Origin: a virus
IMG/VR virus record: IMGVR_UViG_3300034152_000419
Coordinates: 1-64,000 of that record
Direction: 5' to 3' (one strand)
DNA: 64,000 bases
In this document: one piece after another, positions 1-64,000 of the stretch
How positions within the stretch are numbered: position 1 is the first letter of the stretch
Layout of the letters: every line of letters begins with the position of its first letter
Made by a program: the position numbers and the translations under genes
Notes under the pieces: model-generated
The model's input: the letters and a program-made list of their open reading frames with translations, nothing else
The model's database searches: none
Told to the model about the DNA's origin: nothing

Positions 1-121
1 CATTATTGAATCCACCCTTAACATCTATAACTCTACAACCAATCAATTTCTCTTTTAAATAATCACTTATATAATAATAATCTTTACTCCAACCCGGATC
101 ATGACCATGAGACCCCGCCAC
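1..121 (-). CDS. Partial unknown protein, cut by left window edge
   Basis: An open frame starts at a GTG (119-121) seven bases after a strong GGAGGAGGT ribosome site and runs off the left edge, giving about 40 residues. The visible N-terminus contains HGHDPGW, which faintly recalls the start of zinc amidases, but too little is present to assign a family. It overlaps the end of the upstream zinc-finger gene by 23 bases, as is common here. Its codons are much richer in A/T than those of its neighbours, which may mark a more recently acquired gene. Confidence 0.5.
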   Translation of the reverse strand, partial: MAGSHGHDPGWSKDYYYISDYLKEKLIGCRVIDVKGGFNN

Positions 122-419
122 CTTTGCACCTCCTCCATTGTTTGACAATCGCCTTGAGGACCCGCAGATCATGTCCGCATTTTTTATGACACACCGATTG
201 CGTCGGTCTCTTTGGGTCCAGTGCATACACTTTGCCGATGATCGGATATCCGCAGATCGAGCAGTTGAATCCACCGTCGGGACGACGACTCATTTTCCTG
301 TCCTCATATCTGATCCGGTTTGATTTCCATTTGAGGTCCTTGATACATGAATCGCAGATCCCGACCCCCTGAATCGCATAGGGACGACCGCAGACGAGGC
401 AATATGCCGACTCGATCAT
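99..419 (-). CDS. Small zinc-ribbon protein
   Basis: A 106-residue protein with four CxxC-like knuckles: CLVC and CDSC near the N-terminus, then CSIC and CHKKC in the second half. This is the pattern of two treble-clef or zinc-ribbon units. No catalytic motif is visible, so a nucleic-acid or protein adaptor role is only inferred. Its ATG overlaps the stop of the upstream gene in an ATGA junction, implying translational coupling. Confidence 0.7.
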   Translation of the reverse strand: MIESAYCLVCGRPYAIQGVGICDSCIKDLKWKSNRIRYEDRKMSRRPDGGFNCSICGYPIIGKVYALDPKRPTQSVCHKKCGHDLRVLKAIVKQWRRCKGGGVSWS

Positions 420-895
420 TTAAGTTTCCTCATCTGCTTTGCAATCTTTGAAAGATCGAGTTTATCGAACTTGTTGAAATATTCAAGGATCTCCTGTTCG
501 AGTTTCTTTTTGCGTTCGATCTTTTTCATGAGAGTGAGGACCCTGTTCGCGTTTCGTTTCGTGTAAGCATAAAACCCGTCTGTCGTTGACGCCTTTTCCC
601 GTCTGCCGTGAGCGGTCCTGATCCAGACATCCCCGTTCTCTGCAACCGATGTGATCGTGACCTTTTCAAGCGGAGACTCATTCCCCCCGATCAGGAGACG
701 ATTGCTCCTCCATGAGGTCCGCCGCAGTGCCGAGATCGGTTTGAATTTATTTTTGATCAGGTTGTCAATATACCGTCGGACCTTGACGAGATCCGTGTTT
801 CGGTATTTGTCATCATATCCGTCACCGATTGCCGCGACGAACTCCCCCTCACTGTCTGAATATTTTATTGTGACGCCTTTGTAAATCTCCTCCAT
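416..895 (-). CDS. Hypothetical protein, 159 aa
   Basis: I do not recognise this family. The protein is charged, with a basic Lys/Arg-rich C-terminal third likely to be helical (ERKKKLEQEILEYF) and no membrane segment. The ATG at 895 is preceded by AGGAGG four bases upstream. It sits between a tiny membrane protein and a zinc-ribbon protein at the end of the terminase-side gene run. Confidence 0.7.
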   Translation of the reverse strand: MEEIYKGVTIKYSDSEGEFVAAIGDGYDDKYRNTDLVKVRRYIDNLIKNKFKPISALRRTSWRSNRLLIGGNESPLEKVTITSVAENGDVWIRTAHGRREKASTTDGFYAYTKRNANRVLTLMKKIERKKKLEQEILEYFNKFDKLDLSKIAKQMRKLK

Positions 896-922
896 TTGAC
901 CTCCTCTCGTCGAGGTTGTCTG

Positions 923-1063
923 TCATGAGTATCTCCTCCACAGGGATCGTGCAATCTCACCGACTCCCCATATCAGGTATAGAGCAATAATCCAACATAT
1001 CCCGCCGAACATCACCCTCACGAACAGACCCATCGAATCGAAAATAAAATTTGTTATTTCCAT
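923..1063 (-). CDS. 46-aa single-span membrane protein
   Basis: A short frame starts at an ATG (1061-1063) directly after the TAA of the upstream gene (TAAATG). It encodes 46 residues with one hydrophobic helix around residues 18-35 (core GGICWIIALYLIWGVG) and a basic C-terminus (RSLWRRYS), predicting an N-out, C-in single-pass inner-membrane peptide. The context gives no function; superinfection or lysis-accessory roles are possible. The exact stop-start junction supports it being real. Confidence 0.55.
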   Translation of the reverse strand: MEITNFIFDSMGLFVRVMFGGICWIIALYLIWGVGEIARSLWRRYS

Positions 1064-1306
1064 TTATGCTCTCCCCACTGACGCTCCGATATCCTCGTTT
1101 CGTTCGAGACGATCCGCAGTCTCCCGGAGTGCCTTGATCATATCGTCCCTTTGTGCGTTGCTTATATAATGACCCCCATGACCCTCACGATCACCGAACT
1201 CAAAAACAAGCAGAGCGAATCCGACTTTGTTCTCACCGAATGTCTCGACGAGTTTCCAGTCGATCTCCCTTGCAAAATCTCTCAACATTTTGTCGATATC
1301 GATCAT
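1064..1306 (-). CDS. Hypothetical phage protein, 80 aa
   Basis: A compact 80-residue protein with a central strand-rich part (GFALLVFEFGDREG), a GGHYISNA turn and an amphipathic helix (DDMIKALRETADRLE). I have the impression of similar small phage proteins with an ISNA...RxxMI..L motif, but I know no function. It is followed without a gap by the 46-aa membrane gene. Confidence 0.65.
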   Translation of the reverse strand: MIDIDKMLRDFAREIDWKLVETFGENKVGFALLVFEFGDREGHGGHYISNAQRDDMIKALRETADRLERNEDIGASVGRA

Positions 1307-1320
1307 CCCGCCGCCTCCGT

Positions 1321-1938
1321 TTATAGGTTTATAAAATTATAATCGAACCGGATCAGATCCTCGGAATAGATCTCCTCGACCAGTGTCCGAGACTCCTCCG
1401 TGTAATATTGCGTATAATGGGAAAACTCCCACTCGGTCTCGTTGCGATGTGCAAGATCACGAGGACCGACTCCGAGCACTTGACACAGATCCGCGAAATC
1501 ATCATGAATCCTCTCGAACCGTCCGATGAAATCAAATGGGATCGACCCCATAAATCGGGATTGAGGATTCCACTGTGACAGCCCCTTTGAGCGATAGAGT
1601 CCCGGAGGTGCAATTCCATTCTTGACCTGTTTTAAAACACTTAAAAAAGACGTGTCCCGGTCAACGAGACCGATTTTTTTCGAGTATTCAAACAAAGAGA
1701 CCGCCCGATCAAAGGGATTGCGAATAAAAGTGAATTTATAAGCGGACCTCAAAAAATCAAGGTTTATATAACCCCCCGACACGAGCAGATCGACAGGCAT
1801 GTGACAAAAAGTGACCTGTCCCCTGTTTCGGAAATCCCGGAGGTTGATGTGTTCAGGAAATCGCCGGAGTCCGAGCGACCACTCAATCGAACTCCCCGCA
1901 TTTTTCGGAATCCATAAAAACAACACGTCACGTTTCAT
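1321..1938 (-). CDS. Sulfotransferase family protein
   Basis: A 205-residue protein with the layout of PAPS-dependent sulfotransferases. An N-terminal strand-loop IPKNAGSSI matches the 5'-phosphosulfate-binding loop. A downstream FIRNPFDRAVSLFEY matches the 3'-phosphate-binding RNPxxRxxS segment of the Sulfotransfer_2 type. The expected reaction is transfer of sulfate from PAPS to a carbohydrate or other hydroxyl; the substrate cannot be told. The gene is isolated from the two carbohydrate islands, lying next to packaging-side genes. Confidence 0.85.
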   Translation of the reverse strand: MKRDVLFLWIPKNAGSSIEWSLGLRRFPEHINLRDFRNRGQVTFCHMPVDLLVSGGYINLDFLRSAYKFTFIRNPFDRAVSLFEYSKKIGLVDRDTSFLSVLKQVKNGIAPPGLYRSKGLSQWNPQSRFMGSIPFDFIGRFERIHDDFADLCQVLGVGPRDLAHRNETEWEFSHYTQYYTEESRTLVEEIYSEDLIRFDYNFINL

Positions 1939-2407
1939 CTCTTTCCGCCTCTCTTTTTAATGCCGTGAATCTCGGTTCCCTGATTTTCAGCCGCCTCCGT
2001 GCCTCGTCCTCCTCATATTTATCGAGAACAGCGAGCAGATACATTCCCCCTACTTTTCGACAGAGCAGATCGAGAGGGATTCCTGCCTCGACAGCCTCAT
2101 TGAGGAAATCGCGGATCGTCGGTTCCCCGGAGTCCTCGATCTGAGGTGTCTCCTCCCCGACCGGAGTGACGTCGATGATCCTTTGTTCGAGTTCCATCGC
2201 ATCGAGCAACTTGAGAGCCTCGGTGACGTGCTTGATCACCGTTTTCGAGACGACATTCTGCATCTGAATGATCATGACCCCGTCTTTTTTGATCGTGTTC
2301 GACAGGGAGACCCCCATTTGTTGAGTTGCGTTGATCTGACGATCATCGTGCTCCTGATCCGCCGTCAGGATCTCATATAATTTTTTTCTCAGTTCCATGA
2401 GTTCCAT
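1928..2407 (-). CDS. Hypothetical protein, 159 aa
   Basis: I place the start at the ATG at 2407, just after the TAA of the nuclease-like gene, because a longer in-frame extension overlaps that gene by 100 bases and reads as its shadow. The product is mostly helical and highly charged, with an N-terminal coiled-coil-like part and a C-terminus ending in RRRLKIREPRF. No recognised domain. A regulatory or assembly-chaperone role is possible but unsupported. Confidence 0.6.
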   Translation of the reverse strand: MELMELRKKLYEILTADQEHDDRQINATQQMGVSLSNTIKKDGVMIIQMQNVVSKTVIKHVTEALKLLDAMELEQRIIDVTPVGEETPQIEDSGEPTIRDFLNEAVEAGIPLDLLCRKVGGMYLLAVLDKYEEDEARRRLKIREPRFTALKREAERDET

Positions 2408-2408
2408 T

Positions 2409-3185
2409 TTAAAACGGGACCTCCTCTGATAGAGCGTGAGCAAATTTCCCGTAATCGTCATCAAAAATTCGGATGAACGGAAATGGGAGGATCTGAAACC
2501 CCTCAACAAAAAACCGTTTCGGAGTGATCCTCCGTTCGTAAGCGAATCGAGCAGATTCGAGATCTATCTGTTCGAGTGCCGTGTCGGGATCGAGAATCAG
2601 TTGATTGAGCCACCTTGACCCGATCACCGTGCAATCAGGCCACGGACCGTCCTTGTATCTCTTGAAAAACGGACTTTTAAATATGACCCATATCACGGAA
2701 AACGGAATAATCACTCCCGCGAGTGTGTTTTCTGCGAGGTGACGATATAAAGTGTCCTGATCTGATTTCGAGTTCATGATTCCCTTGAAAGTATGCCTCC
2801 ACACACAAAACCAGATCGTGTCTCCCGGAAATAAAACCTGATATCTCCAATATTTTGAAATCTGCTCGTCGAGTAAATTGAGGTGATGTCCCTGACGACA
2901 CGCCTTTGACTCAAAAAGTTGACCATGTCGCCGCCGGAGGATGTCCGGTCGAATCCATCCGCGATAATAGTCCTCATGGACCCGGACCGTGTCCCATAGG
3001 ACCCCCCCGAACAGACCCGATGTCATGAGTTCATAAAAAAACCCCATTCTGACGTGACCGTTATTCTCGATCCCGATTCCGGGGAGTTCCATTTGTTTAT
3101 ATTTCCGAGAATTGACGGATCGCCGCACAGGTTGAAAACCGTTCGAGTGTAAAGGGAGGATCGGATCAAAATATTTTGACGTCAT
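2409..3185 (-). CDS. Putative PD-(D/E)XK-fold nuclease
   Basis: The central region reads WIRPDILRRRHGQLFESKAC, with an acidic residue followed about 12 residues later by ESK. This is the spacing of a PD-(D/E)XK metal-dependent nuclease core in which Asp, Glu and Lys bind Mg2+. The preceding MTSGLFGG helix could supply the N-terminal acidic helix. The C-terminal half is aromatic-rich and unassigned. Lying four genes downstream of the terminase, it might process packaged DNA, but that is inference from position. Confidence 0.55.
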   Translation of the reverse strand: MTSKYFDPILPLHSNGFQPVRRSVNSRKYKQMELPGIGIENNGHVRMGFFYELMTSGLFGGVLWDTVRVHEDYYRGWIRPDILRRRHGQLFESKACRQGHHLNLLDEQISKYWRYQVLFPGDTIWFCVWRHTFKGIMNSKSDQDTLYRHLAENTLAGVIIPFSVIWVIFKSPFFKRYKDGPWPDCTVIGSRWLNQLILDPDTALEQIDLESARFAYERRITPKRFFVEGFQILPFPFIRIFDDDYGKFAHALSEEVPF

Positions 3186-3378
3186 CTCGCCGCCCGACGT
3201 GTCTGATTTCCCATTTTTGAAATTTGAGATAGTTCTTGACGTCCCGGAATGGATGACCGACGAGTTTTTTCAATATCGGAGCAGAAAAAACGACCCTGTC
3301 GTGACGGACAATGAGTCCCGCGACAAAGTGACCTCTCCTCCACCCAGTAACTCGATATAAATCACCCCTTGGAATCAT
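3166..3378 (-). CDS. Hypothetical protein, 70 aa
   Basis: A small basic protein with a WRRGHFVAGL strand-turn and a C-terminal FQKWEIRHVG. It overlaps the next gene by 20 bases and the previous one by 17, typical of this operon. No function recognised. Confidence 0.6.
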   Translation of the reverse strand: MIPRGDLYRVTGWRRGHFVAGLIVRHDRVVFSAPILKKLVGHPFRDVKNYLKFQKWEIRHVGRRDDVKIF

Positions 3379-3721
3379 CTCCGTTGCCTTTTTTCGGTTT
3401 TTGTCTCTCTGCCGCGAGATGAGCCGGGAGGATCAGTCCAGTGCTCGCCTTTTGCACGAGTCCCTTATTTGCCTCGATCTCTTTGAGCAGTGTTTGACGA
3501 CCGACCCTCATCCCGACATGGAAAGACTCATGAATGAGGTTGTTTATCTGATTGATGATATCCTCTTTGACTTTGTCGGGAGTCTCAGAGATCCTCAATG
3601 TGTTCAAGTTCGCCACGACCGGAGCGAGTTTTTCAGGAGGGACCGTGATTTTCGCCGAGACCCGAACCTGTTTTAGTTGCTCCGCCTCTTTTCGTTCAAG
3701 TTTTGCTCTCTTTCCGCTCAT
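3362..3721 (-). CDS. Hypothetical protein, 119 aa
   Basis: A highly charged, largely helical protein. The N-terminus is a Lys/Glu-rich helix (KRAKLERKEAEQLKQ), the middle is KVKEDIINQINNLIHESFHVGMRVGRQTL, and the C-terminus is a flexible Lys/Gly/Asp tail. It is coupled by an ATGA junction to the upstream zinc-finger gene. No domain recognised. Confidence 0.65.
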   Translation of the reverse strand: MSGKRAKLERKEAEQLKQVRVSAKITVPPEKLAPVVANLNTLRISETPDKVKEDIINQINNLIHESFHVGMRVGRQTLLKEIEANKGLVQKASTGLILPAHLAAERQKPKKGNGDDSKG

Positions 3722-4524
3722 TTTTTCCTCCTGATATCTGTCCGAATCTGTCTGAGACCCCGTCTTTTCAGCATTTTACAGACGACCGTGTGATCACTGA
3801 AACAGTTTTTGATCTCCGTGATAAAAAGATCGACGACGTGAGATGTTTTCATCGTTCGGAGCATATCATCAATTTCGGATTCCGGTTTTGTGCACACGTG
3901 TGCACCACAGAGAGAGCATTTTGCGACAAACATCTCCTCATCGGATAAAAATCGAACCTGACAGTCTGCCGGGAAATCAAAAATATTGATCGGGAGATCC
4001 CGACCTCGCATTTTTTCGGGTTTTCTGTCAGACCAGTATTTTTGAGGATGCACCTCTCCCATTTTGTGAATCTCAATCGGCACGACTCCCGGAAAACACT
4101 CCTCGTCCGCATGATATCCGATAGCATTGAGGACCTCCTCCCTGATCCTCTCCCTGTTCTTGTTGACCTTGTCCTCATAACTGATTGTGTGAATGATCTC
4201 CCCGCACCGATCACACAACAAAAGAGTCGATCTGCGACGGAGGTCCTCCTCGACGTTGATCCATGCCGGAAATCCTTTTGAGTAATAAGTTCGATTATAG
4301 TCCCGCACCGTGACCCCCATGATCGCGTCATCCGTGTTCTGTGCAATCTGCTCCGCGAGCATTTCGACGACCTCGTTGTAATGATCGGGATGACGTGCGT
4401 TTTCGAGCATGTCCCTGACTCTTTGCTCGATTCCAGAGTCAAGAATGTCCCTGCCGCCCCTCATGATATTATATTCAAGGTCTGAGGTATTGACCCCGAT
4501 TTTGATATCCCGGTCCTTTGCCAT
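3718..4524 (-). CDS. Zinc-binding protein of unknown function
   Basis: A 268-residue protein with two cysteine pairs, CDRCGE near residue 103 and CSLCGAHVC near residue 206, that could bind zinc across the fold. The second knuckle is encoded by one of the nine dispersed 16-bp dyads (3890-3905), which supplies AHVC. The remainder is acidic and helical. It follows two small genes downstream of the terminase. Function unknown. Confidence 0.7.
   Translation of the reverse strand: MAKDRDIKIGVNTSDLEYNIMRGGRDILDSGIEQRVRDMLENARHPDHYNEVVEMLAEQIAQNTDDAIMGVTVRDYNRTYYSKGFPAWINVEEDLRRRSTLLLCDRCGEIIHTISYEDKVNKNRERIREEVLNAIGYHADEECFPGVVPIEIHKMGEVHPQKYWSDRKPEKMRGRDLPINIFDFPADCQVRFLSDEEMFVAKCSLCGAHVCTKPESEIDDMLRTMKTSHVVDLFITEIKNCFSDHTVVCKMLKRRGLRQIRTDIRRKK
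3890..3905. repeat. Dispersed 16-bp dyad, copy 1 (exact)
   Basis: GTGCACACGTGTGCAC, a perfect palindrome inside the zinc-binding gene 3718-4524, where it is read as AHVCT and provides a cysteine of the second knuckle. Confidence 0.9.
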
Positions 4525-4527
4525 GAA

Positions 4528-4872
4528 TCACCCCCACTCTGCGAGGATTCGCGCCTTGTGCTCGACGTCCTGTCGGTTGAACCAGATGAGAGCCGCGAGC
4601 AGTGCGATTTTTTCCTCCTGATCTTTACGTTCGAGCATCCCCTCCCGGACAGCCTCAATGAGTTGCTTTCGCAGTTCGAGCAGTTTTCTCCCGGACGCAT
4701 CGACCTCCTCTTTCGGATCGAAATTGAAATCCATTTTCTGATTTTTGATCTGACGGACCGCAGAGTTTTTCACGATTTTCGCGAACTCCCGAAACATCCG
4801 ATCAAATTTGATCTCATCGTCGCGAGTGTTTCTGTGAATGAATTTCGGTGTCGGTTTCTCACTTTTGATCAT
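4528..4872 (-). CDS. Hypothetical helical protein, 114 aa
   Basis: I start this at the ATG at 4872; the in-frame extension upstream is an Arg-rich shadow of the terminase and of the 59-aa gene. The product is Lys/Glu-rich and helical (RKLLELRKQLIEAVREGMLE) and ends IWFNRQDVEHKARILAEWG. It overlaps the 59-aa gene by 14 bases. Possibly a small packaging or head accessory; unrecognised. Confidence 0.6.
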   Translation of the reverse strand: MIKSEKPTPKFIHRNTRDDEIKFDRMFREFAKIVKNSAVRQIKNQKMDFNFDPKEEVDASGRKLLELRKQLIEAVREGMLERKDQEEKIALLAALIWFNRQDVEHKARILAEWG

Positions 4873-5038
4873 CCCTCTCCTCCTCGATGTCATCATATCT
4901 TGACGGATATTTTTTCCTCTTTTTCCGAATGAATCCCGTTTCCGCCTTTGACGGGAGATCCCGGAGTCTCGCCTCCTCAAGTTTCTTGTCCATCGACTCA
5001 ATCGGAGTGCGTTCTTTCGGTGTGTGCCTGATAACCAT
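4859..5038 (-). CDS. 59-aa charged protein
   Basis: A short frame begins at an ATG immediately after the terminase TAA (TAAATG), with an AGGAGGAGAGG ribosome site. The 59 residues are strongly charged and mostly helical (MDKKLEEARLRDLPSKAET, ending DDIEEERDDQK). Tight coupling to the terminase gene suggests it is translated; the role is unknown. Confidence 0.55.
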   Translation of the reverse strand: MVIRHTPKERTPIESMDKKLEEARLRDLPSKAETGFIRKKRKKYPSRYDDIEEERDDQK

Positions 5039-7087
5039 TTATCCTCTCCTCCTGATCCGAATATTTCGGACCTGACGACCGGATCGACGTGATCCGCGAC
5101 TCGCAGATCGATCACGTCTGCTCGATTGTCGATATCGCGCCTCTTTTTTATGGAGCATATAAACGACCCCCGCAGAGGCATCCGAGACGTCTTTCGACCC
5201 TCCCGCCGGATGATCAACTTTGTCCTTTTCAGGATCGCGTTCGAGTCCCCTCAACTCGTTTGCGAGTGTCTCATGCCGGGGACAGATAAATCTCTCGTCT
5301 TTGATCGATAATTTCAACTCTGTATATGGAGCAATCGAGGCATCGACTGAGAGCGTCCCGGATCGAATCTTTGCTTTCCTGAACGCCTGAATCAACATCG
5401 CGGATTGATACGAGTCCATCGTGCACCATTTGAGGAAAAGACGGGACCTGATATATAAAATCAGATCCCGGACGAGATGGAGATCGACCTCGTCGTTTTT
5501 CGGAGCGAGGATTCTCAATGCACCGTCAATCGTGTATATGGGAGCATTAATATCATTAAATTCGAGCAATTCTGAGGTCCTCTCATCGAATACTTGAACA
5601 TTTTGGAGCAGTTTATATCCAGAGATCCGCCCGATTGCCAGTCCCGCCGCATCTTGTGTCAGACCGACGTCGAGGTGTGCCGCGAATCCGACCGTTTTGT
5701 CCGGGAGCAAGTCCTCAAGATACTCAAAATCGATGATCTGCTCCCAGTCAGGAGACTCAGGATCGACGATGTCCTGCAACACGACGTCTGACATTCTGAA
5801 CAGTTGCCGCCCCTCATATATCGTCTCATGTTCGCTCTGAGACGCCTCAATGAGTTCTCTCTGAGGGATGAACGGATGTTTCGCCCCTGTCGCAATTCCC
5901 GCGAGATCCCGCAGAGCAGTCTCAAGATCCCGCTCGAACTCTTTTCGATAGGTCTCCGGGACCCACACGACGTCACTTTCGTCCTGAGCCTCGGAGATGT
6001 CCTTGAGAATCCGGGATCGTTTGACATCGTTTCCGATCTCGACCGGAAATTTCTCACTCGTGAACCGGGACGGAGGGAGAGACTCCCATTGTGACATTTT
6101 CATCACAAATATTGTCGGATCGGTCTCCGACTCTTTGAGTTTCCGATCTGTAAAGTCTCCCGGATAGTTGACCGACGAGACGAGATAGAGTTTTCCGGGG
6201 ATTTTTGTCTTTTGAATGAACCGGGATTTCATTCTTTTGATCAGTGTGTTATAGAGCCGCTCCGCCTGATCGAACTCCTCCTCCCTCGTGAGTGCGACCC
6301 GGACCGAATCCTTTGTTTTCTGCATGAAATTGAGTTCGTCGATGATCCCCCCAAAGGTGTTCATCCCCAGTGCCGCAGTGTCATTCCCTCCGACCGGGAC
6401 GACATAGATATTTTTCGGAAACCGGAGTTCCGATTTCACATTCGGATCGAACATGAAATTCCTTTGAAAATATGGACTCATCTCGATCCGTGCTTTGAAC
6501 TGCTCAAAAATGTCCTTTTTTGCCAGTGCGAGAGAGATCGACTGCATGATCATCATGATCGACGATCCCGGAGCGAGATCATATTCGACTTGAGGATTGT
6601 GAAAACAGGACAATTTATAAAGATCGTAAGCGAATGACATATCCGCGAAATAGTTTTTCCCGATCCCGATTGCTCCGGTCAAAAGGACCTCAACGAACCT
6701 GTCCTCCGAGTGCAATTCGATCAGTTTTTTGCGGACTGCCGGACGAACATATCCCACTTGACCCATAAATTCAGCGGATTCAACGAACTCCATAATGTCC
6801 ACGATCCGGGGGACACACAGACCCCTCTCCTGACGCAAAAAAGACGAGTCCCCTGTCCTGAACAGCTTTTCACAGTTCGCGAGAAACCCGCACAGTTCCC
6901 CCGAACGGACAAACTGATTACCGTCGATCTCAATCATTTTGACTGATTTCACAAGTGCCTCATATATGACCTCCGATTTTTCGCGCAGACCATACTCAGC
7001 GAGCAGACCTCGAATCCCGTCCAGTGCGACATTGATGTCAATCGCCTCCATCGTCATCGATGAGGACACATTCGTCTGAGGAAACAT
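5039..7087 (-). CDS. terL: Terminase large subunit (ATPase-nuclease)
   Basis: The DNA-packaging motor, 682 residues. Walker A is GAIGIGKNY (about residues 138-146) and Walker B is GGIIDELNF (about 246-254), with a conserved-coupling-like SSVNYPGDF downstream. A C-terminal RNase-H-fold nuclease shows HLDVGLTQDAAG, TMDSY and a final acidic segment DHPAGGSKDVSDA, giving the usual acidic triad. I choose the ATG at 7087 because AGGAGAC lies just upstream; a start at 7117 would overlap the previous gene more. The N-terminal ~130 residues are longer than in many TerL proteins. The C-terminus is Arg-rich. Confidence 0.9.
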   Translation of the reverse strand: MFPQTNVSSSMTMEAIDINVALDGIRGLLAEYGLREKSEVIYEALVKSVKMIEIDGNQFVRSGELCGFLANCEKLFRTGDSSFLRQERGLCVPRIVDIMEFVESAEFMGQVGYVRPAVRKKLIELHSEDRFVEVLLTGAIGIGKNYFADMSFAYDLYKLSCFHNPQVEYDLAPGSSIMMIMQSISLALAKKDIFEQFKARIEMSPYFQRNFMFDPNVKSELRFPKNIYVVPVGGNDTAALGMNTFGGIIDELNFMQKTKDSVRVALTREEEFDQAERLYNTLIKRMKSRFIQKTKIPGKLYLVSSVNYPGDFTDRKLKESETDPTIFVMKMSQWESLPPSRFTSEKFPVEIGNDVKRSRILKDISEAQDESDVVWVPETYRKEFERDLETALRDLAGIATGAKHPFIPQRELIEASQSEHETIYEGRQLFRMSDVVLQDIVDPESPDWEQIIDFEYLEDLLPDKTVGFAAHLDVGLTQDAAGLAIGRISGYKLLQNVQVFDERTSELLEFNDINAPIYTIDGALRILAPKNDEVDLHLVRDLILYIRSRLFLKWCTMDSYQSAMLIQAFRKAKIRSGTLSVDASIAPYTELKLSIKDERFICPRHETLANELRGLERDPEKDKVDHPAGGSKDVSDASAGVVYMLHKKEARYRQSSRRDRSASRGSRRSGRQVRNIRIRRRG

Positions 7088-7862
7088 TTTTGTCTCCTGT
7101 CTCCGCCGCTCTGACATATTTCCATGACCCGTCCTCGTCCTGAATCAACTTGACTGACTTTGCCTGAACCAACTCCGCGAACCTGTTTGCGACATCCGCC
7201 ATTTTCTCACGTTCCGGGAGAGACATCGATCCGACGACACCTTTGATGTGTGCGTGGAAATGGAGATTTTCGGGAGACGGTCCGGGACCCGCGATTCCGA
7301 GTTCAATCTGTAATTTGACATATTGATTGACCATGTCCGCGAGGACTTTGAGAGCGTTGTCGGTCTGCTTTGACATATATCCGACCTCGTTCTCATATTC
7401 CATCATGAGAGTCGCTCTCTCTTGTTGTGACAAGATCCCCCATGCAAGGACAGAGAGTCCATCACATTTTTCAACGAGTCCCTTTGTTTTGCGGTCGAGA
7501 ATTTTCGCGACTTTTTTGTTCTCTGAACTGTCCTTGTTGCCTCCGGTGATCTTTGCGAGTTGCAAGTCTCCGAGTGCCTTGTCCCGGAATGTGCGAACGG
7601 ATCGAGCAAGTGAGGTCGTCTGTGACTGAACCATAATTCCCCACTGCTCCTGAGCAATTCGCGCCAGTCCATAACACGCTTGACCGACTTTGAGTCGGAA
7701 ATAAAACTCCGCGAGTTGAGCATCCGAGAGGTGTCTCAACCACGTCCCTTTTTTTCCGGGCGGAGCGACAATATGTCGCAGTCTTTTGATCAGAGGTTCC
7801 GGGACACTTTCGACAAGTTCCTTGATCCCCTCACCGATCCTCGGTTTTCTCGGTTTCGACAT
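7038..7862 (-). CDS. Putative terminase-associated protein (small-subunit candidate)
   Basis: A 274-residue helical protein directly upstream of, and overlapping, the terminase large subunit, which is where small terminase subunits usually sit. It has a basic N-terminus, an HLSDAQLAEFYFRLK helix, long helices in the middle and an acidic Asp-rich tail (ECVLIDDDGGD). No clear helix-turn-helix is visible, so the call rests mainly on position. The start at 7862 follows GAGGAG ten bases upstream. Confidence 0.45.
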   Translation of the reverse strand: MSKPRKPRIGEGIKELVESVPEPLIKRLRHIVAPPGKKGTWLRHLSDAQLAEFYFRLKVGQACYGLARIAQEQWGIMVQSQTTSLARSVRTFRDKALGDLQLAKITGGNKDSSENKKVAKILDRKTKGLVEKCDGLSVLAWGILSQQERATLMMEYENEVGYMSKQTDNALKVLADMVNQYVKLQIELGIAGPGPSPENLHFHAHIKGVVGSMSLPEREKMADVANRFAELVQAKSVKLIQDEDGSWKYVRAAETGDKNVSSDECVLIDDDGGD

Positions 7863-8184
7863 CCGATTCAATCTCCTCAAAATAGGTTCCCCACATTCTG
7901 ACCGTCAGATCGACGACCCCCGTGAGATCCTTTGCCAGTTTCGCTCTCTGAATGTCTCGACCCCGATTGTCCATCGCGAGGATCTCCCATTTTCTCTCGA
8001 TATTGCGTTCGAGTCGGTCGAATTTCCATGCAGTAACTCCCAAAAACACGACCTGAGATATCAAAAATATCAAAAGAAAAAAGATCGCCTCTCGGACCGG
8101 GAGGATGAGAACAGATCCGGTGACATTAAGGACTTGAGTCTCAATTATTTCCCCGTCAATTTCCGTTTCTCTATTATCTCCCAT
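7831..8184 (-). CDS. Membrane protein with coiled segment, 117 aa
   Basis: One clear transmembrane helix near residues 34-53 (AIFFLLIFLISQVVFLGVTA) follows a short acidic N-terminal domain; the C-terminal half is charged and helical. The ATG at 8184 has an ideal AGGAGGTGAC site. Its position between two DNA-metabolism proteins is unusual, and it could anchor a packaging or replication complex, but this is speculative. Confidence 0.65.
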   Translation of the reverse strand: MGDNRETEIDGEIIETQVLNVTGSVLILPVREAIFFLLIFLISQVVFLGVTAWKFDRLERNIERKWEILAMDNRGRDIQRAKLAKDLTGVVDLTVRMWGTYFEEIESDVETEKTEDR

Positions 8185-9167
8185 GTCACCTCCTCAGTCA
8201 ACTCCGCGAGTCCGTCCCTTTTCCACATCTGAGCACACTTTTTCGGAGTGAGATGGTCATTGAGCGAGAGACGATGTCTGAGCATCTTGAGCCACCACAT
8301 CGAATCAAGAGCAGTGAGACCCTCTCTCTCCTCAGCGACAATATTGATCATATCTTTTCCGGTTTTCGCGGATTCCAGATAAAACCAGATCGTGTCAAGG
8401 TGATACTCGTCAAGTGCATCACGTCCCTGTCCTGCCTGATTCCATCGGGACAAGATTTTTCCGATTGCCTCCCTGCCGACCTGTGTGTGTTTGTCGAATA
8501 CATACCACGGGAGGGAGACCGTCCTCGGTTTTGTGCGACCATTGACTTTTTTGACCCACCGATCCCGACCTTTTTTCAGATCCTCGTTGACTGCCGCCTC
8601 ATCGAGTCCCCGCAGAAACAAAAGGATCATCCCCGTGAAAGCGAAATATCGATCATTGAGCATCCCGCCTCCGAGAGATCGATTGTGAAAAACATTCATC
8701 GCGTCATGTTCATAGAGGTCGAGTTGCCTCTCATCCGTGCCTTGCATATAGGCAACATAAACCTCGTTGACAACCTTGAGATAATCCCCCTCATACTCAC
8801 GATCTGCATATTTTCTGAAATAACGCAATTCTTTAAATTCAAGATGTTTCGACCGTCCCTTGTGATGGATAAACGACCAGAGTCCCGGACAGTCTTTTGA
8901 TTTTGTCGCGATGCACAGTTTGAAAATAAATTTTTTCCAGTCTGCTTTCAAGCGAGAGTTTGTTGCGAGCAGTTTTGCAAGTTCCCCGGTGAGGTGAAAA
9001 CACTCCTCGATTGTGATCGAGTGCGTTCTCCATCTGAGCCAGTCTCGGTGTTGATCATCCTTTTCCCACAGTGCCTCAAAACAGGTATTGACGAGATCCA
9101 GATCCCCGCGCCTGATTCCTTTTTGTATTCCCGAACGACACCCATAAATGAAATCTTGATCCCACAT
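8145..9167 (-). CDS. RarA/clamp-loader C-terminal (collar)-like protein
   Basis: A 340-residue protein lacking any P-loop. Its start (SGIQKGIRRGDLDLVNTCF) resembles the collar domain of RarA/MgsA-type ATPases and clamp-loader subunits, where an xQKxIRRGD helix starts the oligomerisation domain. The rest is helical, with a long basic loop (KKGRDRWVKKVNGRTK). It could act as a stand-alone collar partner for the AAA+ protein two genes upstream. Family assignment is by motif resemblance only. Confidence 0.45.
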   Translation of the reverse strand: MWDQDFIYGCRSGIQKGIRRGDLDLVNTCFEALWEKDDQHRDWLRWRTHSITIEECFHLTGELAKLLATNSRLKADWKKFIFKLCIATKSKDCPGLWSFIHHKGRSKHLEFKELRYFRKYADREYEGDYLKVVNEVYVAYMQGTDERQLDLYEHDAMNVFHNRSLGGGMLNDRYFAFTGMILLFLRGLDEAAVNEDLKKGRDRWVKKVNGRTKPRTVSLPWYVFDKHTQVGREAIGKILSRWNQAGQGRDALDEYHLDTIWFYLESAKTGKDMINIVAEEREGLTALDSMWWLKMLRHRLSLNDHLTPKKCAQMWKRDGLAELTEEVTWEIIEKRKLTGK

Positions 9168-9176
9168 TTCGCCGCC

Positions 9177-9217
9177 TCAAAAAGATTGACCGGACCCCCC
9201 ATCTGAGAGGTCCGGTC
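9177..9217 (-). terminator. Rho-independent terminator after 9225-10223
   Basis: On the minus strand a perfect 9-bp stem (9209-9217 with 9088-style partner at 9188-9196; GACCGGACC/GGTCCGGTC) with a 12-base loop is followed by AATCTTTTT. It lies eight bases past the stop of the Lys-rich gene and before the RarA-like gene, so it probably attenuates transcription between these two segments. Confidence 0.75.
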
Positions 9218-9224
9218 TCGGTTG

Positions 9225-10223
9225 TCACTCGATTCCGAGCAGATCGTCGATGTCCTGCTCGTTGTCCGTGCCGCCGGAGGTCTCGCCGCCGGAGGACTCA
9301 TCGGGATCAAACTCCGGTCCGCCTGAGTCCTTGTCATCGTCGGGATCGAACTCCGGTTCGGTTTTCTTTTTTGAGGTCGTTTTCTTTTTTGAGGTCGTTT
9401 TCTTTGCATCCGACTTTTTCGCGGTCGTCTTTTTCTTTGAGTCGGATTTTTTCGCCGTCGATTTTTTGGGTTTTTCCTCGGTCTTTTTCTCAGTTTTCGG
9501 TTTTGCTTTCGCCGCCGCCTTTTGGCCACCCTCGACCGAGATTTTGACCCCATAAGTTTTCTCGATATAGCTGATCTCGTCCTCGATTGTCCGTGCTTTC
9601 GGAGTTGCACCGAGATCCTCAAGCCACGACTGAACGATGTGAACCAGTGCCGTGACATTATTGTCGGACTCGATCAGTGCTTTCGCCTGTTCGAGACCAT
9701 CGGTGAGGATCGAGGATTCGTCGGACTGCATCTTGAACGTCATCGTCGTCAGAGTCGGGAGAGACCGATTTTTCGTGTCTTTGCGAGTGTACTTTTTGAA
9801 TATCTCCTCTTTCAGTTGACGATGAGAGAGTTTCGCCGCCAGTGCGAGGATCTCTTTTGCGTTCTCGACGTCGATGACCCCCTTGAGTTCCCGCATTTTC
9901 GTCCATCCGATTTTCTGGACTTTTGCTTTCGGGAGTCGATAGTCCTTGACCATCTGCCACACGTCGGTGAGGTAATATGCTTTTCGTTTTTGGATTCCGA
10001 GTTCAACGTCGGAATATTCCTCGAACGTGTTGAATCCCCACGTCGCATATAACTCCCCGTTTCGGACCGTGTGCATCATTTCCGCGATGACGAGATAATT
10101 TTTCTCGACCTCGGAGTTCAGATCACGGAGTTGTTTGCGGATGTCCGCATGTTTGTTCGTGACCTGTCCCTTTGACTCGGTTTTTTTCGTGCTTTTCGCC
10201 TTTGTCTTTGATTTCGTTGTCAT
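9225..10223 (-). CDS. DNA-binding-like protein with histone-H1-like Lys-rich region
   Basis: A 332-residue protein. The N-terminus is Lys/Thr-rich. Residues about 25-150 hold a helical domain with YATWGFNTFEEYSD and a possible helix-turn-helix, reminiscent of phage DUF3102-type proteins. Residues about 240-285 are a low-complexity array of AKKSDSKKKTT-like repeats that resembles histone H1 or Hc1 tails. The C-terminus is acidic with an EFDPD repeat and ends DIDDLLGIE. I infer nucleoid or recombination work on DNA. A terminator lies just downstream. Confidence 0.55.
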   Translation of the reverse strand: MTTKSKTKAKSTKKTESKGQVTNKHADIRKQLRDLNSEVEKNYLVIAEMMHTVRNGELYATWGFNTFEEYSDVELGIQKRKAYYLTDVWQMVKDYRLPKAKVQKIGWTKMRELKGVIDVENAKEILALAAKLSHRQLKEEIFKKYTRKDTKNRSLPTLTTMTFKMQSDESSILTDGLEQAKALIESDNNVTALVHIVQSWLEDLGATPKARTIEDEISYIEKTYGVKISVEGGQKAAAKAKPKTEKKTEEKPKKSTAKKSDSKKKTTAKKSDAKKTTSKKKTTSKKKTEPEFDPDDDKDSGGPEFDPDESSGGETSGGTDNEQDIDDLLGIE

Positions 10224-10240
10224 TTTTGAAACCTCCTCAA

Positions 10241-11833
10241 TTAATCAGATTGACGTTTCGGTTTTAAATGCCGGACCTTTGCCGCCGCCTTTGTCTTTGG
10301 GGGATCACCCTTTGAGACGGATCTCGCACGAGTTTTGCACCATTCACGAATAGATGTCAACTCCTCTTTGTCGCGAGTCGCCTGAGCAACCGTCTCCCGG
10401 ATAGAATCGAGGATGTGCTTTGTGTCGAGTTCGTCGTCCTGATCGAACGCCGCGAACATGGCATCCTCGATCACTCCCTCGATCTCTGCGCCTGTATAAT
10501 CAGGAGTTGCCTCCGCCAGTGCATCGAGATTGAAATCCTCCGGGTCCCTTTTGCGTTTTCGGATATGGATCTCAAAAATCTCTCGCCGCTCATTGTGCGT
10601 CGGGAGATCCGTGCACCATACCTCATCGAGACGTCCTTTGCGATAGACCATCGAGGGGACCGATGAGACATCATTTGCCGTGCAACACAGGACGACCGGA
10701 TATGTCGTCTCCTGCCGCCACGTGAGCAGTGTCGAGACCACCCGTGCCGTGACGCCGGAGTCCAGTTGTCCGCTTGCCTGTGCTCCCGCGAGACCCTTTT
10801 CGATCTCATCAACCCACAGCACGACCGGGGAGACAGCCTCCGCGACCTTGAGAGCCATTCGGACCGCAGACTCCGACTCACCGACCAGAGACCGAAATAT
10901 TTTCCCCATGTCCAGACGGAGCAGAGGGAGTCCGAGATATCGTGCCGTCGCCTTTGCCGTCAGGGATTTCCCAGTTCCCGCCGGACCGACGATCAGGACC
11001 CCTTTCGGATAGGGGAGACCGAACTCTCGCGCCTCATGAGTGAACGCCTTTTGACGCCGCGAGAGCCATTGTTTGTAATAATGGAAACCTCCGACATTTT
11101 CGAGTGTCTCCCGATGAGGCCAAAATTCAAGGACGTCGGACTTTTTGACCTCCTGCTCTTTTTGAGCATGGATGACATCAACATCGAGAGAAAATGCCGT
11201 CGCAATCGACAGAGCAATCGCGTTCTCCGCCCCTATCATGTCCAGTCCGACAGCCGCTCTCGCCGCATCGACGAGCAAATGATCGAGATCGTCTTTTTCC
11301 TCCGGGAGATCAATGTCGTCCTCGTAAGCACGAACGATCTTTCGGAATCCCTCGACGAGTTCGTCCTGTGTCGGGAGTGCGATGTCATAGACCGTGACCA
11401 GTGTTCGCAGTTCCGGGGGGAGTTCAAGGTGAGGACCGATGATAAAAACATGAGATCCCCGCAGACGGACCGTCATGATCGTGTCGATCAGGGATTGAAC
11501 GACCTGATAGTTATCGACCATTTTCCGCAGATTGTGAAACATCGCCACAACCGGACGGTCGTCCTTATTCTGAACATACTTGAGAGCATCGATGAGATCT
11601 CCCGCCGCTTGTGTCCTGTGCTCCTCCTCTGCCGACGGAGGACCGACCATCAACCCCGTCGTCGCTTTCCAGACGCCGAGTTCGACGTTGCTCATATTGA
11701 GTTCGTCGAGAGCGTCTTGAACCTTTTTCTCCGCGACCTGAGGTTCGGAGGTCCGCAGATACAAACAAGGATATCCCGCTTGAATGTAATCCGCGACCGT
11801 CGGGGGAGTGCGTTCGATTTTACCGTTTGACAT
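10241..11833 (-). CDS. Ycf46-like AAA+ ATPase
   Basis: A 530-residue ATPase. An N-terminal ~200-residue regulatory domain precedes the AAA+ core. Walker A is GPAGTGKS (283-290), then LPLLRLDMGKIF and LVGESE, Walker B is LWVDEIEKG (339-347), then CTANDVSSVP and an Arg-finger-like GRLDEVW. The order VLIVGPAGTGKSLTAKA...LRLDMG...VGESE closely follows the plastid/cyanobacterial Ycf46 group. It is the first gene after a sigma-70 promoter and a 16-bp dyad. DUF1257 and DUF2997 relatives, which I recall as genomic partners of such ATPases, lie at 26.1-26.7 kb. Confidence 0.8.
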   Translation of the reverse strand: MSNGKIERTPPTVADYIQAGYPCLYLRTSEPQVAEKKVQDALDELNMSNVELGVWKATTGLMVGPPSAEEEHRTQAAGDLIDALKYVQNKDDRPVVAMFHNLRKMVDNYQVVQSLIDTIMTVRLRGSHVFIIGPHLELPPELRTLVTVYDIALPTQDELVEGFRKIVRAYEDDIDLPEEKDDLDHLLVDAARAAVGLDMIGAENAIALSIATAFSLDVDVIHAQKEQEVKKSDVLEFWPHRETLENVGGFHYYKQWLSRRQKAFTHEAREFGLPYPKGVLIVGPAGTGKSLTAKATARYLGLPLLRLDMGKIFRSLVGESESAVRMALKVAEAVSPVVLWVDEIEKGLAGAQASGQLDSGVTARVVSTLLTWRQETTYPVVLCCTANDVSSVPSMVYRKGRLDEVWCTDLPTHNERREIFEIHIRKRKRDPEDFNLDALAEATPDYTGAEIEGVIEDAMFAAFDQDDELDTKHILDSIRETVAQATRDKEELTSIREWCKTRARSVSKGDPPKTKAAAKVRHLKPKRQSD

Positions 11834-11888
11834 AAAAAATCCTCCCTGTCCTCTTGTTTTAGATTCTGTCCTTTGCCGATGATTAAGA

Positions 11889-11917
11889 ATCGTATATCAG
11901 ATAAAAATCTTTGTCAA
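11889..11917 (-). promoter_or_regulatory. Sigma-70-type promoter upstream of AAA+ gene
   Basis: Minus-strand TTGACA (11912-11917), a 17-base A/T-rich spacer and TACGAT (11889-11894) form a near-consensus promoter 56 bases before the ATPase ATG. A copy of the dispersed 16-bp dyad begins eight bases upstream of the -35 box, so a protein bound there could touch RNA polymerase. Confidence 0.75.
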
Positions 11918-11925
11918 TCATTTTT

Positions 11926-11941
11926 GTGCACACGTGTGCAC
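11926..11941. repeat. Dispersed 16-bp dyad, copy 2 (exact)
   Basis: GTGCACACGTGTGCAC, a perfect palindrome. It is intergenic, eight bases upstream of the -35 box of the AAA+ gene promoter. Confidence 0.9.
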
Positions 11942-11955
11942 TTTTATCGAAAAAA

Positions 11956-12327
11956 TTAACGATCCCGCTCGACCTCCCAGTGCAACCGATCCGCCTCGTC
12001 CATATATTTATTGTATTCATAAGAATAATTTGTGAACTCGGAGTCCGGGATCAGATCACACTCCTCGACCTCGCGATAAAATTTCCAATATTTCGAGTTG
12101 ATGACTTTCGCCTTGCCGACCTTGTTGATCATCTCGACCAGACCCGCCGGAGCAGTGAAACCCCCACCGACCGGAGTCCATTTGTGCGTGTGAATCAACC
12201 AGTATTTTTCAGCATGAACATTCTGAAACAAAACGAGCAGACGATAAAACCCATCGAGCATGATCGCCGTCGCGTCATTGATCAAGAGTTTCTGATTTCC
12301 CCCCGTGACGAATCCCATGTTCAACAT
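11956..12327 (-). CDS. Hypothetical protein, 123 aa
   Basis: I do not recognise this protein. It has a glycine-rich turn (VGGGFTAPAGLVEMI), aromatic-rich strands and an acidic C-terminus (YNKYMDEADRLHWEVERDR). The ATG at 12327 follows AGGGAGGACAGGGAA. It lies between the hairpin at 12352-12376 and the AAA+ gene's promoter, so it is probably the last gene of the transcript coming from sigma-54 module A. Confidence 0.65.
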   Translation of the reverse strand: MLNMGFVTGGNQKLLINDATAIMLDGFYRLLVLFQNVHAEKYWLIHTHKWTPVGGGFTAPAGLVEMINKVGKAKVINSKYWKFYREVEECDLIPDSEFTNYSYEYNKYMDEADRLHWEVERDR

Positions 12328-12351
12328 TTCCCTGTCCTCCCTCTTTTATGT

Positions 12352-12376
12352 GAGGGGGACCCTGAGGTCCCCCCTC
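12352..12376. other. Strong intergenic hairpin without a T-run
   Basis: GAGGGGGACC, a four-base loop CTGA, then GGTCCCCCCTC form a 10-bp stem with one bulged base, in the 56-base gap between two genes. Neither strand has a good T-tract (plus has TTTG). It could be an RNA-processing or 3'-end stabilising structure, or a weak terminator. Confidence 0.5.
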
Positions 12377-12383
12377 TTTGATC

Positions 12384-12944
12384 TTACAGTTTGATTTTCT
12401 TTCCGGTGAGCACATTGACAACCGTCGCTCCGGGACCGAACGCCGCTCTCATCTCGAACAACTCCTCCTCGGAATATTCCTTGTTCATCATGGACTCGCG
12501 GAGTTCGTCAATCTCACGATCTCTCTCCGCCTCGTTCGCCTCGATGATCGCATCGGACACACCCGCCGCCTCAAGGATGTCAGTCGGGACCGCTTGATTG
12601 TTCGAGAACCACTTGACCGAACCAGTGTCCAGATCGCGATAGGTGTCATTTGCGACGTTTTTGTGATATCGAGCAACCTCATCCTCGCGATGACAGTCGA
12701 AAAAATACCGATTCCGGTCTTTCCAGTCCCGACGAACAATTTTCAGACTGATCGCATGATCAACGATCTCACGAGCGTCAGAATACTCGACCGAATATGT
12801 CTCCTCGATGTGCTCGATCATACTTTCGACACTATACAGGACGTCGCTCAGGAGTTTCCGGGTCGGTTCCTTGAAAAACAGAGTTTTCAGCATTGTGTTG
12901 ACTTTGATCGTCAGTGTCTCTTTTTTGGTATCAAACAGATTCAT
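12384..12944 (-). CDS. Hypothetical early protein under sigma-54 promoter A
   Basis: A 186-residue protein starting at the ATG at 12944 after GGGAGG; a longer in-frame reading runs through the promoter and is rejected. The N-terminal part is helical, and the middle has a WKDRNRYFFDCHREDEVARYHKN segment. The C-terminus FGPGATVVNVLTGKKIKL has the look of a phage C-terminal signature I have seen on hypothetical proteins. No function is known. It is the first gene after a -24/-12 promoter with paired upstream sites, so it is likely controlled by host sigma-54. Confidence 0.7.
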   Translation of the reverse strand: MNLFDTKKETLTIKVNTMLKTLFFKEPTRKLLSDVLYSVESMIEHIEETYSVEYSDAREIVDHAISLKIVRRDWKDRNRYFFDCHREDEVARYHKNVANDTYRDLDTGSVKWFSNNQAVPTDILEAAGVSDAIIEANEAERDREIDELRESMMNKEYSEEELFEMRAAFGPGATVVNVLTGKKIKL

Positions 12945-12986
12945 TTTTTTCCTCCCTCGTTTGTGTTGACGTTTGACATTATATAA

Positions 12987-13002
12987 AGCAATTCCCATGC
13001 CA
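12987..13002 (-). promoter_or_regulatory. Sigma-54 (-24/-12) promoter, module A
   Basis: On the minus strand TGGCATGGGAATTGCT matches the sigma-54 consensus TGGCACGRNNNTTGCW at all but one position, with the invariant GG and GC exactly ten bases apart. It lies 43 bases before the ATG of 12384-12944. The same layout recurs at 28712-28727. Confidence 0.8.
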
Positions 13003-13010
13003 CACGTCAC

Positions 13011-13073
13011 GACTTTTTTCAATTTTTTATTTCGAGGGATTTCAATCGTTTATGAGGTTTCGACTTTTTTCAA
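13011..13073 (-). promoter_or_regulatory. Paired TTGAAAAAAGTC elements, module A
   Basis: The 12-mer TTGAAAAAAGTC (minus strand) occurs at 13011-13022 and 13062-13073, 51 bases apart, just upstream of the -24/-12 promoter. The same pair, 50 bases apart, is kept in module B. They may be protein sites or A-tract bends that help looping between upstream activator and promoter. Confidence 0.6.
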
Positions 13074-13093
13074 GTTGACTCGCCGCCGGGGGA

Positions 13094-13131
13094 TTGACGA
13101 CATTTGTCGTCAAAGTGACAATTTGCGTCAA
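13094..13131 (-). promoter_or_regulatory. Tandem upstream activator dyads, module A
   Basis: TTGACGACATTTGTCGTCAA (13094-13113) has perfect 9-base arms. TGACAATTTGCGTCAA follows at 13116-13131 with TGAC/GTCA arms. Their centres are about 20 bases apart and lie about 109 and 129 bases upstream of the promoter centre, which is the classical position for bacterial enhancer-binding-protein sites. Confidence 0.65.
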
Positions 13132-13343
13132 GGGATTCGTCCCTCCTCGTCAAGATACTCGACGGATTCATCATAAGCCTCCTCGAATCCGTGCATGATC
13201 TGACGATAGAGATCGCGTTGCAAGTTCGCCGGGAGTGTCATATAACATCGATAGCAAAACGCGAATCCCCGCTTTTTAGATCTGCCGCAGACACACTCCT
13301 CGGATTTCAGTGCGTTGAGATAAAATTCCAGATCACCCGACAT
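13128..13343 (-). CDS. Small zinc-finger protein, 71 aa
   Basis: A 71-residue protein with CVCG and CYRC flanking a short basic loop (RSKKRGFAF), a zinc-finger layout often seen in small phage proteins, followed by an acidic C-terminus. Its start overlaps the RuvC-like gene end by 11 bases and its stop reaches into the activator dyads of module A. Function unknown; DNA binding is plausible. Confidence 0.7.
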   Translation of the reverse strand: MSGDLEFYLNALKSEECVCGRSKKRGFAFCYRCYMTLPANLQRDLYRQIMHGFEEAYDESVEYLDEEGRIP

Positions 13344-13920
13344 TGAGTTCCATCCTTATGAGTTCGATCTGATCAGTATGCGTGACTTTTTTTAGGACAT
13401 CATGTTCATATTTTACGAGATCCCGCCAGTGCTCCCGTCCCGTGCACACGTGTGCACCGAGATCGCAGATCGCGACCGCGACGGAGGCATCGTTCGAGTC
13501 GGTCTCAATGTCGAATTTACGAAACACCTTGAGTTTGAATGAATCCTTTTTGAGGTTCCCCATGCCACAGAGAAACTTTTTCCACTGACCCGGAGTGACT
13601 TTGATGATCTCCCGCCCAGTGTATCGAGAGACAAACAGGTTGAGGATTCCGCAGAGTTCTCCCAGTTGAGCGAGCGACTGTCCTGAGAATCTGCCTTTTC
13701 CCGCAGAGTAAGCATAATCCTCCATGAACACGACGTCGTCATTGTGGATGATCCCCTGACATTTTTTCCAAAGAGCGAGACAGCGATTGAGACGGGACCC
13801 GTCTTTGACCGATGACGTGAATGTCCTCCACATAAAACATTGATCATCGAGAGAAAATTTCTGTCGAGCAATTCCGAGCGACGTGAACGATGGATCGATT
13901 CCGACGATTCCTGAGATCAT
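13333..13920 (-). CDS. RuvC-like Holliday junction resolvase
   Basis: A 195-residue RNase-H-fold endonuclease. The N-terminal strand GIVGIDPSFTSLGIA carries the first catalytic Asp (D9), VVFMEDYAY carries E67, and DSNDAS near the C-terminus supplies D141/D144, the standard RuvC arrangement. Expected role: cleavage of branched DNA during recombination and before packaging. It clusters with RecA-like, Cas4-like and helicase genes. A dispersed dyad adds AHVCT after the last catalytic Asp. Confidence 0.85.
   Translation of the reverse strand: MISGIVGIDPSFTSLGIARQKFSLDDQCFMWRTFTSSVKDGSRLNRCLALWKKCQGIIHNDDVVFMEDYAYSAGKGRFSGQSLAQLGELCGILNLFVSRYTGREIIKVTPGQWKKFLCGMGNLKKDSFKLKVFRKFDIETDSNDASVAVAICDLGAHVCTGREHWRDLVKYEHDVLKKVTHTDQIELIRMELNVG
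13442..13457. repeat. Dispersed 16-bp dyad, copy 3 (exact)
   Basis: GTGCACACGTGTGCAC inside the RuvC-like gene, read as AHVCT shortly after the catalytic acidic pair, and 311 bases upstream of the first UAS dyad of sigma-54 module A. Confidence 0.9.
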
Positions 13921-14399
13921 TTTTTCTCCCCCCTATTGACCCGGATGACCCGGATGTTCTGACGTTTTTTGAATCGACGGTCCTCCTCGACCCATCTTTT
14001 GAGAGCCTCATGTCCCTTGAAAACCTCTGCTCTCGGTTCCGCAGAGATGTCAAGTCGGTCAGTGAAAACACAAGACATATTCCATCGATGCTCGATGACC
14101 TCGTCTGTCTCCTGATCACGGACAATCTCCTGAATGATTGTCGTTTTGACCCCCTCAAACTTATAACACGACGCCTCCTCGTCATAAGTCGGTTGACAGA
14201 AAATCATGAGATCTGAATCTTTTTCGAGTCCCGTGTGACGCTCGATTTTAATCCTTTTTTCTTTCACCGCTTTCTCCTCTGCCGTGATCGCCTCCATGAG
14301 TCCCCGGACTGCTCGATCCCACTGTTCGGACTGCTCCGGTTTCCCATAGATCAGCCGCTCAAATGCACGATCCACAACCCCGAAAATTTTTCCGATCAA
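13917..14399 (-). CDS. Hypothetical protein, 160 aa
   Basis: I place the start at a TTG (14397-14399) because it overlaps the stop of the upstream nuclease gene (TTGA) and has GGAGG seven bases upstream; a start at 14438 would overlap by 43 bases without a ribosome site. The N-terminal helix is followed by Lys/Glu-rich helices and a strand-rich middle (DLMIFCQPTYDEE), ending in a basic tail. No family recognised. Confidence 0.6.
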   Translation of the reverse strand: MIGKIFGVVDRAFERLIYGKPEQSEQWDRAVRGLMEAITAEEKAVKEKRIKIERHTGLEKDSDLMIFCQPTYDEEASCYKFEGVKTTIIQEIVRDQETDEVIEHRWNMSCVFTDRLDISAEPRAEVFKGHEALKRWVEEDRRFKKRQNIRVIRVNRGEKK

Positions 14400-15307
14400 C
14401 GACCCGCCTCCGCTTGTTTGAGACACTCCTCCCGACATGCACAACTTTTCGCTCGGTAGTTTCTGAAATCTCCCCGATCACATTCATGGAATACAGGAGG
14501 GAGATGTTCAGGATATTTGAGGACCGCTCGTTTATACTGTCCCGCCCGATCCTTGATCATCTCAATGATCTTAGGATTTCGCCGCACGTGAAACATTTTG
14601 AACGGGAGTTTTTTCATCATGTGCACCTTTGAGATATAAAGCACATATCCGATCTCAGGATCGATCTCGAACGGGATCGTCTTGTCCTGAGGTAATCCCC
14701 ACATATAACATTGACACTGCTCCTCATGATCCGCGAGAGGGACCTCAAGTTTCTCGAACTCGTCCAGTTTGATCGTTTTTATCTCAACGACCCGGATCAG
14801 ACCTCCCCGAACGAGGATCAACATATCAGGATGTCCAGAGACCGGATATTTCCCACGGAGGATCATGTGATGTTCTCTGTAAACGTAAGCCTCCGGGAGA
14901 GCGTTGCATTTCGGACAGTTGTCAACCGGGGGACCCCCGACGTGTGTGACCTCGCCACATCCCCGACATTTCCAGAATCCGACCCGCCGCTTTCCGAAAA
15001 CGTCATCTGTATTTTGTACCCAAAAATGATAAGCGTTGCCATATCCCCACAACAACCGTGATCTCGGTCCGATATATTCTTTTTTATTGAGACGGAATTT
15101 TGTCCCGATGACGTGATATCGGAGACAGGATTTCATGATCGAGGATGCACGAGGAAAGAGGATTTTCTGATCCTCCACGATCTCGGTCCTCATCCGAACG
15201 TGAGTCGCCGCAATCGCGACCGGATCATCGAGGTTGTCCTCGATGTCTCGGATTGCCTTGAGGGATGATCGATCTTTCCCACGGATCAACTTTCGGTGAA
15301 ATTTCAT
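14396..15307 (-). CDS. Cas4/RecB-like PD-(D/E)XK nuclease with Fe-S cysteines
   Basis: A 303-residue nuclease. SGHPDMLILVRGGLIRVVEIKT supplies the Asp and the ExK of the PD-(D/E)XK core. A cysteine near the N-terminal third (SCLRYH) and three near the C-terminus (SCACREEC, plus CDRG) resemble the four-cysteine 4Fe-4S clamp of Cas4/AddB nucleases. A zinc ribbon (CRGCGE...CPKC) is inserted between them, which is unusual. Expected activity is ssDNA exonuclease in recombination. It starts at 15307 in an ATGA overlap with the upstream endonuclease. Confidence 0.75.
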   Translation of the reverse strand: MKFHRKLIRGKDRSSLKAIRDIEDNLDDPVAIAATHVRMRTEIVEDQKILFPRASSIMKSCLRYHVIGTKFRLNKKEYIGPRSRLLWGYGNAYHFWVQNTDDVFGKRRVGFWKCRGCGEVTHVGGPPVDNCPKCNALPEAYVYREHHMILRGKYPVSGHPDMLILVRGGLIRVVEIKTIKLDEFEKLEVPLADHEEQCQCYMWGLPQDKTIPFEIDPEIGYVLYISKVHMMKKLPFKMFHVRRNPKIIEMIKDRAGQYKRAVLKYPEHLPPVFHECDRGDFRNYRAKSCACREECLKQAEAGR

Positions 15308-15852
15308 TTGACACACCCGCCGAAATAGCATGACTCTCTCAGACTCGCAGTCCTCTCCCTCGCCTCTCGTGCAAAAACCCACGGGAGGACAAGCATCGAG
15401 ATCTCAGGAAAAGCCTCCCGGAAACTTGAATATTTTGATCGAGTCGAACAGTGCCACAGTCCTTTGATTTCAATGAATGATTTATAAAATGGGAAATAAA
15501 AATCGGGACAGTATAATTTTGTCCCCCACTTGAAACCGATCTTTTCATATTGCAGATCAAGTCCCTCGCAGAAAAAGAACTCCGCACAGTTTCTCTCGAA
15601 CTCAGATCTGAACGACATATTGAGCAGTTGAGAATAGACACCCCCGTCATCGGGAGGTCCGAGATCCACAGGACCGATCCACCGATCATCGGAGTTCAGT
15701 GTCATCGGATCAGGACGAGTGTGAAAACCGTTGATGATCCAGTTCTTGACACAAGGGAGAGAGCAAACGAACGGTCCCCCATAATCGAGGCATTTTTGTT
15801 CACCCCTCGGAATATAAACTATTTGACGACAAGAATCACACGTCTTGTTCAC
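15304..15852 (-). CDS. Endonuclease of T7-endonuclease I/VSR-like PD-(D/E)XK fold
   Basis: The C-terminal half shows SEFERNCAEFFFCEGL, then YCPDFYFP and SFIEIKGLW: helix Glu, PDF and ExKG, the signature shared by phage T7-endonuclease-I-like, TnsA-like and VSR nucleases. The N-terminus has a small zinc-binding part (CDSC...CSLPC). The 182-residue protein starts at a GTG (15850-15852) after AGGAAAGCG. It probably resolves branched DNA or nicks mismatches beside the RecA-like gene. Confidence 0.7.
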   Translation of the reverse strand: MNKTCDSCRQIVYIPRGEQKCLDYGGPFVCSLPCVKNWIINGFHTRPDPMTLNSDDRWIGPVDLGPPDDGGVYSQLLNMSFRSEFERNCAEFFFCEGLDLQYEKIGFKWGTKLYCPDFYFPFYKSFIEIKGLWHCSTRSKYSSFREAFPEISMLVLPWVFAREARERTASLRESCYFGGCVK

Positions 15853-16990
15853 CGCTTTCCTCCCGGAGTCTATTTTTCGCCGCTCGAATTATGTCCATTT
15901 GTGCCTTATAATAATATTCAGGCTTTTTGACCCACAACTCGACGATCTGATCAAGAGTGCGAGCATTGAGTTTGCCATATTTCCACGGTTTCGCACCGGA
16001 AACTTTTTCAATGACGCCGAACTCTTTTGCATAATTCAAAACAGTTCTATGATCACCGATCATCCCCGGTTTCAGACCGAGATCCGGCATCTCCTCCCTG
16101 ATTCTGACGAACTCACCGGACCCCGCGAGCGTGAGGACTTTTTCTTTTTTAATGGAGAACGCATGTCGGACCGCTTTGTCCCGATCCGTGCTTTTGTCCC
16201 CCTTATATTTCCGATCCGCAGAGGCATCGAGGACCTTTTTCACGCATCTCAGGAGCAGAGAGTTCTCGTGCCGCAGTCCCCACCCTCCGGGCATCGTCTC
16301 CGGGGACCCGAACGTGACCCCGATCTTTGTCCTCATCTGATTGATAAAAATCACGATGCACGGATGTTCTCGTTTGCGTTCCCTCATGAGTTGTTGTTTG
16401 AATTTTCGGATCATTTTTCCGATGAGCCGCGCCTGTAAAGCATAAAAGTCCTGTTCTGCCGGAGCGTCATATTCGCTCTCCGGGACCAGTGCCGCGAGCG
16501 AGTCCACGACGAGGATTCCGCAGTCGTCCGCCTTGAGGACATTTTTCCCGATGTTCACATACTGTTCACCGTAGTCCGCAATCACACAGACATATCGCTC
16601 AGGATCAGCACCGATGTTCGTGACCCACGTCCGATCAAGCGTTCCCTCGATATCAAGCCACACCCCATCGAGTTTCAGTGGACTCCGGGAGCATTTGCAA
16701 AATGGGAGCAGACTAAAACATTTCCAACAAATACTCTGACCCATCGCGAGAATGTTTGCCGCCAGTGATGACTTTCCTCCCGCCTCCGGTCCCCACAAAC
16801 AACATGACGTGTAAACCGGGACACCCCCTCCCGTTGCGTAGTCAACCGCAAAAACTCCGAACGGGACACGATCCGGGTCCTTTTTAAGTCCGGTCCCATA
16901 AAACATCGTCCCCGCACCGAGATTCTCATTCTCTGCCGCGATGATTGCCGCGAGAGTCGTTGTCCCATCGTCAGACTTTTTCTTTGTCAT
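15836..16990 (-). CDS. RecA/UvsX-like recombinase with zinc knuckle insertion
   Basis: A 384-residue strand-exchange ATPase. Walker A GPEAGGKSS (67-75), Walker B ILVVDSLAALVP (about 159-170) and the DNA-loop region INQMRTKIGVTFGSPETMPGG are all RecA-like. Between the Walker A helix and the next strand lies CWKCFSLLPFCKC (C88, C91, C98, C100), a zinc-knuckle-like insertion not found in standard RecA. Expected role: homologous recombination and replication restart. Coupled by short overlaps to endonuclease and downstream genes. Confidence 0.9.
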   Translation of the reverse strand: MTKKKSDDGTTTLAAIIAAENENLGAGTMFYGTGLKKDPDRVPFGVFAVDYATGGGVPVYTSCCLWGPEAGGKSSLAANILAMGQSICWKCFSLLPFCKCSRSPLKLDGVWLDIEGTLDRTWVTNIGADPERYVCVIADYGEQYVNIGKNVLKADDCGILVVDSLAALVPESEYDAPAEQDFYALQARLIGKMIRKFKQQLMRERKREHPCIVIFINQMRTKIGVTFGSPETMPGGWGLRHENSLLLRCVKKVLDASADRKYKGDKSTDRDKAVRHAFSIKKEKVLTLAGSGEFVRIREEMPDLGLKPGMIGDHRTVLNYAKEFGVIEKVSGAKPWKYGKLNARTLDQIVELWVKKPEYYYKAQMDIIRAAKNRLREESGEQDV

Positions 16991-17325
16991 CCCTTTTTCT
17001 CCCTGTCGATATCGGATTGAATTTCATCGATTTCGGTCTCAATCAGATCCTCGACCATTTTTCGAGTCTGCTTGTAAACCGAGACGATCTCCTCGACATA
17101 ACAGGGGACCGTCAACATGATATCCAGACGGACTCCGGCATAATCAGCCGTCGGAATCGTTGCTCCCATCTTGACGGAAACATGAGCCGGATTCGTGACG
17201 AACGGTCTGACTTTTATCCGTTCATTTTTTCGCTTTGACTTGAGGTTTGTGTCTCCGAGAACAGTCCGGGACACTGAGAGAGACGCCTCGTCACTGGAAA
17301 TCCGGTCGATCTGTTTTTTCGGCAT
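16987..17325 (-). CDS. Hypothetical protein next to RecA-like gene, 112 aa
   Basis: Starts at 17325 after GGAGGGGTTGAT. A strand-rich centre (VRPFVTNPAHVSVKMGATI, then AGVRLDIMLTVPCYVEEI) is followed by a long acidic helix (KMVEDLIETEIDEIQSDID). This beta-then-helix layout recalls small recombination mediators or ssDNA-binding accessories in phages, but I cannot name the family. Translationally coupled (ATGA) to the RecA-like gene. Confidence 0.65.
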   Translation of the reverse strand: MPKKQIDRISSDEASLSVSRTVLGDTNLKSKRKNERIKVRPFVTNPAHVSVKMGATIPTADYAGVRLDIMLTVPCYVEEIVSVYKQTRKMVEDLIETEIDEIQSDIDREKKG

Positions 17326-17326
17326 A

Positions 17327-17767
17327 TCAACCCCTCCATCCGGCATGAATCCTCGACCGGAGTTCATCCGTTGTGATCTCTTTTGCATCATACAAAGAGA
17401 ACAAGTCTTTCAACATGATTGCCTGATCGACGGAATAAAGTCTCCACCCCCGCTTGTCATGATAGAGGGGAGAGGGAAACAATCCGGTCCGATGATACCA
17501 CCGAATCGTTTGAATTTCACGATTGATCGCCTGACCGAGTTTGCCGATGGAGATGAACTTTTTTCCATTCCGCCCGGAGAACACGTGACGGTCTGACGGT
17601 TTGTCAGGTTTCGATTCGTCATAGATCTCCCGTGCACGTTGTCTGATCCGCTCGCGATATTCTTTGTCATCTTGATATCGCTTTCGCCTCCGTTCGAGGA
17701 TTTTGTCTCTGTTTCTCCGATAATATTCTGTTTGAGAGAACGGTCTCTCTCCTCTCCTGCGTCCCAC
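17327..17767 (-). CDS. MerR-family-like DNA-binding protein
   Basis: A 146-residue protein. The N-terminal third is an Arg/Lys-rich helix (RRNRDKILERRRKRYQD). Residues about 70-125 form a MerR-type winged helix: SIGKLGQAINREIQTIRWYHRTGLFPSP, then a GWRLYSVDQAIML wing-helix. It may act as a regulator or excisionase-like architectural protein. The start is a GTG (17765-17767) seven bases after AGGAGG. It lies between helicase and RecA-like genes. Confidence 0.75.
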   Translation of the reverse strand: MGRRRGERPFSQTEYYRRNRDKILERRRKRYQDDKEYRERIRQRAREIYDESKPDKPSDRHVFSGRNGKKFISIGKLGQAINREIQTIRWYHRTGLFPSPLYHDKRGWRLYSVDQAIMLKDLFSLYDAKEITTDELRSRIHAGWRG

Positions 17768-17779
17768 GTGATCACCTCC

Positions 17780-19159
17780 TCATTTTTCCGTGATCTGTTT
17801 CATCTTGAGAGTTTTTCCTTGATAGTACCTGAGACGGGACCTCGACCATCCGACAGCGTCATCATAATATGAATCGACGATGTCCACGACCACAGGTTGA
17901 GACTTTCCCTCAAGCAACCGCTCGATCCGTCCCTGAGTCTGACGGACGTCGCTCTGAGGTGTCGCATATACCAGACCCGCGAGATCCGCGATGTCTGTCC
18001 CGATCCCCGCTTTTCCGTAAGTTGCGAGAACAACTTTGCACACGTGTGCACTGTGCCGCAGTTCCGACGGTCTGACTTTTCGTTTCGTCTTTCCCTCCGG
18101 GACCGTGTCACAATAAAAACCGACTGTGTCGAGATCATATCCGAAATCAAGAATCAGCATCCGCCGCAGATCGACCAGTTGTTGAGTCCGGTCCGAGAGA
18201 ACAAGGACCCGCCGATCCGATTCTGAAATTAAATGAATATACTTGCACAAGATCCGGTTTCTGTCCTGATTCGTTGACAGCCGGGAGAGCAACATTCCAC
18301 GTCGGTTGATTTTCGTCGATCCCGGATGGACATATCCCGATGACTCAGGATAATCGATCACAAGGACTTTCGGATTCATCCGACCGTGATCGCCTCCCCG
18401 GATCAATGTCTGTCCGATATGATATTCATTGATTAAATGGAGACCGTCTTTGCGCGTGACCGTCGCCGATGCACCGATCCGATATCTCGCCGGAAACATG
18501 CACAGCACCGGGGAGAACGTCGCCGGGGGGACAGACCTGTCCACCTCATCGAAAACCGCAATCCCGAAATTTTCACGAAACCGACGATTGTCGTTGAGAC
18601 GTGCCGCCAGTGAGTGAACCAGTCCGACGACGATTCTCTTTTTCTCCCAGTTGACCTCTTTCCCGTTAACGATCCCGATCTCCGATCTTTTCAGGGATGT
18701 GTGTTGAGCAATCCGGGAGACCCACTGCTCGACCAGATTCGACCGGGGGACGACGACAATCGCCGATCTGCCGATCATCTGAATCATCTTGATCATCACG
18801 ACGGTTTTCCCGAATCCCGGAGGAGCATCAACCACGAATCCTGTGACCCCGGAGTCGAGTTGCTTTTTGAACATTTTGAGAACCGGGATCTGACCGGGAC
18901 GCATCTCTGACAAAAAATCATATTTGATCTTTGACCCGTCGAGACGGGTATCAGAGATCTCACGAGCGAGATCCGTCCATCGTGTCGTGTAATATAATGG
19001 AATCCCGAACATCGTCGGAGTCTCAAGAAATGTCGGAAATTCCGACCTGTCATATCGACTGACGACCGTCAGTTTTTCCCTGAGACGACCGATTCGATCC
19101 GGTCCGAGTTCATCCACCGGGACGAACACGTGAGTGTGAATAATTGCTTTTGAAAACAT
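17780..19159 (-). CDS. Superfamily 2 DNA helicase (UvsW/RadD-like)
   Basis: A 459-residue DExH helicase. Motif I is APPGFGKTVVM, motif Ia VVVPRSNLVEQW, motif II VFDEVDRS (DEVD), motif III RIGASAT, and the C-terminal RecA domain has VLVLSD, VVLATYGKAGIGTDI (motif V) and QTQGRIERLL (motif VI QxxGRxxR). Likely branch migration or recombination-dependent replication. A dispersed dyad encodes AHVCK immediately before motif V. It sits directly after the SSB gene. Confidence 0.9.
   Translation of the reverse strand: MFSKAIIHTHVFVPVDELGPDRIGRLREKLTVVSRYDRSEFPTFLETPTMFGIPLYYTTRWTDLAREISDTRLDGSKIKYDFLSEMRPGQIPVLKMFKKQLDSGVTGFVVDAPPGFGKTVVMIKMIQMIGRSAIVVVPRSNLVEQWVSRIAQHTSLKRSEIGIVNGKEVNWEKKRIVVGLVHSLAARLNDNRRFRENFGIAVFDEVDRSVPPATFSPVLCMFPARYRIGASATVTRKDGLHLINEYHIGQTLIRGGDHGRMNPKVLVIDYPESSGYVHPGSTKINRRGMLLSRLSTNQDRNRILCKYIHLISESDRRVLVLSDRTQQLVDLRRMLILDFGYDLDTVGFYCDTVPEGKTKRKVRPSELRHSAHVCKVVLATYGKAGIGTDIADLAGLVYATPQSDVRQTQGRIERLLEGKSQPVVVDIVDSYYDDAVGWSRSRLRYYQGKTLKMKQITEK
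18036..18051. repeat. Dispersed 16-bp dyad, copy 4 (one outer mismatch)
   Basis: TTGCACACGTGTGCAC: the 14-bp core TGCACACGTGTGCA is intact and one outermost base differs. It lies in the SF2 helicase gene, read as AHVCK just before the motif V region. Confidence 0.85.
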
Positions 19160-19161
19160 GA

Positions 19162-20178
19162 TCAGATAATGTCATCGATATCGGTGACGTCGTCATCCTT
19201 GTCCTTGCCAGTTTCAAGATCGTCGTCATCCAGACCGCCGCCGGACTCCTCTCCGTGTTTCTCTTGATATGCGGAGACCAGTTCGTCGATCACCTCCTCA
19301 GGATCACTGCTCTGACGGATCTTGACATCCCCTTTGAGACCGTTTTCGTCTCTCCACTCAAGCAGTGCCTTGAGTTTTGAGACATCCTTTTTCTTTTCCT
19401 TGATCAGTTCGACCAGAGTCGAGCGAACATCGTCCTCGCCGCTTGCCTCGTCATCAAAGAGATCAGCATCTCCGCCGCTCTCCGTGTCATCGAAAAGATC
19501 CTCATCGGACTCACCCGTCTTGTCGTCGTCAGATCCGACCGGGGACGATCCCCCGAAAAGTTTTCGCATCTCTTTTGAGGATTTCGGTGAGAGTAATTTT
19601 TCATAGTCAATCGGAGTGCACAATTCCTTGAGCGTGACGTCCTCATCTTTGATCAAGGGAGCAAGTTTTTTCGGATCGATATATTTCAGAAACTCGAAAT
19701 CCTCTCCCGTCGCACATTCATTGAGAGAGGACCCCCGCGACATCTCATAGACCGCGAACCTCAATTTGTTGTCGCGTTTCTGCATCTGCTTGAGCAGTTT
19801 CTCTCGTGCCTTTGCTTTTCCGACGAATAGTTTTTTCTGAATTTTGTGAACCTTGCCGTCTCGGTCCTCATACTTTCGAGTGTCGAGCACCGTGCACACG
19901 ACGACATAGGACGCATTGAATCCGGCATCACACGCCGGACAGTTATCGTCAGCACCGAGACACGTCGCCGTCACAAATTCTTTTCCGATTTTCTCCGTGT
20001 GCTCATAAAAGAAAAACTCAGGATTATCGAGGAAAATAATTTTCGCGGATTCGTCATTTTTCAGACGGAATCTCCACGGACCCGATTTTTCCTCTCGACG
20101 TTTTTTCGCCGCCGCATCCTCTTGATCTGCTCGTCTCTGTCCCTCGGACCCTTTGAGATACCATTTTCCTTTTGCCAT
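19162..20178 (-). CDS. Phage single-stranded DNA-binding protein
   Basis: A 338-residue protein with the layout of T4/T7-type phage SSBs: basic N-terminus, an OB-like core with a zinc motif (CLGADDNCPACDAG), and a long acidic C-terminal half with repeated LFDD segments (EDLFDD, ADLFDD, LFDDEAS). The end DVTDIDDII resembles the end of the Lys-rich protein at 9225-10223 (DIDDLLGIE), suggesting a common docking partner. The start at 20178 follows AGGAGG, with a sigma-70 promoter just upstream. Confidence 0.8.
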   Translation of the reverse strand: MAKGKWYLKGSEGQRRADQEDAAAKKRREEKSGPWRFRLKNDESAKIIFLDNPEFFFYEHTEKIGKEFVTATCLGADDNCPACDAGFNASYVVVCTVLDTRKYEDRDGKVHKIQKKLFVGKAKAREKLLKQMQKRDNKLRFAVYEMSRGSSLNECATGEDFEFLKYIDPKKLAPLIKDEDVTLKELCTPIDYEKLLSPKSSKEMRKLFGGSSPVGSDDDKTGESDEDLFDDTESGGDADLFDDEASGEDDVRSTLVELIKEKKKDVSKLKALLEWRDENGLKGDVKIRQSSDPEEVIDELVSAYQEKHGEESGGGLDDDDLETGKDKDDDVTDIDDII

Positions 20179-20195
20179 GTTTGACCTCCTGTCTG

Positions 20196-20224
20196 ATTTT
20201 CTCACACGTTTGATTTTTTGTCAA
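20196..20224 (-). promoter_or_regulatory. Sigma-70-type promoter for SSB gene
   Basis: Minus-strand TTGACA (20219-20224), a 17-base spacer beginning AAAAATC and GAAAAT (20196-20201). It overlaps the end of the primase gene and would give an mRNA starting around 20189, right at the AGGAGG of the SSB gene. The spacer resembles those of the promoters at 27305 and 27895. Confidence 0.6.
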
Positions 20225-21269
20225 GAACTCTCCTCAACTCCTCCACACTTAAAAGATCTCCGGCATCCTTGCACCATTTGTCGCCGGGATTCTTTTTAAA
20301 TTTTGGATGACGTTTGCCGACAGACCAGTCCGCCTCAAAGATCGTTGATCTGCCGTTGACCCTCTCGATGATTTTTTTGTGAGTGTTCTGTCCCGCACGG
20401 TCAGCATCATATCCGAGAATGATCGTCCTTGCCATGCACAGAGAATCGATCTGAGAATCCGTGACCGAACTCGTCGCAGACGCCACGACGTTGAAATATC
20501 CGAGTGTATGCAACCGACACACGTCGAGTTCCGCCTCGATTGCCATGACCGGACGAGTCCAGTCGATCAAGTGCATCCCGAACCAGACACCGACCTCCCG
20601 GAGTTTCGGAAAAACAAGTCTCGGAAAACCCGCTTTTTTTGGATTGATCGTCCAGATCGCTTTTTCCACCCGTGACCGGGACCGGAGCATATAAATTCGT
20701 CCCTGAATATCGGTGAGAGGAAAAATCAAACACCGATTGTCAGGATCGAATCTGACTCCGAGTTGATAAGCGAAAACAGGATCGATCAGTCTTTCGTTTT
20801 TCAGATACTCTCGACACCTCCGCGCCTCGAATCCTTTTCCGCTCTGTAATAATCTATATTGACGAATGACCTCCGGGGGGAGGGGAGGGATCTCGTGATC
20901 CGCATCACTGTCCGGGAGTTTCCAGTGATCGCGAGGTTGCATTTTCGAGATCGCCTCATCCGAGTGATAATGGATCTCCTCCTCTGCAAAGATCTGAGCA
21001 GAGGTCCACGGATATCGACCTGTGACCACGAAAAGTCTGTGAATGAGTTTCGACAGCGTCCTCCCATTCGGTGAACATCCGAAACAATACCAGTGAGACA
21101 GTCCCTCATCGTTGATCCGAATCCCGAATGATGGACGACTGTCAGCACCCCCGGCATGTGTCCACGGAGCGAGAGGACACCCGCAGTTGACCCACTCCTC
21201 CCGGACGTGAATCTCATCGCGGGGGACGCCGAGTCCGATCAAAAATCGAATAATCGACTCCTCGATCAA
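20202..21269 (-). CDS. DnaG-type DNA primase
   Basis: A 355-residue primase. The N-terminal zinc-binding domain has C29, C31, H38 and HWYCFGC (C62, C65), a variant of CHC2. A TOPRIM domain follows with VMAIEAELDV and IILGYDADRAGQ (DxD). It synthesises RNA primers for the DnaB-type helicase. The start is a TTG (21267-21269) overlapping the upstream stop (TTGA), with AGGAGG eight bases before. It lacks an obvious C-terminal helicase-binding domain. Confidence 0.85.
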   Translation of the reverse strand: MIEESIIRFLIGLGVPRDEIHVREEWVNCGCPLAPWTHAGGADSRPSFGIRINDEGLSHWYCFGCSPNGRTLSKLIHRLFVVTGRYPWTSAQIFAEEEIHYHSDEAISKMQPRDHWKLPDSDADHEIPPLPPEVIRQYRLLQSGKGFEARRCREYLKNERLIDPVFAYQLGVRFDPDNRCLIFPLTDIQGRIYMLRSRSRVEKAIWTINPKKAGFPRLVFPKLREVGVWFGMHLIDWTRPVMAIEAELDVCRLHTLGYFNVVASATSSVTDSQIDSLCMARTIILGYDADRAGQNTHKKIIERVNGRSTIFEADWSVGKRHPKFKKNPGDKWCKDAGDLLSVEELRRVLDKKSNV

Positions 21270-21628
21270 AGAGAGTGCCTCCTCAATTTGTAATTCTCTT
21301 GAACTTTCAAAATCCGCTCGTGAATCTTTTTCGCTCGACCGTTTAATTGATGGATATAGTCCTCGACCTGTCGCTCGGATCGAGCGAGATAATATCCTTG
21401 ATTTTTTGCAACCGGGACGAACGTCTGATCATAATCCATACACTCAAGGATGATCTGACGGACCCTGCTCGACGTGCTCGTGTCCGAAAATCCGAGTTTC
21501 CTTGAGATCTCGATGCACTTGATCGGATCGCTCTCAGTCGCCGAGCGAATCAGCCGCATCACCTCAAGCATGACCTCGATGTTTGTCGAGAATCCGTTTG
21601 CTCTGCCTGATTTTTTAAAGATTGTCAT
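21266..21628 (-). CDS. Putative helix-turn-helix protein, 120 aa
   Basis: Residues about 25-65 (VMRLIRSATESDPIKCIEISRKLGF...SSRVRQIILECM) read as a winged helix: helix, IEISRKLGFSDTSTSSRVRQII recognition helix, then a strand pair. The C-terminus is a long basic helix. Placed between primase and a gene downstream of the DnaB-type helicase, it may bind the origin or regulate replication genes. Family not identified. Confidence 0.55.
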   Translation of the reverse strand: MTIFKKSGRANGFSTNIEVMLEVMRLIRSATESDPIKCIEISRKLGFSDTSTSSRVRQIILECMDYDQTFVPVAKNQGYYLARSERQVEDYIHQLNGRAKKIHERILKVQENYKLRRHSL

Positions 21629-22236
21629 GTCCTTGTCCTCCTGTTTTTGTCAATACGAATCACCCTGACTTTCCTTTTTCTCGCCGCATTGTCAGGGATC
21701 ACGTGTGCGAGTTCCGCCTCAAGTTGATCGATTGCCTCGGACAGATCCGGTCCCTCGTCGTCATCAAAATCAAGCACCTCCGAGAGAGGACGTCCCTGAC
21801 CGAGATCCTCTGATCGACAGTTCGGATGAAAGGGAGGATCGCCTCGCCGCAGTCCCCTCGTCCGATTGAGAGCCTCGCGACTCATAACGTCTCGAACATT
21901 GTCGTCATCCGCGATGACGATGAGATCAAATGAGTCCCTCAAAACGTCCTGAGTCCCGTCTCCGAAATCTATTTCAGCACTGACATTGACGGTATAAGGA
22001 CTCATCGAAATATGTCCCTCCCGGATCTGCATCTCGACCCGGAGAGGTTTGTTTTCAGGGACAATGCTATCTCTCAGCATGAATGTCGTCGTGTCATTGT
22101 TTATCAGATTCACGATTCTGATTTCGTGATCGATAATTTTTGCCTCTCCGATCAGACCCGGAATCAAGGCATTGTCAAAATCAACCCGGAGAGTGATTGT
22201 CTCCCTGATCTTTTTGAAAGTAGTTCCGAGACTCAT
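21625..22236 (-). CDS. Hypothetical protein, 203 aa
   Basis: The N-terminal part is strand-rich (ITLRVDFDNALIPGLIGEAKIIDHEIRI). The centre has a DGTQDVLRDSFDLIVIADDDN stretch and a segment NRTRGLRRGDPPFHPNC, followed by an acidic helix (EAIDQLEAELAHVI) and basic tail. Not recognised. ATGA-type overlaps with both neighbours tie it to the DnaB/primase genes. Confidence 0.6.
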   Translation of the reverse strand: MSLGTTFKKIRETITLRVDFDNALIPGLIGEAKIIDHEIRIVNLINNDTTTFMLRDSIVPENKPLRVEMQIREGHISMSPYTVNVSAEIDFGDGTQDVLRDSFDLIVIADDDNVRDVMSREALNRTRGLRRGDPPFHPNCRSEDLGQGRPLSEVLDFDDDEGPDLSEAIDQLEAELAHVIPDNAARKRKVRVIRIDKNRRTRT

Positions 22237-23492
22237 TTTCGACGTTTTCCCTTGTCCTCTTTTTTCACGAAAACTGTGTTCTCCGCCACGACTGCAAATT
22301 GTGTGATCGTCATTTTGTTAAAATCGAACTCGACCTCAATGACTCCCTGCTCTCCCTCACGTCCCTTGAGGATCGACAGATAACTATAAACGACGCCTTT
22401 TGCTCCCTCCCGTGTCGAGGGATTCAATCCACAGACAATCGAGGCGAGTTTTCCGATCTCATCCGATCCGCCGATGTGATCGATTGAGCCGGACCCTTTT
22501 CGACTGAACTGATATGTCGCGATGATCGGGATCGAGAACTCGGTCCCCATCATTTTCTGATATTCCGCGACCTCCGCGATTCGTTCCCATCGTGACCTGA
22601 ACCTGTCCCGTGTCCTGAGCATATATGCACCGTCAATGTAAACACACGTCGGACGTTTCTCCTGAATCACGAGAGCGAGATCCTCAATGGTTGACTTGAG
22701 AGATCCCTGCATCACATAAAACGGATTCTCAAGTTTTTCCAGATCGGAGAGAATATTGACGACCTTTTTGACCTTAAAATGATCCGTCTGTCCGAGTCGG
22801 AGGTGTCGAACATTCACTCCTGTGTCCAGTGCGATGATCCGCCTTGCACACTGTAAAGCAGACATCTCGAAATTGACGACAAGAGGTGTCTCTCCATAAC
22901 TGTGAGCATATAGAGCAGAGGCGAACAGGAGATATGATTTCCCGGTTCCCGGACGTCCGACGATTGCGACCGTGTCGGATGCTTGAGCACCATCGGAGAG
23001 ATCGTCCAGATACTCAAAACCGAACGGGACCCCGCTCATCCGGGAGGACATCTGCCGGAGTCTCTGTGCCTTTAGGACATCACGTCCGGCATCCGAGAGA
23101 GTCCTCACACTGTCCGCCGCGAACTTTTCCCTGAGTTTCAGAGCAAGTCCTGAGATCTCCTCCCTTGCCTCGTCAACAAAACCGTCGCCGATTTTCATCT
23201 GAATGGATTTCATCGTGTCGATCATCATTTTTTCTTGATGACGATTCCTGACTCCGTCCATCCAATATCCGAGAGGTTCGTCGGGAAATGATCCGATCTT
23301 GACCTCGACCTCCCGCTCGACCGTCTCGATGCTCGGCATTTTGCCGAATTTTATGAAATGATGACGAACATATCTGAGGACCGCGACCTCCTCCCCCTCG
23401 AACGATTCGTCGTCGATTGAGTGTTCTATTAAAAAAGACGGAGATCGCCTCTCCTCGATCATTCGCCTGAGCAGACCCATCCCGACGGACAT
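22233..23492 (-). CDS. Replicative DnaB-like helicase
   Basis: A 419-residue hexameric helicase. The N-terminal domain (about 1-125) is helical; the RecA-like C-terminal domain starts GVPFGFEYLDDLSDGAQ, with Walker A GRPGTGKSY (about 179-187), VNFEMSALQCARR, Walker B TCVYIDGAYML, and ATYQFSRKG with an Arg-finger region. It unwinds the fork together with the adjacent primase. The ATG at 23492 follows GGGAGGGATTG; an upstream TTG is less likely. Confidence 0.88.
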   Translation of the reverse strand: MSVGMGLLRRMIEERRSPSFLIEHSIDDESFEGEEVAVLRYVRHHFIKFGKMPSIETVEREVEVKIGSFPDEPLGYWMDGVRNRHQEKMMIDTMKSIQMKIGDGFVDEAREEISGLALKLREKFAADSVRTLSDAGRDVLKAQRLRQMSSRMSGVPFGFEYLDDLSDGAQASDTVAIVGRPGTGKSYLLFASALYAHSYGETPLVVNFEMSALQCARRIIALDTGVNVRHLRLGQTDHFKVKKVVNILSDLEKLENPFYVMQGSLKSTIEDLALVIQEKRPTCVYIDGAYMLRTRDRFRSRWERIAEVAEYQKMMGTEFSIPIIATYQFSRKGSGSIDHIGGSDEIGKLASIVCGLNPSTREGAKGVVYSYLSILKGREGEQGVIEVEFDFNKMTITQFAVVAENTVFVKKEDKGKRRK

Positions 23493-23521
23493 CAATCCCT
23501 CCCATGTTCAACACTGTTTGT

Positions 23522-24160
23522 TCAAAAAAGTTCAATGTCGCTTTGTCCCCGTCCCTGTCGAGTTTGAAAAACGTCACACTGAGTTTTTATCAGACGTGCA
23601 ATATTTTTGCCGACGGCATTTCCGATCTCATCCCATATCCGGGGGAGTGCCTCTTTGTCAGCATTGACATCGGAGTCGAAATGGACCAGAAAAACAGTCG
23701 GAGCACCACTCGCCGCCCGATCTGATAAATTGTTAAATATCCTTGATTCATAGTTGAAAAATTTTCGGTATTTCGTTGTCGGATAGATCCACAGGAGCAA
23801 CTCATTTCGAGTGATATCGTTTGAGAATCGTGTGACGTCGTCCTCAAAATCCCCCCGCTCAAACGGATCGACAAAATCATGAGTCGTCAGAGAGTTCGCA
23901 AATTTCAGATATGAGATGATATAGGTGATCGGGATCAACTCATAAAAAGTCTCAAGCGTTTTTATATCATCCGAGACGATCATGATCCACGGATGGGATT
24001 CGATCTTGAGAAAAAATTTCGCGAGACTCTTGAGGATTTTCTTTTCGACCTTTTCCTCCCGCCACCCGTCGAGATTAAACCCGCACCTCTCACAGAGATG
24101 ACTCGCCTTTTCAAAACGGTCCGACGGTTTTTTGATCGTCCACGGATAAAAAATTTTCAT
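23522..24160 (-). CDS. Possible helicase-loader-position protein, 212 aa
   Basis: A 212-residue protein between the initiator and the DnaB-like helicase, the place of P/DnaC loaders in lambda-like phages. It has a CERCG knuckle near the N-terminus, WIMIVSDDIKTLETFYELI, LLLWIYPTTKYRKF and APTVFLVHFD strands that could be an alpha/beta ATPase-like fold, but no Walker A is visible. The loader idea is therefore positional only. I start at the ATG at 24160; a TTG six bases upstream is an alternative. Confidence 0.5.
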   Translation of the reverse strand: MKIFYPWTIKKPSDRFEKASHLCERCGFNLDGWREEKVEKKILKSLAKFFLKIESHPWIMIVSDDIKTLETFYELIPITYIISYLKFANSLTTHDFVDPFERGDFEDDVTRFSNDITRNELLLWIYPTTKYRKFFNYESRIFNNLSDRAASGAPTVFLVHFDSDVNADKEALPRIWDEIGNAVGKNIARLIKTQCDVFQTRQGRGQSDIELF

Positions 24161-24172
24161 GATCAATCATCC

Positions 24173-25030
24173 TCATCGGTTGTCGATTATTCGATATCTG
24201 CTCGACACATAGTCCGTTCGTCTTTTTGCCTCGGATAGTGCCTCAAGGATTCTCTTTCGGTGACTGTAAACAAATGAGAACGTGAACCGGGAGGGGACGA
24301 AAAGCGGTCTTTTGAAATCATCGACCAGTGACGACCGGAGGACGTTCCATGACGAAACCAGATCACGGAAAACCTCCCTCGGATCTCGTCCCATTTCCTC
24401 ACAGTCCTGTTTCATGAACATTTTTGCCTGTCTCTCAAGTTTTTTCGTCCATGCCTCCCCGGAATATTCAACATCATACTCAGCACACAGATCCCGAAAA
24501 TAAGAGGTGAGCGTTTGCACTCTCAACTCTTTCCGCTTTTTATTTTTAAAATCCTTTGACTCCTCAAAACCATCCCGGACACCTTTAATATAATTTTTCA
24601 AGAGCGTCACCCCTTTTCGAGTGAATTTCGGTTTGATCAGTTTACCGAACTCCCGTGACGTCCGCTCAAGGATCTCGACGATTCTGTCAGGGATGCACGA
24701 GATGTCCTGATACAACTTTTTAATTGCATACCAGATCGCCGGGAGATTTATCGTTATATCACAGCGACCGTCAACCCTGTCCCTGAAAAAAATCAGTCCT
24801 TGATCCCTGAGTCTCTTTTTTGCCTTGTGAATATTTTGTCGATTAAACGGGAGACCGAGTGTGATTCCCGGAATCCCCCTTTCAAATTGTTTCGCCGGAA
24901 TCCTCTCCGTGAGTTTGTCGAACCGGAGTGTCCTCTCGCAGACGAACCGGAGAACAAAATAATCAGATCCAGTCCCGAATAAATGCAAATGACTTGAGAT
25001 CAACCCGTTATAAGCGAATGACAGACTCAT
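24173..25030 (-). CDS. Lambda O-like replication initiator
   Basis: A 285-residue protein. The N-terminal region (about residues 18-75) reads YFVLRFVCERTLRFDKL..ERIPAKQFERG....LPFNRQNIHKAKKRLRDQGLI, the order found in phage replication protein O winged helices (ERTxGxxK, Ser/Ile helix, recognition helix, xxLxxxGLI). The rest is basic and helical. It lies immediately beside four dyad iterons and an AT-rich block, matching an initiator with its own origin. The ATG at 25030 has GGGGGGAGGG upstream. Confidence 0.65.
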   Translation of the reverse strand: MSLSFAYNGLISSHLHLFGTGSDYFVLRFVCERTLRFDKLTERIPAKQFERGIPGITLGLPFNRQNIHKAKKRLRDQGLIFFRDRVDGRCDITINLPAIWYAIKKLYQDISCIPDRIVEILERTSREFGKLIKPKFTRKGVTLLKNYIKGVRDGFEESKDFKNKKRKELRVQTLTSYFRDLCAEYDVEYSGEAWTKKLERQAKMFMKQDCEEMGRDPREVFRDLVSSWNVLRSSLVDDFKRPLFVPSRFTFSFVYSHRKRILEALSEAKRRTDYVSSRYRIIDNR

Positions 25031-25100
25031 GATTTCCCTCCCCCCGTTTTCAGTCAAAAAATCCCCCGGTCTGCTTATGCGGACTTTGTCCGCCTTTGCT

Positions 25101-25140
25101 ATCTCAACTTATAATCTCATATAATAATCTATATATATAG
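25101..25140. other. AT-rich block, candidate DNA unwinding element
   Basis: A 40-base block with only seven G/C bases, between the initiator gene and the iterons. An adjacent AT-rich unwinding segment is a hallmark of iteron origins, including lambda. Confidence 0.55.
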
Positions 25141-25142
25141 GT

Positions 25143-25228
25143 GACTCGCCAGCGAGACACAGCGTCTCGCCAGTGAGACACAGCGTATCGCCAGCGAGAC
25201 ACCCTGTCTCGCCAGCGAGACACCCCTG
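25143..25228. repeat. Four 21-bp dyad iterons (probable replication origin)
   Basis: Four direct repeats with an exact 21-bp period (units at 25145, 25166, 25187, 25208). Each contains the dyad GTCTCGC-CA-GCGAGAC; unit 4 is perfect and units 1-3 have one change each. The period is two helical turns, putting all sites on one face of DNA. With an O-like initiator 115 bases away and the AT-rich block alongside, this matches a lambda-type origin (four inverted-repeat iterons plus AT-rich DNA). Nothing here suggests CRISPR. Confidence 0.7.
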
Positions 25229-25246
25229 ATCCCCCCTTTTTTCAAG

Positions 25247-25275
25247 TTGACAAGGATTTCATCCCCTGATATATT
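25247..25275 (+). promoter_or_regulatory. Plus-strand sigma-70 promoter for small RNA
   Basis: TTGACA (25247-25252), a 17-base spacer ending TGA, and TATATT (25270-25275): consensus -35, five of six at -10, and an extended TGn. It is the only strong promoter I see on the strand opposite to all protein genes. Confidence 0.75.
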
Positions 25276-25281
25276 CCCCAT

Positions 25282-25403
25282 AATTGAGCATCGGTTCGAT
25301 GCTTGATTCCCGCAGTGACCGTCCTTGTCCTTTGCCACCATGACTCATGTCACTGCAACCCCGGACCCGGAGGGAAATCGCCGCCCCTCCGGGTTTTCTT
25401 TTT
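25282..25403 (+). ncRNA. Candidate ~120-nt structured small RNA at the origin
   Basis: Predicted from a strong promoter (25247-25275) to a rho-independent terminator ending at 25403. Three hairpins are visible: AGCATCG/CGATGCT with a three-base loop (25287-25303), GCAGTGAC/GTCACTGC closing a 29-base loop (25312-25356), and the terminator stem. No convincing ORF lies inside. It runs antisense to any transcript entering the initiator gene from upstream, so it may act as a copy-control or counter-transcribed RNA, comparable in position and size class to lambda OOP or plasmid RNAI; function is inference. Confidence 0.65.
25365..25403 (+). terminator. Rho-independent terminator of the small RNA
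   Basis: ACCCGGAGGG (25365-25374), a ten-base loop, CCCTCCGGGT (25385-25394) and then TTTTCTTTTT: a perfect 10-bp stem with a T-tract on the plus strand only. It ends at the stop codon of the convergent gene 25402-25650. Confidence 0.85.
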
Positions 25404-25650
25404 AATATTTCGAGAGACGACTCAGAGACGGTTTCTTTTTCGGTTTTCTAAAATGCCGGACCCCCTCCTGATATATCCATTGAATGACTGATTCCAGATC
25501 TGAGAGATCCCGTCTGTCCCACTCTTGAGCGTTGCCCGAAAACAGATCCCCCTCACCCTGCTCGAAATGAACCTCAAGAAATGGGACGACCGTTTCAATG
25601 AGAATCCGTGCTCTGTTTTTTGTCAGATTTATTCTCGTTGATTTTTGCAT
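25402..25650 (-). CDS. Hypothetical protein, 82 aa
   Basis: An 82-residue protein with a basic N-terminus (KSTRINLTKNRARILIETVVPFLEVHF), a central helix (LSDLESVIQWIYQEGVRHF) and a Lys/Ser-rich tail. Not recognised. It converges with the plus-strand small RNA, whose terminator touches its stop codon. It lies downstream of a minus-strand terminator and therefore may depend on readthrough. Confidence 0.6.
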   Translation of the reverse strand: MQKSTRINLTKNRARILIETVVPFLEVHFEQGEGDLFSGNAQEWDRRDLSDLESVIQWIYQEGVRHFRKPKKKPSLSRLSKY

Positions 25651-25672
25651 ATCGACACCCGATCATTTTCCC

Positions 25673-25718
25673 AAAAACGAACGGAGCAAGAGGACCGAGA
25701 CCGATCCCGCTCCGTTCG
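25673..25718 (-). terminator. Rho-independent terminator after 25752-26039
   Basis: On the minus strand CGAACGGAGC (25709-25718) and GCTCCGTTCG (25678-25687) form a perfect 10-bp stem with a 21-base loop, followed by TTTTTGGG. It closes the small-gene operon that starts near 27.3 kb and separates it from the origin region. Confidence 0.85.
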
Positions 25719-25751
25719 GATAGATTCCAGATTGACCGAAAAACGGATCGA

Positions 25752-26039
25752 CTAATTTTTGAAAAATGATTCGACAGGGATTCCCTGAAACAGGACCCCG
25801 TTGAGAACTTTGATCTCATGTGCAATCGCCTCGGATCTTTTTGCGAATGTGTCGGAGAGTCTTTTCCTCGAACCGTCGAGCATGTTCACCTCGACGAACC
25901 ATTTTTGTTCATCCTCGTCGAACAGCACATTCGATGCACGAATGACACTGACCCGTCCCTCGGTGACAATCGGGGAGTCCTCATCATACAAGCAAAACAC
26001 CTCCCCGTGTGCCGTGATCTTGAACGTCGTTGCTTTCAT
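25752..26039 (-). CDS. Hypothetical protein, 95 aa
   Basis: Starts at the ATG at 26039 after GGAGGACAGGG. It is strand-rich (TTFKITAHGEVFCLYDED, then RVSVIRASNVLF and KWFVEVNMLDGSRKRL) with a final helix. Unrecognised. An exact 16-bp dyad lies 27 bases upstream of the ATG. It is the last gene before a strong terminator. Confidence 0.65.
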   Translation of the reverse strand: MKATTFKITAHGEVFCLYDEDSPIVTEGRVSVIRASNVLFDEDEQKWFVEVNMLDGSRKRLSDTFAKRSEAIAHEIKVLNGVLFQGIPVESFFKN

Positions 26040-26065
26040 CCCTGTCCTCCGCCAGTGTCCCCCCA

Positions 26066-26081
26066 GTGCACACGTGTGCAC
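26066..26081. repeat. Dispersed 16-bp dyad, copy 5 (exact)
   Basis: GTGCACACGTGTGCAC in the short gap between 26100-26294 and 25752-26039. Flanking CCC and GGG extend its symmetry with one mismatch per arm. Confidence 0.9.
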
Positions 26082-26099
26082 CGGGAGGACGTTTCAGGA

Positions 26100-26294
26100 T
26101 TATTGACCGACGTGAACTCCGCCGGACCCCTCCTGATAAAATTCAGGTTTTCGTTTCTTGTCCCGGACCTCGCCGAGTGCGTTCATCGCCTTTTTCGCGA
26201 GATCCTCACACTTTCCGCCTGTGAAACCCTCAGCGTCGAACTTGACGTCCGAACCATCCGGGGAGATCGTGATTGTCAAAGTACCGTCAGACAT
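26100..26294 (-). CDS. DUF2997-like protein
   Basis: A 64-residue protein beginning GTLTITISPDGSDVKFDAEGFTGGKC, the strand pattern of DUF2997 (xIxxxISPDG...GFxGxxC), followed by a helix (EDLAKKAMNALGEV). Function is unknown. It lies next to a DUF1257-like gene, as I recall for cyanobacterial and other bacterial clusters that also carry a Ycf46-like ATPase. Confidence 0.65.
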   Translation of the reverse strand: MSDGTLTITISPDGSDVKFDAEGFTGGKCEDLAKKAMNALGEVRDKKRKPEFYQEGSGGVHVGQ

Positions 26295-26312
26295 TTACTC
26301 ACCTCCTCCCAT

Positions 26313-26696
26313 TTACATTGACGCCGCACGGAGGACGATTGAGCCGTCGTTCTGCTCGACGGTCTCCGTGACCATTCCCCCGCTCTGCGTGATCCCGTTT
26401 CGGACGACTCCGACCGCATAATCACGCATGAGTTTTCCACCATTCGCACCGAGACGCCGAGTGATCGACGAATAGTGAGCGTCGGTGTCCAGTGCGAGAC
26501 GATATGCTCCACCCTCACGGACGAGATATCCCTGAGAGCCTCCCTGCGTGTCCCTGAGGATCGCATGAACCGGATATCCGTTCCACTGCATCCGCTCATC
26601 CCGGTTCAGATTATACTCGATCCCGTGTTGACGACACACATTTTTGAACATCGTGAGGTCCGAGATCTTGACCCCGACTTTCGCCCAAAATGACAT
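26313..26696 (-). CDS. DUF1257 (Ycf35)-like protein
   Basis: A 127-residue protein whose start (SFWAKVGVKISDLTMFKNVCRQHG) and body (GYPVHAILRD..GSQGYLVREGGAYRLALDTD) follow the DUF1257/Ycf35 pattern of a small alpha/beta protein with an early IxDL helix. Function unknown. The adjacent DUF2997-like gene and the distant Ycf46-like ATPase support the assignment by association. Confidence 0.6.
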   Translation of the reverse strand: MSFWAKVGVKISDLTMFKNVCRQHGIEYNLNRDERMQWNGYPVHAILRDTQGGSQGYLVREGGAYRLALDTDAHYSSITRRLGANGGKLMRDYAVGVVRNGITQSGGMVTETVEQNDGSIVLRAASM

Positions 26697-26717
26697 ATTT
26701 CACCTCCGTTGTGGTTT

Positions 26718-27284
26718 TCAGTCGATCAGTTGATCGACCGGATTGTTTCTTGACTTTCGCCCGACCCTAATGTGTCGGACACCTTTTCGCAGTTCGGACC
26801 GATCCACGTCGATGAGTTCCCTCAGAGTTTCCAGAGGGAGGATCGGCATCCGTTGAATCCATTTTCGGGAGTCGTTGTCTTTTCCGAGCAGTTCCAGTGC
26901 CTCCGATTTTTTCAGAAACGAGATCTGTCCCCGGAAAAAATGATCGTCATAATCCTGATCATGATCGAACGGACGAACAGTGACCCACGGATGACCTCCG
27001 CCGTCTTTAAATCGAAAATAAAAAGAGTAATATCGAGACGGGACCCCGAATCCGCTTTGACCGAGAAAAACTTTGCCGAATTTGAGTGTCGTCTCAAACT
27101 CCGTCCACGGTTTCGCGAAATCGGTTTTCGTCGGATTCGACATGACCGGAGTGACAAGTCCGTCTGATTTCGCCTGTGAGAACGCAATCTCCTCGCCGCC
27201 GACGATAAACCAGAGCAGAAACTTTCCCGTCACGTGATCTCGGTATTTCCAGACTCCCCCGTTGTAATAAAATCGACTCGGCAT
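26718..27284 (-). CDS. Hypothetical protein, 188 aa
   Basis: Not recognised. It has an N-terminal YYNGGVWKYRDHVTGKFLLWFI strand pair, a central aromatic-rich segment (SRYYSFYFRFKDGGGHPWVTV) and a C-terminal basic tail. It is the first gene behind the promoter at 27305-27333 and starts with an ATG after AGGAGTGAAAAG. Confidence 0.65.
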   Translation of the reverse strand: MPSRFYYNGGVWKYRDHVTGKFLLWFIVGGEEIAFSQAKSDGLVTPVMSNPTKTDFAKPWTEFETTLKFGKVFLGQSGFGVPSRYYSFYFRFKDGGGHPWVTVRPFDHDQDYDDHFFRGQISFLKKSEALELLGKDNDSRKWIQRMPILPLETLRELIDVDRSELRKGVRHIRVGRKSRNNPVDQLID

Positions 27285-27304
27285 CTTTTCACTCCTGATT
27301 AAGC

Positions 27305-27333
27305 ACTTTATATCAGATCAAATTTTTTGTCAA
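27305..27333 (-). promoter_or_regulatory. Sigma-70-type promoter upstream of 26718-27284
   Basis: Minus-strand TTGACA (27328-27333), a 17-base spacer starting AAAAATTTGATC, and TAAAGT (27305-27310). The TTGACAAAAAATTT start is shared with the promoter at 27895. It would drive the DUF1257/DUF2997 operon down to the terminator at 25673. Confidence 0.65.
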
Positions 27334-27357
27334 TGGGATTTTTAAACCCCCGGAATT

Positions 27358-27618
27358 TCAGGACAAGTCCTCCACGATGACCCGCTTGAAATTCTTTTCC
27401 CTCGTCTCCTCGATTGCCTCGAACATGAAAAACTTTTCGCGAGGTCTCGCATAGTAGTGAACGCGATGAGCCTCGCACCACTGACGGAATCTCTCATTCA
27501 GGATCTCAATGTCGATCTGAAAATGATTCTCATCGTCACCGAACTCGGCATCCATCCAGTCGCATATATTAAAGATCTCGATCCCGTCGTGAGTTGTCTC
27601 CATCGGTTTGATCATCAT
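27358..27618 (-). CDS. Hypothetical protein, 86 aa
   Basis: A small acidic protein (WMDAEFGDDENHFQIDIEILNERF) with aromatic residues and a C-terminal EKNFKRVIVEDLS. Unrecognised. It overlaps the upstream zinc-ribbon gene in an ATGA junction. Confidence 0.6.
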   Translation of the reverse strand: MMIKPMETTHDGIEIFNICDWMDAEFGDDENHFQIDIEILNERFRQWCEAHRVHYYARPREKFFMFEAIEETREKNFKRVIVEDLS

Positions 27619-27863
27619 TCCTGTCCTCCCCAGTCCTCGACCTTATAGTCCCACGGTTCGGAGACGGTTTCTTTTTTGCCACAACAAACACAGGTGAGAG
27701 TCCACTCAACCGGAGGACGTGTCGGACCCATATTGACCGAGACTCCGGTTCGCTCGAAATGACGAGCACCACACTCGCACCGATATCCGCGATTGATGAA
27801 AGTGTTTCCACTGTCATGATTTTTGAGGATCTCGACCTTTTCCGTGATGATATGTGTCAGCAT
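27615..27863 (-). CDS. Zinc-ribbon protein, 82 aa
   Basis: Starts at the ATG at 27863, after GGGAGACACAAA. It contains CECGARHF and CVCCGKKE, two CxxC knuckles spaced by about 30 residues as in zinc ribbons. It probably binds nucleic acid or a protein partner. First gene behind the promoter at 27895-27923. Confidence 0.7.
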   Translation of the reverse strand: MLTHIITEKVEILKNHDSGNTFINRGYRCECGARHFERTGVSVNMGPTRPPVEWTLTCVCCGKKETVSEPWDYKVEDWGGQE

Positions 27864-27894
27864 TTTGTGTCTCCCTCGTTTGAGTGTCTGATCT

Positions 27895-27923
27895 ATCGTC
27901 TCACACCTAAAATTTTTTGTCAA
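27895..27923 (-). promoter_or_regulatory. Sigma-70-type promoter upstream of 27615-27863
   Basis: Minus-strand TTGACA (27918-27923), a 17-base spacer AAAAATTTTAGGTGTGA and GACGAT (27895-27900). The -10 is weak at its first base, but the -35 and spacer resemble the other promoters, and GTGTGA before the -10 is shared with the SSB promoter. Confidence 0.55.
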
Positions 27924-27924
27924 G

Positions 27925-28674
27925 TTAAAATTCAACCTTTGTCCATTTTTTCGGAGTTCCCGCCGGGACATTATATCCTCGCTCGAACAGTGACATCGGA
28001 GTCGGACGATCTGCATGACCTGTCACACTGCCGTCGGTCCAGAGCACCGCATAAGACCGGGACCCGCGAGTCGTTCCCGTATAGGTGACTGACTCATACA
28101 GAGCAATTTCACCCGCGACAGCGACCAGATCATAAGGATTGATTCCACGGTTGACTGTCTGAGGAAACCTGATCCGAACCATCTCGTGACGGATGCACCA
28201 TTCACCATGATCGGGATGCTCGCGGTCGAACACGTCGATGATCACGTGAGTCTCGTCTTTGAGTTCGGAATTTTCTTTCGCGTTCGCGACAGCGTTCTTG
28301 AAAGCATCGTCCTCGGTCTCACCCTCGACGATCTGATTGACATAGTGCTCATCCTCGTCGCCGACCCGGATCTCAGCATAATATCTCGGAGTCTCGAACT
28401 CGACAAAGTATCTGACCGGACGACCCGTCGATGAGAAAACGTGTCCGCAGTTCCCGTCGTGAATCGTCAGACGACCGTGTCTCTCGACTTTCGCTCCGCC
28501 GCCCAGTTTGACCCACATCTTTTTGAACTTGACCGAATAAACATCGTCACCCAGTTTTTCGAGGATGACCAGAGTCTTTCGGGTTTCGCGTTCCGCCGGG
28601 ACGTGTCCGTGATTCGCATAAATATTTTTTCGAGTTGCTTTGACTTTGATTTCCTGTCCGATTGTGAGTTCCAT
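27925..28674 (-). CDS. Hypothetical early protein under sigma-54 promoter B
   Basis: A 249-residue protein starting at the ATG at 28674; the longer in-frame reading enters the promoter. The N-terminal 110 residues form a strand-rich domain (TIGQEIKVKATRK, HGRLTIHDGNCGH); the middle has an acidic helix (EGETEDDAFKNAVANAKENSE); the C-terminus is again strand-rich (SRSYAVLWTDGSVTGHADR). No family recognised. Like 12384-12944 it follows a -24/-12 module, so the two are probably co-regulated. Confidence 0.65.
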   Translation of the reverse strand: MELTIGQEIKVKATRKNIYANHGHVPAERETRKTLVILEKLGDDVYSVKFKKMWVKLGGGAKVERHGRLTIHDGNCGHVFSSTGRPVRYFVEFETPRYYAEIRVGDEDEHYVNQIVEGETEDDAFKNAVANAKENSELKDETHVIIDVFDREHPDHGEWCIRHEMVRIRFPQTVNRGINPYDLVAVAGEIALYESVTYTGTTRGSRSYAVLWTDGSVTGHADRPTPMSLFERGYNVPAGTPKKWTKVEF

Positions 28675-28711
28675 TTTTTGTCCCCCTCGCGTTGTGTTTG
28701 ACGATATATAG

Positions 28712-28727
28712 TGCAATCATCATGCCA
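28712..28727 (-). promoter_or_regulatory. Sigma-54 (-24/-12) promoter, module B
   Basis: Minus-strand TGGCATGATGATTGCA matches the sigma-54 consensus at all but one position, with GG and GC ten bases apart. It lies 38 bases upstream of the ATG of 27925-28674 and is a diverged copy of 12987-13002. Confidence 0.8.
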
Positions 28728-28735
28728 CACGTCAC

Positions 28736-28797
28736 GACTTTTTTCAATTTTATTTACGAGGGATTTCGGTGAGTTATGAGGTGAGGACTTTTTTCAA
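28736..28797 (-). promoter_or_regulatory. Paired TTGAAAAAAGTC elements, module B
   Basis: Two copies of TTGAAAAAAGTC (28736-28747 and 28786-28797; minus strand), 50 bases apart, in the same place relative to the -24/-12 promoter as in module A. The sequence between them also aligns with module A (GAGGGATTTC, TTATGAGGT on the plus strand). Confidence 0.6.
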
Positions 28798-28817
28798 GAA
28801 TAGATCGGGAGCAAAAG

Positions 28818-28854
28818 TGACGCAATTTGCGGGAAAAGTGACAATTTTCGTCAA
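28818..28854 (-). promoter_or_regulatory. Tandem upstream activator dyads, module B
   Basis: TGACGCAATTTGCGGGA (28818-28834) and TGACAATTTTCGTCAA (28839-28854), centres 21 bases apart and about 106 and 127 bases upstream of the promoter centre. The second differs from the module A site TGACAATTTGCGTCAA by one base. Confidence 0.65.
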
Positions 28855-28905
28855 AACGAATCCGGGACCCCAGTGCACACGTGTGCAACCGAGATCCCGG
28901 TTCGT
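28853..28905 (-). terminator. Probable terminator enclosing a 16-bp dyad
   Basis: Minus-strand ACGAACCGGGA pairs with TCCCGGATTCGT (one bulge), the loop contains dyad copy 6, and TTTTG follows. It sits 48 bases past the end of 28953-29720 and would close the portal/MuF transcript before sigma-54 module B. The T-run is short. Confidence 0.5.
28873..28888. repeat. Dispersed 16-bp dyad, copy 6 (one outer mismatch)
   Basis: GTGCACACGTGTGCAA with the 14-bp core intact. It sits in the loop of a larger inverted repeat (28856-28905) that looks like a terminator, and 19 bases from the second UAS dyad of sigma-54 module B. Confidence 0.85.
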
Positions 28906-28952
28906 GAAATGGAGTGAAAGATGCGACCTGAGCGTGTCAGGTTATCCTTATA

Positions 28953-29720
28953 TTACTTGATCGGGAGCAGTTCGTCAAGATCTGTCGCCTCCTCCCTGTG
29001 ATTCCGGGGGAGTTTTGCATCCGCATCGTGCTCAAGTTCGGGATATCTCCCCGCGAGGACCCCCTCCGGTTGAGCATAATCACTGACTCCCGCGAATGTG
29101 TCTGTCGCCAGTCTGACCGGATTCTTTTCCTCGATATCGGAGATCTCCTGAATTTTCTCAAGGCATCTGAGATCCTCTTTCGTGACCTTTTCAGTATCGA
29201 GTCCGAGTGCTCTCCTGTGTCTCTGCAAATGGTTTATGACCTCCTGAGATGCACGTTGACCGGATCTCGCGCCTTGAGCCGCCGCCCATGCCGCATTGAG
29301 TCCGCCTCGATGGAGATACATATCCCCGGACGAATAAACCCCCATGTCGTTGAGTTCCCCTCCGTTTCGGACCCAGTGATGGGGATAGGACCACGTCGAT
29401 TTTTTCTCCGGGTCCGTTCCGGGATCTTGCCACACAAACGCTCGATATGGGAGTTTCGTCTTGTCCACGGTTCCCCATCCCGGTTCACCGTCCTCGACGT
29501 TCGAGTTGTGGTTCAGTGCCTTTTCCCGGATCGGAGTGACGCTCGGTTTGTTGATCGGGAGGATTGCATCTATCGAATCCCATTTTGAGGCATCCGACCT
29601 GAATGTGTCATAGCAGATCGCGAGTGCCGTGTTTTGATCATATTCGTCCCCGATCTCCCCCATGCACCGGGAGACGAACTCACTTTCCGTTTCGCCTGAT
29701 CTCGGTTTCGGAATCGGCAT
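28953..29720 (-). CDS. Prohead-protease-associated-type head protein
   Basis: A 255-residue protein starting at the ATG at 29720. The N-terminus MPIPKPRSGETESEFVSRC with NTALAICYDTF is a motif that I know at the start of many phage head-maturation proteins. A later stretch, MYLHRGGLNAAWAAAQGAR with VINHLQRHRRALGL, is another element common to prohead-protease/capsid-adjacent proteins. A catalytic Ser/His pair is not obvious. It follows portal and MuF genes, as expected for head assembly. Confidence 0.55.
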   Translation of the reverse strand: MPIPKPRSGETESEFVSRCMGEIGDEYDQNTALAICYDTFRSDASKWDSIDAILPINKPSVTPIREKALNHNSNVEDGEPGWGTVDKTKLPYRAFVWQDPGTDPEKKSTWSYPHHWVRNGGELNDMGVYSSGDMYLHRGGLNAAWAAAQGARSGQRASQEVINHLQRHRRALGLDTEKVTKEDLRCLEKIQEISDIEEKNPVRLATDTFAGVSDYAQPEGVLAGRYPELEHDADAKLPRNHREEATDLDELLPIK

Positions 29721-29853
29721 TTTCTGTCCCTCCCTTTTCCGTCTTTTCGATGTCCTCTTTCGAGTAAACATCGGGCCAATCATCGAACTCACCGTCAAGA
29801 ACGACGACATCGCCTGTGTCGGGTTTTGAGTAATCAATATCAGTCGTTTTCAT
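29680..29853 (-). CDS. 57-aa acidic protein
   Basis: A short frame starts at an ATG (29851-29853) overlapping the stop of the upstream gene in an ATGA junction, preceded by AAAGAGGAAAA. It encodes an acidic peptide (TGDVVVLDGEFDDWPDVYSKED) and overlaps the next gene by 41 bases. Translation is likely from the junction; function unknown. Confidence 0.5.
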   Translation of the reverse strand: MKTTDIDYSKPDTGDVVVLDGEFDDWPDVYSKEDIEKTEKGGTENADSETEIRRNGK

Positions 29854-30122
29854 TTTTCCTCTTTCACATCGCTCGCCCGGATCGACGACCCGGAGAACTC
29901 AAATTTGAGATTTTTCAAAAATAGCAGAGGATCGGATCCGTCGGGAAACATCTGACGGTTTGAGTTTTCCTCCACCTCTATGACACCGAATGTTTCCAGA
30001 GATTCGATTATATACTCATCGAGATCCTCTCCATATTTAATTTTTGATTTCTTTCCCTCCTCGTCAAGATAGATTCGACCGAGTGATTTATTATTTGAGT
30101 CTGTAAATTCAACATATCGCAT
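29850..30122 (-). CDS. Hypothetical protein, 90 aa
   Basis: A 90-residue protein with an N-terminal strand hairpin (RYVEFTDSNNKSLGRIYLDEEG) and central EYIIESLETFGVIEVEE. It lies between the MuF fusion gene and the head-protease-associated gene and may be a small head component. Not recognised. Confidence 0.6.
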   Translation of the reverse strand: MRYVEFTDSNNKSLGRIYLDEEGKKSKIKYGEDLDEYIIESLETFGVIEVEENSNRQMFPDGSDPLLFLKNLKFEFSGSSIRASDVKEEK

Positions 30123-30140
30123 TTTCGATCTCTCCTCAAC

Positions 30141-33128
30141 TTAAAACATCATAAAATTCCATAACTCCTCCGCCGCTTTTCTGTTTCCCCATCCAGAATA
30201 ACCCCGGAAAAGATTGTGCATCCGACTTTGTTGAATTGCTCTGACAAGCAGATCCCGACGTCGTTCCATCGAAGTGACCTCCTCTGTCGAGAGACCATAT
30301 TTCCGACCGAGTTGCTCGACATCGAGTGCGTCGAGTCGTTTCATCAAAACCTCTCGTTTATGGATCGAGAGGATCGAATTAAAACCGGGGACCGTTGTGC
30401 TCGGTTGCATCGCCGCTCCGCACCGAAACTCTCGCATACCGAGCAGATCGTCGATCCCCTCCTGCGGAAAAGCATATCCGTTGTCGATGAGAATCATTTT
30501 GCCTTTGCCGCGACCCTCGACGACTCTCATCCAGTTTTTCCCGTGACGGTCCGTGTTGCCGATCAGGAAATCAAAAATCGTTGAATTATAGACATCCTCG
30601 TCTTTCAGATCGCGGAGAGGACTCGTCCGAAATTTTCTCGCGAACTCCGCCTCGGTGATTGCGTCCCCCCTGAAATATTGCAGAGATCCGGTTTTCCCAT
30701 TGATCTTGACGAGCCGTGTCTCCGGGACGAGATTCAATCCGAGATATCTGTCGATCTCCCATGCGAGAGCCTCCCTGTGTGCAAGGGGAGCATCCACATT
30801 CGTGATCGTTTTCCTGATATCGAACCTCTCTCCCTCAATCGGTTTAAACACTCCCTTTTGTCCATTCGGGAGAGTGACAATCTGTGTCTCGTTGACACCT
30901 CCGCCGAGACCGACGATTTTTTCCTTTTCTATTTTTCCGAGATCGATGACGAGTTCGCCGCGATTCGCAGTGAGTTGCTTTTTTGTCAGGAAAACTGATT
31001 TCCCATCATAGGGATCATTGAGTGAGACATACCAGTTTTTTCGTTCATATTTTAACCATTTGAGTTCATCGGAGACTCTCCTCCACACCTCATGATAATG
31101 GAGACGATTCGCCTCCGTGACCGTCATCTCACCTTTTTTCAATAACGCCTTGAACTCTGTCTCGACGTCGTCATAATGTTTTTTAAAAGATTTTTGCCAC
31201 GCATCATTGAGACGTTTTTTGCGAATGTCAGGATCATATTTGTTCAGAGTCTTGACAAATTTATCATCATAATCGACCCACATTTGATGACGGTATTGAC
31301 GACCGACCGCTCGAATCGTTCTCAATTCGTGAGTGACAAGAAACTTGACGTCCGCCGGAGAGAACGCATTGTTCGAGGGATGATTGTGCGTCAAGTGTTT
31401 CCCTGCAAATGTCTCATATTCTGAGCGAGTCCATTCGACACTGTGCTTTTTCCCACGTTTCTTGAGTAGGATCTCTCCTGCGTCATCATATACGACCCCA
31501 TATTCAAAATTGTGATCCGCGATTTCCTTTTCAATCTGCAAAAGTTTTTGTTCAAATTTTGAGACCGGAGCATGTGTCGTCGGTTGAATTTTCTCCGCCG
31601 GAGTGACTTTCGCCGGAGGTTTGACCCGACGTCTTTTTCCCGCGAGGATCTTGTCCAGTGCGGACCCGTCCGCCTGATATCCGAGTCTTGTCTCTTTGAA
31701 CCAGTGCCGCTCTAAAAATTTCACCTCTCGCAGTGACGCCGGGGATGCAACCCGCACATATCCGCCTTTGTCCTTTGCGAACTGTGCGAAATTCTCGATC
31801 ACCGTTGTGTCTTGTGCTCTGCCGAAATTATAGAATTTATTGACCGTGACCCCGGACTTGTGCTTGTTATACTGAGCGACACAGATATTGTCACCATGAC
31901 GGGAGACCGCGACGTTTGCTTTTTTGTCCCCCATCAATCTCCATGCCGCCTGACGGGTTTTGTCCCTGTGAGTGTCCCATCCCTGCATGTGTCGATCCCT
32001 GAACAAGAGTCTCTGTTCGGGGACCATCGGGATTTCATTGAACGACTCGAACGTGACATTCCCATCGAAACGAGTATGCAGGAGAACGACCTCACACCGA
32101 CATCGGGGATGGAATGGGGGGACGAGATCCAGATCACGGATCGCCTCCGGGGGGACGTTGTCGACATCGTCCATTCGGGGAAATTGCCACAGATCCCGGA
32201 TCGCCTGAACATTTCCCGCAGTGATCCCGTCATATTCCTGCATTTTGTTGATTGCCATTTCCGCAGAAAAACACCGACCATCGATCCGTTGACACACGGG
32301 ACAGGTTTTGCGGTCCCTCTCACTGATCACTTGATACTCTGAGACTGCATATCCCTGCATCATCGCGACCGCAGTTTTATTCCATGCACGAGCGACCTCG
32401 ACGTCGCCTGTGATGTCAAATTGTGCATGAGGGATCGAGGGGATATTATTGACCCGATTGATGAGTTCCGCACGATCAACCGCACGGACACCCTCTTTGA
32501 GTGTTGCCTGAGTTGCAAGTTCCGCGATTCGGGGATTGAGAACCTCGGATGGAAATCCGTTTATATAGTCCTGAATAAGGATCGGTTGTTGCAGAGAAAA
32601 CCACTGATCGAACTGTTCGCGGGAGACCTTTTCGACCTTGCCGACATCCGCTTGAATCTGATTCACCGTCGGTTCGTGACCACGTTCCGTTGTTGCCTCA
32701 ATGAACTCGCCGAACCGCTTGTCATAAAAAACTTGAGACCGATATTGCGTCTCAAGATAGATCTCCTCGACTTTGTCCTTGACGAGTTTCCAGTGACGAG
32801 CACCGAGAGACTCCGCGCCTTTGAGGATCTTATTCAACCGCTTGTTGTCAACCGTGACAGGATCAGCCTCAAGATCGAACGCATCGACGACCTCGTCCGT
32901 GTAATCCTCCCCTCCCGCCTCTTTCCATCCGTTGACGAGGACCCGAAACATGAGAGCCGCCTGAGGTCCCCACAGGATCAGATCTCCTGACGCCTTGAGG
33001 ACCTCCGCGATTGTTTCAAGGGGATTGATGAGTTTGAGGTTTCCTGTGTGAATCAAGAACGCCTGATCAAATGAGTCAAGATTCAGGACCTCAACCGGAT
33101 TCGGTTTTCTCCTCGACAGGTGACTCAT
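30141..33128 (-). CDS. MuF head-morphogenesis protein fused to JAMM-like and PI3K/HipA-like kinase domains
   Basis: A 995-residue virion protein. Residues ~1-350 form an SPP1-gp7/MuF module ending in a zinc cluster (CPVC at 276-279, HPRCRC at 340-345). Residues ~390-480 are an unassigned alpha/beta region. Residues ~540-610 carry HLTHNHPSNNAFSPAD (H581, H583, S590, D593), a JAMM/MPN-like metal-site pattern. Residues ~740-990 resemble a PI3/4K- or HipA-type kinase: GVFKPIEG (K762), HREALAWEI (E787), IGNTDRHGKN (D860, N865) and ILIDNG (D882). MuF proteins sit inside the capsid and can carry C-terminal effector domains, so an injected kinase is a reasonable inference. It directly follows the portal gene. 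Confidence 0.8.
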   Translation of the reverse strand: MSHLSRRKPNPVEVLNLDSFDQAFLIHTGNLKLINPLETIAEVLKASGDLILWGPQAALMFRVLVNGWKEAGGEDYTDEVVDAFDLEADPVTVDNKRLNKILKGAESLGARHWKLVKDKVEEIYLETQYRSQVFYDKRFGEFIEATTERGHEPTVNQIQADVGKVEKVSREQFDQWFSLQQPILIQDYINGFPSEVLNPRIAELATQATLKEGVRAVDRAELINRVNNIPSIPHAQFDITGDVEVARAWNKTAVAMMQGYAVSEYQVISERDRKTCPVCQRIDGRCFSAEMAINKMQEYDGITAGNVQAIRDLWQFPRMDDVDNVPPEAIRDLDLVPPFHPRCRCEVVLLHTRFDGNVTFESFNEIPMVPEQRLLFRDRHMQGWDTHRDKTRQAAWRLMGDKKANVAVSRHGDNICVAQYNKHKSGVTVNKFYNFGRAQDTTVIENFAQFAKDKGGYVRVASPASLREVKFLERHWFKETRLGYQADGSALDKILAGKRRRVKPPAKVTPAEKIQPTTHAPVSKFEQKLLQIEKEIADHNFEYGVVYDDAGEILLKKRGKKHSVEWTRSEYETFAGKHLTHNHPSNNAFSPADVKFLVTHELRTIRAVGRQYRHQMWVDYDDKFVKTLNKYDPDIRKKRLNDAWQKSFKKHYDDVETEFKALLKKGEMTVTEANRLHYHEVWRRVSDELKWLKYERKNWYVSLNDPYDGKSVFLTKKQLTANRGELVIDLGKIEKEKIVGLGGGVNETQIVTLPNGQKGVFKPIEGERFDIRKTITNVDAPLAHREALAWEIDRYLGLNLVPETRLVKINGKTGSLQYFRGDAITEAEFARKFRTSPLRDLKDEDVYNSTIFDFLIGNTDRHGKNWMRVVEGRGKGKMILIDNGYAFPQEGIDDLLGMREFRCGAAMQPSTTVPGFNSILSIHKREVLMKRLDALDVEQLGRKYGLSTEEVTSMERRRDLLVRAIQQSRMHNLFRGYSGWGNRKAAEELWNFMMF

Positions 33129-33142
33129 GACTCCCTCCGGGA

Positions 33143-34900
33143 TCAGACGTCGTGTTGACAGGTTTTCCCTGCCTTTTCAACCGCTCTGTCGAGTGCTCCC
33201 GTGTCGATTGCCGATTGAAAGTTTGTCAAGAATCGATAGAGAGAGACCTCATCGGGAGAGAACATATCCGACTTGAAAAACTTTTCTGTCATCGCCGGGA
33301 GCAGACGTTGACGGGGGACCGGGAGTTGTTTCGAGTTTTTCTCCGCAATTTCCCCAGTGACCAGAGGTTCGACCCCTGCGAGTTGACCCAGTTCGAGCAG
33401 TTTCATGACAATCGGGAGAGGATAGTTCGCCCACGACGCATCGAACTGACTCATCTCAAGTGCAAATGCCTTGTTTGCCATAGCAATCGCGTTATTGATC
33501 GAAAATGCTCCGATATCGGAGAACATCTTGACACCCTCGGAGATCTCCCCCGAACCGACAATCTGAGGACCTTTGCTTTTGTATTTCCATTGATCGATTT
33601 TCAGTTCCCGCTTGACGAGAGTATTGTTGACGTTCTCGTCGAACTCGGTCCTCTCTGGAATGAAAATCTGCTCCTCCGCGACCATCCTTGCCGCCGTCGC
33701 CGTCGCGTGAGTATATGTCTCGGACTGTCCGATATACAGATCCGGGAGTCTGTATCGGTGACGGACGTCGTCCTTTGCAGTGTTCAGATATCGGTCGAAC
33801 ATCATGTCCTCTTTCCGATATTCTGTCATGTTCTTGAGTTCCATTTTCGCCGAACCTTTTTCCTCGATTCCCAGTCCCTCGACCTGAGATTCAAGCAGAG
33901 CGATTCGGTTGAAATTTTCCTCACCCCTCATCGATCTCAGGATCGAATAAAGTTCATCGAGCGATTCGTCGTTCAGGACTCCGCCGGAGATCATGATCAG
34001 GAGGGGAGCAATCCCCTGATTTTTGAAAAGATCATAATTGACGAACTGAGAGGATCTGCGTCCCATGACCTGTAACACCGCACCGATCCACCGGGGGACC
34101 CCGTAAATTTCACCCCCGAATGACGTCTTGAAATACCAGACCTCCGATGCTTTATATCGAGTCTGTTCGACATAATCCCCGGAGCGATAGTCCATGATCC
34201 GGGGATCGCCGAACTCTTTAAAATATCGCAGTTTCGTTCCGTATTTCGAGATCTGAACGAACCTTTTGAATGTCTTTTTGATCTTGATTGTTGTCGGTTT
34301 CCCATTCCGCATCAATGTGACCTCGACCGGGACCGGATTTTCTTTCCGTGCCGAGACCCGCATATATTTGAACGGGAGATGATAAATGAGTTGAACCTCT
34401 CCGATCCGGTTTCGGATCACCTCGAATCCAGAATTTCCGAGGACCTCAAGATCCTCCCTTTGCTTTTTGCGGACCGTCATGAATGATTCGGTCTCGTTGA
34501 CCTGATCAAAAAAGTTCTCCGCCTTGATCCGTTGCGTCTGTGCGTCCGTCGTCTCCCGTTCCGTCGCATCGTCGCCGAGAAAATCCAGTCGATATCCGAA
34601 ACCATCCACATTCAGTTGCATCGCCTCGATGACTGCCTGTAAAATATCGGACTCCTCATAGATTGTATAAAGATTGACAAAATTGAACGGAGGTTTGAGG
34701 ATTCTCTCGGATTCATAGATCTCAACAAAAGGATCGGTCTCCTCGACATATCGACGATGGAGACCCTCATCGTCCTGTTTGAAAAGATCCCGGATCTTTT
34801 GCAGTTTGTATCGTCTCTCACTGATTCTCGATGTCCCTCCCTCCGAGGACTGACGACTCGCGAGATCAACGACTTTCCTTTGTTCGATGTCTTTTGCCAT
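33143..34900 (-). CDS. Portal protein
   Basis: A 585-residue portal of the PBSX/SPP1-like type: an N-terminal basic region, then FVNLYTIYEESDILQAVIEAMQLN, the strand-rich wing with GNSGFEVIRNRIGEVQLIYHLP, YKASEVWYFKTSFGGEIYGVPRWIGAVLQ (a classical portal segment), the stem helices and the crown helices near the C-terminus. It forms the dodecameric DNA channel. It lies between DNA polymerase and MuF genes rather than next to the terminase, which is over 26 kb away. Confidence 0.85.
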   Translation of the reverse strand: MAKDIEQRKVVDLASRQSSEGGTSRISERRYKLQKIRDLFKQDDEGLHRRYVEETDPFVEIYESERILKPPFNFVNLYTIYEESDILQAVIEAMQLNVDGFGYRLDFLGDDATERETTDAQTQRIKAENFFDQVNETESFMTVRKKQREDLEVLGNSGFEVIRNRIGEVQLIYHLPFKYMRVSARKENPVPVEVTLMRNGKPTTIKIKKTFKRFVQISKYGTKLRYFKEFGDPRIMDYRSGDYVEQTRYKASEVWYFKTSFGGEIYGVPRWIGAVLQVMGRRSSQFVNYDLFKNQGIAPLLIMISGGVLNDESLDELYSILRSMRGEENFNRIALLESQVEGLGIEEKGSAKMELKNMTEYRKEDMMFDRYLNTAKDDVRHRYRLPDLYIGQSETYTHATATAARMVAEEQIFIPERTEFDENVNNTLVKRELKIDQWKYKSKGPQIVGSGEISEGVKMFSDIGAFSINNAIAMANKAFALEMSQFDASWANYPLPIVMKLLELGQLAGVEPLVTGEIAEKNSKQLPVPRQRLLPAMTEKFFKSDMFSPDEVSLYRFLTNFQSAIDTGALDRAVEKAGKTCQHDV

Positions 34901-34911
34901 GTCGGACCTCC

Positions 34912-37563
34912 TCAGATTTTCAACTCCTCCATCTCAGCGAGATTCTGACCGATTTCAGCCTCGGCCTTGAGAGGGACGACCAGTTCAACCCCGAAATCCC
35001 TTTTCAGCGGGGGGTTTTCCATTTCGTTAATTATTGCTCCTGCATAGTCTGTCACTCGACTGCAATCCTTAATCAAAAAAACGAGAGAGTCGTGAATGAA
35101 CAGCACAGGGAAAAAATAATCAGGATCAAAAATTTCTTTTTTTCGCGACTCGTTAAGTGCAATCAGCACCGTGTCGGATGACGGACTTTGAATCGGATGA
35201 TTTATCGCTTGCCGCTCTGCCTCCCATCGGACACCCTTGTCGTTTGAGTGGATTTCGGGGAGATGACGCCGACGTCCGAACACTGATTCAACATAACCCT
35301 TTTGACGACAAAATTCAACGATTTCCTCGTGATATCGTTCGAGTCCCGGATATTTCCCGAAAAAGATATTGACCCAGTCCTCCGCTTGTTCATATTCAAG
35401 ATCGATCCCATACTCCTCTTTTGCATATCGGATGAAACCCGCGACTGTCATTCTGAACAGGAGACCGAAATTCACGGACTTTGCATCCCGTCGAGCTTTC
35501 CATTTTTCAAATTTGTCAAGTTCGTCAAAAGGTTTCGGGGAGAGAGACTTTGCAGTTTCCGTGTGAATGTCGAGCGAGGCATCCCGGAAAATTCGGATCA
35601 TGTTTCTGTCGAGTGAGACATGAGACGCCCATCTCAATTCAGATTGACTCTCATCGACCTCAAGCAACAACCATCCGGGGGGAGCAGATATCAGCCGCCG
35701 GATTTTCTTTGCCGACTTTGATCTCTTTGGATTGTTCATCATGTTCGGATCGGAGGATGCAATCCGACCCGTGACCGCGACCACGAGAGAAAACTTTGAA
35801 TGAATTTTCCCGTCGTGCCGGATGTGCTGGTCGAATCCGTTGAGATATCGACTCCACAGTGTATGTAATTCTTTAAACTCTCCGAACTCTGTGAGAAACC
35901 GCTCCGCATTTTTTGTGAGTCTGCCGTCGAGCAGTTCTTTTCGGACCGCTTTGTCTGCCGCCGGGAGTCCGCTTTTTGTTTTCTTGATCGACTTGAGCCG
36001 GAATCCCTGAGGATCAAAAAGAATATCCCGGACCAGTTCAGACCGAGTGAGGACAATCCCGTCCTTTTTATTCTTTGCGATGTTTTTCTTTCGGTGATCG
36101 TCGCGATGGAGAACTTTTTTCGGGACCGTCATGAGTGCTTTGCGTTGATGCTTGAGCATCTCAATTCGGACCTCCTCCGCGACCTCCGGGAGAGCCGCAC
36201 GATCAATCGGACACCCATTCGACTCAAGCATCATGAGTGATTTCAGAGTCGGCATAATAAACTTGACGAGATAGTTCACATATTTCGGGTTTTTCGCGAG
36301 TTCTTTTTTCAATCCCTGTGTGACCTGATATGTGACATCTGCGTCCTGTGCCGCATAATCTGTCCGCGACTCACGGGGGACGGACAACATATCCGCCTTG
36401 TCATATTTTTTCTCGAACTCAATATTGTATTCGTTTTTAATATTGCTATAAAATTTTTGCAGTTCGTCGAGTCTCGACATCTTGAACAGGTTTTCATCGA
36501 TCAAGTGTGACGCCGCTTGAGTATCGATGACCCATCCCTCTATTTTTGGGAGATATCCTCTCTCCCTCGCGAATGTCGTCTCAATGCAGTGAAAATCAAA
36601 TGACCCATTATGTGTATAAATGCGGATATTCTCATCCGCGAGCAGTGCCTCGATCTCATCGAGTTTCCGTTCAAAGTCCTCGACCCTTTTGACATAGACA
36701 TCGACGAGTTGTCTCTTTTTCTTTCCCGGAGGGATTCGATTCCACTTGAAAGTATAATCCCACGAATCCCCCGCTCCGACCTCCTCGAACAATACGAAAT
36801 CATATCCAGACCCCGACTTATCCGACAGGGAGAGCGAAATCATTATATAATTCGGATCAAGCCAGTCGAGACCCTGTCCCTCCGTGTCGAGAGCGACGGG
36901 TTTTTTCTGATCGATCAAAAACTGAATCGAGTCCACCTCCTGATAGTGTGTGACCCGACTGTCCTCCGGGGGAGTGTAATTATTCCGCATAAACCGCTTG
37001 ACGGTTTTGAGATCCTCCACGAGCAGAGGTTTGAGGGATCGGTTTCTGAGAATATATGCAGGATGGAAACAAGGCATCACATAACAGTCGAACTCTTTTG
37101 AGAACTCATATCGACCACGTGCCTTTGTGATTCCAGACTTTCGGAGGATCTGACGGAGTGCGAAATCCCCGGAGGCGATGATCAATTTCGGTTTGAGGAT
37201 CTCGATTGTCCTTGTCACATATTCCCGACAAAAACTCAGAGCAGAGGTGATCTCTTTCCCTGACATTTTGCTTTTGTCGATCCGACATCGGGCGGAGTTC
37301 ATGACGTAGAACCGAGAGAAAACGAGACCCGCCTCCTCCGCACATTCTTTGATCATGTCTCCCGCCGCACCGACAAACGGTTTCCCCTCGACCTCCTCGT
37401 TATATCCGGGAGATTCCCCGATGAAAACAACTTTCGCCTTTTTGTTTCCACCATAGGGGACCTCGATTTTCTTAAACAGAGGACACTCCCGGATTCGACA
37501 TTTTTTGCCGCCTGTGTCTTTTCGTTTCTGCTTGAATCTAATTTTTCGGACCTGTGATTTCAT
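34912..37563 (-). CDS. Uracil-DNA-glycosylase/DNA polymerase A fusion
   Basis: An 883-residue polymerase. Residues ~1-200 form a family-4-type UDG domain: paired Cys (KCRIREC), GESPGYNEEVEGKPFVGAAG (about 49-68, written here within limit), MNSARCRID and CFHPAYILRN. A 3'-5' exonuclease follows (VALDTEG, IYTHNGSFDF, YAAQDADVTY). The polymerase has motif A LEVDESQSELRWA, motif B RRDAKSVNFGLLF and motif C FIHDSLVF. SPO1-type polymerases are known to carry a similar N-terminal domain. It is coupled to a clamp-like gene upstream and lies between lysis and portal genes. No clear ribosome site; coupling is likely. Confidence 0.9.
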   Translation of the reverse strand: MKSQVRKIRFKQKRKDTGGKKCRIRECPLFKKIEVPYGGNKKAKVVFIGESPGYNEEVEGKPFVGAAGDMIKECAEEAGLVFSRFYVMNSARCRIDKSKMSGKEITSALSFCREYVTRTIEILKPKLIIASGDFALRQILRKSGITKARGRYEFSKEFDCYVMPCFHPAYILRNRSLKPLLVEDLKTVKRFMRNNYTPPEDSRVTHYQEVDSIQFLIDQKKPVALDTEGQGLDWLDPNYIMISLSLSDKSGSGYDFVLFEEVGAGDSWDYTFKWNRIPPGKKKRQLVDVYVKRVEDFERKLDEIEALLADENIRIYTHNGSFDFHCIETTFARERGYLPKIEGWVIDTQAASHLIDENLFKMSRLDELQKFYSNIKNEYNIEFEKKYDKADMLSVPRESRTDYAAQDADVTYQVTQGLKKELAKNPKYVNYLVKFIMPTLKSLMMLESNGCPIDRAALPEVAEEVRIEMLKHQRKALMTVPKKVLHRDDHRKKNIAKNKKDGIVLTRSELVRDILFDPQGFRLKSIKKTKSGLPAADKAVRKELLDGRLTKNAERFLTEFGEFKELHTLWSRYLNGFDQHIRHDGKIHSKFSLVVAVTGRIASSDPNMMNNPKRSKSAKKIRRLISAPPGWLLLEVDESQSELRWASHVSLDRNMIRIFRDASLDIHTETAKSLSPKPFDELDKFEKWKARRDAKSVNFGLLFRMTVAGFIRYAKEEYGIDLEYEQAEDWVNIFFGKYPGLERYHEEIVEFCRQKGYVESVFGRRRHLPEIHSNDKGVRWEAERQAINHPIQSPSSDTVLIALNESRKKEIFDPDYFFPVLFIHDSLVFLIKDCSRVTDYAGAIINEMENPPLKRDFGVELVVPLKAEAEIGQNLAEMEELKI

Positions 37564-38269
37564 CGAAATTCGGTTTCTCGATTGTCTCGTTCAGATCCAT
37601 CGGCATAAAAGCACCGACGACATCGTTGACGAAACCCTGATTTTTGACCCGGATCTGAACCGGAGTGATGTTCGATTCTTTCATTCCAAAGAATGACGCC
37701 GAGGGAAATTTTTTGACCGCGAAATCAAAATACATTCCTTGAACCGGGACCATCGTCTCTCCGGTTTCGTCACATAACCAGATCAACTCGATCCCTCCGA
37801 GATCAGACATTTGCCAGATCCGGGGAGTGAGTTCGACGAGATTTTTCATTTTATTCACAGAACCGAGAGTCGCCGGGACCGCTTTTTGAAATTCCGCCGA
37901 TCCTTTTTTCGGTTTCATCGACGCATAAGGTTTCGCAAAAATCAGGAAATATCCGTCTGAAATAAAGGTTTTCTTTTTGTAAGTTCCCGTCAACCATTGT
38001 CCGTCAGTGTCTCTGACTTTCAAGTGATCTGATTTTTTGCGACGTTCAAAAGGCAACCCCCGTCGGAGATCCGCAATTCTGCTCTTGAAAGCCTCTGCCT
38101 TTTTGATCCCCTCCTCGGTGAGGTTTCCCTTTTTGTCGCACAGACCCGCTTGTTCGAGACGGATTATTGATTCGGGATCGATTGAGATCATCCGGTTCGC
38201 ATAATCGATCTTTTTGATCTCCATATCTGCGCGGGACAGACACACGAGATCGTCCACGGATAAAACCAT
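37538..38269 (-). CDS. Possible sliding-clamp-like or polymerase accessory protein
   Basis: A 243-residue protein starting at the ATG at 38269 after GGAGGTGTCAG. The N-terminal half is helical and basic. The C-terminal half alternates strands (GIELIWLCDETG, MVPVQGMYFDFAV, TPVQIRVKNQGFV) and ends VNDVVGAFMPMDL, reminiscent of the last strand of DnaN-like clamps (xxMPM). It overlaps the polymerase gene by 26 bases and is driven by a promoter abutting a 16-bp dyad. The clamp idea is inference from layout and context. Confidence 0.4.
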   Translation of the reverse strand: MVLSVDDLVCLSRADMEIKKIDYANRMISIDPESIIRLEQAGLCDKKGNLTEEGIKKAEAFKSRIADLRRGLPFERRKKSDHLKVRDTDGQWLTGTYKKKTFISDGYFLIFAKPYASMKPKKGSAEFQKAVPATLGSVNKMKNLVELTPRIWQMSDLGGIELIWLCDETGETMVPVQGMYFDFAVKKFPSASFFGMKESNITPVQIRVKNQGFVNDVVGAFMPMDLNETIEKPNFDEITGPKN

Positions 38270-38304
38270 CTGACACCTCCTCATGATATGATTAAAATTA
38301 CCTA

Positions 38305-38333
38305 TACATATCACAGGTGAATGTTTTTGTCAA
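38305..38333 (-). promoter_or_regulatory. Sigma-70-type promoter for clamp-like/polymerase genes
   Basis: Minus-strand TTGACA (38328-38333), a 17-base spacer ending TGA and TATGTA (38305-38310). The 16-bp dyad (38334-38349) abuts the -35 box exactly, the closest dyad-promoter spacing in the window, suggesting direct control. Confidence 0.6.
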
Positions 38334-38349
38334 GTGCACACGTGTGCAC
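38334..38349. repeat. Dispersed 16-bp dyad, copy 7 (exact)
   Basis: GTGCACACGTGTGCAC, exactly abutting the -35 TTGACA of the promoter for the clamp-like/DNA polymerase genes and overlapping nothing else. Confidence 0.9.
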
Positions 38350-38350
38350 G

Positions 38351-38521
38351 TCACACGTCGGGGAGATTTTCCGGTTTATTCTGAACGAATTTTTCTTTTT
38401 CTCCCTGATAGATCAGATCGATTTCCTCATCGGTCTTTCCCGCAGTTTTCATCAACGAAAAAGCACCATTGATCAAGGTTTTCGCGACCTCGATCAGCGC
38501 GAGAGCAGTGACTTGATCCAT
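38351..38521 (-). CDS. Small hypothetical protein, 56 aa
   Basis: Starts at the ATG at 38521 after AGGAGGTTTACA. A hydrophobic-amphipathic helix (VTALALIEVAKTLINGAFSLMKTAG) is followed by an acidic helix (TDEEIDLIYQGEKEKF). It belongs to the lysis/virion region by position. Not recognised. Confidence 0.6.
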   Translation of the reverse strand: MDQVTALALIEVAKTLINGAFSLMKTAGKTDEEIDLIYQGEKEKFVQNKPENLPDV

Positions 38522-38562
38522 TGTAAACCTCCTCAGTTTCAATCAGTTAAAAGCGACCCGGA

Positions 38563-38940
38563 TCAATCGACCACAAGGACCGCGAGTTGATCCAGATAAT
38601 TGATAATTTTTTGTTCGGTTTCCGTTGACGGGACCGCGCCTGAGTCCACATAGGACATATAAAGTTCGATCAGAGGATAGACCTCAGACAGAATCTTTTT
38701 CTTTTTTCGGAGGATCTCCCGCTCCGCCTCTGTCAATTCAGGTTTTGCCGCCTGTGTTTGATAATTTGAATATTGCTTGTTATACATACTCATCATGAAC
38801 GTCGCTTTTTCTTTCGCCGACATCTCATCGAATGTCTTGATATTATTCGTCGGACACCCTATCAGAGCAATCGACATGAAAGCGACAGCGAGCAACATGA
38901 CGAGCAGTCCCAAAAAACGCGAGAACTGAATTTTGTTCAT
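38563..38940 (-). CDS. Lipoprotein, possible outer spanin
   Basis: A 125-residue protein with a signal sequence (FLGLLVMLLAVAFMSIALIGC) ending in a lipobox, LIGC, so the mature protein should begin at that Cys. The mature part is helical and charged. In a lysis cassette next to a holin-like gene and an endolysin it could be an o-spanin, although it is not Pro-rich as many are. It supports an outer-membrane-bearing host. Confidence 0.65.
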   Translation of the reverse strand: MNKIQFSRFLGLLVMLLAVAFMSIALIGCPTNNIKTFDEMSAKEKATFMMSMYNKQYSNYQTQAAKPELTEAEREILRKKKKILSEVYPLIELYMSYVDSGAVPSTETEQKIINYLDQLAVLVVD

Positions 38941-38987
38941 TTAACACCTCCTCGTTTTTGTCCATTCAACCATTGATCCCGGATCGA

Positions 38988-39248
38988 TTAAACTCCCGGA
39001 GGACTTGGGGGAGTTGTGCGTCCTCCCGTCAATAGAGCAGTCTTGTCAGAACTGCCTTTCGATGATCCGAAAAACCAGTTCACGACGGTCGTCGCGAGGA
39101 CGATCCATGCACCGACGATCATGTTCAGGATCTTTTCCAGAAAATCAGGGACCCTCTCCGGCATGAAAAAGACACTCCCGGAAATAGCCAAAAATCCGAT
39201 GAGCACTATGACCGCGATTGCAATCTGACCCTTTGTCATGTTTGTCAA
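38988..39248 (-). CDS. Holin-like two-span membrane protein
   Basis: An 86-residue protein with two transmembrane helices (IAIAVIVLIGFLAISGSVFF and LNMIVGAWIVLATTVVNWFF) and a C-terminal SSKGSSDKTALL tail; the VNWFFGSSxGSxxKT signature is common among phage holins. It should form the membrane lesion releasing or activating the endolysin. The start is a TTG (39246-39248) because AGGAGGTGA lies eight bases upstream, while the nearest ATG is nine bases further in. Confidence 0.75.
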   Translation of the reverse strand: MTNMTKGQIAIAVIVLIGFLAISGSVFFMPERVPDFLEKILNMIVGAWIVLATTVVNWFFGSSKGSSDKTALLTGGRTTPPSPPGV

Positions 39249-39263
39249 TTAGATCACCTCCTC

Positions 39264-39686
39264 TCAAAAAGATGGGGGAGCAAGATATAAATAGATCATC
39301 CACGATTTCGGATTCCCGTCCACCTCCGCCGAGGCGGAGTCCGTCGAGAGAGTCCAGTCCGAGCACTCATCCGCCGAGCACGATCTCACTTGAAAAATAT
39401 AATGACCCGCCTTGTTGAGTTGAACTGTGAATTGTGGATTGTCTCTTTGCGGGACCGTCCCCCGTGCAAGAACCGCAAAATTTTTCTCCGGTTGAATCGC
39501 CTCCCATTGATACTCTGTCAAATTTGTGTTCTCGACCTTGTCCCACGCGACCGTGAAACTCGACCCGGACGTCGCCCAGTATGTGTGAGCATCATAAAAA
39601 TCAGGGATCGTTTCCTGAGCCTGACCGGGGACAGTCAAACAGAGCATGAACAGGAGGACGACCCATATCTTGAACAGTGTTTTCAT
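39264..39686 (-). CDS. Secreted Fn3-like protein, 140 aa
   Basis: A signal peptide (IWVVLLFMLCLTVPGQAQ, probably cleaved after AQA/AQ) leads a beta-sandwich-like domain with SSFTVAWDKVENTNLTEYQWEA and HYIFQVRSCSADECSDW, typical of fibronectin type III. It lies in the lysis region and may act in the periplasm or on the cell surface. Function unknown. Confidence 0.65.
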   Translation of the reverse strand: MKTLFKIWVVLLFMLCLTVPGQAQETIPDFYDAHTYWATSGSSFTVAWDKVENTNLTEYQWEAIQPEKNFAVLARGTVPQRDNPQFTVQLNKAGHYIFQVRSCSADECSDWTLSTDSASAEVDGNPKSWMIYLYLAPPSF

Positions 39687-39758
39687 GGTCGTCCTCCCCT
39701 GTCACCTTTTAATGTTCTCACAAAGTTTTGAGCAGATCAGCCGGATCAGTTGAGCAAC

Positions 39759-40103
39759 TCACTCCGCGATGAACTCAAGATCCGTCGGGGGAGCCGGAGC
39801 AACAAAATCAAGACCGATCCCACTGAGCACCGACATCCCGGATTCGTTCCCTGCGTCGTCGATTGCCGTCAGTCCGAGATTATAGGTTCCATCGAGCGTC
39901 TGCATCGCGTCAACCCCCGTCAGATCGAGGATCTTTTTTCCCGGACTGTTCGGATCGTCCGGGAGATCAGCCGCGACGAAATCATGATTCGGTGACGTGT
40001 AATCGACCGGAGTTTCCGCCGGGGACCAGTAAAGACGATATCCCGTCACGTCCGGGGACGAGGACGGAGTGAAAGCGATTTTTCCTTTTGCGACTTGAGC
40101 CAT
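39759..40103 (-). CDS. Fn3-like phage protein, 114 aa
   Basis: Starts at the ATG at 40103 after GGGAGGTCTCAAA. A fibronectin-III-like module: GKIAFTPSSSPDVTGYRLYWSP, then YNLGLTAIDDAGNESGMS, ending VAPAPPTDLEFIAE. Without a signal peptide, it is probably a virion decoration protein that helps attachment to surfaces. Confidence 0.7.
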   Translation of the reverse strand: MAQVAKGKIAFTPSSSPDVTGYRLYWSPAETPVDYTSPNHDFVAADLPDDPNSPGKKILDLTGVDAMQTLDGTYNLGLTAIDDAGNESGMSVLSGIGLDFVAPAPPTDLEFIAE

Positions 40104-40134
40104 TTTGAGACCTCCCTTTTTGATTTTGGGTTTT

Positions 40135-40554
40135 TTAATACGGATTGACATATCCGCGAACACCCGCCCGACTTGTGATCGGACGAATTTTAACAAACGC
40201 ATTATATTTGATTGCATCGTCAACCGTCCTCACGAATGATCCGCCTCCCGATGCACCGAGAGACAGTTCCCGATTCAAAACAATTTCGACATGAACGACT
40301 TTGTGATTCGAGTTCTCCCAAAAAACGAGGTCCCCCGAATCCGGGATGACGACTTGATTTTCTGAAAACATTTTCCACAGTTGAGCCGCAGTCCAGTCGC
40401 CGCCACGAGCGAGGACGCCGACGGATTTCAAACACTCGATGACCAGACCTGAGCAATCAAACGACGACGGATCATCTCCTCCCCATGTATAAAATTTTCC
40501 CCAGTTCCGCCGCGCGACATCGAGCACGATCTGTCGTTTCTGAGTCTCGTTCAT
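40135..40554 (-). CDS. NlpC/P60 endolysin
   Basis: A 139-residue papain-like peptidase. YTWGGDDPSSFDCSGLVIECL holds the catalytic Cys34, and VVHVEIVL holds His88, with a polar residue in the following KIRPI strand. It should cleave gamma-D-Glu-meso-DAP peptides or similar in peptidoglycan. It is the full length for a single-domain NlpC/P60 and lies in the lysis cassette. Confidence 0.85.
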   Translation of the reverse strand: MNETQKRQIVLDVARRNWGKFYTWGGDDPSSFDCSGLVIECLKSVGVLARGGDWTAAQLWKMFSENQVVIPDSGDLVFWENSNHKVVHVEIVLNRELSLGASGGGSFVRTVDDAIKYNAFVKIRPITSRAGVRGYVNPY

Positions 40555-41540
40555 TTTTCACCTCCCCCGAAAATAAAGTGACCGTCTGTTTTCCAGTATT
40601 CGAGAAACTCTGTGAGATCCCTCATTCGGTTGACCTCAATCAGTTTTTTTTGTGCTCCGCATTTTTCCCGGATCTTTTCCATCACACCGTTTGTCCTCCG
40701 GGGAGAGGTGACAAAATAATTTGACGCATACTTGAGAGCCTCTGCCTCATCGGAGTGCATATAGACTGCCGTCATCCGGTTTTTGTGGTAATCCTCATAG
40801 CGATAATTATATCCTCTCTTGTCTCCGTGATGAAAAAGCGTCCCCCACGGATAGATATATTTTGAGATCCCCATGACCGCGAGTGTATAATTGACAAAGT
40901 TCTCGCCTCCACCATAGATCCCCAGTGTCGGAGGAAAACCGCCGAGCATAGCAAAGATTTCTCGCGTCATAAGCATCCCACAGAGACTCATGACCGGGAC
41001 CTCAAAAACGTCGTCGTGTCCTTTGAAATTCATAAATTTATAGTGATATTTCGCCGTCTCCTCATCGAAATCCATCTGATAGATCAGACGTTGTTTTTCG
41101 AGGATCTGATATGTGAGAGGGAGAGACAGTGTCCCCGCGAGATCGACATGAGCGTCCTCATAATACATGAACATATCATGGAGAGAGTTTTGTGACGGAA
41201 TCACGTGTCCATCCATGAACCACAGAAACCGACCGGAGGATTGTTTGACTCCCTCGTTTTTTGCTTGCCAGTGACTCAACCGCTCATCATATCTAACATA
41301 TTTGAGCCAGTCGAAAAACTTTGAGACCTGTTTGATGTGTCCCTCTTTTGCTTTCCCGTCTTTGCCGATGTGATCGTGACCTCTGTCCGGTTCGCGACAG
41401 TCGGGACCGTCAATATAATTATCGACCGCGATGATCTCAAAATCCACTTTGTCGATCAGTTGCTCCGCAATCGCCCGGATCGTGAAAGCGATGTTCGCCC
41501 ATTCATTACAAAATGGAATTATTATTGATAGATCACTCAT
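40551..41540 (-). CDS. Family 2 glycosyltransferase
   Basis: A 329-residue GT-A enzyme: SIIIPFCNEWANIAFTI at the N-terminus, FEIIAVDNY, WFMDGH as the metal-binding DxH/DxD equivalent, and later PVMSLCGMLMTREIFAMLGGF with the GGGENFVNY acidic catalytic region. The GMLMTRxxFxxLGGF order is typical of polypeptide/lipid-linked GT2 enzymes. It transfers a sugar to an unknown acceptor in the first carbohydrate island. Confidence 0.85.
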   Translation of the reverse strand: MSDLSIIIPFCNEWANIAFTIRAIAEQLIDKVDFEIIAVDNYIDGPDCREPDRGHDHIGKDGKAKEGHIKQVSKFFDWLKYVRYDERLSHWQAKNEGVKQSSGRFLWFMDGHVIPSQNSLHDMFMYYEDAHVDLAGTLSLPLTYQILEKQRLIYQMDFDEETAKYHYKFMNFKGHDDVFEVPVMSLCGMLMTREIFAMLGGFPPTLGIYGGGENFVNYTLAVMGISKYIYPWGTLFHHGDKRGYNYRYEDYHKNRMTAVYMHSDEAEALKYASNYFVTSPRRTNGVMEKIREKCGAQKKLIEVNRMRDLTEFLEYWKTDGHFIFGGGEK

Positions 41541-41931
41541 CCTTGAATCCTCTGAGTTTTAACAGTTCCCGTTTCAGGATAGGAAAAACGGGGACCAGAT
41601 CGGGAGCAAGTTCGACGACATCCTCCACCTTGATCGAGGCAAAATGGACGACGGTCGATTTCATCATTCGCGCCTGTGTCCCTTTGGGAGTTGCGTCCTG
41701 AACATCCCTGAAAAATCCCGCCGACTTTTTCAAATGTCCATAATAATCAACCGCGAGGGATACAGAGCAGTCGATTTCGAGACCGACAAGTTTCCCGAAT
41801 CTCTGTTTCGACAGTTTCCCGTTTCTGACCGGGACCATCTCCTCCCGTCCGATTTTGCCACCTTGCACACCCCGGATGATCACATCGTTCTCAAATTTCA
41901 GGAGAACATTTTTGAAATCGCTCTGATCCAT
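41533..41931 (-). CDS. Hypothetical protein, 132 aa
   Basis: Not recognised. It is strand-rich (ENDVIIRGVQGGKIGREEMVPVRNG) with KLVGLEIDCSVSLAVDYYGHL and a C-terminal helix. It overlaps the glycosyltransferase gene and belongs to the same island; it could be a small carbohydrate-modifying or binding protein. Confidence 0.6.
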   Translation of the reverse strand: MDQSDFKNVLLKFENDVIIRGVQGGKIGREEMVPVRNGKLSKQRFGKLVGLEIDCSVSLAVDYYGHLKKSAGFFRDVQDATPKGTQARMMKSTVVHFASIKVEDVVELAPDLVPVFPILKRELLKLRGFKDE

Positions 41932-41934
41932 GTG

Positions 41935-42558
41935 TCATCCTTTTTTAAATGGGATTTTTTCCAGTATCATGACCCCCTCAAGTTCGAGGTCGAATCTGTA
42001 TTCCATGAACAGGACCCGGAATGAAAACCCGGACGACAGATTGTCCGCGAACTTGTCGAACAAAAAACCCAGTGACGAGATCGGTGAAAAGTGCGCCTTG
42101 TTTCCCGTTCCCTTTGGTTCGATGGGAGTGAACACCGAAACACGATTCCCGATCCCCATTAATTGAATCACATTGAAAATTGAACGGTCCAGATTTCGAC
42201 AGTGTTCAAAAACATGAGACGCATGAATATCAAACTTTTTTCCATGCAGTCCGAGAGAGTGTGTGAGCAGTTGATCGACATCCCCACGTCGAATCCGCAG
42301 TCCCGCCTCACGACCCCGATTGACCCGTTCCCTGACGATCTCAACCCCGATGACATCCGAAATCAAACGAGTCTCAAGCATCGCGAGAATCTCGGTCCCA
42401 TCCCCACAACCGAGCACGAGAACCGGATCACTCAAAAAGTGCGAGGATTCGCGAGCGTTGCGAATCGCACGGAGACCCATCCGGGACGGTCGATCTCCCG
42501 CCTTTGCTCCGCCGCTTGAGTTCGAGCAAAATCTCCTCTGTATCTCCTCATAACTCAT
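41935..42558 (-). CDS. SAM-dependent methyltransferase
   Basis: A 207-residue class I methyltransferase: SDPVLVLGCGDGTEILAML is motif I, VIGVEIV the acidic end of strand 2, FDIHASHVFEHC motif IV-like, and VSVFTPIEPKGTG a later strand. The HVFEH loop resembles sugar or lipid methyltransferases. Substrate unknown, probably in glycan synthesis. Confidence 0.75.
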   Translation of the reverse strand: MSYEEIQRRFCSNSSGGAKAGDRPSRMGLRAIRNARESSHFLSDPVLVLGCGDGTEILAMLETRLISDVIGVEIVRERVNRGREAGLRIRRGDVDQLLTHSLGLHGKKFDIHASHVFEHCRNLDRSIFNVIQLMGIGNRVSVFTPIEPKGTGNKAHFSPISSLGFLFDKFADNLSSGFSFRVLFMEYRFDLELEGVMILEKIPFKKG

Positions 42559-42890
42559 TTAAACACCTTGACCGTGACCTGTCCGATTGAGAAAAATGAA
42601 TCCGATCCGATTGTGAGCATGTATTGTCCCATCGAATCAGATCCCGCCGTCAGTATCAGACCGAATGTCACCTCCGTGCCGGGAGGGATCGGTTTGATGT
42701 GTGTGATACTCATCGAGACACAGACCGCTTTGTCACCGAGAGATCTCCACACAGTATCATTGACCAGAGCACACAGGAGACCATTCGGGACCTGACGTCC
42801 CTCGCGATATTTTTCTCCGATCAAGTCCCCATAAGCCTCGATCATCTCCGATGTGACAGTGAATTTTCTTTCGACTGAGTTCATCCCCAT
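42555..42890 (-). CDS. MaoC/hotdog-fold protein
   Basis: A 111-residue protein that begins FTVTSEMIEAYGDLIGE and continues VPNGLLCALVNDTVWRSLG, IKPIPPGTEVTFGLIL and ITVKVF-like strands, the layout of MaoC dehydratases and FabZ-type hotdog proteins. The usual Asp/His catalytic pair is not evident, so it may bind rather than convert an acyl group. It is an unusual gene within a phage sugar island. Confidence 0.6.
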   Translation of the reverse strand: MGMNSVERKFTVTSEMIEAYGDLIGEKYREGRQVPNGLLCALVNDTVWRSLGDKAVCVSMSITHIKPIPPGTEVTFGLILTAGSDSMGQYMLTIGSDSFFSIGQVTVKVFK

Positions 42891-44173
42891 GTCTCCGAAT
42901 CCCCGAAAATCGGGAGATAATGTCGATTATAAATATAATCCCAGTTGTGAAATTGCCGATGAAAAGTTTTGCAGTTGATTGATTCATTCTCTCTCATCCG
43001 CCCGACGATCAGTGCCGCGACGAGATCAAAATATTCCCGCTCTGAAACTGCGTGTTTCGGTTTCACCTCGAACGATCCGAAATTGACAAACAGGGATGAG
43101 AATCCGTGAACCTCAAGCATCATGTCGAGCGACTTGTTGAGCACGACCAGACATCCCCCCGCGAGAGCCGCCTCAAGTCCGATCAGACCGAATGACTCCT
43201 CCTGTGTCGGATAGATCATCACATTCGAGCACATCAAAAGTTCCCGGACCATTCTGATCGGGACCCCTGTTTTATATTTTTCTGAAAACCGGGATGTGAA
43301 AAAGAACTCCTGACGTGTGAGTCCGTTCCGCATCGCAATCCTCTCAAAATGCTCGACGTCCTGCATAGGTTCCCGACCCGTCGCCCATGAGTTACAGACA
43401 CACAGACACACCGAGAATCCCATTTTTTTGAACGCTCGAAAAAGAATAATCACATCTCGGAGATGTTTTGCCTTGAGCCTGTCCGATCCGACCGGATAGA
43501 TCTGAACGATGTCCGATTGCAGGAGACCCGGATAATTTTTAATCAAAAGATCCGTCTCAGGATCGAACTCCATAAACGACCGGAGATCTTTGATGTGAGG
43601 GATCACTTTCACGTCCGCGACTTTGCACTGATATGCAGTCGCGACCCGGAGAGCGTCCGTCTTGTTCGGATAAATGAGTTTGTGTCCGGGACCATATCTT
43701 TTCAGATTCCACCAGTCAAAACCCTGAGCCGGGAGAGAGTGAATCCAGTGTAAATATTTTATCAGATGTCCCTCCCTCCGCAGTTCCCGACCGGACTCCA
43801 TCAACGCGAGAGCATAGGGGAGATTCCATCCCGTGAAAACAAAATCGTGAGTGAAAACGAAATCAGATCCGGGGAGGATATTTTTCAGCACGTGTGAGAT
43901 CTTTTTGACGTCTGCCTTGTGCTCCTCGGAGATCTCTTTTTCGCTCCGGTAGTCAACAAGATCCGGTTGAGGTAGAGCCGGAAAAACCTCGACCCCCAGT
44001 TCCCGGAAAAACTTTTCACCCCGACTCTCATCGTTGAATTGTTCGGAGACGACGACACAGACATCGTGTCCGTGTTCGGTGAGCATCCGGCATTGATCCT
44101 TGACAATACCAGTCAAAGAATATCCCGGATGGAAATCGGTGAAATTTGTAAGGATGGAAATTTTCTTTTTCAT
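42881..44173 (-). CDS. GT4-type (group 1) glycosyltransferase
   Basis: A 430-residue GT-B enzyme. The N-terminal domain starts KISILTNFTDFHPGYSLTGIV; the C-terminal nucleotide-sugar domain has IVQIYPVGSDRLKAKH and YPTQEESFGLIGLEAALAGG, the E-x7-E motif of GT4. It probably uses a nucleotide sugar to extend a surface or virion glycan. First gene of the carbohydrate island in transcription order. Confidence 0.85.
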   Translation of the reverse strand: MKKKISILTNFTDFHPGYSLTGIVKDQCRMLTEHGHDVCVVVSEQFNDESRGEKFFRELGVEVFPALPQPDLVDYRSEKEISEEHKADVKKISHVLKNILPGSDFVFTHDFVFTGWNLPYALALMESGRELRREGHLIKYLHWIHSLPAQGFDWWNLKRYGPGHKLIYPNKTDALRVATAYQCKVADVKVIPHIKDLRSFMEFDPETDLLIKNYPGLLQSDIVQIYPVGSDRLKAKHLRDVIILFRAFKKMGFSVCLCVCNSWATGREPMQDVEHFERIAMRNGLTRQEFFFTSRFSEKYKTGVPIRMVRELLMCSNVMIYPTQEESFGLIGLEAALAGGCLVVLNKSLDMMLEVHGFSSLFVNFGSFEVKPKHAVSEREYFDLVAALIVGRMRENESINCKTFHRQFHNWDYIYNRHYLPIFGDSETWG

Positions 44174-44225
44174 CTGAGCCTCCTGTCATGATTCTCTGCC
44201 GAGTCTGATTCAGGATCAGTTTATA

Positions 44226-44957
44226 TTAAACCGTCAGGGAGATCTCCTCGACGGTGATATCAACGATATATGCCGCCCCTGCACCGTAGTTCATACCGAG
44301 CATCAAATAATTCATCGTGTCAGTACTTGTCAATGTGTGTGCTATTAAAGATCCGACCTGAACCGAAAAATCGGGATCGGAATAAACTCTTTGTTGGATC
44401 TGTGCTCCGACCCGTTTCATCTCGATAAAATAATCTGTATCAAGAGAATGGGATAAATTTGAGGTTGAGATTGAGTTCGTCCCGTCCACCGCTCCGCCGC
44501 ATGTCAAATATGGATTCGGAGATCCTCCCTGATAGGATCTTACATAATTATAATCATAATCCGCCACGAGTCCGCTCCACCAGCAATCCGCCTCCTCACC
44601 GAGTCCGAACCAAAAAAAAGCATTTTGATGCGTTTTGCTCCCTCGCCGAAATTTGACTCTGAGTGTGTAATCCCCACTGATCGGAGAGTCAAGTTCACGA
44701 GAGGCATGAGCACAGACATTTGATAGTCCCTCGTTTGTATAAATACCATCCCCGGAAATGACCCAGTCGCCGCCCGGATCGACGATTGTGTGTTGAAAAG
44801 CAGGATATGTCCCTTTTAAAAATTCCTGAACCGACCGATTTTCAGCTTTGCCTCCCTGTGTCCGGTTGACATCTCCGATCCCCAGTCCTCCGATGATTGA
44901 TGTGTTCGGAGTTCCGCGACCGGGACCTCCCCCTCGGATCGAAAATGTCTTTGCCAT
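44226..44957 (-). CDS. Tail-fibre-region protein with ConA-like fold
   Basis: Starts at the ATG at 44957 after CGGAGGTGTGCT. The 243 residues include a glycine-rich N-terminus and a beta-sandwich-like remainder (GDYTLRVKFRRGS, NAFFWFGLGEEADCWWSGLVADYDYNYV, TDYFIEMKRVGAQIQQRVYSDPD). This is the style of laminin-G/concanavalin sugar-binding domains. Likely a receptor-binding or decoration protein. A 16-bp dyad lies 19 bases upstream of its start. Confidence 0.55.
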   Translation of the reverse strand: MAKTFSIRGGGPGRGTPNTSIIGGLGIGDVNRTQGGKAENRSVQEFLKGTYPAFQHTIVDPGGDWVISGDGIYTNEGLSNVCAHASRELDSPISGDYTLRVKFRRGSKTHQNAFFWFGLGEEADCWWSGLVADYDYNYVRSYQGGSPNPYLTCGGAVDGTNSISTSNLSHSLDTDYFIEMKRVGAQIQQRVYSDPDFSVQVGSLIAHTLTSTDTMNYLMLGMNYGAGAAYIVDITVEEISLTV

Positions 44958-44975
44958 AGCACACCTCCGATGATA

Positions 44976-44991
44976 GTGCACACGTGTGCAC
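44976..44991. repeat. Dispersed 16-bp dyad, copy 8 (exact)
   Basis: GTGCACACGTGTGCAC in the 36-base gap between the putative spanin-like gene (44994-45296) and the structural gene 44226-44957. No promoter is visible beside it. Confidence 0.9.
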
Positions 44992-44993
44992 AT

Positions 44994-45296
44994 TCACGAC
45001 GTTTGTTGTCGCATTAAGATCTCAATCTGTCGTTCGAGTTTCTCTTTTTCTTTTCGCAGTTGACGGATCTCATCCCGAACCTCCGGGGGAGCAGTCTGTC
45101 CACGATATCGATCCTCAAGTTTCCAGATCCGATCATTGACCTCATTGAGTCGGTCCTGTAATATCTTGAGTTCGAGTCGGATCGAGACGAGTTTCACATC
45201 CCCGGATTTCGCATATCTCTGATCGACCGCGAAAAGTGCTCCGGTAATGGAGATCAGAGCGACAATGATTCCACAAATGATCTGTGTCTTTTTCAT
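44994..45296 (-). CDS. Membrane-anchored coiled-coil protein (inner-spanin-like)
   Basis: A 100-residue protein with an N-terminal transmembrane helix (IICGIIVALISITGALFAV) and a long charged coiled coil (RLELKILQDRLNEVNDRIWKLEDRY, then EIRQLRKEKEKLERQIEIL). This is the shape of Rz-like inner spanins or holin accessories. It is 6 kb from the lipoprotein, so pairing is uncertain. Confidence 0.5.
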   Translation of the reverse strand: MKKTQIICGIIVALISITGALFAVDQRYAKSGDVKLVSIRLELKILQDRLNEVNDRIWKLEDRYRGQTAPPEVRDEIRQLRKEKEKLERQIEILMRQQTS

Positions 45297-45628
45297 AGTT
45301 CTTTCACTTTCATTTGAACATCGACCTCGAATGTCTGACCCGCCGACGTCGGCATCAAAAAAGTGACCTGATACTTTTTCCCGTCGTCTCCCGCCTGACA
45401 TAGGACACCGAGCATATTGTCCGAATATTCCCCGTCAGGATCATCCGCGAGTTTTTTCGTTGCCGTGTTCAGGACGATGCTCGTTGCGTCAGATCCGTCG
45501 GAGAGATCTTTTGCCGTGACTTGTGCCGTCGCGAGATTGATCGTCTCCGTCTCGTCTTGAACATTCAAAATCGATCCGTAAATATAGAACTCCTCCGACG
45601 GTTGTTTCTCAAACTTTTCAAGTGCCAT
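45293..45628 (-). CDS. Virion-associated hypothetical protein, 111 aa
   Basis: An acidic strand-rich protein with an EKQPSEEFYIYGSILN start and YQVTFLMPTSAGQTFEVDVQMKV end. Such small proteins often sit near head-tail or fibre genes; I cannot name the family. It couples to the spanin-like gene (ATGA) and overlaps the 54-aa gene upstream. Confidence 0.55.
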   Translation of the reverse strand: MALEKFEKQPSEEFYIYGSILNVQDETETINLATAQVTAKDLSDGSDATSIVLNTATKKLADDPDGEYSDNMLGVLCQAGDDGKKYQVTFLMPTSAGQTFEVDVQMKVKEL

Positions 45629-45782
45629 GACAGACAGCCTCCCTGAAAATCACTTTGATCTCCTCCCGCCGGAAATTATTTTCGATTTCCTCTCGACGGA
45701 TCGGAGGTTTCTCATCCTCCCGGAAAACTCTCTCCGGGATCTCGACACGCCTAAAAATTATACATTCGTTTTCAATCGACAC
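45618..45782 (-). CDS. 54-aa Arg/Glu-rich protein
   Basis: A GTG start (45780-45782) overlaps the stop of the upstream 61-aa gene. The peptide has three similar segments ending in I/F: RRVEIPERVF, RREEIENNF, RREEIKVIF, suggesting small internal repeats. It overlaps the next gene by 11 bases. The overlapped chain of tiny genes filling an otherwise empty gap supports it; function unknown. Confidence 0.45.
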   Translation of the reverse strand: MSIENECIIFRRVEIPERVFREDEKPPIRREEIENNFRREEIKVIFREAVCHGT

Positions 45783-45957
45783 GTTGACAATCCCTCCCGA
45801 AAATCCGATCCACAGTTATTCGCCGGAAAAACTTTTTGATCGTCGCTCGCCTGAAAATGCAAGTGACGACCTCTTTGATCTCGACAAATATTCCCGCATA
45901 TCCGCGAGTGACGATTCTGTGTTGATTGCCGAAACCACGTGTGACGATATATGGCAT
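45772..45957 (-). CDS. 61-aa protein with VTRG repeats
   Basis: The ATG (45955-45957) overlaps the upstream stop (TGATG). The N-terminus has two copies of a short motif, YIVTRGFG and RIVTRGYAG, which I have the impression of seeing in small phage structural-region proteins. The rest is basic. Function unknown. Confidence 0.5.
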   Translation of the reverse strand: MPYIVTRGFGNQHRIVTRGYAGIFVEIKEVVTCIFRRATIKKFFRRITVDRIFGRDCQRVD

Positions 45958-46433
45958 CACGGGACCCTTTGCCGCTCAAAGACGTTGACCACTGAGGGAG
46001 ATCCAGACTGATCAAAGAGATTGAATCTCGCGACCTCCGTCACGTTGTCGTCCTCATAAAAGATCATCTGATTATTGATGATCCTCCACCGTCCCCCCTC
46101 AATATGTTTCACAAACTCAAGATCGAGTCCGAGCGTGTCGAAATCATCGTCGAAAACTTGAAAACTGCCTCCCTTGCCGGAGGGAAAATATGTCGGATGA
46201 GTTATGACCAGATACCAGAGACCCGTTGAGTCCGGGACGAACGAGACACGATAGTTGCCGGAATCGAGTTCGACTATCGTGACCGTCAGAGAGCCTGTCA
46301 CCTCAATCCCTGACGGATTATAGAGTTTTTTCCCGAACGATCCCGGACTCAATCCCGTGACCGGATCTCCCCCCGGATCAAGGACCGTGAAATCATCTTT
46401 GACTGTCTGATCTTTTCGTCCGATAATCATCAT
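45957..46433 (-). CDS. Ig-like virion protein, 158 aa
   Basis: The N-terminal ~100 residues (DDFTVLDPGGDPVTG, VTIVELDSGNYRVSFVPDSTGLWYLVI) look like an Ig-like beta sandwich used in phage baseplate/fibre decoration. The end WRIINNQMIFYEDDNVTEVARFNLFD resembles C-termini of tail-associated proteins. It is coupled to the tailspike gene by ATGA and likely belongs to the same structure. Confidence 0.6.
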   Translation of the reverse strand: MMIIGRKDQTVKDDFTVLDPGGDPVTGLSPGSFGKKLYNPSGIEVTGSLTVTIVELDSGNYRVSFVPDSTGLWYLVITHPTYFPSGKGGSFQVFDDDFDTLGLDLEFVKHIEGGRWRIINNQMIFYEDDNVTEVARFNLFDQSGSPSVVNVFERQRVP

Positions 46434-47878
46434 TGAACCTCGATTGACCCGCCTGTCACCCCCGCACCATAGTCGAGAATCAGACGTCCGGTTTGAGTAT
46501 ATCTGAGATATTTGTCAGCATCTCCGACGACAGCTTGAACCGATGGATTTCGATCATATAAAATCCCCAGTCCCGCGATGTCCGGTCGTGTCCAGAATGT
46601 GACCGTCGCCGACCCTGCCCCATAATTTGTATCAGACGATCCGTGTGCATCGAGAGAAAACATGAGAGCAGATATGAACGAAAAGTCGAAAAGATCTTGA
46701 CCGTCGGAGTTTCCATTGTCGATCATGGAAACCGCCGCGACCCGGACCCCATAATTTTCACGGTGTCCGATTGCCTTGTTTCCCCTCGCCGCCCAGTCAG
46801 CATGAGGATTGATTCCCGGTGAACTATACGAGAGCGTATTGACCGGAAACGACTCCAATAAATACCAGTCGTTCCGTGTGAGTTCGGATTCCTTGAGCAG
46901 AGGATTGAAAGTTGAGTTCGGATATGAGACATCGTCCGCAGTTCCGATGACGTGATCCATATTCCACGCATTGACGAAACACGTGAGTCCGTTGTCGTGT
47001 GCATATTTCAAACGCCGATTTAACTCCTCCCGGTTCGTCCCGAAATCATATCCCGCACGATCAAAGAAAATACCATTGACGCCGAGCGTGACCCACTGAT
47101 CAATTTTTGAAATGACCGTGTCATAATCGAGATCGGTCTGAATATATCCGAAAAGAGTTGTCCGAGGATTGAGTTCTCGCAGTCGAGGGAGGATCACCGA
47201 CGTGTTCGCATAATCCCCATGACTCGGATCTTGAATCCCATCCCCGACGACCACGAGTTCATATTTCGCGAGGTCCTGTGCGACAAGTTCATTATTCCAT
47301 CCGTTATCCCCGAAATTGAAAGAATTGAGCCACCCATAATAAAACAGGAGATCCGGGGGACGTCTCCACAATGCCGCTTGAACCTGATCATCATGCCACC
47401 CGCCCGGATTGTGGATCGTTTCCAGATTGAGAATCCTTGCCGCATGATCCTCCGCCCATCCAGTCTCACCGAGGATCGGAGTGAATCCCGCGAGATATAA
47501 AGGATTATTCGGATCATTATATAATTCACGGAGGATCGCATTGAGATTGATCCAAAAAGCCGGACCCTTAATCCCAGTTGAGGGATCTGTCACTATGACC
47601 GGAAAAATCGTTTTTCTCGATCCCGCCGAGTCGATGATCGCCGAATCGTCATCGAATCTTTGTTTCAAAAAGACGAGACCCTCTTTCACATCGGTCAACC
47701 ATTGAGAGCCTGTCCCGACTTGAATATTCCCACTTTCAATTTCACTTTCAACATCGAGACTCTGACGGAATAGATCATATTCGTTTTGAGGGACGACATA
47801 TTGACGGTCCACCCCGATCAAACGTCCGATGTCATCAAAAGTGACGACCACTCCCGAAACATTTTTGAGAATCAGCAT
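46430..47878 (-). CDS. Tailspike with GH114/spherulin-4-like glycosidase barrel
   Basis: A 482-residue protein. The N-terminal ~150 residues form a virion-attachment part. From about residue 175 a TIM-barrel reads LLFYYGWLN, YELVVVGDGIQDPS, LFGYIQTDLDY, GVNGIFFDRAGYDFG and TCFVNAWNMDHV, the strand order of GH114/GH135 spherulin-4 type galactosaminidases with an Asp (FFDRAG) in catalytic position. It may degrade an amino-sugar capsule or exopolysaccharide during attachment. It sits in the fibre gene cluster. Confidence 0.7.
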   Translation of the reverse strand: MLILKNVSGVVVTFDDIGRLIGVDRQYVVPQNEYDLFRQSLDVESEIESGNIQVGTGSQWLTDVKEGLVFLKQRFDDDSAIIDSAGSRKTIFPVIVTDPSTGIKGPAFWINLNAILRELYNDPNNPLYLAGFTPILGETGWAEDHAARILNLETIHNPGGWHDDQVQAALWRRPPDLLFYYGWLNSFNFGDNGWNNELVAQDLAKYELVVVGDGIQDPSHGDYANTSVILPRLRELNPRTTLFGYIQTDLDYDTVISKIDQWVTLGVNGIFFDRAGYDFGTNREELNRRLKYAHDNGLTCFVNAWNMDHVIGTADDVSYPNSTFNPLLKESELTRNDWYLLESFPVNTLSYSSPGINPHADWAARGNKAIGHRENYGVRVAAVSMIDNGNSDGQDLFDFSFISALMFSLDAHGSSDTNYGAGSATVTFWTRPDIAGLGILYDRNPSVQAVVGDADKYLRYTQTGRLILDYGAGVTGGSIEVQ

Positions 47879-47881
47879 TTT

Positions 47882-49735
47882 TTATCCCCTCCACGCGACA
47901 ATAATTTGAATTATAGGATTTTCCGTGAACCGGACGTCACTGACATTTTCCTCAAGTCCTTGTGAATAAAACGTCGATTGAGAAAGCAAATTATTTGCCT
48001 CCGCCTCGATGTGTTCGGGAGTCGTTGCCGTCTTTTTGATTCTCAGTTCATCGAGAATGACATCCTCGATCCCTCGTGTGTCAGATCCAAGTCTCCGACA
48101 GATTCTCGCACCGACTCCCGTTTCGCCGACAATCGTCCCGGATGCACCATGATTGCCGATCTGAGACCCGTCCTGATAAATTCTTTTATTTTCTCCGTTC
48201 TTGTATCTTAAATGTGTTACATGCCACCCCGTCGAAACACCGACATCGTCATGTCGATTATATCCGCCAGTCAAAGTCAACCGAGAGTTGATTCTGACCG
48301 GATTCGATCCTCCATCGAGTCCGAACATTATTTGAGGATTGTTTGAGTCCGCGCCACGGTTGAAAAAACCCGCATCGTCTCCATGAGGGACCGAATAGAT
48401 ATTGAACAGAGCGAGGACCTGAACCTCTGACGCTCCGTTGAGATCCGTTGCGAGAGTTGCATCTGTAATGTCATAATAATCACCTCCCGCATTTGTGAAA
48501 TCGTGTGCCTTGCCGAATCGACCATCGACCCAGTCTGACGGGTCCATCCCGACCGCAGTCGCCTCATTTCCATTTTCGGTTGAGTCTGCGACAGAGTCGC
48601 CGGACCCCGTGATCTCCTCCTGAAAATGCCACACTGCAATATAATCAGACCACACAGTCGCCGGATCTGACGGATCACTTGCCGCAGACGAGTTCCCATA
48701 GTAAAGACGGATCGGAGTGTCCAGATCATGAGAAACCGTTGAGATTTTAACATGAGCGACCAGTTCCCCGGTTGACTGATCCCAGTAAACCCGCTCATAG
48801 GGGAGGACAGTCTCATCGTCCTCCGCGATAAATACCAGATCATATCCGTTCGCGAGTGCCTTTGTCAGATCGCCGTCTGTAATATCCACAGACAGGATGA
48901 AATCGGTGAGATCCGCAGTGCCGGGGATTTTTGTGTGATCGATTGTGAGTGTCTTTCGATAATTATAATCAAGATCCCACCACGAGGACGGTCCCCCGGA
49001 TTCATCGGTTGCAAATGTCTGCAATTTCGACGAGACCGTCAGATCGATATCAAGTCCTGAATTTTTATATTCAAAATTTGACAGATTAAATGTCAGGACA
49101 GGAGTCCCGTCATCCATGATCTGAAATTCTTTGTCAGTATATCCGCCAGTCGCCGAGGCAACAACCCCGACAATGGTTCCATCCCGGATCAGTGGATATC
49201 CGACACCCGCACCGAGAGCATCGCCGATCTTGAGATATCCGTTCTCAACCGATCCACCACGGTTGAAAACGAAAACCTCCCGATCAACCGAGAGCCATTT
49301 CGCGAAATCGTTATTCCAGATATACAAAAGACCGTTGCTCGTATTGTACCATCCGAGACCATCTGTCGGGGAGGACGGAGCAGTCGCCGAAATGACCCAC
49401 CCCTCATTGATTGCCGCGATGAGAGCATTGACCTCCGCTTGAGTGTACTTGTCGAGGTTCGTGATGTCCGCCTCGACATGAGTGTGAACGGTGTCCGCTT
49501 TCCCGTCGAGTGCATTTTGTAAATCGGTCTGATCCGACAGCGTTCCGACGATGTCACCCCAGTTGACCGAACTTGTCTCGAACCAGTATGAGAGCGAGTT
49601 CCATTCAGTGACACCGTCCCCGATCTTGATCTTTTTCGTGTCCTGCTCGATCCCGATCTCACCGTCCGCGAGGACCGGATTCACTGAGGTCCAGTCCGCC
49701 GCCGAGTCACGTCTGATCTGAATTTTATCAGCCAT
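47882..49735 (-). CDS. Tail fibre with DUF2341/LamG domains
   Basis: Starts at the ATG at 49735. The 617 residues begin IQIRRDSAADWTSVNPVL, the N-terminal attachment motif of many phage fibre and hyaluronidase proteins. A middle module (YIWNNDFAKWLSVDREVFVF) is shared with the next fibres. Then come a DUF2341-like part (WWDLDYNYRKTLTIDHTK) and a LamG/ConA-like sandwich (WHVTHLRYKNGENKRIYQDG). The C-terminus PIIQIIVAWRG matches the EIAWR ends of two neighbours. It probably binds cell-surface sugars. Confidence 0.75.
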   Translation of the reverse strand: MADKIQIRRDSAADWTSVNPVLADGEIGIEQDTKKIKIGDGVTEWNSLSYWFETSSVNWGDIVGTLSDQTDLQNALDGKADTVHTHVEADITNLDKYTQAEVNALIAAINEGWVISATAPSSPTDGLGWYNTSNGLLYIWNNDFAKWLSVDREVFVFNRGGSVENGYLKIGDALGAGVGYPLIRDGTIVGVVASATGGYTDKEFQIMDDGTPVLTFNLSNFEYKNSGLDIDLTVSSKLQTFATDESGGPSSWWDLDYNYRKTLTIDHTKIPGTADLTDFILSVDITDGDLTKALANGYDLVFIAEDDETVLPYERVYWDQSTGELVAHVKISTVSHDLDTPIRLYYGNSSAASDPSDPATVWSDYIAVWHFQEEITGSGDSVADSTENGNEATAVGMDPSDWVDGRFGKAHDFTNAGGDYYDITDATLATDLNGASEVQVLALFNIYSVPHGDDAGFFNRGADSNNPQIMFGLDGGSNPVRINSRLTLTGGYNRHDDVGVSTGWHVTHLRYKNGENKRIYQDGSQIGNHGASGTIVGETGVGARICRRLGSDTRGIEDVILDELRIKKTATTPEHIEAEANNLLSQSTFYSQGLEENVSDVRFTENPIIQIIVAWRG

Positions 49736-50078
49736 TTGCATCGCCTCCGTCAACTACTTGAGAGGGGAGATAGACACTGTCCGCGACACCCCCCTCGACG
49801 TTTCGATCTGCCGTGATCGATTCGTCCTGTCCGAGATCCTCCCATTCAGTTTGAACGTCAAGATGATCGAGAGCATCTGAGATCGAGAGATCCGAGGTTC
49901 CATCGTTAATCACGATCTGAGCCGCCGAAACACGAGTTTTCAAAGACTCAGATTGAGTGATATCGTCGAGAGAAAACAGTTCCGTGAGGTTCCGTTGCTC
50001 TCCTGCTTTCACGACGAGTCCGAGATCCTCAATTCCGATATCGGACCCGCCGGGATTTTTCGCGATGATCGTTGTCAT
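49728..50078 (-). CDS. Fibre-associated protein, 116 aa
   Basis: The first ~75 residues (IIAKNPGGSDIGIEDLGLVV, then IVINDGTSDLSISDALDHL) are paralogous to the start of the next fibre gene. The C-terminus is acidic and Gly-rich. It may be a small adaptor that shares an attachment domain with the large fibre. Confidence 0.65.
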   Translation of the reverse strand: MTTIIAKNPGGSDIGIEDLGLVVKAGEQRNLTELFSLDDITQSESLKTRVSAAQIVINDGTSDLSISDALDHLDVQTEWEDLGQDESITADRNVEGGVADSVYLPSQVVDGGDANG

Positions 50079-50081
50079 ATC

Positions 50082-51503
50082 TTACGGTCTCCACGCAATT
50101 TCGACCAGTGCGACGGGGGATCTAACATTTGCGACATTGTCAATGTAACACTGCAAAAAGTCTCCCGCAGAGAGATCAACATTCGCCGCCGCATTTTGAG
50201 CACCGACGACCGCAGAGAGTGACAATGTCAGGATGTCCGTTGCGACGTCGTTTTTTCGGACGTTGAAATCGACTGTCCCGGACGCATTGAGTTGACCGGA
50301 GATCCCGACAATCGTCGCATCACGGAGCATCCGCAGACCGGAGAGATTCGACTGAATGTCCCCTCCGTAGTGATTGAGATATTGATCTTTTGACCTGCCT
50401 TTTTTCCCGAACGCGACCATGACCCTTTGAACCGAGAGCCATTTTGCACGAGTCGCATCGTAAATGCAGAGAATCCCGGACTTGACCGCGAGTTGTCCGT
50501 CCGCGAGTCCTGTCGAGGGGAGAGATGCTTTCGGGACGATCTCAAAGGGAGCATTTGTCGCCGATCCCGTGTCAATTTTAACCGATCCGGCATCTGCATT
50601 GATGACCCGTCCGTTTCCCGCGCCTCCCTCGTCATAAGCCTCATCGAGAGTGTTTCCAGATATCGCGGAGATTGCCGAATATAGATTTCCGATCTCCGTG
50701 TCAATCTCACTGATCACCGACTCAAGGTCAGTCGTGCTCAAATAGGTATATGTCCCCTCGACATCAATCTCAGAGGCGTCATGTTTGCTCGCCCCTCCGT
50801 CAAGGTGTCCGCCGAAATCGACGTCGCCGATTTTTTTCCACGAGGCGGAGGTCGTGTCATAGATATATTGAGCCTGTTTGCCGTCCCCATCGTCGTTGAC
50901 GACGACTGCATCATTGTCAGAGTTGACCCCCTCCGCCGACCACGTTGAGCCGCCGAAAGTGTAAATCTCCTCATTTGCGTTCGCGAGGTTGATGACACGA
51001 TCACCCGTTGACGCCGCTCCGAGATCATCCCATGAAACACCATTATATTTATAATAGTGATTGTCATCGGTGTCCACGTAAACATCCCCGGTTTGTGCTC
51101 CTCCCGGAGGTGACGCCGAAATATCGAGGACACGATATTGAACCGGATCAAGCCACGTCGGGGACCCGAACGATGGAGCATTTTGAATATTGTCCCAGTC
51201 AACGGACGCCTGACCGGATGTTTGCAGTTGTGTCTTTGTGTAAAATGTCGCGAGCGTGTTTTGTTTCTGATCCAGTGTGAGGAAATTCACACCGTCCGCC
51301 GCAGAAAGATCCGAGGACCCGTCATTGACGACCAGATCCCCTGACTGAACCAGAGCACGGAGATCGTCGGATTCTGCGATTTCGGGAAAAGTGAATGAAT
51401 CTGAAAATGTGATCTGTGTTGCATCGAGGACTGTGATTCCGAGATCCTCAATCGCCTGATCACTTCCTGAACTGTTTTTGATTATCACTGTCCACATCGC
51501 CAT
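50082..51503 (-). CDS. Tail fibre protein, 473 aa
   Basis: The N-terminal module (VIIKNSSGSDQAIEDLGITV, LVVNDGSSDLSAADGVNFL) is shared with 49728-50078. The middle is a repetitive, strand-rich shaft (YVDTDDNHYYKYNGVSWDDLG). The C-terminal module (IYDATRAKWLSVQRVMVAF, RDATIVGISGQLN, ending VALVEIAWRP) is shared with two other fibres. Likely a trimeric receptor-binding fibre. Confidence 0.75.
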   Translation of the reverse strand: MAMWTVIIKNSSGSDQAIEDLGITVLDATQITFSDSFTFPEIAESDDLRALVQSGDLVVNDGSSDLSAADGVNFLTLDQKQNTLATFYTKTQLQTSGQASVDWDNIQNAPSFGSPTWLDPVQYRVLDISASPPGGAQTGDVYVDTDDNHYYKYNGVSWDDLGAASTGDRVINLANANEEIYTFGGSTWSAEGVNSDNDAVVVNDDGDGKQAQYIYDTTSASWKKIGDVDFGGHLDGGASKHDASEIDVEGTYTYLSTTDLESVISEIDTEIGNLYSAISAISGNTLDEAYDEGGAGNGRVINADAGSVKIDTGSATNAPFEIVPKASLPSTGLADGQLAVKSGILCIYDATRAKWLSVQRVMVAFGKKGRSKDQYLNHYGGDIQSNLSGLRMLRDATIVGISGQLNASGTVDFNVRKNDVATDILTLSLSAVVGAQNAAANVDLSAGDFLQCYIDNVANVRSPVALVEIAWRP

Positions 51504-51528
51504 TATTCAACCCTCCTCATATAATGTT

Positions 51529-51969
51529 TTAAATTCTCCACGCAATCTCCGCCGATATCACGGGATAATCGACCTCCCCCGATGTCATTTTCAACCGGAG
51601 CACGTCATCCTCGTTAATATCGACATCGGTGACAAAGACATCGCCACGTTCGCCGATCACCGAGAACTGATACACCATGACCTCGGACGGACTGCGAAAC
51701 ACGAGAATCTGAAATGTTCCACTTGCAGAGGACTTGAACTCGACTGTCACTCCTGTGATTGTGGCATCCCTTGGAATCCGATATCCGCAATTATTTGAAA
51801 CAACACCCCCGTCGATTTTCAGATATCGCGGAGGTCTGATTTTCTTGTGGTTCGCACCGAACAGAAAAACTTTTGTGTCACTGAGCCATTTATCCCGAAA
51901 ATCATCATAAAAATAAAGGACCCCGTCGTTTCCCTGCCTGAAATTTTGTGTGTGTAAGTCTCTGAGCAT
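51529..51969 (-). CDS. Short fibre-tip protein, 146 aa
   Basis: A stand-alone copy of the fibre C-terminal module: FYDDFRDKWLSDTKVFLFG, RDATITGVTVEF and the end YPVISAEIAWRI align with the C-termini of 50082-51503 and the middle/end of 47882-49735. It could be an alternative or accessory receptor-binding tip. Confidence 0.7.
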   Translation of the reverse strand: MLRDLHTQNFRQGNDGVLYFYDDFRDKWLSDTKVFLFGANHKKIRPPRYLKIDGGVVSNNCGYRIPRDATITGVTVEFKSSASGTFQILVFRSPSEVMVYQFSVIGERGDVFVTDVDINEDDVLRLKMTSGEVDYPVISAEIAWRI

Positions 51970-51978
51970 CGTTCCCCC

Positions 51979-51994
51979 GTGAACACGTGTGCAC
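51979..51994. repeat. Dispersed 16-bp dyad, copy 9 (one internal mismatch)
   Basis: GTGAACACGTGTGCAC: one base breaks the symmetry in the left arm. It is intergenic between 51994-52374 and the fibre gene 51529-51969. Confidence 0.8.
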
Positions 51995-52374
51995 TATTTT
52001 TGACCCGGAGGTTCCGCATGTCTGACATCGAGTCTTTCGATCTGCCTCTTGAGTTTTTCGTTCTCCTGTTTCAGTTCATCAATTCTCTTTTCTATCTTTA
52101 GATATTCAGACTCCGCGACTTTTCGGGATTCCGACGGAGTCGTGATCGACCTCAGACTCCCACTGAGAAACATGATCAGGATCGTGACTGCAACCGGGAT
52201 GAAACCCGCGACCAGACCCCACATTCCCGCCTTGACCTTGAGAATCGTCTGCTCGATCTCAAACTCCCGGAGTCTCGTACTGAGAGCCTCGATGCAACCG
52301 TTGAGTCTTTCAAGTTCAGACAGGACATGACGTCCCCATTCTGTCCACCCGTTCGTTTCCGGCATCTCATTCAA
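51994..52374 (-). CDS. Membrane protein with flanking coiled coils, 126 aa
   Basis: The N-terminal amphipathic part (EWGRHVLSELERLNGCIEALSTRL), a transmembrane helix (GLVAGFIPVAVTILIMFL) and a C-terminal coiled coil (YLKIEKRIDELKQENEKLKRQIERL) give the XhlA/holin-accessory style architecture. It may assist lysis or virion contact with the membrane. An imperfect 16-bp dyad overlaps its stop. Confidence 0.55.
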   Translation of the reverse strand: MNEMPETNGWTEWGRHVLSELERLNGCIEALSTRLREFEIEQTILKVKAGMWGLVAGFIPVAVTILIMFLSGSLRSITTPSESRKVAESEYLKIEKRIDELKQENEKLKRQIERLDVRHAEPPGQK

Positions 52375-52925
52375 TCCTCGTCCTCGAACCGTGCCTCGGT
52401 GACAATAGGTTTCGACCGGAGCAGTCCTCTCTCACTTTGCGGACAAGGCATATAAACACTTACGATATAACAGTCCTCGATAGCCTGAAAATTATGAGGT
52501 GTCTTTGACGGGACATAGATTGAACGACCCTGAGCGACAGTGTAAATTTTCGCCTGACCCCCCGGAGGACACATCTTGATTGATGCACTGCCTCGAACGA
52601 CGGAGATGTGTTGAATCTCTCCCTCATGGTAGTGAGTTTTGAGCCTGTGTCCCTTTGGAATCAATGACCTCTCGATTCTGAGAATCCCGTCAAAGTATAG
52701 AGGAAAAACCTGAATCTCGGACTGTTCTCCCCTGTCAGTCTGCATCGTATAGGATGACGGACCGATTGATGACCCCACAATCTCTGACGCCGGGACCCCC
52801 TTGAGTTGACTCGTCAACTCCCTGAGTTTTGTTAAATGCTCACTCGTCTGTCCCAGTTCACACGCGAGATCATCCGCCTTTTTTGACGGTTTCCTATGAA
52901 CAAGCATCTGAATTATATTTGACAT
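52371..52925 (-). CDS. Cupin-domain protein
   Basis: Starts at the ATG at 52925 after AGGAGTGAAA. The 184 residues hold an N-terminal helical part and a cupin barrel: HRLKTHYHEGEIQHISVVRGSA is motif 1 with HxH and Glu, and RSIYVPSKTPHNFQAI is motif 2 with His. Cupins in this setting are often sugar epimerases or isomerases such as WxcM/RmlC types. Last gene of the second carbohydrate island. Confidence 0.75.
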   Translation of the reverse strand: MSNIIQMLVHRKPSKKADDLACELGQTSEHLTKLRELTSQLKGVPASEIVGSSIGPSSYTMQTDRGEQSEIQVFPLYFDGILRIERSLIPKGHRLKTHYHEGEIQHISVVRGSASIKMCPPGGQAKIYTVAQGRSIYVPSKTPHNFQAIEDCYIVSVYMPCPQSERGLLRSKPIVTEARFEDED

Positions 52926-52945
52926 TTTCACTCCTCTCCCTCCAT

Positions 52946-53599
52946 TTAATTTTTCACAAAAACAAGCATCGCGAAAGTATAATTCAGATCATTCACCCTG
53001 ACAATGGGACGACCCACTCGCGGGATTTCCTTGTTCGACAAAAGTGTGAATCCACTTTGATTCGCAATCGTGACCATCTCTTTGAGTTCATTCCGGTCGA
53101 AAATAGTCCACGGGAGACCATTGAGTTCGGTTGTGTTTATCTTTTTTGACCAGTAATCAGTTGTAATAAAAAGCAGTCCCTCCCGTTTAATAAGTCTTTC
53201 GCAGATCTTGAAAAACTGATTGACAGCAATTCCGTGTTCAATCACCGAGACGCATGTGACGAACCGAAACATCTTGTCGCGAAAAGAGTTGTCCTCGAAC
53301 CTCCCCCTGAGAATCCGAGCGAAATTCTGTTTCTTGTCCTGCGTGAATTTCGAGACATCGTCATATCTATCAATCCCGAACATTCGTCGAAATCCCATCG
53401 CACGGAGCATCTTTAAAGTTGCGAGCATCCAACAACCGACATCGAGGATCGGAGCGTTTCGATGTCTCCCCTCAAGGATCTGATATAATTTCGACAGATC
53501 CCAGTTTTTCAATCTGTCCCGGTGAACTGGCAAATTTTTTGATTTCAAAAATCTGACAGCATCGTCAATCTCTTTTTTTGATCTCAGAATTTCGATCAT
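52946..53599 (-). CDS. SAM-dependent methyltransferase
   Basis: A 217-residue class I methyltransferase: APILDVGCWMLATL (motif I), MFGIDRYDD (motif II) and FVTCVSVIEHG (motif IV). GC-W replaces the more usual GC/GxG. It presumably methylates a sugar or lipid-linked glycan in the second island. Confidence 0.75.
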   Translation of the reverse strand: MIEILRSKKEIDDAVRFLKSKNLPVHRDRLKNWDLSKLYQILEGRHRNAPILDVGCWMLATLKMLRAMGFRRMFGIDRYDDVSKFTQDKKQNFARILRGRFEDNSFRDKMFRFVTCVSVIEHGIAVNQFFKICERLIKREGLLFITTDYWSKKINTTELNGLPWTIFDRNELKEMVTIANQSGFTLLSNKEIPRVGRPIVRVNDLNYTFAMLVFVKN

Positions 53600-54342
53600 C
53601 TCTCGAACCTCGATTTCAGTGGAAACAACTCAGTGATAACTTGAATCAGATCATCGTTGAGACCTTTGTCGTTGTGATTCATGAATTGAACGTGAGGTGA
53701 CAGTATTATCTCAAGGATCTCCCTCTGAGTCAATTTTTTACTGAAACCCGCGACCCATCCATCATGAATCTCCGCCTCCTGTCCGTCAAAAAAGTGATTG
53801 AAATATAACGTCTCCCAGTTGAAACCGTGTGACGTTCCATATCTCGTCACGATGTCAACATAAAAACTTTTGTGAACCAGTTTCGGGACGTGTGTTTCAT
53901 AATTATATATCCGATCCGTCTTTCCCTTGAGAGCCTGAACAGTTCTCCAAAAAAACGAGGTCCATCCCTTTTTCAGTCTCGTCGGGATCTCCGAGTCTGT
54001 GAGATCTGCGAGAGCATAATTCCGCGAGACCTCTTTGATCCCTGTCTTTTTCATGAGATAGAAATCATCGCACATATACAAAAACGGATCACTGACATCG
54101 TCCACAAAACACGCCTTGAGCAGTTTTTCCGAGATCAGACGGTTTCTTTGTTGTGCTCCCCCGACCCATCCTCTTTCAGGGATCAGATTCAGATCTCCCG
54201 ACCACTCAGGACGCCTCTCTCCGATGAGATAGACATTTCGCAGATCCTCAAAGTACTTGAACAGGGATCGGAGAGAATATTTCAACTCCTCCCCCCAGTA
54301 TGAGGTTGACCGACAATATGGATAAACTGCATCAATTTGCAT
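53596..54342 (-). CDS. Stealth/glycosyltransferase-like protein
   Basis: Starts at the ATG at 54342. The 248-residue protein begins DAVYPYCRSTSYWGEELKYSLRSLFKYF, followed by VYLIGERRPEW, and has LYMCDDFYLMKK, a DD(F) metal site like those in Stealth-type sugar-phosphotransferases and GT-A enzymes, then HVPKLVHKSF. It probably transfers a sugar or sugar phosphate. Confidence 0.65.
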   Translation of the reverse strand: MQIDAVYPYCRSTSYWGEELKYSLRSLFKYFEDLRNVYLIGERRPEWSGDLNLIPERGWVGGAQQRNRLISEKLLKACFVDDVSDPFLYMCDDFYLMKKTGIKEVSRNYALADLTDSEIPTRLKKGWTSFFWRTVQALKGKTDRIYNYETHVPKLVHKSFYVDIVTRYGTSHGFNWETLYFNHFFDGQEAEIHDGWVAGFSKKLTQREILEIILSPHVQFMNHNDKGLNDDLIQVITELFPLKSRFER

Positions 54343-55192
54343 CGATGAAAACCATCTCCTCGACCGTCGGTGACATCGAGTCGAGGACATCTTTGAATTT
54401 TCTCCTCTGAAACATAATCTCGGCATCGTTCATGCCGTAAGTGATCAGGAGGTCCTCTCCGTCTCTGACCAGACCACAAGGGAAAATATGCCATTTGCCG
54501 AACTCAATCGGAGTCTTTGAGTATTTCAAGATCTGAAACGGAGGTTCCGCAGAGAATAGCATCGCACCGACGAAATAAACCCGATTGATCGCCCGGAGAA
54601 AATGAGGTGTCGCTCTGTGTTTCGGCATCCATAAATGACTCTGAAATAAGCACAGATATCCCTCGTCAATTCTGATCGGAGATGTCCCCCCGTGCGCCCA
54701 TCCCCACACCCATTCGTTCATCCCCGGAGATCTCCACTGTTCACGAGTCTCCACATCAAAGACGATCTGAGGTGTGACCATGTAATGAGCCATTAAACGT
54801 CCGTTATATTCAAAAAATGTCCAGTTTTTCTCTGTGCGTTTGCCAGTCTTGACAATCTGTTTCCCGGAGACTTTCCTGACTGCGTTGACCTTGCAATATC
54901 CCATCTGAGCAAAAACAAAAGAGTTTCGTCCGGGAGGGGAGTCAACATAGGCGAGATATAACTGACCATTGAACCAAAAAAACCGAGGGTCCTCCGCCCC
55001 TTTGATCACCCTGAACTCTCTCCGAACTCTCAGAGTCCGCATATCGAGGGGTCCCATATAAATTGAACCACAGAGTCCCCAGTCGTCCTCGTCTTTGCGA
55101 TAGGCAATCCACATCCGATCTCCGACCTTTGCGAGTGTCGCATTGTAAGCACCTTTTGACAGACCGGGAGTGATGACTTTGTGCAATATCAC
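54332..55192 (-). CDS. GH130-type glycoside phosphorylase
   Basis: A 286-residue five-bladed propeller enzyme. The start is a GTG (55190-55192) that overlaps the upstream stop (GTGA) and has GGAGG seven bases before it; a longer frame would overlap by 76 bases. Motifs: EDPRFFWFNGQLYLAYV, KNWTFFEYNGRLMAHY, HGGTSPIRIDEGYLCLFQ and FPCGLVRDGEDLLITYGMNDAEI, matching GH130 mannoside phosphorylases with the catalytic Asp in EDPR. It would phosphorolyse or build mannose-type links. Unusual in a phage. Confidence 0.8.
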   Translation of the reverse strand: MILHKVITPGLSKGAYNATLAKVGDRMWIAYRKDEDDWGLCGSIYMGPLDMRTLRVRREFRVIKGAEDPRFFWFNGQLYLAYVDSPPGRNSFVFAQMGYCKVNAVRKVSGKQIVKTGKRTEKNWTFFEYNGRLMAHYMVTPQIVFDVETREQWRSPGMNEWVWGWAHGGTSPIRIDEGYLCLFQSHLWMPKHRATPHFLRAINRVYFVGAMLFSAEPPFQILKYSKTPIEFGKWHIFPCGLVRDGEDLLITYGMNDAEIMFQRRKFKDVLDSMSPTVEEMVFIDAN

Positions 55193-55818
55193 CCGGACAC
55201 CTCCGCCGCTTGAATCTTTTGATTGAATCTCGCGTTCGTTTCCTTGTTGAAAATCCGGGACCATTTTTTCGGTTCATTCTGTGCTCGTTTCCTGAACCAC
55301 TCATCCGCAGAGCACCGAGTCCCGTGTTTCTTGAGAATGAACCTCGGAATATATGCAAGTCGTCCCCGTTCAAGTGCTTTCCACATCATGAACAGATCCT
55401 CCCGGACAAGGGGAGTTTCCACGAACTCCTCAAGGATCGAGATCAGAAAATCAGTCTTGAAAAGCACACGAGCCGTCGCCGACTGCGTCCATCCCCGACC
55501 TTTGATGAGTTTCTTTTGTTCTCCATCATGACGGATCGACCAGAATAAAAGAAAATCGAGATCCTCGAATCCGCTCATGTCATCGGGAAAATGTCCGATC
55601 AGTTCGTCATCACTGTCCAGACAAAAAACCCATTTCGTCCCGATCTTGTAAAGTTCATTGAGTCTTTTGTGTCCGATAGTTTCCACTTGCCAGTTGACAG
55701 GATCAGAGATCCCCACCATCCACGGGAGATCCGCCGCATATTTCAGGACCCCCTTTCGCGTTGCCGGAGAGAGCAGATGATCAGGAGCAATTACTGTCGA
55801 AAGAGTGGTGTCTCTCAT
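55189..55818 (-). CDS. GT2-like glycosyltransferase
   Basis: Starts at the ATG at 55818. The 209 residues show TLSTVIAPDHLLSPATRKGVL, WVFCLDSDDELI (DxDD metal site), FWSIRHDGE and a later VREDLFMMWKAL acidic helix, the GT-A plan of family 2. Short for the family. It is coupled to GH130 and sulfotransferase genes. Confidence 0.7.
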   Translation of the reverse strand: MRDTTLSTVIAPDHLLSPATRKGVLKYAADLPWMVGISDPVNWQVETIGHKRLNELYKIGTKWVFCLDSDDELIGHFPDDMSGFEDLDFLLFWSIRHDGEQKKLIKGRGWTQSATARVLFKTDFLISILEEFVETPLVREDLFMMWKALERGRLAYIPRFILKKHGTRCSADEWFRKRAQNEPKKWSRIFNKETNARFNQKIQAAEVSG

Positions 55819-56372
55819 TTTGAATACATTTTCCGAACTTGTTGAATTTTCCAGACATGAGGAAAAGCGACCCCCGGAGGATCGACCCCGATGAATGGAC
55901 AAAGTTTTTCCCATCCATCCCCCGCACAAATGTTCATGATCAGGAGATCTCCGGGACGGTCTCTGAAATATGATCGAACATAAGCCTCATGACGATCCCA
56001 CGCATCAAAAAACACCTCCTCATCGAACCATCGACAGCCATAAACTCGATTGTGAACATAGATCGTCCATCTCCGGGTTTTCGGTCCCTTTGGAAAAGGT
56101 TTCGTCGAAAAGAACTCCCGACAGTTTTTCAACCATTCCGATTTTTCCCTCGTCGTCAGGATAAATTTCGATCCCGGATATTTTTGATCAAGCCACCGAA
56201 ACCGCATCGTCACGGACAGATCATCTGAAAAGTCCGCCTCATCGATTGCCTTGACATTGACCGGGAGATGAACAGCACTGAATCCCAAAATCCGAAAAGC
56301 ATGAGACAAAGACGTCGTCCCAGTTCTTGAAAGTCCGATTCCGAAAACCTTTGTCCATCCACGATCAACCAT
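55815..56372 (-). CDS. Sulfotransferase family protein
   Basis: A 185-residue protein beginning KVFGIGLSRTGTTSLSHAF, the PAPS-loop of Sulfotransfer_4 type enzymes, followed by FILTTREKSEWLKN, corresponding to the 3'-phosphate site (TxRxxxxW). Probably sulfates a glycan made or modified by the neighbouring enzymes. The second sulfotransferase in the window; the two are not close paralogues. Confidence 0.85.
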   Translation of the reverse strand: MVDRGWTKVFGIGLSRTGTTSLSHAFRILGFSAVHLPVNVKAIDEADFSDDLSVTMRFRWLDQKYPGSKFILTTREKSEWLKNCREFFSTKPFPKGPKTRRWTIYVHNRVYGCRWFDEEVFFDAWDRHEAYVRSYFRDRPGDLLIMNICAGDGWEKLCPFIGVDPPGVAFPHVWKIQQVRKMYSK

Positions 56373-56384
56373 CGATCCCCCCTA

Positions 56385-56834
56385 TCAACTCGGACTCGGT
56401 GACGGCGACGGACTCGGTGACGGCGACGGACTCGGACTCGGACTCGGTGACGGACTCGGAGACGGTGACGGCGACGGACTCGGACTCGGACTCGGTGACG
56501 GACTCGGTGACGGTGAGGGGGATGTCTCACCGAGCAGTTCGTCGAGTTTTGCCTCGATCTCATTGAGTTGTGCCTGAATCGCGTCAATGTCAGTTTGCAG
56601 ATCCGCGACGTCGGATTCGATGGAATCGACTGTCGATTGCAAGTTTGAAACCGCCGTCTGTAAAGCATCGACGTCGGACTGTAAACTCGCGAGATTCGTC
56701 GTCAGTGTGTCAACATTCGCATCGATTGTGTCGATTTTTGACTCAAGAGTCGTGATCGTGTCGAGGATCTCCGCGACTGTCGGATCGACATAAACCTCGC
56801 CGGATCTGACACTATTGTTTCCAGTGTCGAGCAT
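56385..56834 (-). CDS. Coiled-coil protein with (Ser-Pro)22 tail
   Basis: A 149-residue protein: a short head, a canonical coiled coil from about residue 20 to 103 (repeating LxxxVxxLxxxV heptads such as LQSDVDALQTAVSNLQ), then an uninterrupted Ser-Pro tail from residue 105 to the end. Coiled-coil trimers are common in phage fibre or spike stalks; the tail would be a stiff extended polyproline-like rod. The DNA repeat may vary in length by slippage. Confidence 0.75.
   Translation of the reverse strand: MLDTGNNSVRSGEVYVDPTVAEILDTITTLESKIDTIDANVDTLTTNLASLQSDVDALQTAVSNLQSTVDSIESDVADLQTDIDAIQAQLNEIEAKLDELLGETSPSPSPSPSPSPSPSPSPSPSPSPSPSPSPSPSPSPSPSPSPSPS
56388..56522. repeat. Hexanucleotide tandem repeat coding (Ser-Pro)22
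   Basis: About 22 copies of a 6-base unit (CGGACT, CGGTGA or CGGCGA on the plus strand). Synonymous serine codons alternate, so the DNA repeat is less regular than the protein, which argues that the protein pattern is under selection. Confidence 0.85.
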
Positions 56835-56847
56835 TTTCGACCTCCTC

Positions 56848-57957
56848 TTAAATGACCCCCGCTCTCAGTTGAACTTTGTTGCTCGTTCCGTTGATCTCCG
56901 TGACATGCAGACCGACCTTTTTTGCACCGTAAACATCCCACGCGAGCAGAGGTGAGACATATTTCCCGTTTGAATCGACGAATTTCGCAGTCCCCATCGC
57001 AGTTGATTTCGTCGGGAGGATTGAATAATTGTTTTGATCGAGAGAGGTATATTCCATCACGATCAGAGCATTTGAGAGACCTCCCGGTTTTGCATAAGGT
57101 TGAACGTCTTTCGCAGATCCCTCCCATGCCGCCGAATAAAACAAAATCCCGACATTGTTTCCGTTCGCGAATCCCGCACGACTGACGACCTCTTTGAACG
57201 GAGTCGTGATATCTGCGACCTCGTCCCGACCGTTTGAATTAATAAAGGACGTCACCCCGTCCAGATAATATCGAGAATCCCAGTTGACCGGAGTCTTGAG
57301 CGACAGTCCCGAAAACAGATCATCCGGGTCCGCCGGGAGTGAGGCATCGTCCACATCGAGCAGAGCAATTCTCATATTTGTCGGATTGTCTGCCGCATCG
57401 TCAATCGCGTCAACGAGTTTGAGAACGACCCGTGTGATATCATCGACCGGGACCGGGAGTGTGATCTCCCACAGACCTATTGATCGATACTCATAATTGC
57501 TCGCGAAAAAACCCGTGAAAAATGTATTGATCGAACTCCCCCAGTTATAGGTTGACCCGCCGTCGTCCGTGTATGCCGATTTATGTCCCGTGTTATATGT
57601 GCCGATCAACTCGACATTTGTCTCTGACGCCTCATTTGACTCATTGACAGCGACAGGAGTGATCAGGACCTCCCCGTCGTTTGCGTCATGCAGTGCCTCG
57701 ACAATTAGGACCCGCTTGTCTCCCATCTCAACGAGATTGTCGGTGAGTTCGGACGGGAGACTCGACAGATCGACACCGTCCGCCGCATCAATGGGAGTTC
57801 CGATCCCCCGGATCTCGTTGAGTGTGACCTGACGATATGCGAGATCGACAAGTTGAATCACCCTGTCGAGGGATTCTGCGTCCTGCTCATAGGCATCACG
57901 TGTCGCGACATAGTCGCCCGTCCTGTCATCACTGACTCTGATTGCTTGTTCAGCCAT
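56848..57957 (-). CDS. Tail/baseplate structural protein, 369 aa
   Basis: An acidic protein with an N-terminal helical part (YEQDAESLDRVIQLVDLAY) and a large beta-rich remainder (GLWEITLPVPVDDITRVVLKLVDA, VGILFYSAAWEG). The style fits a virion fibre or spike adaptor. No family recognised. It lies between the coiled-coil protein and OB-fold-like baseplate genes. Confidence 0.6.
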   Translation of the reverse strand: MAEQAIRVSDDRTGDYVATRDAYEQDAESLDRVIQLVDLAYRQVTLNEIRGIGTPIDAADGVDLSSLPSELTDNLVEMGDKRVLIVEALHDANDGEVLITPVAVNESNEASETNVELIGTYNTGHKSAYTDDGGSTYNWGSSINTFFTGFFASNYEYRSIGLWEITLPVPVDDITRVVLKLVDAIDDAADNPTNMRIALLDVDDASLPADPDDLFSGLSLKTPVNWDSRYYLDGVTSFINSNGRDEVADITTPFKEVVSRAGFANGNNVGILFYSAAWEGSAKDVQPYAKPGGLSNALIVMEYTSLDQNNYSILPTKSTAMGTAKFVDSNGKYVSPLLAWDVYGAKKVGLHVTEINGTSNKVQLRAGVI

Positions 57958-57973
57958 TTTTCATCTCCCTTGT

Positions 57974-59566
57974 TTAAAACCAATATGTCGGAGTGTCCAC
58001 CATTCTGACTCGTCCATTCCTGATCCTCTTTGCTTCAATTCCGGTGATCGTAGGACTCCCCGGTATTACATGAGCCGTGTAAGACACACCCTCATTCGGA
58101 CCCATGATCCACTCTCCGAAATCAATCGGAGGACTTTCGTTGTCATTTACAATAATATACCATTTACCGGAATCCGGGGGGTCCCACACAAGAGATCCCG
58201 TTTCCAGAGGGGGTGCACAAGTCCACGACCCATCGGGCCAAAAATAGTTGTCGGCAGCAATATTTGAGCACCCGTTGACCGACTGGACAGAGGTTTTCCA
58301 GAATTGAGTTAATCTGAGATTATTTCCATAATTATAAGCCTCATTTGATCCGTCCCATATCGTGTCGGGGAAAAAAGCGTTCCCGTAGAAATAACCTCTT
58401 TCCTCTCCCTCAAGTGTACCATAAGGATCGTAAATCGCGGACCACTCAGACGTATAATGCTCTTTCACTTTGAGTCCGAGATTCCAGTTATAAGTGACGA
58501 CCGGGATCGACCTCGTCTCCCCCTCGTCAGGATGTCCGGGAGGGATCACGAGTGTGCGATATGACAGACCATCGATAAAACTTGACCATGAGATCTCATC
58601 CCATATAATATCAATGAGAGAAAGAGCAGAATCGACGTTCCGAGTACAGACCCCATTTCCAGAGGGGAGTGACGAGGTTGTAAATTCACCACACTGACAT
58701 CCCGGTTGCAACCATTCTTGATTCATGCCGTAATAATAGCCGACAGTCCTCGTGCCGCCGCTTGTAGCATCGTAAGTGACAGTAAATGGGATGATATCAT
58801 CGTCTCCCCCATATTCAAAATAACAGAACATAAACTCAAGTCCTGCGTATCTATAATTTGTCCGAACCGTGCCGGAAATTTCACCCCTGTCTCCCTCATA
58901 TCTATTGACGGTCTCGTTGCAGTTGTCATCGAGGTCCTTGTCGCTAAAATTAGAAAAGGGAAAATCAGGATGACTCTCATCGAGCAGTTTTGAATTTCCC
59001 GGAGAGATCGCACGGACTCTGCCGAGACCGAGAAACACAGGTTCGTCATAGTCAATCGCCTGTAAAAAGAAATTTCCGACGACTCCCTCCGTATATCCCT
59101 CGGAGACCCGATCCTTGTCACAGGGAACATATTGAGGACCGACGACTCTTTCGACTCCCTCGGTGTCCGTGTATTTCATATAAATCGCCTGTCCCCCATA
59201 AACTAAGGGATTCCCGTCAATGGACAGATCAATCCAAAAATTCGCGCCACATCGACGAGGTTTTCCGTCTTGATGTCCGATGATCCATCTCTCAGGAGTC
59301 TCGTCCACGATTGCATTTTTGCTCAACACAAGCACGTTGTCCCCGATTTCAAATGCCGAGTGACCATAGGGGGACGGAGTTGTTTCTCCCTCGCAGTGAT
59401 AATGAAACTCAACTCCGGTGAGTGTCCCATATTCCGCAGTCTCAACCGTCGCGTCATTGTTCACCGTGTCGATTGCCGTGATCGTTCCCACGACGACAGT
59501 CGTCCTGTGAACCTCGTTCACCTCGTCGAGCAGAAATTTTATATTTTGATGAGGTCTGTCAACCAT
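57974..59566 (-). CDS. Baseplate-type structural protein, 530 aa
   Basis: The first ~110 residues (TVVVGTITAIDTVNNDATVETAEYG, FEIGDNVLVLSKNAIVD, RWIIGHQDG) form an OB-like barrel like gp5/gp45 spike proteins. The rest is aromatic and Gly/Asp-rich, suggesting a long beta structure with several Cys (CGANFW, CQCGEF). A tail-tip spike or baseplate part is likely. Confidence 0.6.
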   Translation of the reverse strand: MVDRPHQNIKFLLDEVNEVHRTTVVVGTITAIDTVNNDATVETAEYGTLTGVEFHYHCEGETTPSPYGHSAFEIGDNVLVLSKNAIVDETPERWIIGHQDGKPRRCGANFWIDLSIDGNPLVYGGQAIYMKYTDTEGVERVVGPQYVPCDKDRVSEGYTEGVVGNFFLQAIDYDEPVFLGLGRVRAISPGNSKLLDESHPDFPFSNFSDKDLDDNCNETVNRYEGDRGEISGTVRTNYRYAGLEFMFCYFEYGGDDDIIPFTVTYDATSGGTRTVGYYYGMNQEWLQPGCQCGEFTTSSLPSGNGVCTRNVDSALSLIDIIWDEISWSSFIDGLSYRTLVIPPGHPDEGETRSIPVVTYNWNLGLKVKEHYTSEWSAIYDPYGTLEGEERGYFYGNAFFPDTIWDGSNEAYNYGNNLRLTQFWKTSVQSVNGCSNIAADNYFWPDGSWTCAPPLETGSLVWDPPDSGKWYIIVNDNESPPIDFGEWIMGPNEGVSYTAHVIPGSPTITGIEAKRIRNGRVRMVDTPTYWF

Positions 59567-60465
59567 TATGGAAAGAGGACCTCCTGAGGACCATAAGGAC
59601 CGATCTCAATCGGGAGGATCGTCCACTGTCCCGTGTATGGAGTTTCAAGATTCGGAGCAAAATAATCATTCGGATCTCGTGCCGTGTCCCTGCATGTCTC
59701 CGTCACTCCCGGAGTTTTAACCATATAAACCCAGTCCCCGACCTCATAAGTGACAAAGTCCGACGGATATGCAGTGACCGTCCGACCGAGGACTTCGACA
59801 GTGAAACTGATATTCGGATCGTCATAGTCACCATTGACCGCAGTGATCAACCCGCCTGTCAAGCACGGGGAGACATAATAGATGAAATCGGGATCATATC
59901 TCTCAGTGTTCGACCCATTATAGAAAAAATGTGTCAGTTGAATTTTCATGCCGGGGACGATCTGATTTTGAGTGACCTGATAGATCGTCGTCCCTCCCCC
60001 GGAGTGTGCATCCGCTTTGTTCTCCGGGATCTCTCCGGGAGCATCGACCTCAACGAGCACAAGAGGACAGTCTCCGGGACCCTGACATTCGAGGGGACCA
60101 TAAGCAATCAGTTGAGACAAGATCCACTGACAATGATCAGGATTCCTGAACTCGATAATGATCCATGACTCAAACTCCCCCCAGTAAATCGAGATCATCG
60201 ATTCCGGTTCGTTTGCATAATAATGACAAAACGGTTCGCAGACCATCGGACGGGGATCAGGATCGAGCGTGAGAACGAATCTGCCGTGACGGACAGCCGG
60301 ACAATCTGAGGGGAGGGATTCCGGCATGATGTCCATCTCCACACGATCCGGTCCGAAAAAGTCCTCGACGACCTCGATCCCATCCCGCAGATCATCGAGA
60401 CTGTCAAAATATAATGACCGCTCAAGCGTTTCGGGACAGATCCAGACTGTGAGTTGTGTCGTCAT
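59566..60465 (-). CDS. Structural protein, 299 aa
   Basis: A strand-rich protein (LTVWICPETLERSLYFDSLDDL, ISIYWGEFESWIIIEFRNPDHC) with a C-terminal half (MKIQLTHFFYNGSNTE, ITAVNGDYDDPNISFTVEVLG) like the preceding OB/propeller-type baseplate proteins. ATG at 60465 is closer to ideal spacing from GGAGG than a GTG three bases upstream. Function inferred from position. Confidence 0.55.
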   Translation of the reverse strand: MTTQLTVWICPETLERSLYFDSLDDLRDGIEVVEDFFGPDRVEMDIMPESLPSDCPAVRHGRFVLTLDPDPRPMVCEPFCHYYANEPESMISIYWGEFESWIIIEFRNPDHCQWILSQLIAYGPLECQGPGDCPLVLVEVDAPGEIPENKADAHSGGGTTIYQVTQNQIVPGMKIQLTHFFYNGSNTERYDPDFIYYVSPCLTGGLITAVNGDYDDPNISFTVEVLGRTVTAYPSDFVTYEVGDWVYMVKTPGVTETCRDTARDPNDYFAPNLETPYTGQWTILPIEIGPYGPQEVLFP

Positions 60466-61217
60466 CACTCCTCCGCCGTCGGGACAGTGAACTCATCATT
60501 CCTGAGAGCGTCCTCATCGGATGGGATATATCCAGACTTGACGACCCGGACTGTGTGACTCGATCCCCGGACCAGATCTCCGAGATTTATGATTCCCTGT
60601 GTGTTCGTCCGACCGATTTCGACGTCGTCGAGAAAAACTGTCGCGAACGGGACCGCGAGGTCCGTGCAATAATCCTTGACGAGTAACTCATACTCCTCGA
60701 CCTCCGAGACGCCTCCGCCGAAATTGACCGTGAGACACGCCTTTTGCTCCCCCATCCGCGCCACGACGAGAACATCACCGTCGTGACTTATATTGTGCAA
60801 TTTCCACCGATCATATAAATAATTATAATCAACCGACATGATCGCGACGACCTCGGATGAAAACTGAATCGTCTTTCCGTCGATTGTCGGAATGATCCCC
60901 GGATCTCGACCGATCCAGTCGTAAGATACAGGAGAGTCCGGTCGATCATCGAGGTCCTGTTCTTTTTCATAGCAAAACTTGACCTGTTCGTCAGTGATCG
61001 CCTGATATGTGTTCACCGCAGTCCGCACGATGTCTCCCGCAGAACGCGACATCGTGTATATATCCCTCGGATATCTTTTGACCCGGATGAACGCCGACTC
61101 CCCCGGAGCGAACTCTGTTTTCCCGTCGTTCAACTCCTCGTCGAGTTCCAGTTCGAGGAAAGCATCCGGGGAGACGGAGGGATCGGTGAACCTGATTGTC
61201 AATATTTTATCAGCCAT
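60465..61217 (-). CDS. Baseplate protein with carboxypeptidase-regulatory-like domain
   Basis: A 250-residue protein whose C-terminal ~80 residues (VPFATVFLDDVEIGRTNTQGIINLGDL, HTVRVVKSGYIPS) are a clear CarboxypepD-regulatory/PEGA-like beta sandwich. The N-terminal half is strand-rich with an SFxRVKRYPRD segment. Probably a tail-tip component. Confidence 0.65.
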   Translation of the reverse strand: MADKILTIRFTDPSVSPDAFLELELDEELNDGKTEFAPGESAFIRVKRYPRDIYTMSRSAGDIVRTAVNTYQAITDEQVKFCYEKEQDLDDRPDSPVSYDWIGRDPGIIPTIDGKTIQFSSEVVAIMSVDYNYLYDRWKLHNISHDGDVLVVARMGEQKACLTVNFGGGVSEVEEYELLVKDYCTDLAVPFATVFLDDVEIGRTNTQGIINLGDLVRGSSHTVRVVKSGYIPSDEDALRNDEFTVPTAEE

Positions 61218-61506
61218 TGATCACGACCTCCCGGATGTCTCTGTTTTTCGATGACTCAGATCCGACAATATAATATCCCTCAGGAGTCGAGACGAGAATC
61301 ACCCTCGCTCCGACTTCGAGGTCCTGTGCGATTGCCGACTTGACTTTCCTCTCTTTCCCCGCGATTGAGATCGTATATGTTTTTTTACTTTCCGAGATCT
61401 TGTTGACGACCTCACCCGTCGGTTGAGTCGCGATTCGTTTTCTCTGATTGAATCCGAGTCGTTCGATTCTCTCTTTTAAAAGTGCATTGATGAGATTGTA
61501 TGCCAT
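61210..61506 (-). CDS. OB-fold-like small baseplate protein, 98 aa
   Basis: After a basic N-terminal helix (LLKERIERLGFNQRKRI) a five-strand pattern follows (TYTISIAGKERKVKSAIAQDLEVGARVILVS, YYIVGSESS), as in OB-type spike or baseplate proteins and tail-assembly 'gp5 N-terminal' domains. It lies directly after the hub gene. Confidence 0.6.
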   Translation of the reverse strand: MAYNLINALLKERIERLGFNQRKRIATQPTGEVVNKISESKKTYTISIAGKERKVKSAIAQDLEVGARVILVSTPEGYYIVGSESSKNRDIREVVING

Positions 61507-61507
61507 A

Positions 61508-63184
61508 TTACACGACCTGAGGTTGAGTGACCGTTAATTCACACACGATCTGCGGTCCGGTGAAAAATATCCGCACCGAATTGACATGATAGTTTCCGAC
61601 ACAGTTAATCTCCGCATCGTTGACATAGATGAGAATCCCATCCCGGATCAGTTCGTCATAGGGGACCCGGATATCGAGCACCTTTTGAGTATATCGGACC
61701 TCGTCCAGATATGCCGCCCCTCTGCTCAGTGCCGCGACCCATGATGTGAGCAGTCCGTCTGAGATGCTCGGAGCAAAAATGCTCCCATCATTCATCCTCA
61801 CCCGGACCGACGAATCTGTCGCGCCTGAATAGATCAGCACATCGAGCAACACCTCGACATAGTGAGAATGGAGTCTATATCGACGATATTCTGTCGTATA
61901 AGTAAACCGACCGACAGCGAAATCCTCATCAATCGTGATCTGTTTCGACGCCGTCGATGTGTTCGGAGTGCCGCCGTCAGTCCCGAACCACTCAAACGAG
62001 TCAAGAGTTTTGATCGGTTTCGACGATGACCCTGATCCTCTCTTGAACTGAATGATCTCGGTTTTTGATTCTGTAAAGACTCCCTGATATGCAATCAGAC
62101 CATCGGTGACAAGTCTCTGAACGACAGACGGGACCGATCCCTCCCAGTAAACCCGAACGTGAACGTCATCGCCGATTATCGGACCGCTCTCCTCAAGTTC
62201 CATCTCCGGTTCGAGGTTGTCGGGAGCATATCCATACACCTCAACGACATTATATCCAGATCCTCTCTCCTCCATATAATTGAGAGCGATGAGATTCGTC
62301 TGTCGATCAAAACTGATATCCGCGACACTCGACGGCATGTTCACAGGACGGACCGGATATCGATTCCGCACGAGGATCGTTCCGTCATCTTTGCACCGAA
62401 CAACCGCTCCGACAGAACTCGCAATCTCCTGAACTCCCTCAAGTGGATCTCCCGAAAACTCATAAGTGTCCGGGAGGACCCAGTCGAGTTCTCGTCCATA
62501 AATATCATAAACTTGCCAGTCGATAGGATTGACCGAGAGCATCTCCTCCGCCGTCTCTTTTGCGGATTTTGGGATCTCGTTCGCGACATCAACGGTGTCG
62601 ATATAGGGGACGTCATCCCTTGCCGATGCACTCCTCCCCCATAATGTGAACTCGATCTCGTTCCCCTCTCTTTCCTCAAGCAGAAAATAAACCACCCTCG
62701 CACCGATATGAACCTCAAGTCTCGCGGTCCCCTGTCTGACATAGGGATCAGCCCGGAGGAAAAGTTCACGACTGATTGAGGTGAGAGTGAGTTGATTGTG
62801 AACACTGTTCTCATCCATCTCGATTTCAGCGGAGACGACGAGTCCCTTGATATTCGATCCGTCGAGATAGATGTCCCAGTTCGACGCCTGAAACTCAATC
62901 CCGATGTCACCGATTGTCTGTAACAATTTCTGAACGCGAAAGACGAGATCCCGCTCATTGATCGTTTGTTTCAGGACCTCGACAGCCTGTGCACCATCCC
63001 CGGAGATGACCTGATATAAAGCATGAATCCCCGCATTTCGACCCGCAATCTCTCCGAGTAGTGCTTGAATCGACTGAGGTCCGATCCCGACCGGGAGTGC
63101 ATCGACAGCCTGTTCTCCGAATGAGTTATGTCGGACCGAGAGTGCTTGAACTCCCGCCCCTTTGAATAATAGCAGGAGAGACAT
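61508..63184 (-). CDS. Tail hub (gp27/GpD-like) protein
   Basis: A 558-residue protein. Following a helical N-terminus, GIEFQASNWDIYLDGSNIKGLVVSAEIEMDENSVHNQLTLTS and ARLEVHIGARVVYFLLEERE are the double-barrel pattern of phage hub proteins; IDWQVYDIYGRELDWVLPDTYEFSG and GAVVRCKDDGTILVRNRY are a typical internal repeat. It forms the base of the tail tube. Its presence implies a baseplate-bearing tail, though siphovirus and myovirus cannot be separated here. Confidence 0.7.
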   Translation of the reverse strand: MSLLLLFKGAGVQALSVRHNSFGEQAVDALPVGIGPQSIQALLGEIAGRNAGIHALYQVISGDGAQAVEVLKQTINERDLVFRVQKLLQTIGDIGIEFQASNWDIYLDGSNIKGLVVSAEIEMDENSVHNQLTLTSISRELFLRADPYVRQGTARLEVHIGARVVYFLLEEREGNEIEFTLWGRSASARDDVPYIDTVDVANEIPKSAKETAEEMLSVNPIDWQVYDIYGRELDWVLPDTYEFSGDPLEGVQEIASSVGAVVRCKDDGTILVRNRYPVRPVNMPSSVADISFDRQTNLIALNYMEERGSGYNVVEVYGYAPDNLEPEMELEESGPIIGDDVHVRVYWEGSVPSVVQRLVTDGLIAYQGVFTESKTEIIQFKRGSGSSSKPIKTLDSFEWFGTDGGTPNTSTASKQITIDEDFAVGRFTYTTEYRRYRLHSHYVEVLLDVLIYSGATDSSVRVRMNDGSIFAPSISDGLLTSWVAALSRGAAYLDEVRYTQKVLDIRVPYDELIRDGILIYVNDAEINCVGNYHVNSVRIFFTGPQIVCELTVTQPQVV

Positions 63185-64000
63185 TATTCAGCATACCATC
63201 CCAAAATTGTGAGATTGTCCGGTTCCTGTGCCGTCGCCGCCGGGACGACCTCTTTCCACCACACGGGGACCGCTCCGGGGAGAGTCGTGAACTGAACCGT
63301 GTCACCCGACGCCCATATCCCACCCCATCCGCGATAATCGAGAGTGAAAAACGGTTCGCCTGTATTCGGATTGATCGGTTCAAAGTTTGCCGTCACGACC
63401 CCGGACCCGACACCTCCGTTGTATAGACCGGAAACAGTGAAAGCAGTTGCCGAGGTGAAAGTGACCGTCCACACATCATATTCGACCCCGTCATTGTATA
63501 GGACGAGAGGATATGTGCTCTCGTCAAAGGTTCCCGATGCACTGACCTCCGTCCATCCCGTGACCTCCGGTCCGGTATCTCCCGCCCGGAGGCAACCCCC
63601 CGCAATCGTGTTCGCGACAGCATAGGGATTCGCGACGGAATCGACGAGATCAACCGCGACCACATTTCCCGTGTATGAGTAATTTTTATCATAGTAAGTG
63701 ATCAGGATGTCCTCAGTGTCATCCGGGGGAGTCGTCCAGACGATGTCCGTGACCCACACCCCCGTGTCAGGATTGATCTCACCCGCCGAACAATAACCGG
63801 AGCAAGTCCCGTCCGGTTCGATATAAACCGTCCGAGTCGTTCCACCACAGACGGTTGTCACGACAGGTTTGAACTCATCTTGTAACACGAGACCATTCGT
63901 GACAGAGGCGAGATCTGTGAGGGGAGGATTGCTCGTGCTCCCGTCCCCGGTTCCGATGTCCTCATCGGTGACGAGGTTTGTCTGCATTTCAAGAAACTCC
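63184..64000 (-). CDS. Partial structural protein, cut by right window edge
   Basis: The frame is open to the right edge. The first ATG in view (63985-63987) has no ribosome site, so the true start is probably outside. It is rich in Gly, Thr and Asp (EDIGTGDGSTSNPPLTDLASV, NYSYTGNVVAVDLVDS) and beta-structured, with a C-terminal WWKEVVPAATAQEPDNLTILGWYAE. A tail or baseplate component by position and style. Confidence 0.55.
   Translation of the reverse strand, partial: EFLEMQTNLVTDEDIGTGDGSTSNPPLTDLASVTNGLVLQDEFKPVVTTVCGGTTRTVYIEPDGTCSGYCSAGEINPDTGVWVTDIVWTTPPDDTEDILITYYDKNYSYTGNVVAVDLVDSVANPYAVANTIAGGCLRAGDTGPEVTGWTEVSASGTFDESTYPLVLYNDGVEYDVWTVTFTSATAFTVSGLYNGGVGSGVVTANFEPINPNTGEPFFTLDYRGWGGIWASGDTVQFTTLPGAVPVWWKEVVPAATAQEPDNLTILGWYAE

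What the first reader, a model, noticed from the sequence alone, without database searches (positions are those of the whole stretch)
3890..51994. A 16-bp perfect dyad dispersed nine times across 48 kb
GTGCACACGTGTGCAC occurs at 3890, 11926, 13442, 18036, 26066, 28873, 38334, 44976 and 51979: six exact copies, two with one outer mismatch, one with one internal mismatch. A given 14-16-mer is not expected even once by chance in 64 kb. Its length and central CACGTG coincide with bacterial parS (TGTTTCACGTGAAACA), but the flanks differ. Known analogues of dispersed sites are L5-type stoperators and the scattered centromeres of phage-plasmid N15. The best hypotheses are a repressor stoperator system or a ParB-like/CTP-clamp partition or silencing system; six copies are intergenic and three are within genes.
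Basis: partly seen in the sequence, partly recalled or inferred. Interest (0 to 1): 0.92.

Follow-up and report, generated by a model that had tools for sequence, protein, structure and literature searches.

The report
Dispersed operators of a phage ParB-like regulator
The nine near-identical 16-letter palindromes are real, and they are one local version of a short palindrome (TGCA, six letters, TGCA) scattered up to 53 times through the genomes of a large, varied group of bacterial viruses, most likely as landing sites for a virus protein resembling the chromosome-partition protein ParB that controls the virus's own genes.

Summary
Observation confirmed: nine copies in the window (0.09 expected with up to 3 mismatches), 11 in the 76.8-kb phage record. 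Relatives have other letters in the same framework, TGCA-N6-TGCA: TTGCAA[GT]CG in the nearest relative (about 20 copies), TGCAATCGATTGCA in Rhodobacter phage RcKickapoo (26), TGCAAACGTTTGCA in Agrobacterium phage JP1 (35), TGCAAC..GTTGCA in a resident Rhizobium plasmid (53). In 60 loci fetched only because they encode a relative of window protein 9225-10223, TGCA-N6-TGCA occurs 325 times against 20 expected, at spacer 6 only. That protein is the only non-replication, non-packaging protein found in all 13 genomes compared. AlphaFold gives it a confident helix-turn-helix domain whose best PDB matches are ParB-parS, ParB and Noc-NBS, though each E-value is weak. About a tenth of sites lie at a fixed place, 15-16 bp from site centre to a sigma70-type -35 box. 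Sites recur upstream of the protein's own gene, an AAA ATPase gene and the head-protease gene. No ParA was found. Best reading: operators of a phage global regulator that works like RK2 KorB but lacks the CTPase domain, with specificity drifting between lineages. No report was found in the open-access papers searched. Binding itself is untested.

The parts
3890..3905 (.). palindromic site 1, GTGCACACGTGTGCAC (inside gene 3718-4524)
11926..11941 (.). site 2, perfect; 8 bp upstream of a -35 box, ahead of the AAA ATPase / regulator gene pair
11889..11917 (-). sigma70-like promoter TTGACA-17-TACGAT next to site 2
13442..13457 (.). site 3, perfect, inside RuvC-like gene 13333-13920 (relative G001 also has a site in its RuvC gene)
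18036..18051 (.). site 4, one outer mismatch, codons 370-375 of helicase gene 17780-19159; same codon and phase as a site of the relative's own type in G001
26066..26081 (.). site 5, perfect, at the start of ORF 25752-26081
28873..28888 (.). site 6, one outer mismatch, between genes
38334..38349 (.). site 7, perfect, abutting a -35 box ahead of the DNA polymerase gene pair
38305..38333 (-). sigma70-like promoter TTGACA-17-TATGTA next to site 7
   Evidence: and sequence
44976..44991 (.). site 8, perfect, at a gene boundary
51979..51994 (.). site 9, one internal mismatch, gene gap
9225..10223 (-). candidate site-binding protein, 332 aa, phrog_17202: ParB-like helix-turn-helix domain (res 21-150), second helical domain (167-224), lysine-rich tail
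10241..11833 (-). AAA ATPase (phrog_8638), gene directly upstream of the regulator gene and behind site 2; its homologue has a site upstream in 5 of 11 genomes

Best explanation
The palindromes are operators of a phage-encoded DNA-binding protein with a ParB-like fold (window 9225-10223 -, phrog_17202 family). A dimer of its helix-turn-helix domain binds TGCA-N6-TGCA; the six inner letters are set by lineage. At a minority of sites the palindrome sits at a fixed place just upstream of the -35 box and controls transcription, including that of the regulator itself, the AAA ATPase and the head operon. The remaining, evenly spread sites, many inside genes, would act at a distance (bridging, spreading or blocking), as distal OB sites do for RK2 KorB. 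Shown by computation: the sites, their framework, the link to the gene, the promoter geometry, sites upstream of the regulator gene, one exactly conserved position. Inferred: that this protein binds the sites, the sign of regulation, and action from distal sites.
For: Relatives carry lineage-specific versions in one framework. Loci chosen only by the protein: 325 TGCA-N6-TGCA versus 20.1 expected; other spacers and the other 15 palindromic 4-mers stay near expectation. Further tests: SM1 30 and JP1 35 copies, both with the protein; P1, N15, T4 and MW202455 have 0-1 and no protein; plasmid p7 has 53. The protein is in 13/13 genomes; the ParB_N and MerR-like proteins are not. HTH domain pLDDT 92.6; five of the top six PDB matches are Spo0J-parS, ParB or Noc-NBS. 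-35 box 15-16 bp from site centre: 19 versus about 0.2 expected in 13 genomes; offset 15 in independent loci 11 versus 0.14. Site upstream of the regulator gene: 7/12 versus 0.7 expected, and 19/52 versus 5.3. Helicase site in exact codon register between G000 and G001 although the letters differ.
Against: Foldseek E-values are weak (best 0.65) and there is no sequence-profile match to ParB. The recognition helix does not co-vary with the inner letters of the motif beyond the rest of the protein (partial r -0.15, p 0.93), although whole-protein divergence does. Vibrio phage 1.215.A has the protein but no clear sites. About 90% of sites have no promoter at the fixed offset. Site-position sharing between G000 and G001 is not significant over all intervals (p 0.17) and modest after excluding the large unresolved ones (p 0.013).
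Confidence: 0.72

Rival explanations
1. Dispersed centromeres: the sites hold the phage genome as a partitioned plasmid in the lysogen, as in N15 or P1.
For: DLP5, a group member, is reported to persist as a plasmid prophage (PMC5834331); a homologue and 53 sites lie on a resident Rhizobium plasmid, p7; the DNA-binding domain resembles ParB.
Against: No ParA match above cut-off in any of 14 group members, while the P1 control is found. Sites are spread more evenly than chance over whole genomes (Fisher p 5e-10), not grouped. A group member described as lytic (R21Y, PMC10671443) has the gene.
Confidence: 0.1
2. L5-type stoperators: an immunity repressor binds the sites to block transcription elongation in the prophage.
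For: Many dispersed sites; sites are enriched in non-coding gaps, about 81 versus 29 expected when summed over 12 genomes.
Against: Sites are palindromic, so cannot be oriented with transcription; a subset is locked to promoters at a fixed distance; most lie inside genes; the gene occurs in a phage described as lytic.
Confidence: 0.1
3. A different protein binds the sites: a host factor, the separate ParB_N protein next to terminase, or a replication enzyme; the phrog_17202 gene only travels with it.
For: Nine of 13 genomes have a ParB_N protein; about 38-kb prophages with the very same 16-mer carry a full-length ParB.
Against: ParB_N is missing in G000, SIO-2 and 29Fa.3, which have sites; its gene rarely has a site upstream (1/9), unlike phrog_17202 (7/12). 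A host factor does not easily explain lineage-specific motifs in phages of so many hosts.
Confidence: 0.12
4. The sites only organise or condense phage DNA (nucleoid-like or packaging role), without regulating genes.
For: Even spacing; lysine-rich tails in several homologues; most sites are not promoter-linked.
Against: Exact promoter spacing and sites upstream of a few specific genes.
Confidence: 0.08

Closest known systems
KorB/OB system of plasmid RK2
   Same: ParB-type DNA-binding domain; 16-bp operator; sites either close to the -35 box or far away (OB proximal 4-10 bp upstream of target promoters, distal 45 bp to over 1 kb; PMC11790492); here the site edge is about 8 bp from the -35 box in the phased class
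   Different: No CTPase domain in the phage protein; operator sequence differs and drifts between lineages; no ParA found, KorA not sought; phage genomes, up to about 50 sites
ParB (Spo0J)/parS
   Same: 16-bp perfect palindrome with central CACGTG in this phage; top fold matches
   Different: Arms are GTGCA, not TGTTT; no N-terminal CTPase domain, no ParA; sites evenly dispersed
Noc/NBS
   Same: ParB-derived protein with dispersed palindromes and no ParA partner; Noc-NBS is among the top fold matches
   Different: Noc has the CTPase domain and acts on the host chromosome; site differs (general knowledge)
Mycobacteriophage L5 stoperators
   Same: Many dispersed phage sites for one regulator
   Different: Those are asymmetric and oriented, and bound by an immunity repressor (general knowledge)
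About 38-kb ParB-bearing prophages (Acidovorax phage Aval, Variovorax phage VarioGold)
   Same: 5-7 dispersed copies of the same or a closely similar palindrome
   Different: Full-length ParB of 700-860 aa; no phrog_17202 match in those tested; unrelated phages

Membership tests
ParB/parS (ParABS) | ParB_N CTPase domain (PF02195) in the site-binding protein | tested here: not met
   none in the 332-aa protein or in G000
ParB/parS (ParABS) | ParB-type HTH DNA-binding domain | tested here: inconclusive
   five of the top six PDB matches are ParB/Spo0J/Noc, probability 0.35-0.89, E 0.65-2.9; no profile match
ParB/parS (ParABS) | ParA partner ATPase | tested here: not met
   PF13614 not above cut-off in any group member; P1 control positive
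ParB/parS (ParABS) | 16-bp palindrome TGTTTCACGTGAAACA | tested here: not met
   length and central CACGTG shared, arms differ
KorB/OB | operators both at promoters, a few bp upstream of -35, and far from them | tested here: met
   phased class at 15-16 bp centre to -35, about a tenth of sites; the rest distal
KorB/OB | CTPase domain driving sliding | tested here: not met
KorB/OB | regulator gene has an operator upstream | tested here: met
   7/12 genomes, 19/52 loci; in G000 and G001 through the ATPase-regulator gene pair
L5 stoperators | asymmetric sites oriented with transcription | tested here: not met
   sites are palindromic
L5 stoperators | bound by the immunity repressor | not testable with these tools
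   needs lysogens
N15 dispersed centromeres | SopA/SopB-type partition genes | tested here: not met
   no ParA and no ParB_N in G000

The most novel reading that the evidence does not exclude
A previously undescribed, widespread phage genome-wide control system: a CTPase-less ParB-fold protein and up to about 50 evenly spread TGCA-N6-TGCA sites whose specificity changes in concert across each genome, both switching promoters at a fixed distance and organising the whole phage DNA; in most members a separate ParB_N protein may supply the missing CTPase half (a split ParB).
Probability: 0.35. Interest if true: 0.9.

Novelty: new variant of a known kind. Interest (0 to 1): 0.82.

Why it matters
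It gives a likely function and a binding site to a protein family mostly annotated as hypothetical, in phages of Vibrio, Rhizobium, Agrobacterium, Rhodobacter, Pseudomonas, Stenotrophomonas and Aeromonas, and shows dozens of sites changing specificity together. That makes co-evolution of a ParB-like DNA binder with its sites directly testable across many lineages, and suggests the regulatory wiring (regulator, ATPase, head operon) of these phages. It also bears on whether ParB-type proteins can work genome-wide without the CTP clamp.

Tried and rejected
Exact 16-mer search in IMG/VR mostly found unrelated about 38-kb prophages with full ParB, not relatives of this phage; useful by analogy only. 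Terminase-adjacent ParB_N protein as binder: rejected because it is absent in G000, SIO-2 and 29Fa.3, which have sites. MerR-like protein 17327-17767 and the 134-aa protein 16987-17391: missing in some genomes with sites. Recognition-helix co-variation (first noticed by eye: K/R in TGCAC phages, mostly Y in TGCAA phages) did not survive a partial Mantel test. ParA-based partition: no ParA. phmmer/hmmsearch against PDB: no significant match. Open-access literature searches for the motifs and for DUF3102 gave nothing relevant. Site locations counted with a crude ORF caller include spurious ORFs, so the non-coding enrichment is approximate.

Full report
1. GTGCACACGTGTGCAC occurs at the nine stated places with the stated mismatches; shuffles allowing three mismatches give 0.09. 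The parent record is a 76,828-bp IMG/VR virus with two more perfect copies, 68455 and 74330. The consensus is sharp, with no 2-3-mismatch forms. Nothing in the phage collection matches the first 25 kb at DNA level, so no close named relative is known here; its genes are siphovirus-like (portal, tape measure, DnaB, primase, DNA polymerase A, UvsX, RuvC).

2. Nearest relative. The polymerase found one relative at 45% identity, G001 of 99.8 kb, collinear over much of its length. It lacks this 16-mer but has about 20 dispersed copies of TTGCAA[GT]CG[AC]TTGCAA-type. Both fit xTGCAxxCGxxTGCAx. A site inside the helicase gene lies at the same codon and phase in both (G000 codons 370-375, G001 367-372, aligned), although the letters differ. 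Over all intervals the sharing of positions is not significant (8 versus 5.9, p 0.17); without the large unresolved intervals it is 6 versus 2.3 (p 0.013).

3. The same exact 16-mer also sits, typically 3-7 times each allowing two mismatches, in about 38-kb prophages of roughly 57-68% G+C that carry a full-length ParB. Acidovorax phage Aval and Variovorax phage VarioGold are isolated examples with 5 and 6 copies of TGCA-N6-TGCA. These phages are unrelated to G000, but suggested a ParB-type binder.

4. Finding the protein. PF02195 is absent from G000. Window protein 9225-10223 belongs to phrog_17202, which among the 21 motif-bearing records tested is found only in G000, G001 and G006, the three large phages with several sites. 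Its tblastn relatives are large phages of Vibrio, Rhodobacter, Rhizobium, Stenotrophomonas and Aeromonas. From this I predicted dispersed palindromes there. Result: RcKickapoo 26 copies of TGCAATCGATTGCA-type, HJ05 7 of TGCAACCGGTTGCA. An unbiased scan of all 4- and 5-mer inverted repeats at spacers 0-14 put TGCA-N6-TGCA, or its inner part, at or near the top in 12 of 13 genomes, 8-46 copies in 11 of them. 29Fa.3 has GCAATTAATTGC instead (15 copies); Vibrio phage 1.215.A is the exception.

5. Independent test. Sixty IMG/VR loci fetched only by that protein hold 325 TGCA-N6-TGCA against 20.1 expected. Other spacers and the other 15 palindromic 4-mers stay near expectation, AATT being mildly raised because it lies inside some variants. 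Further: Pseudomonas phage SM1, whose protein came up in a structure search, has 30. JP1, first taken as a possible control through its polymerase, has 35 and proved to have the protein. P1, N15, T4 and MW202455 have 0-1 and lack the protein. The one plasmid with a homologue, Rhizobium bangladeshense p7, has 53.

6. Which protein binds. Of 101 G000 ORFs tested by profile, those in all 13 genomes are the terminase-like protein, recombination and replication proteins, and phrog_17202. AlphaFold on 49 sequences gives block means of 93-98 for residues 31-140 with a helix-turn-helix (67-75, 79-94). The domain alone scores 92.6 and its best PDB matches are Spo0J-parS, ParB-CDP and Noc-NBS, five of the top six. 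Each E-value is weak, so ParB kinship is likely, not proven. Motif divergence tracks divergence of the rest of the protein (r 0.45), but not of the recognition helix beyond that.

7. How it works. Sigma70-like promoters are locked to the sites: the -35 box starts 15 or 16 bp from the site centre, 19 cases versus about 0.2 expected in 13 genomes; in independent loci offset 15 has 11 versus 0.14. About a tenth of sites are of this kind. In G000 one is at 11926 (ahead of AAA ATPase and regulator); 38334, ahead of the polymerase gene pair, has tighter spacing. Of 21 gene families, the clear cases with sites upstream are the regulator gene (7/12, expected 0.7), the head maturation protease (7/11) and the AAA ATPase (5/11). 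In independent loci 19 of 52 regulator genes have a site upstream, expected 5.3. The rest, many inside genes, are spread more evenly than chance (combined p 5e-10). This two-class layout is that of RK2 KorB, whose operators lie 4-10 bp or 45 to over 1000 bp upstream of promoters (PMC11790492). Autoregulation and control of the head operon are inferred from layout; the sign of control is unknown.

8. What it is not. No ParA and no CTPase domain in the protein, so it is not filed as ParABS or KorB. A separate ParB_N protein exists in 9 of 13 genomes, in G001 and DLP3 next to the terminase genes; whether it partners the HTH protein is open. DLP5 lives as a plasmid prophage (PMC5834331), so a maintenance role in some members is not excluded.

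9. Limits. G000 may be incomplete; its host is unknown, so motif density in the host chromosome could not be tested. Gene starts in my own calls come from ORF scans. Promoter matches are consensus matches. Only open-access papers could be searched, so prior reports may exist.

Noticed in passing
window 30141-33128 (-): 995-aa Mu F-like minor head protein whose C-terminal part matches PI3/PI4-kinase and, weakly, Fam20C/HipA-type kinase models; a kinase-like domain fused to a virion protein.
   Followed up: no
G001 35705-39064 (L068:15705-19064:-): The relative's DNA polymerase A carries an in-frame insert matching intein-splicing and HNH models (below cut-off) and an N-terminal uracil-DNA-glycosylase-like domain; the window phage lacks the insert.
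   Followed up: partly
G003-G027 and Acidovorax phage Aval, Variovorax phage VarioGold: Unrelated about 38-kb prophages with a 700-860 aa ParB carry 3-7 dispersed copies of the same palindrome, often at gene starts; a second ParB-operator system.
   Followed up: partly
Rhizobium bangladeshense plasmid p7 NZ_CP071625.1: 109-kb circular plasmid with a phrog_17202 homologue and 53 TGCA-N6-TGCA sites; possibly a phage-plasmid.
   Followed up: partly
G000 whole record: Other repeated 10-bp palindromes: GGAGATCTCC six times and GATCATGATC five times.
   Followed up: no
window 26100-26696 (-): Adjacent small proteins matching DUF2997 and, weakly, DUF1257.
   Followed up: no
window 1321-1938 (-): Sulfotransferase-like gene (phrog_3347, galactose-3-O-sulfotransferase).
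   Followed up: no
Vibrio phage 1.215.A (W05): Has the regulator homologue but no recognisable dispersed palindrome; lost sites or a different motif.
   Followed up: no

What the first reader, a model, noticed from the sequence alone, without database searches (positions are those of the whole stretch)
25247..25403. A plus-strand small RNA gene at the origin, the only transcript opposing all genes
TTGACA-17-TATATT and a perfect terminator define a ~120-nt RNA with three hairpins and no convincing ORF. It is divergent from the initiator gene, next to the iterons, and complementary to the leader of any transcript reaching that gene from upstream. This is the geometry of copy-control or counter-transcribed RNAs such as RNAI/CopA and of lambda OOP, but the sequence is not one I recognise.
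Basis: partly seen in the sequence, partly recalled or inferred. Interest (0 to 1): 0.87.

Follow-up and report, generated by a model that had tools for sequence, protein, structure and literature searches.

The report
Opposing small RNA at phage origin
A previously uncatalogued family of phages keeps, right beside its DNA replication origin, one short RNA gene that runs against all the other genes, and its placement suggests it throttles how often the phage starts copying its DNA, much as an unrelated small RNA does in phage lambda.

Summary
TTGACA-17-TATATT (25247-25275) and an intrinsic terminator (ending at 25403) define a structured RNA of about 120 nt. It lies between four 21-bp iterons and the upstream gene's stop codon. 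It is the only such promoter-terminator unit opposing the genes in this 64-kb window. It is also conserved: all 13 phages with a related helicase (at least about 37% identity) and enough upstream sequence, including the window and one found last as a hold-out, have the same layout. That layout is rep, AT-rich stretch, palindromic iterons, opposing promoter, 65-165-nt RNA, terminator, upstream stop codon. In 966 kb of helicase loci, 10 of 13 opposing units sit at this one spot; the gene strand has one unit. More distant forms occur in Aeromonas phage HJ05 and four Rhodobacter phages. Sequences have diverged completely; position, structure and 3' boundary have not. The nearest consensus promoter for rep usually lies about 2 kb upstream, so read-through mRNA would contain the RNA's complement. 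Best reading: a convergent analogue of lambda pO/OOP and B. subtilis ArrA that limits transcription into the origin and rep. It is not an OOP homologue, since it does not overlap the upstream coding sequence. No transcript data exist.

The parts
25247..25275 (+). sigma-70-type promoter of the RNA: TTGACA, 17 bp, TATATT, with TG before the -10
   Evidence: same hexamers and 17-bp spacing in nearly all relatives
25282..25403 (+). predicted small RNA, about 120 nt
   Evidence: fold z -4.9; positional conservation
25282..25308 (+). RNA hairpin 1
25312..25356 (+). RNA hairpin 2 with C/U-rich loop (CGUCCUUGUCCUUUGCCACC)
25363..25403 (+). intrinsic terminator, 12-pair stem and TTTTCTTTTT tail; its 3' end abuts the upstream gene's stop codon
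25146..25229 (.). four 21-bp iterons, each an imperfect palindrome (CTCGCCAGCGAGACAC)
   Evidence: different palindromic repeats at the same place in relatives, read by eye
25100..25141 (.). AT-rich stretch, likely unwinding element, between rep and the iterons
   Evidence: sequence; AT-rich stretch at the same place in relatives, read by eye
24173..25030 (-). rep: winged-helix protein, presumed replication initiator
   Evidence: AlphaFold/Foldseek, synteny
23522..24163 (-). conserved gene between rep and DnaB, possibly a helicase loader
   Evidence: synteny; function inferred from position only
22233..23489 (-). DnaB-like replicative helicase
   Evidence: PHROG 19, E 4e-50
25402..25650 (-). 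small upstream gene (82 aa) whose stop codon coincides with the RNA's 3' end
25752..26039 (-). conserved upstream gene, phrog_38408-like
27305..27333 (-). nearest consensus promoter for the operon that leads into rep (TTGACA-17-TAAAGT), convergent with the RNA promoter
   Evidence: equivalent promoter before the same first gene in five relatives

Best explanation
It is a cis-acting opposing transcription unit at the phage's iteron origin. A host-RNA-polymerase promoter fires away from the iterons, against the operon that reads into rep and the origin, and stops at the upstream gene's stop codon. It limits how much operon transcription reaches the iterons, the AT-rich stretch and rep. It does so by head-on interference and by the RNA pairing with the nascent intercistronic leader (RNase III cleavage or early termination). 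Because the promoter sits beside the iterons, initiator bound there may tune it, giving feedback on replication. Shown by computation: the promoter, terminator, RNA structure, position, boundary and convergence. Inferred: that the RNA is made, that it interferes, and the feedback.
For: Layout present in the window and all 11 relatives examined first and in hold-out L088. Position test: 10 of 13 opposing promoter-terminator units in 966 kb lie 1.75-2.05 kb upstream of the helicase start, with one unit on the gene strand. The 3' end lies -19 to +11 nt from the upstream stop codon in 15 of 15, so the unit fills the gap between that gene and the origin. In the window and five relatives, the nearest consensus operon promoter lies 1.8-2.3 kb upstream of rep; eight of the 12 have no promoter of 9/12 or better between the RNA promoter and rep, and most of the remaining matches are weak and AT-rich. 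RNA bodies are more stable than shuffles, mean z -2.8, combined about -9.8. In four Rhodobacter phages the -35 and -10 and the terminator stem are kept while the RNA's 5' part varies, as expected if transcription itself or cis pairing matters. Lambda pO, in the same geometry, lowers pR transcription and is needed for normal replication (PMC3985674). B. subtilis ArrA, antisense to the dnaA leader, lowers DnaA and is inhibited by DnaA (PMC12112137).
Against: No RNA-seq or Northern data. rep may have its own promoter in the AT-rich stretch (matches in L016, L018, L023 and L032; the L016 match is 11/12). C/U-rich loops and structured bodies hint at base-pairing beyond simple interference. Several related cultured phages (DLP_3, SM1, TM16, L338C, JP1, RcZahn) lack the unit, so it is not universal.
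Confidence: 0.55

Rival explanations
1. A trans-acting small RNA whose C/U-rich loops pair with the rep ribosome-binding site (or with several phage start sites) and block translation.
For: L017 RNA has 10 nt exact and E = -32.9 with rep (p = 0.001 against shuffles); L023 p = 0.006; L024 and L010 are suggestive; Fisher over 12 phages p = 8e-4. Anti-Shine-Dalgarno 4-mers 44 against 31 expected, p = 0.02. The window RNA has 8 nt (GACUCAUG) complementary to the rep start and 11 nt to the start of gene 3718-4524.
Against: Against other gene starts of the same phage, rep is not a preferred target (Fisher p = 0.37; in the window 19 of 75 starts score as well or better). Absent in L013, L018, L019 and L020. 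Start-region preference over internal sequence is weak.
Confidence: 0.2
2. A small RNA acting on host mRNAs (as lambda PreS does on dnaN), parked at the origin because its promoter responds to the replication region.
For: Own promoter, stable structure and U-rich tail suit a trans small RNA; the host is unknown, so targets could not be searched.
Against: RNA sequences are unrelated between phages, and the 3' end is tied to the neighbouring stop codon, which points to a local role.
Confidence: 0.1
3. The transcript primes DNA synthesis at the origin or activates it by opening DNA.
For: Promoter beside the iterons and a short terminated RNA; OOP was once proposed as a primer.
Against: The RNA starts on the far side of the iterons from the AT-rich stretch and runs away from it. 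The phage encodes its own primase. The primer role was judged unlikely for OOP because DnaG suffices (PMC3985674).
Confidence: 0.07
4. A leader peptide or tiny protein gene.
For: L010 has a leaderless 13-codon frame (MAVVILVLAAPPT).
Against: No conserved frame and no Shine-Dalgarno sequence; six of the 12 main RNAs have no frame of 8 codons or more.
Confidence: 0.02

Closest known systems
Phage lambda pO/OOP RNA (PMC3985674, PMC3349717)
   Same: Short terminated RNA from a promoter beside the iteron origin, divergent from the initiator gene and convergent with the early promoter that reads into it
   Different: No sequence or genome kinship; it does not overlap the upstream coding sequence, whereas OOP is antisense to cII; here the iterons lie outside rep
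Bacillus subtilis ArrA antisense RNA of dnaA (PMC12112137)
   Same: Antisense to the leader of an initiator operon, promoter near presumed initiator-binding sites
   Different: Chromosomal; our RNA lies further upstream, on the other side of the iterons; initiator control untested
Plasmid countertranscribed RNAs (CopA, RNAI, pMV158 RNAII)
   Same: Small structured RNA complementary to the rep leader
   Different: Those cover the rep ribosome-binding site, leader peptide or primer; here the RNA is 250-460 nt from the rep start
Phage small RNAs such as PreS and VpdS (review PMC12197685)
   Same: Phage-encoded small RNAs linked to replication
   Different: Trans-acting and not at the origin

Membership tests
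Lambda OOP | Own promoter and intrinsic terminator, divergent from the initiator, beside iterons | tested here: met
Lambda OOP | Convergent with the promoter that drives the initiator operon | tested here: met
   by consensus match only
Lambda OOP | Overlaps and is antisense to the upstream coding sequence (cII) | tested here: not met
   RNA 3' end -19 to +11 nt from the upstream stop codon in 15 of 15; about 28 nt short of it in L088
Lambda OOP | Common descent with lambdoid OOP | tested here: not met
   no Rfam match at gathering threshold, no related phage DNA; phage has its own primase and PolA
Lambda OOP | RNA made in vivo and promoter affects replication | not testable with these tools
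   needs infection experiments
Plasmid countertranscribed RNA | Perfectly complementary to the rep mRNA leader | tested here: inconclusive
   true if rep is transcribed from upstream, as promoter matches suggest
Plasmid countertranscribed RNA | Target covers the rep ribosome-binding site, leader peptide or pseudoknot | tested here: not met
   RNA start 251-461 nt from the rep start
Plasmid countertranscribed RNA | Loop-loop pairing controls copy number | not testable with these tools
   needs experiments
ArrA-type initiator antisense | Antisense promoter near initiator-binding sites | tested here: met
   last iteron ends 17 bp before the -35; that the iterons bind Rep is inferred
ArrA-type initiator antisense | Initiator represses the antisense promoter | not testable with these tools
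   needs in vitro transcription

The most novel reading that the evidence does not exclude
A separate, widespread class of origin-linked antisense RNA genes in non-lambdoid phages. Its sequence is free to change, but its position, structure and 3' boundary are fixed, and it couples initiator binding at the iterons to transcription reaching the origin. This would mean the dual-promoter origin is a convergent general solution and not a lambda peculiarity.
Probability: 0.45. Interest if true: 0.75.

Novelty: new variant of a known kind. Interest (0 to 1): 0.62.

Why it matters
Lambda's pO/OOP has been treated as a lambdoid oddity whose role in replication is still argued over. Finding the same layout, with no shared sequence, across a diverse set of uncultured phages and in culturable Rhodobacter and Aeromonas phages suggests that an opposing promoter at the origin is selected for repeatedly. 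It makes the long-open question of what pO does testable in independent systems, and adds a predicted RNA family that Rfam does not hold.

Tried and rejected
Single-protein scans with Rep and helicase found no relatives; alignments were needed. A general claim that the RNA targets the rep ribosome-binding site, first suggested by 8-10-nt matches seen by eye in four phages, failed against other gene starts as controls and was demoted. A general anti-Shine-Dalgarno role has only weak support. A covariance model was not built because the RNAs cannot be aligned across phages (MAFFT gave no shared columns of use). The leader-peptide idea was rejected. A genome-contig scan gave nothing, so no prophage or host link was found. 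Low-threshold Rfam hits were chance microRNA models on the iterons. Pfam and PHROG scans of 13 Rep proteins were uninformative.

Full report
What is there. On the plus strand, opposing all genes, a near-consensus sigma-70 promoter (TTGACA-17-TATATT, 25247-25275, TG-extended) is followed by about 120 nt of sequence and an intrinsic terminator ending at 25403. The RNA folds into three hairpins at -48.1 kcal/mol, z = -4.9. No Rfam family matches at gathering threshold and there is no credible ORF. To its left lie four 21-bp imperfectly palindromic iterons (25146-25229), then an AT-rich stretch, then rep (24173-25030), a small conserved gene and a DnaB-like helicase. To its right, the RNA's 3' end coincides with the stop codon of a small gene (25402-25650). 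The window is part of a 76.8-kb IMG/VR record; its host is unknown.

Relatives. DNA searches and single proteins found nothing close. PolA and RecA led to two distinct relatives. An alignment of three helicases then brought in more loci, and larger alignments more still. In every relative with a helicase at least about 37% identical and enough upstream DNA (L010, L011, L013, L016-L020, L023, L024, L032), the same place holds the same layout: rep, AT-rich stretch, repeats that are mostly palindromic, TTGAC[AT] with a -10 about 17 bp on, an RNA of 67-134 nt, a terminator, and the upstream stop codon. The iterons and AT-rich stretches of relatives were read by eye, and the repeats are least clear in L010 and L011. 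L088, found last and not used to define the layout, has it too, with a longer RNA of about 160 nt. RNA and iteron sequences differ completely between phages.

Is it more than chance? In 12 loci the strict promoter pattern occurs 27 times. Ten are these RNA promoters, nine of which have a terminator within 135 nt; 16 face the genes' way and one other opposes them, and none of those 17 has a terminator. In a scan of 966 kb around helicase genes with one fixed rule, 13 opposing promoter-terminator units were found and 10 fall between -1750 and -2050 bp of the helicase start; the gene strand has one unit. The RNA 3' end lies within -19 to +11 nt of the upstream stop codon in all 15 units measured. 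RNA bodies without the terminator are still more structured than shuffles, mean z = -2.8.

Cultured phages. Among isolated phages with a related helicase, Aeromonas phage HJ05 and Rhodobacter phages RcTiptonus, RcKickapoo, RcMenchie and RcDurkin have an opposing promoter, a short RNA and a terminator at the start of rep; DLP_3, SM1, TM16, L338C, JP1 and RcZahn do not. Among the four Rhodobacter phages the -35, the -10 and the terminator stem are kept, with one compensatory A-T to G-C pair in the stem. The terminator's apical loop is inverted in two of them (GGGACCGCTAATCCC against GGGATTAGCGGTCCC). The RNA's 5' part varies.

Regulatory context. The nearest consensus promoter reading toward rep lies 1.8-2.3 kb upstream in the window (-35 at 27333) and five relatives, before the same first gene. 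Between the RNA promoter and rep, eight of 12 phages have no promoter of 9/12 or better. So rep mRNA probably crosses the unit and its leader would be complementary to the RNA. In L010, L013, L016 and L017 a 14-16-bp palindrome (TTGCAANCGNTTGCAA, or its core in L017) lies 8-9 bp before the RNA's -35; the same motif precedes several protein-gene promoters, including the operon promoter of L010. The window's own RNA promoter lacks such a site.

Trans pairing. Exact matches to the rep start region are strong in L017 (10 nt, p = 0.001) and L023 (p = 0.006), suggestive in L024 and L010, and absent in others. Rep is not a better target than other gene starts overall, and preference for start regions is weak. 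In the window the match is 8 nt and not significant. I therefore treat trans action as a minority rival.

Mechanism. The best fit is an opposing transcription unit that limits operon transcription entering the origin and rep, by collision and/or by antisense pairing with the intercistronic leader, with possible feedback from initiator bound to the adjacent iterons. Lambda pO does the former: it lowers pR transcription, and its loss harms replication (PMC3985674). OOP antisense RNA promotes RNase III cleavage of cII mRNA (reviewed in PMC12197685). B. subtilis ArrA shows an antisense RNA in an initiator leader whose production is inhibited by the initiator (PMC12112137). All mechanistic steps here are inferred; only anatomy and conservation are shown.

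Membership. It works like OOP/pO but is not OOP: there is no kinship and it does not overlap the upstream coding sequence. It is not a classical plasmid countertranscribed RNA, because it does not cover the rep ribosome-binding site. The initiator role of Rep is itself inferred from synteny and a predicted winged helix. I found no description of this RNA in the papers searched, which do not cover subscription journals.

Noticed in passing
window 3890, 11926, 13442, 26066, 38334, 44976 (exact); 18036, 28873, 51979 (one mismatch): Dispersed 16-bp palindrome GTGCACACGTGTGCAC, 8 exact copies in the 76.8-kb record and none of the reversed control. At 11926 and 38334 it lies 0-8 bp before a TTGACA promoter facing the genes' way. 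Relatives carry TTGCAANCGNTTGCAA in the same role. Looks like the operator of an unidentified regulator, or a dispersed binding site.
   Followed up: partly
L060, L061, L062 and L056:2200-2480: The terminator loop of the opposing RNA is inverted between Rhodobacter phages (GGGACCGCTAATCCC against GGGATTAGCGGTCCC), keeping the hairpin.
   Followed up: partly
L010:9206-11461; L020:7992-9977: Intein-like (Hint) sequence interrupts DNA polymerase A in L010, and probably the primase in L020; judged by eye.
   Followed up: no
window 30141-33128: 995-aa head-morphogenesis (MuF-like) protein with a C-terminal region matching phrog_3162 that looks by eye like a HipA/kinase-type domain; possibly a capsid-carried effector.
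   Followed up: no
window 26100-26696: DUF2997- and DUF1257-like gene pair just upstream of the origin module in most relatives; function unknown and the family names are recalled, not searched.
   Followed up: no
window 3718-4524: The start of this gene (AUGGCAAAGGAC) is an 11-nt exact complement of the RNA's hairpin-2 loop (GUCCUUUGCCA), the longest match seen in the best-scoring gene starts apart from the RNA's own antisense.
   Followed up: no
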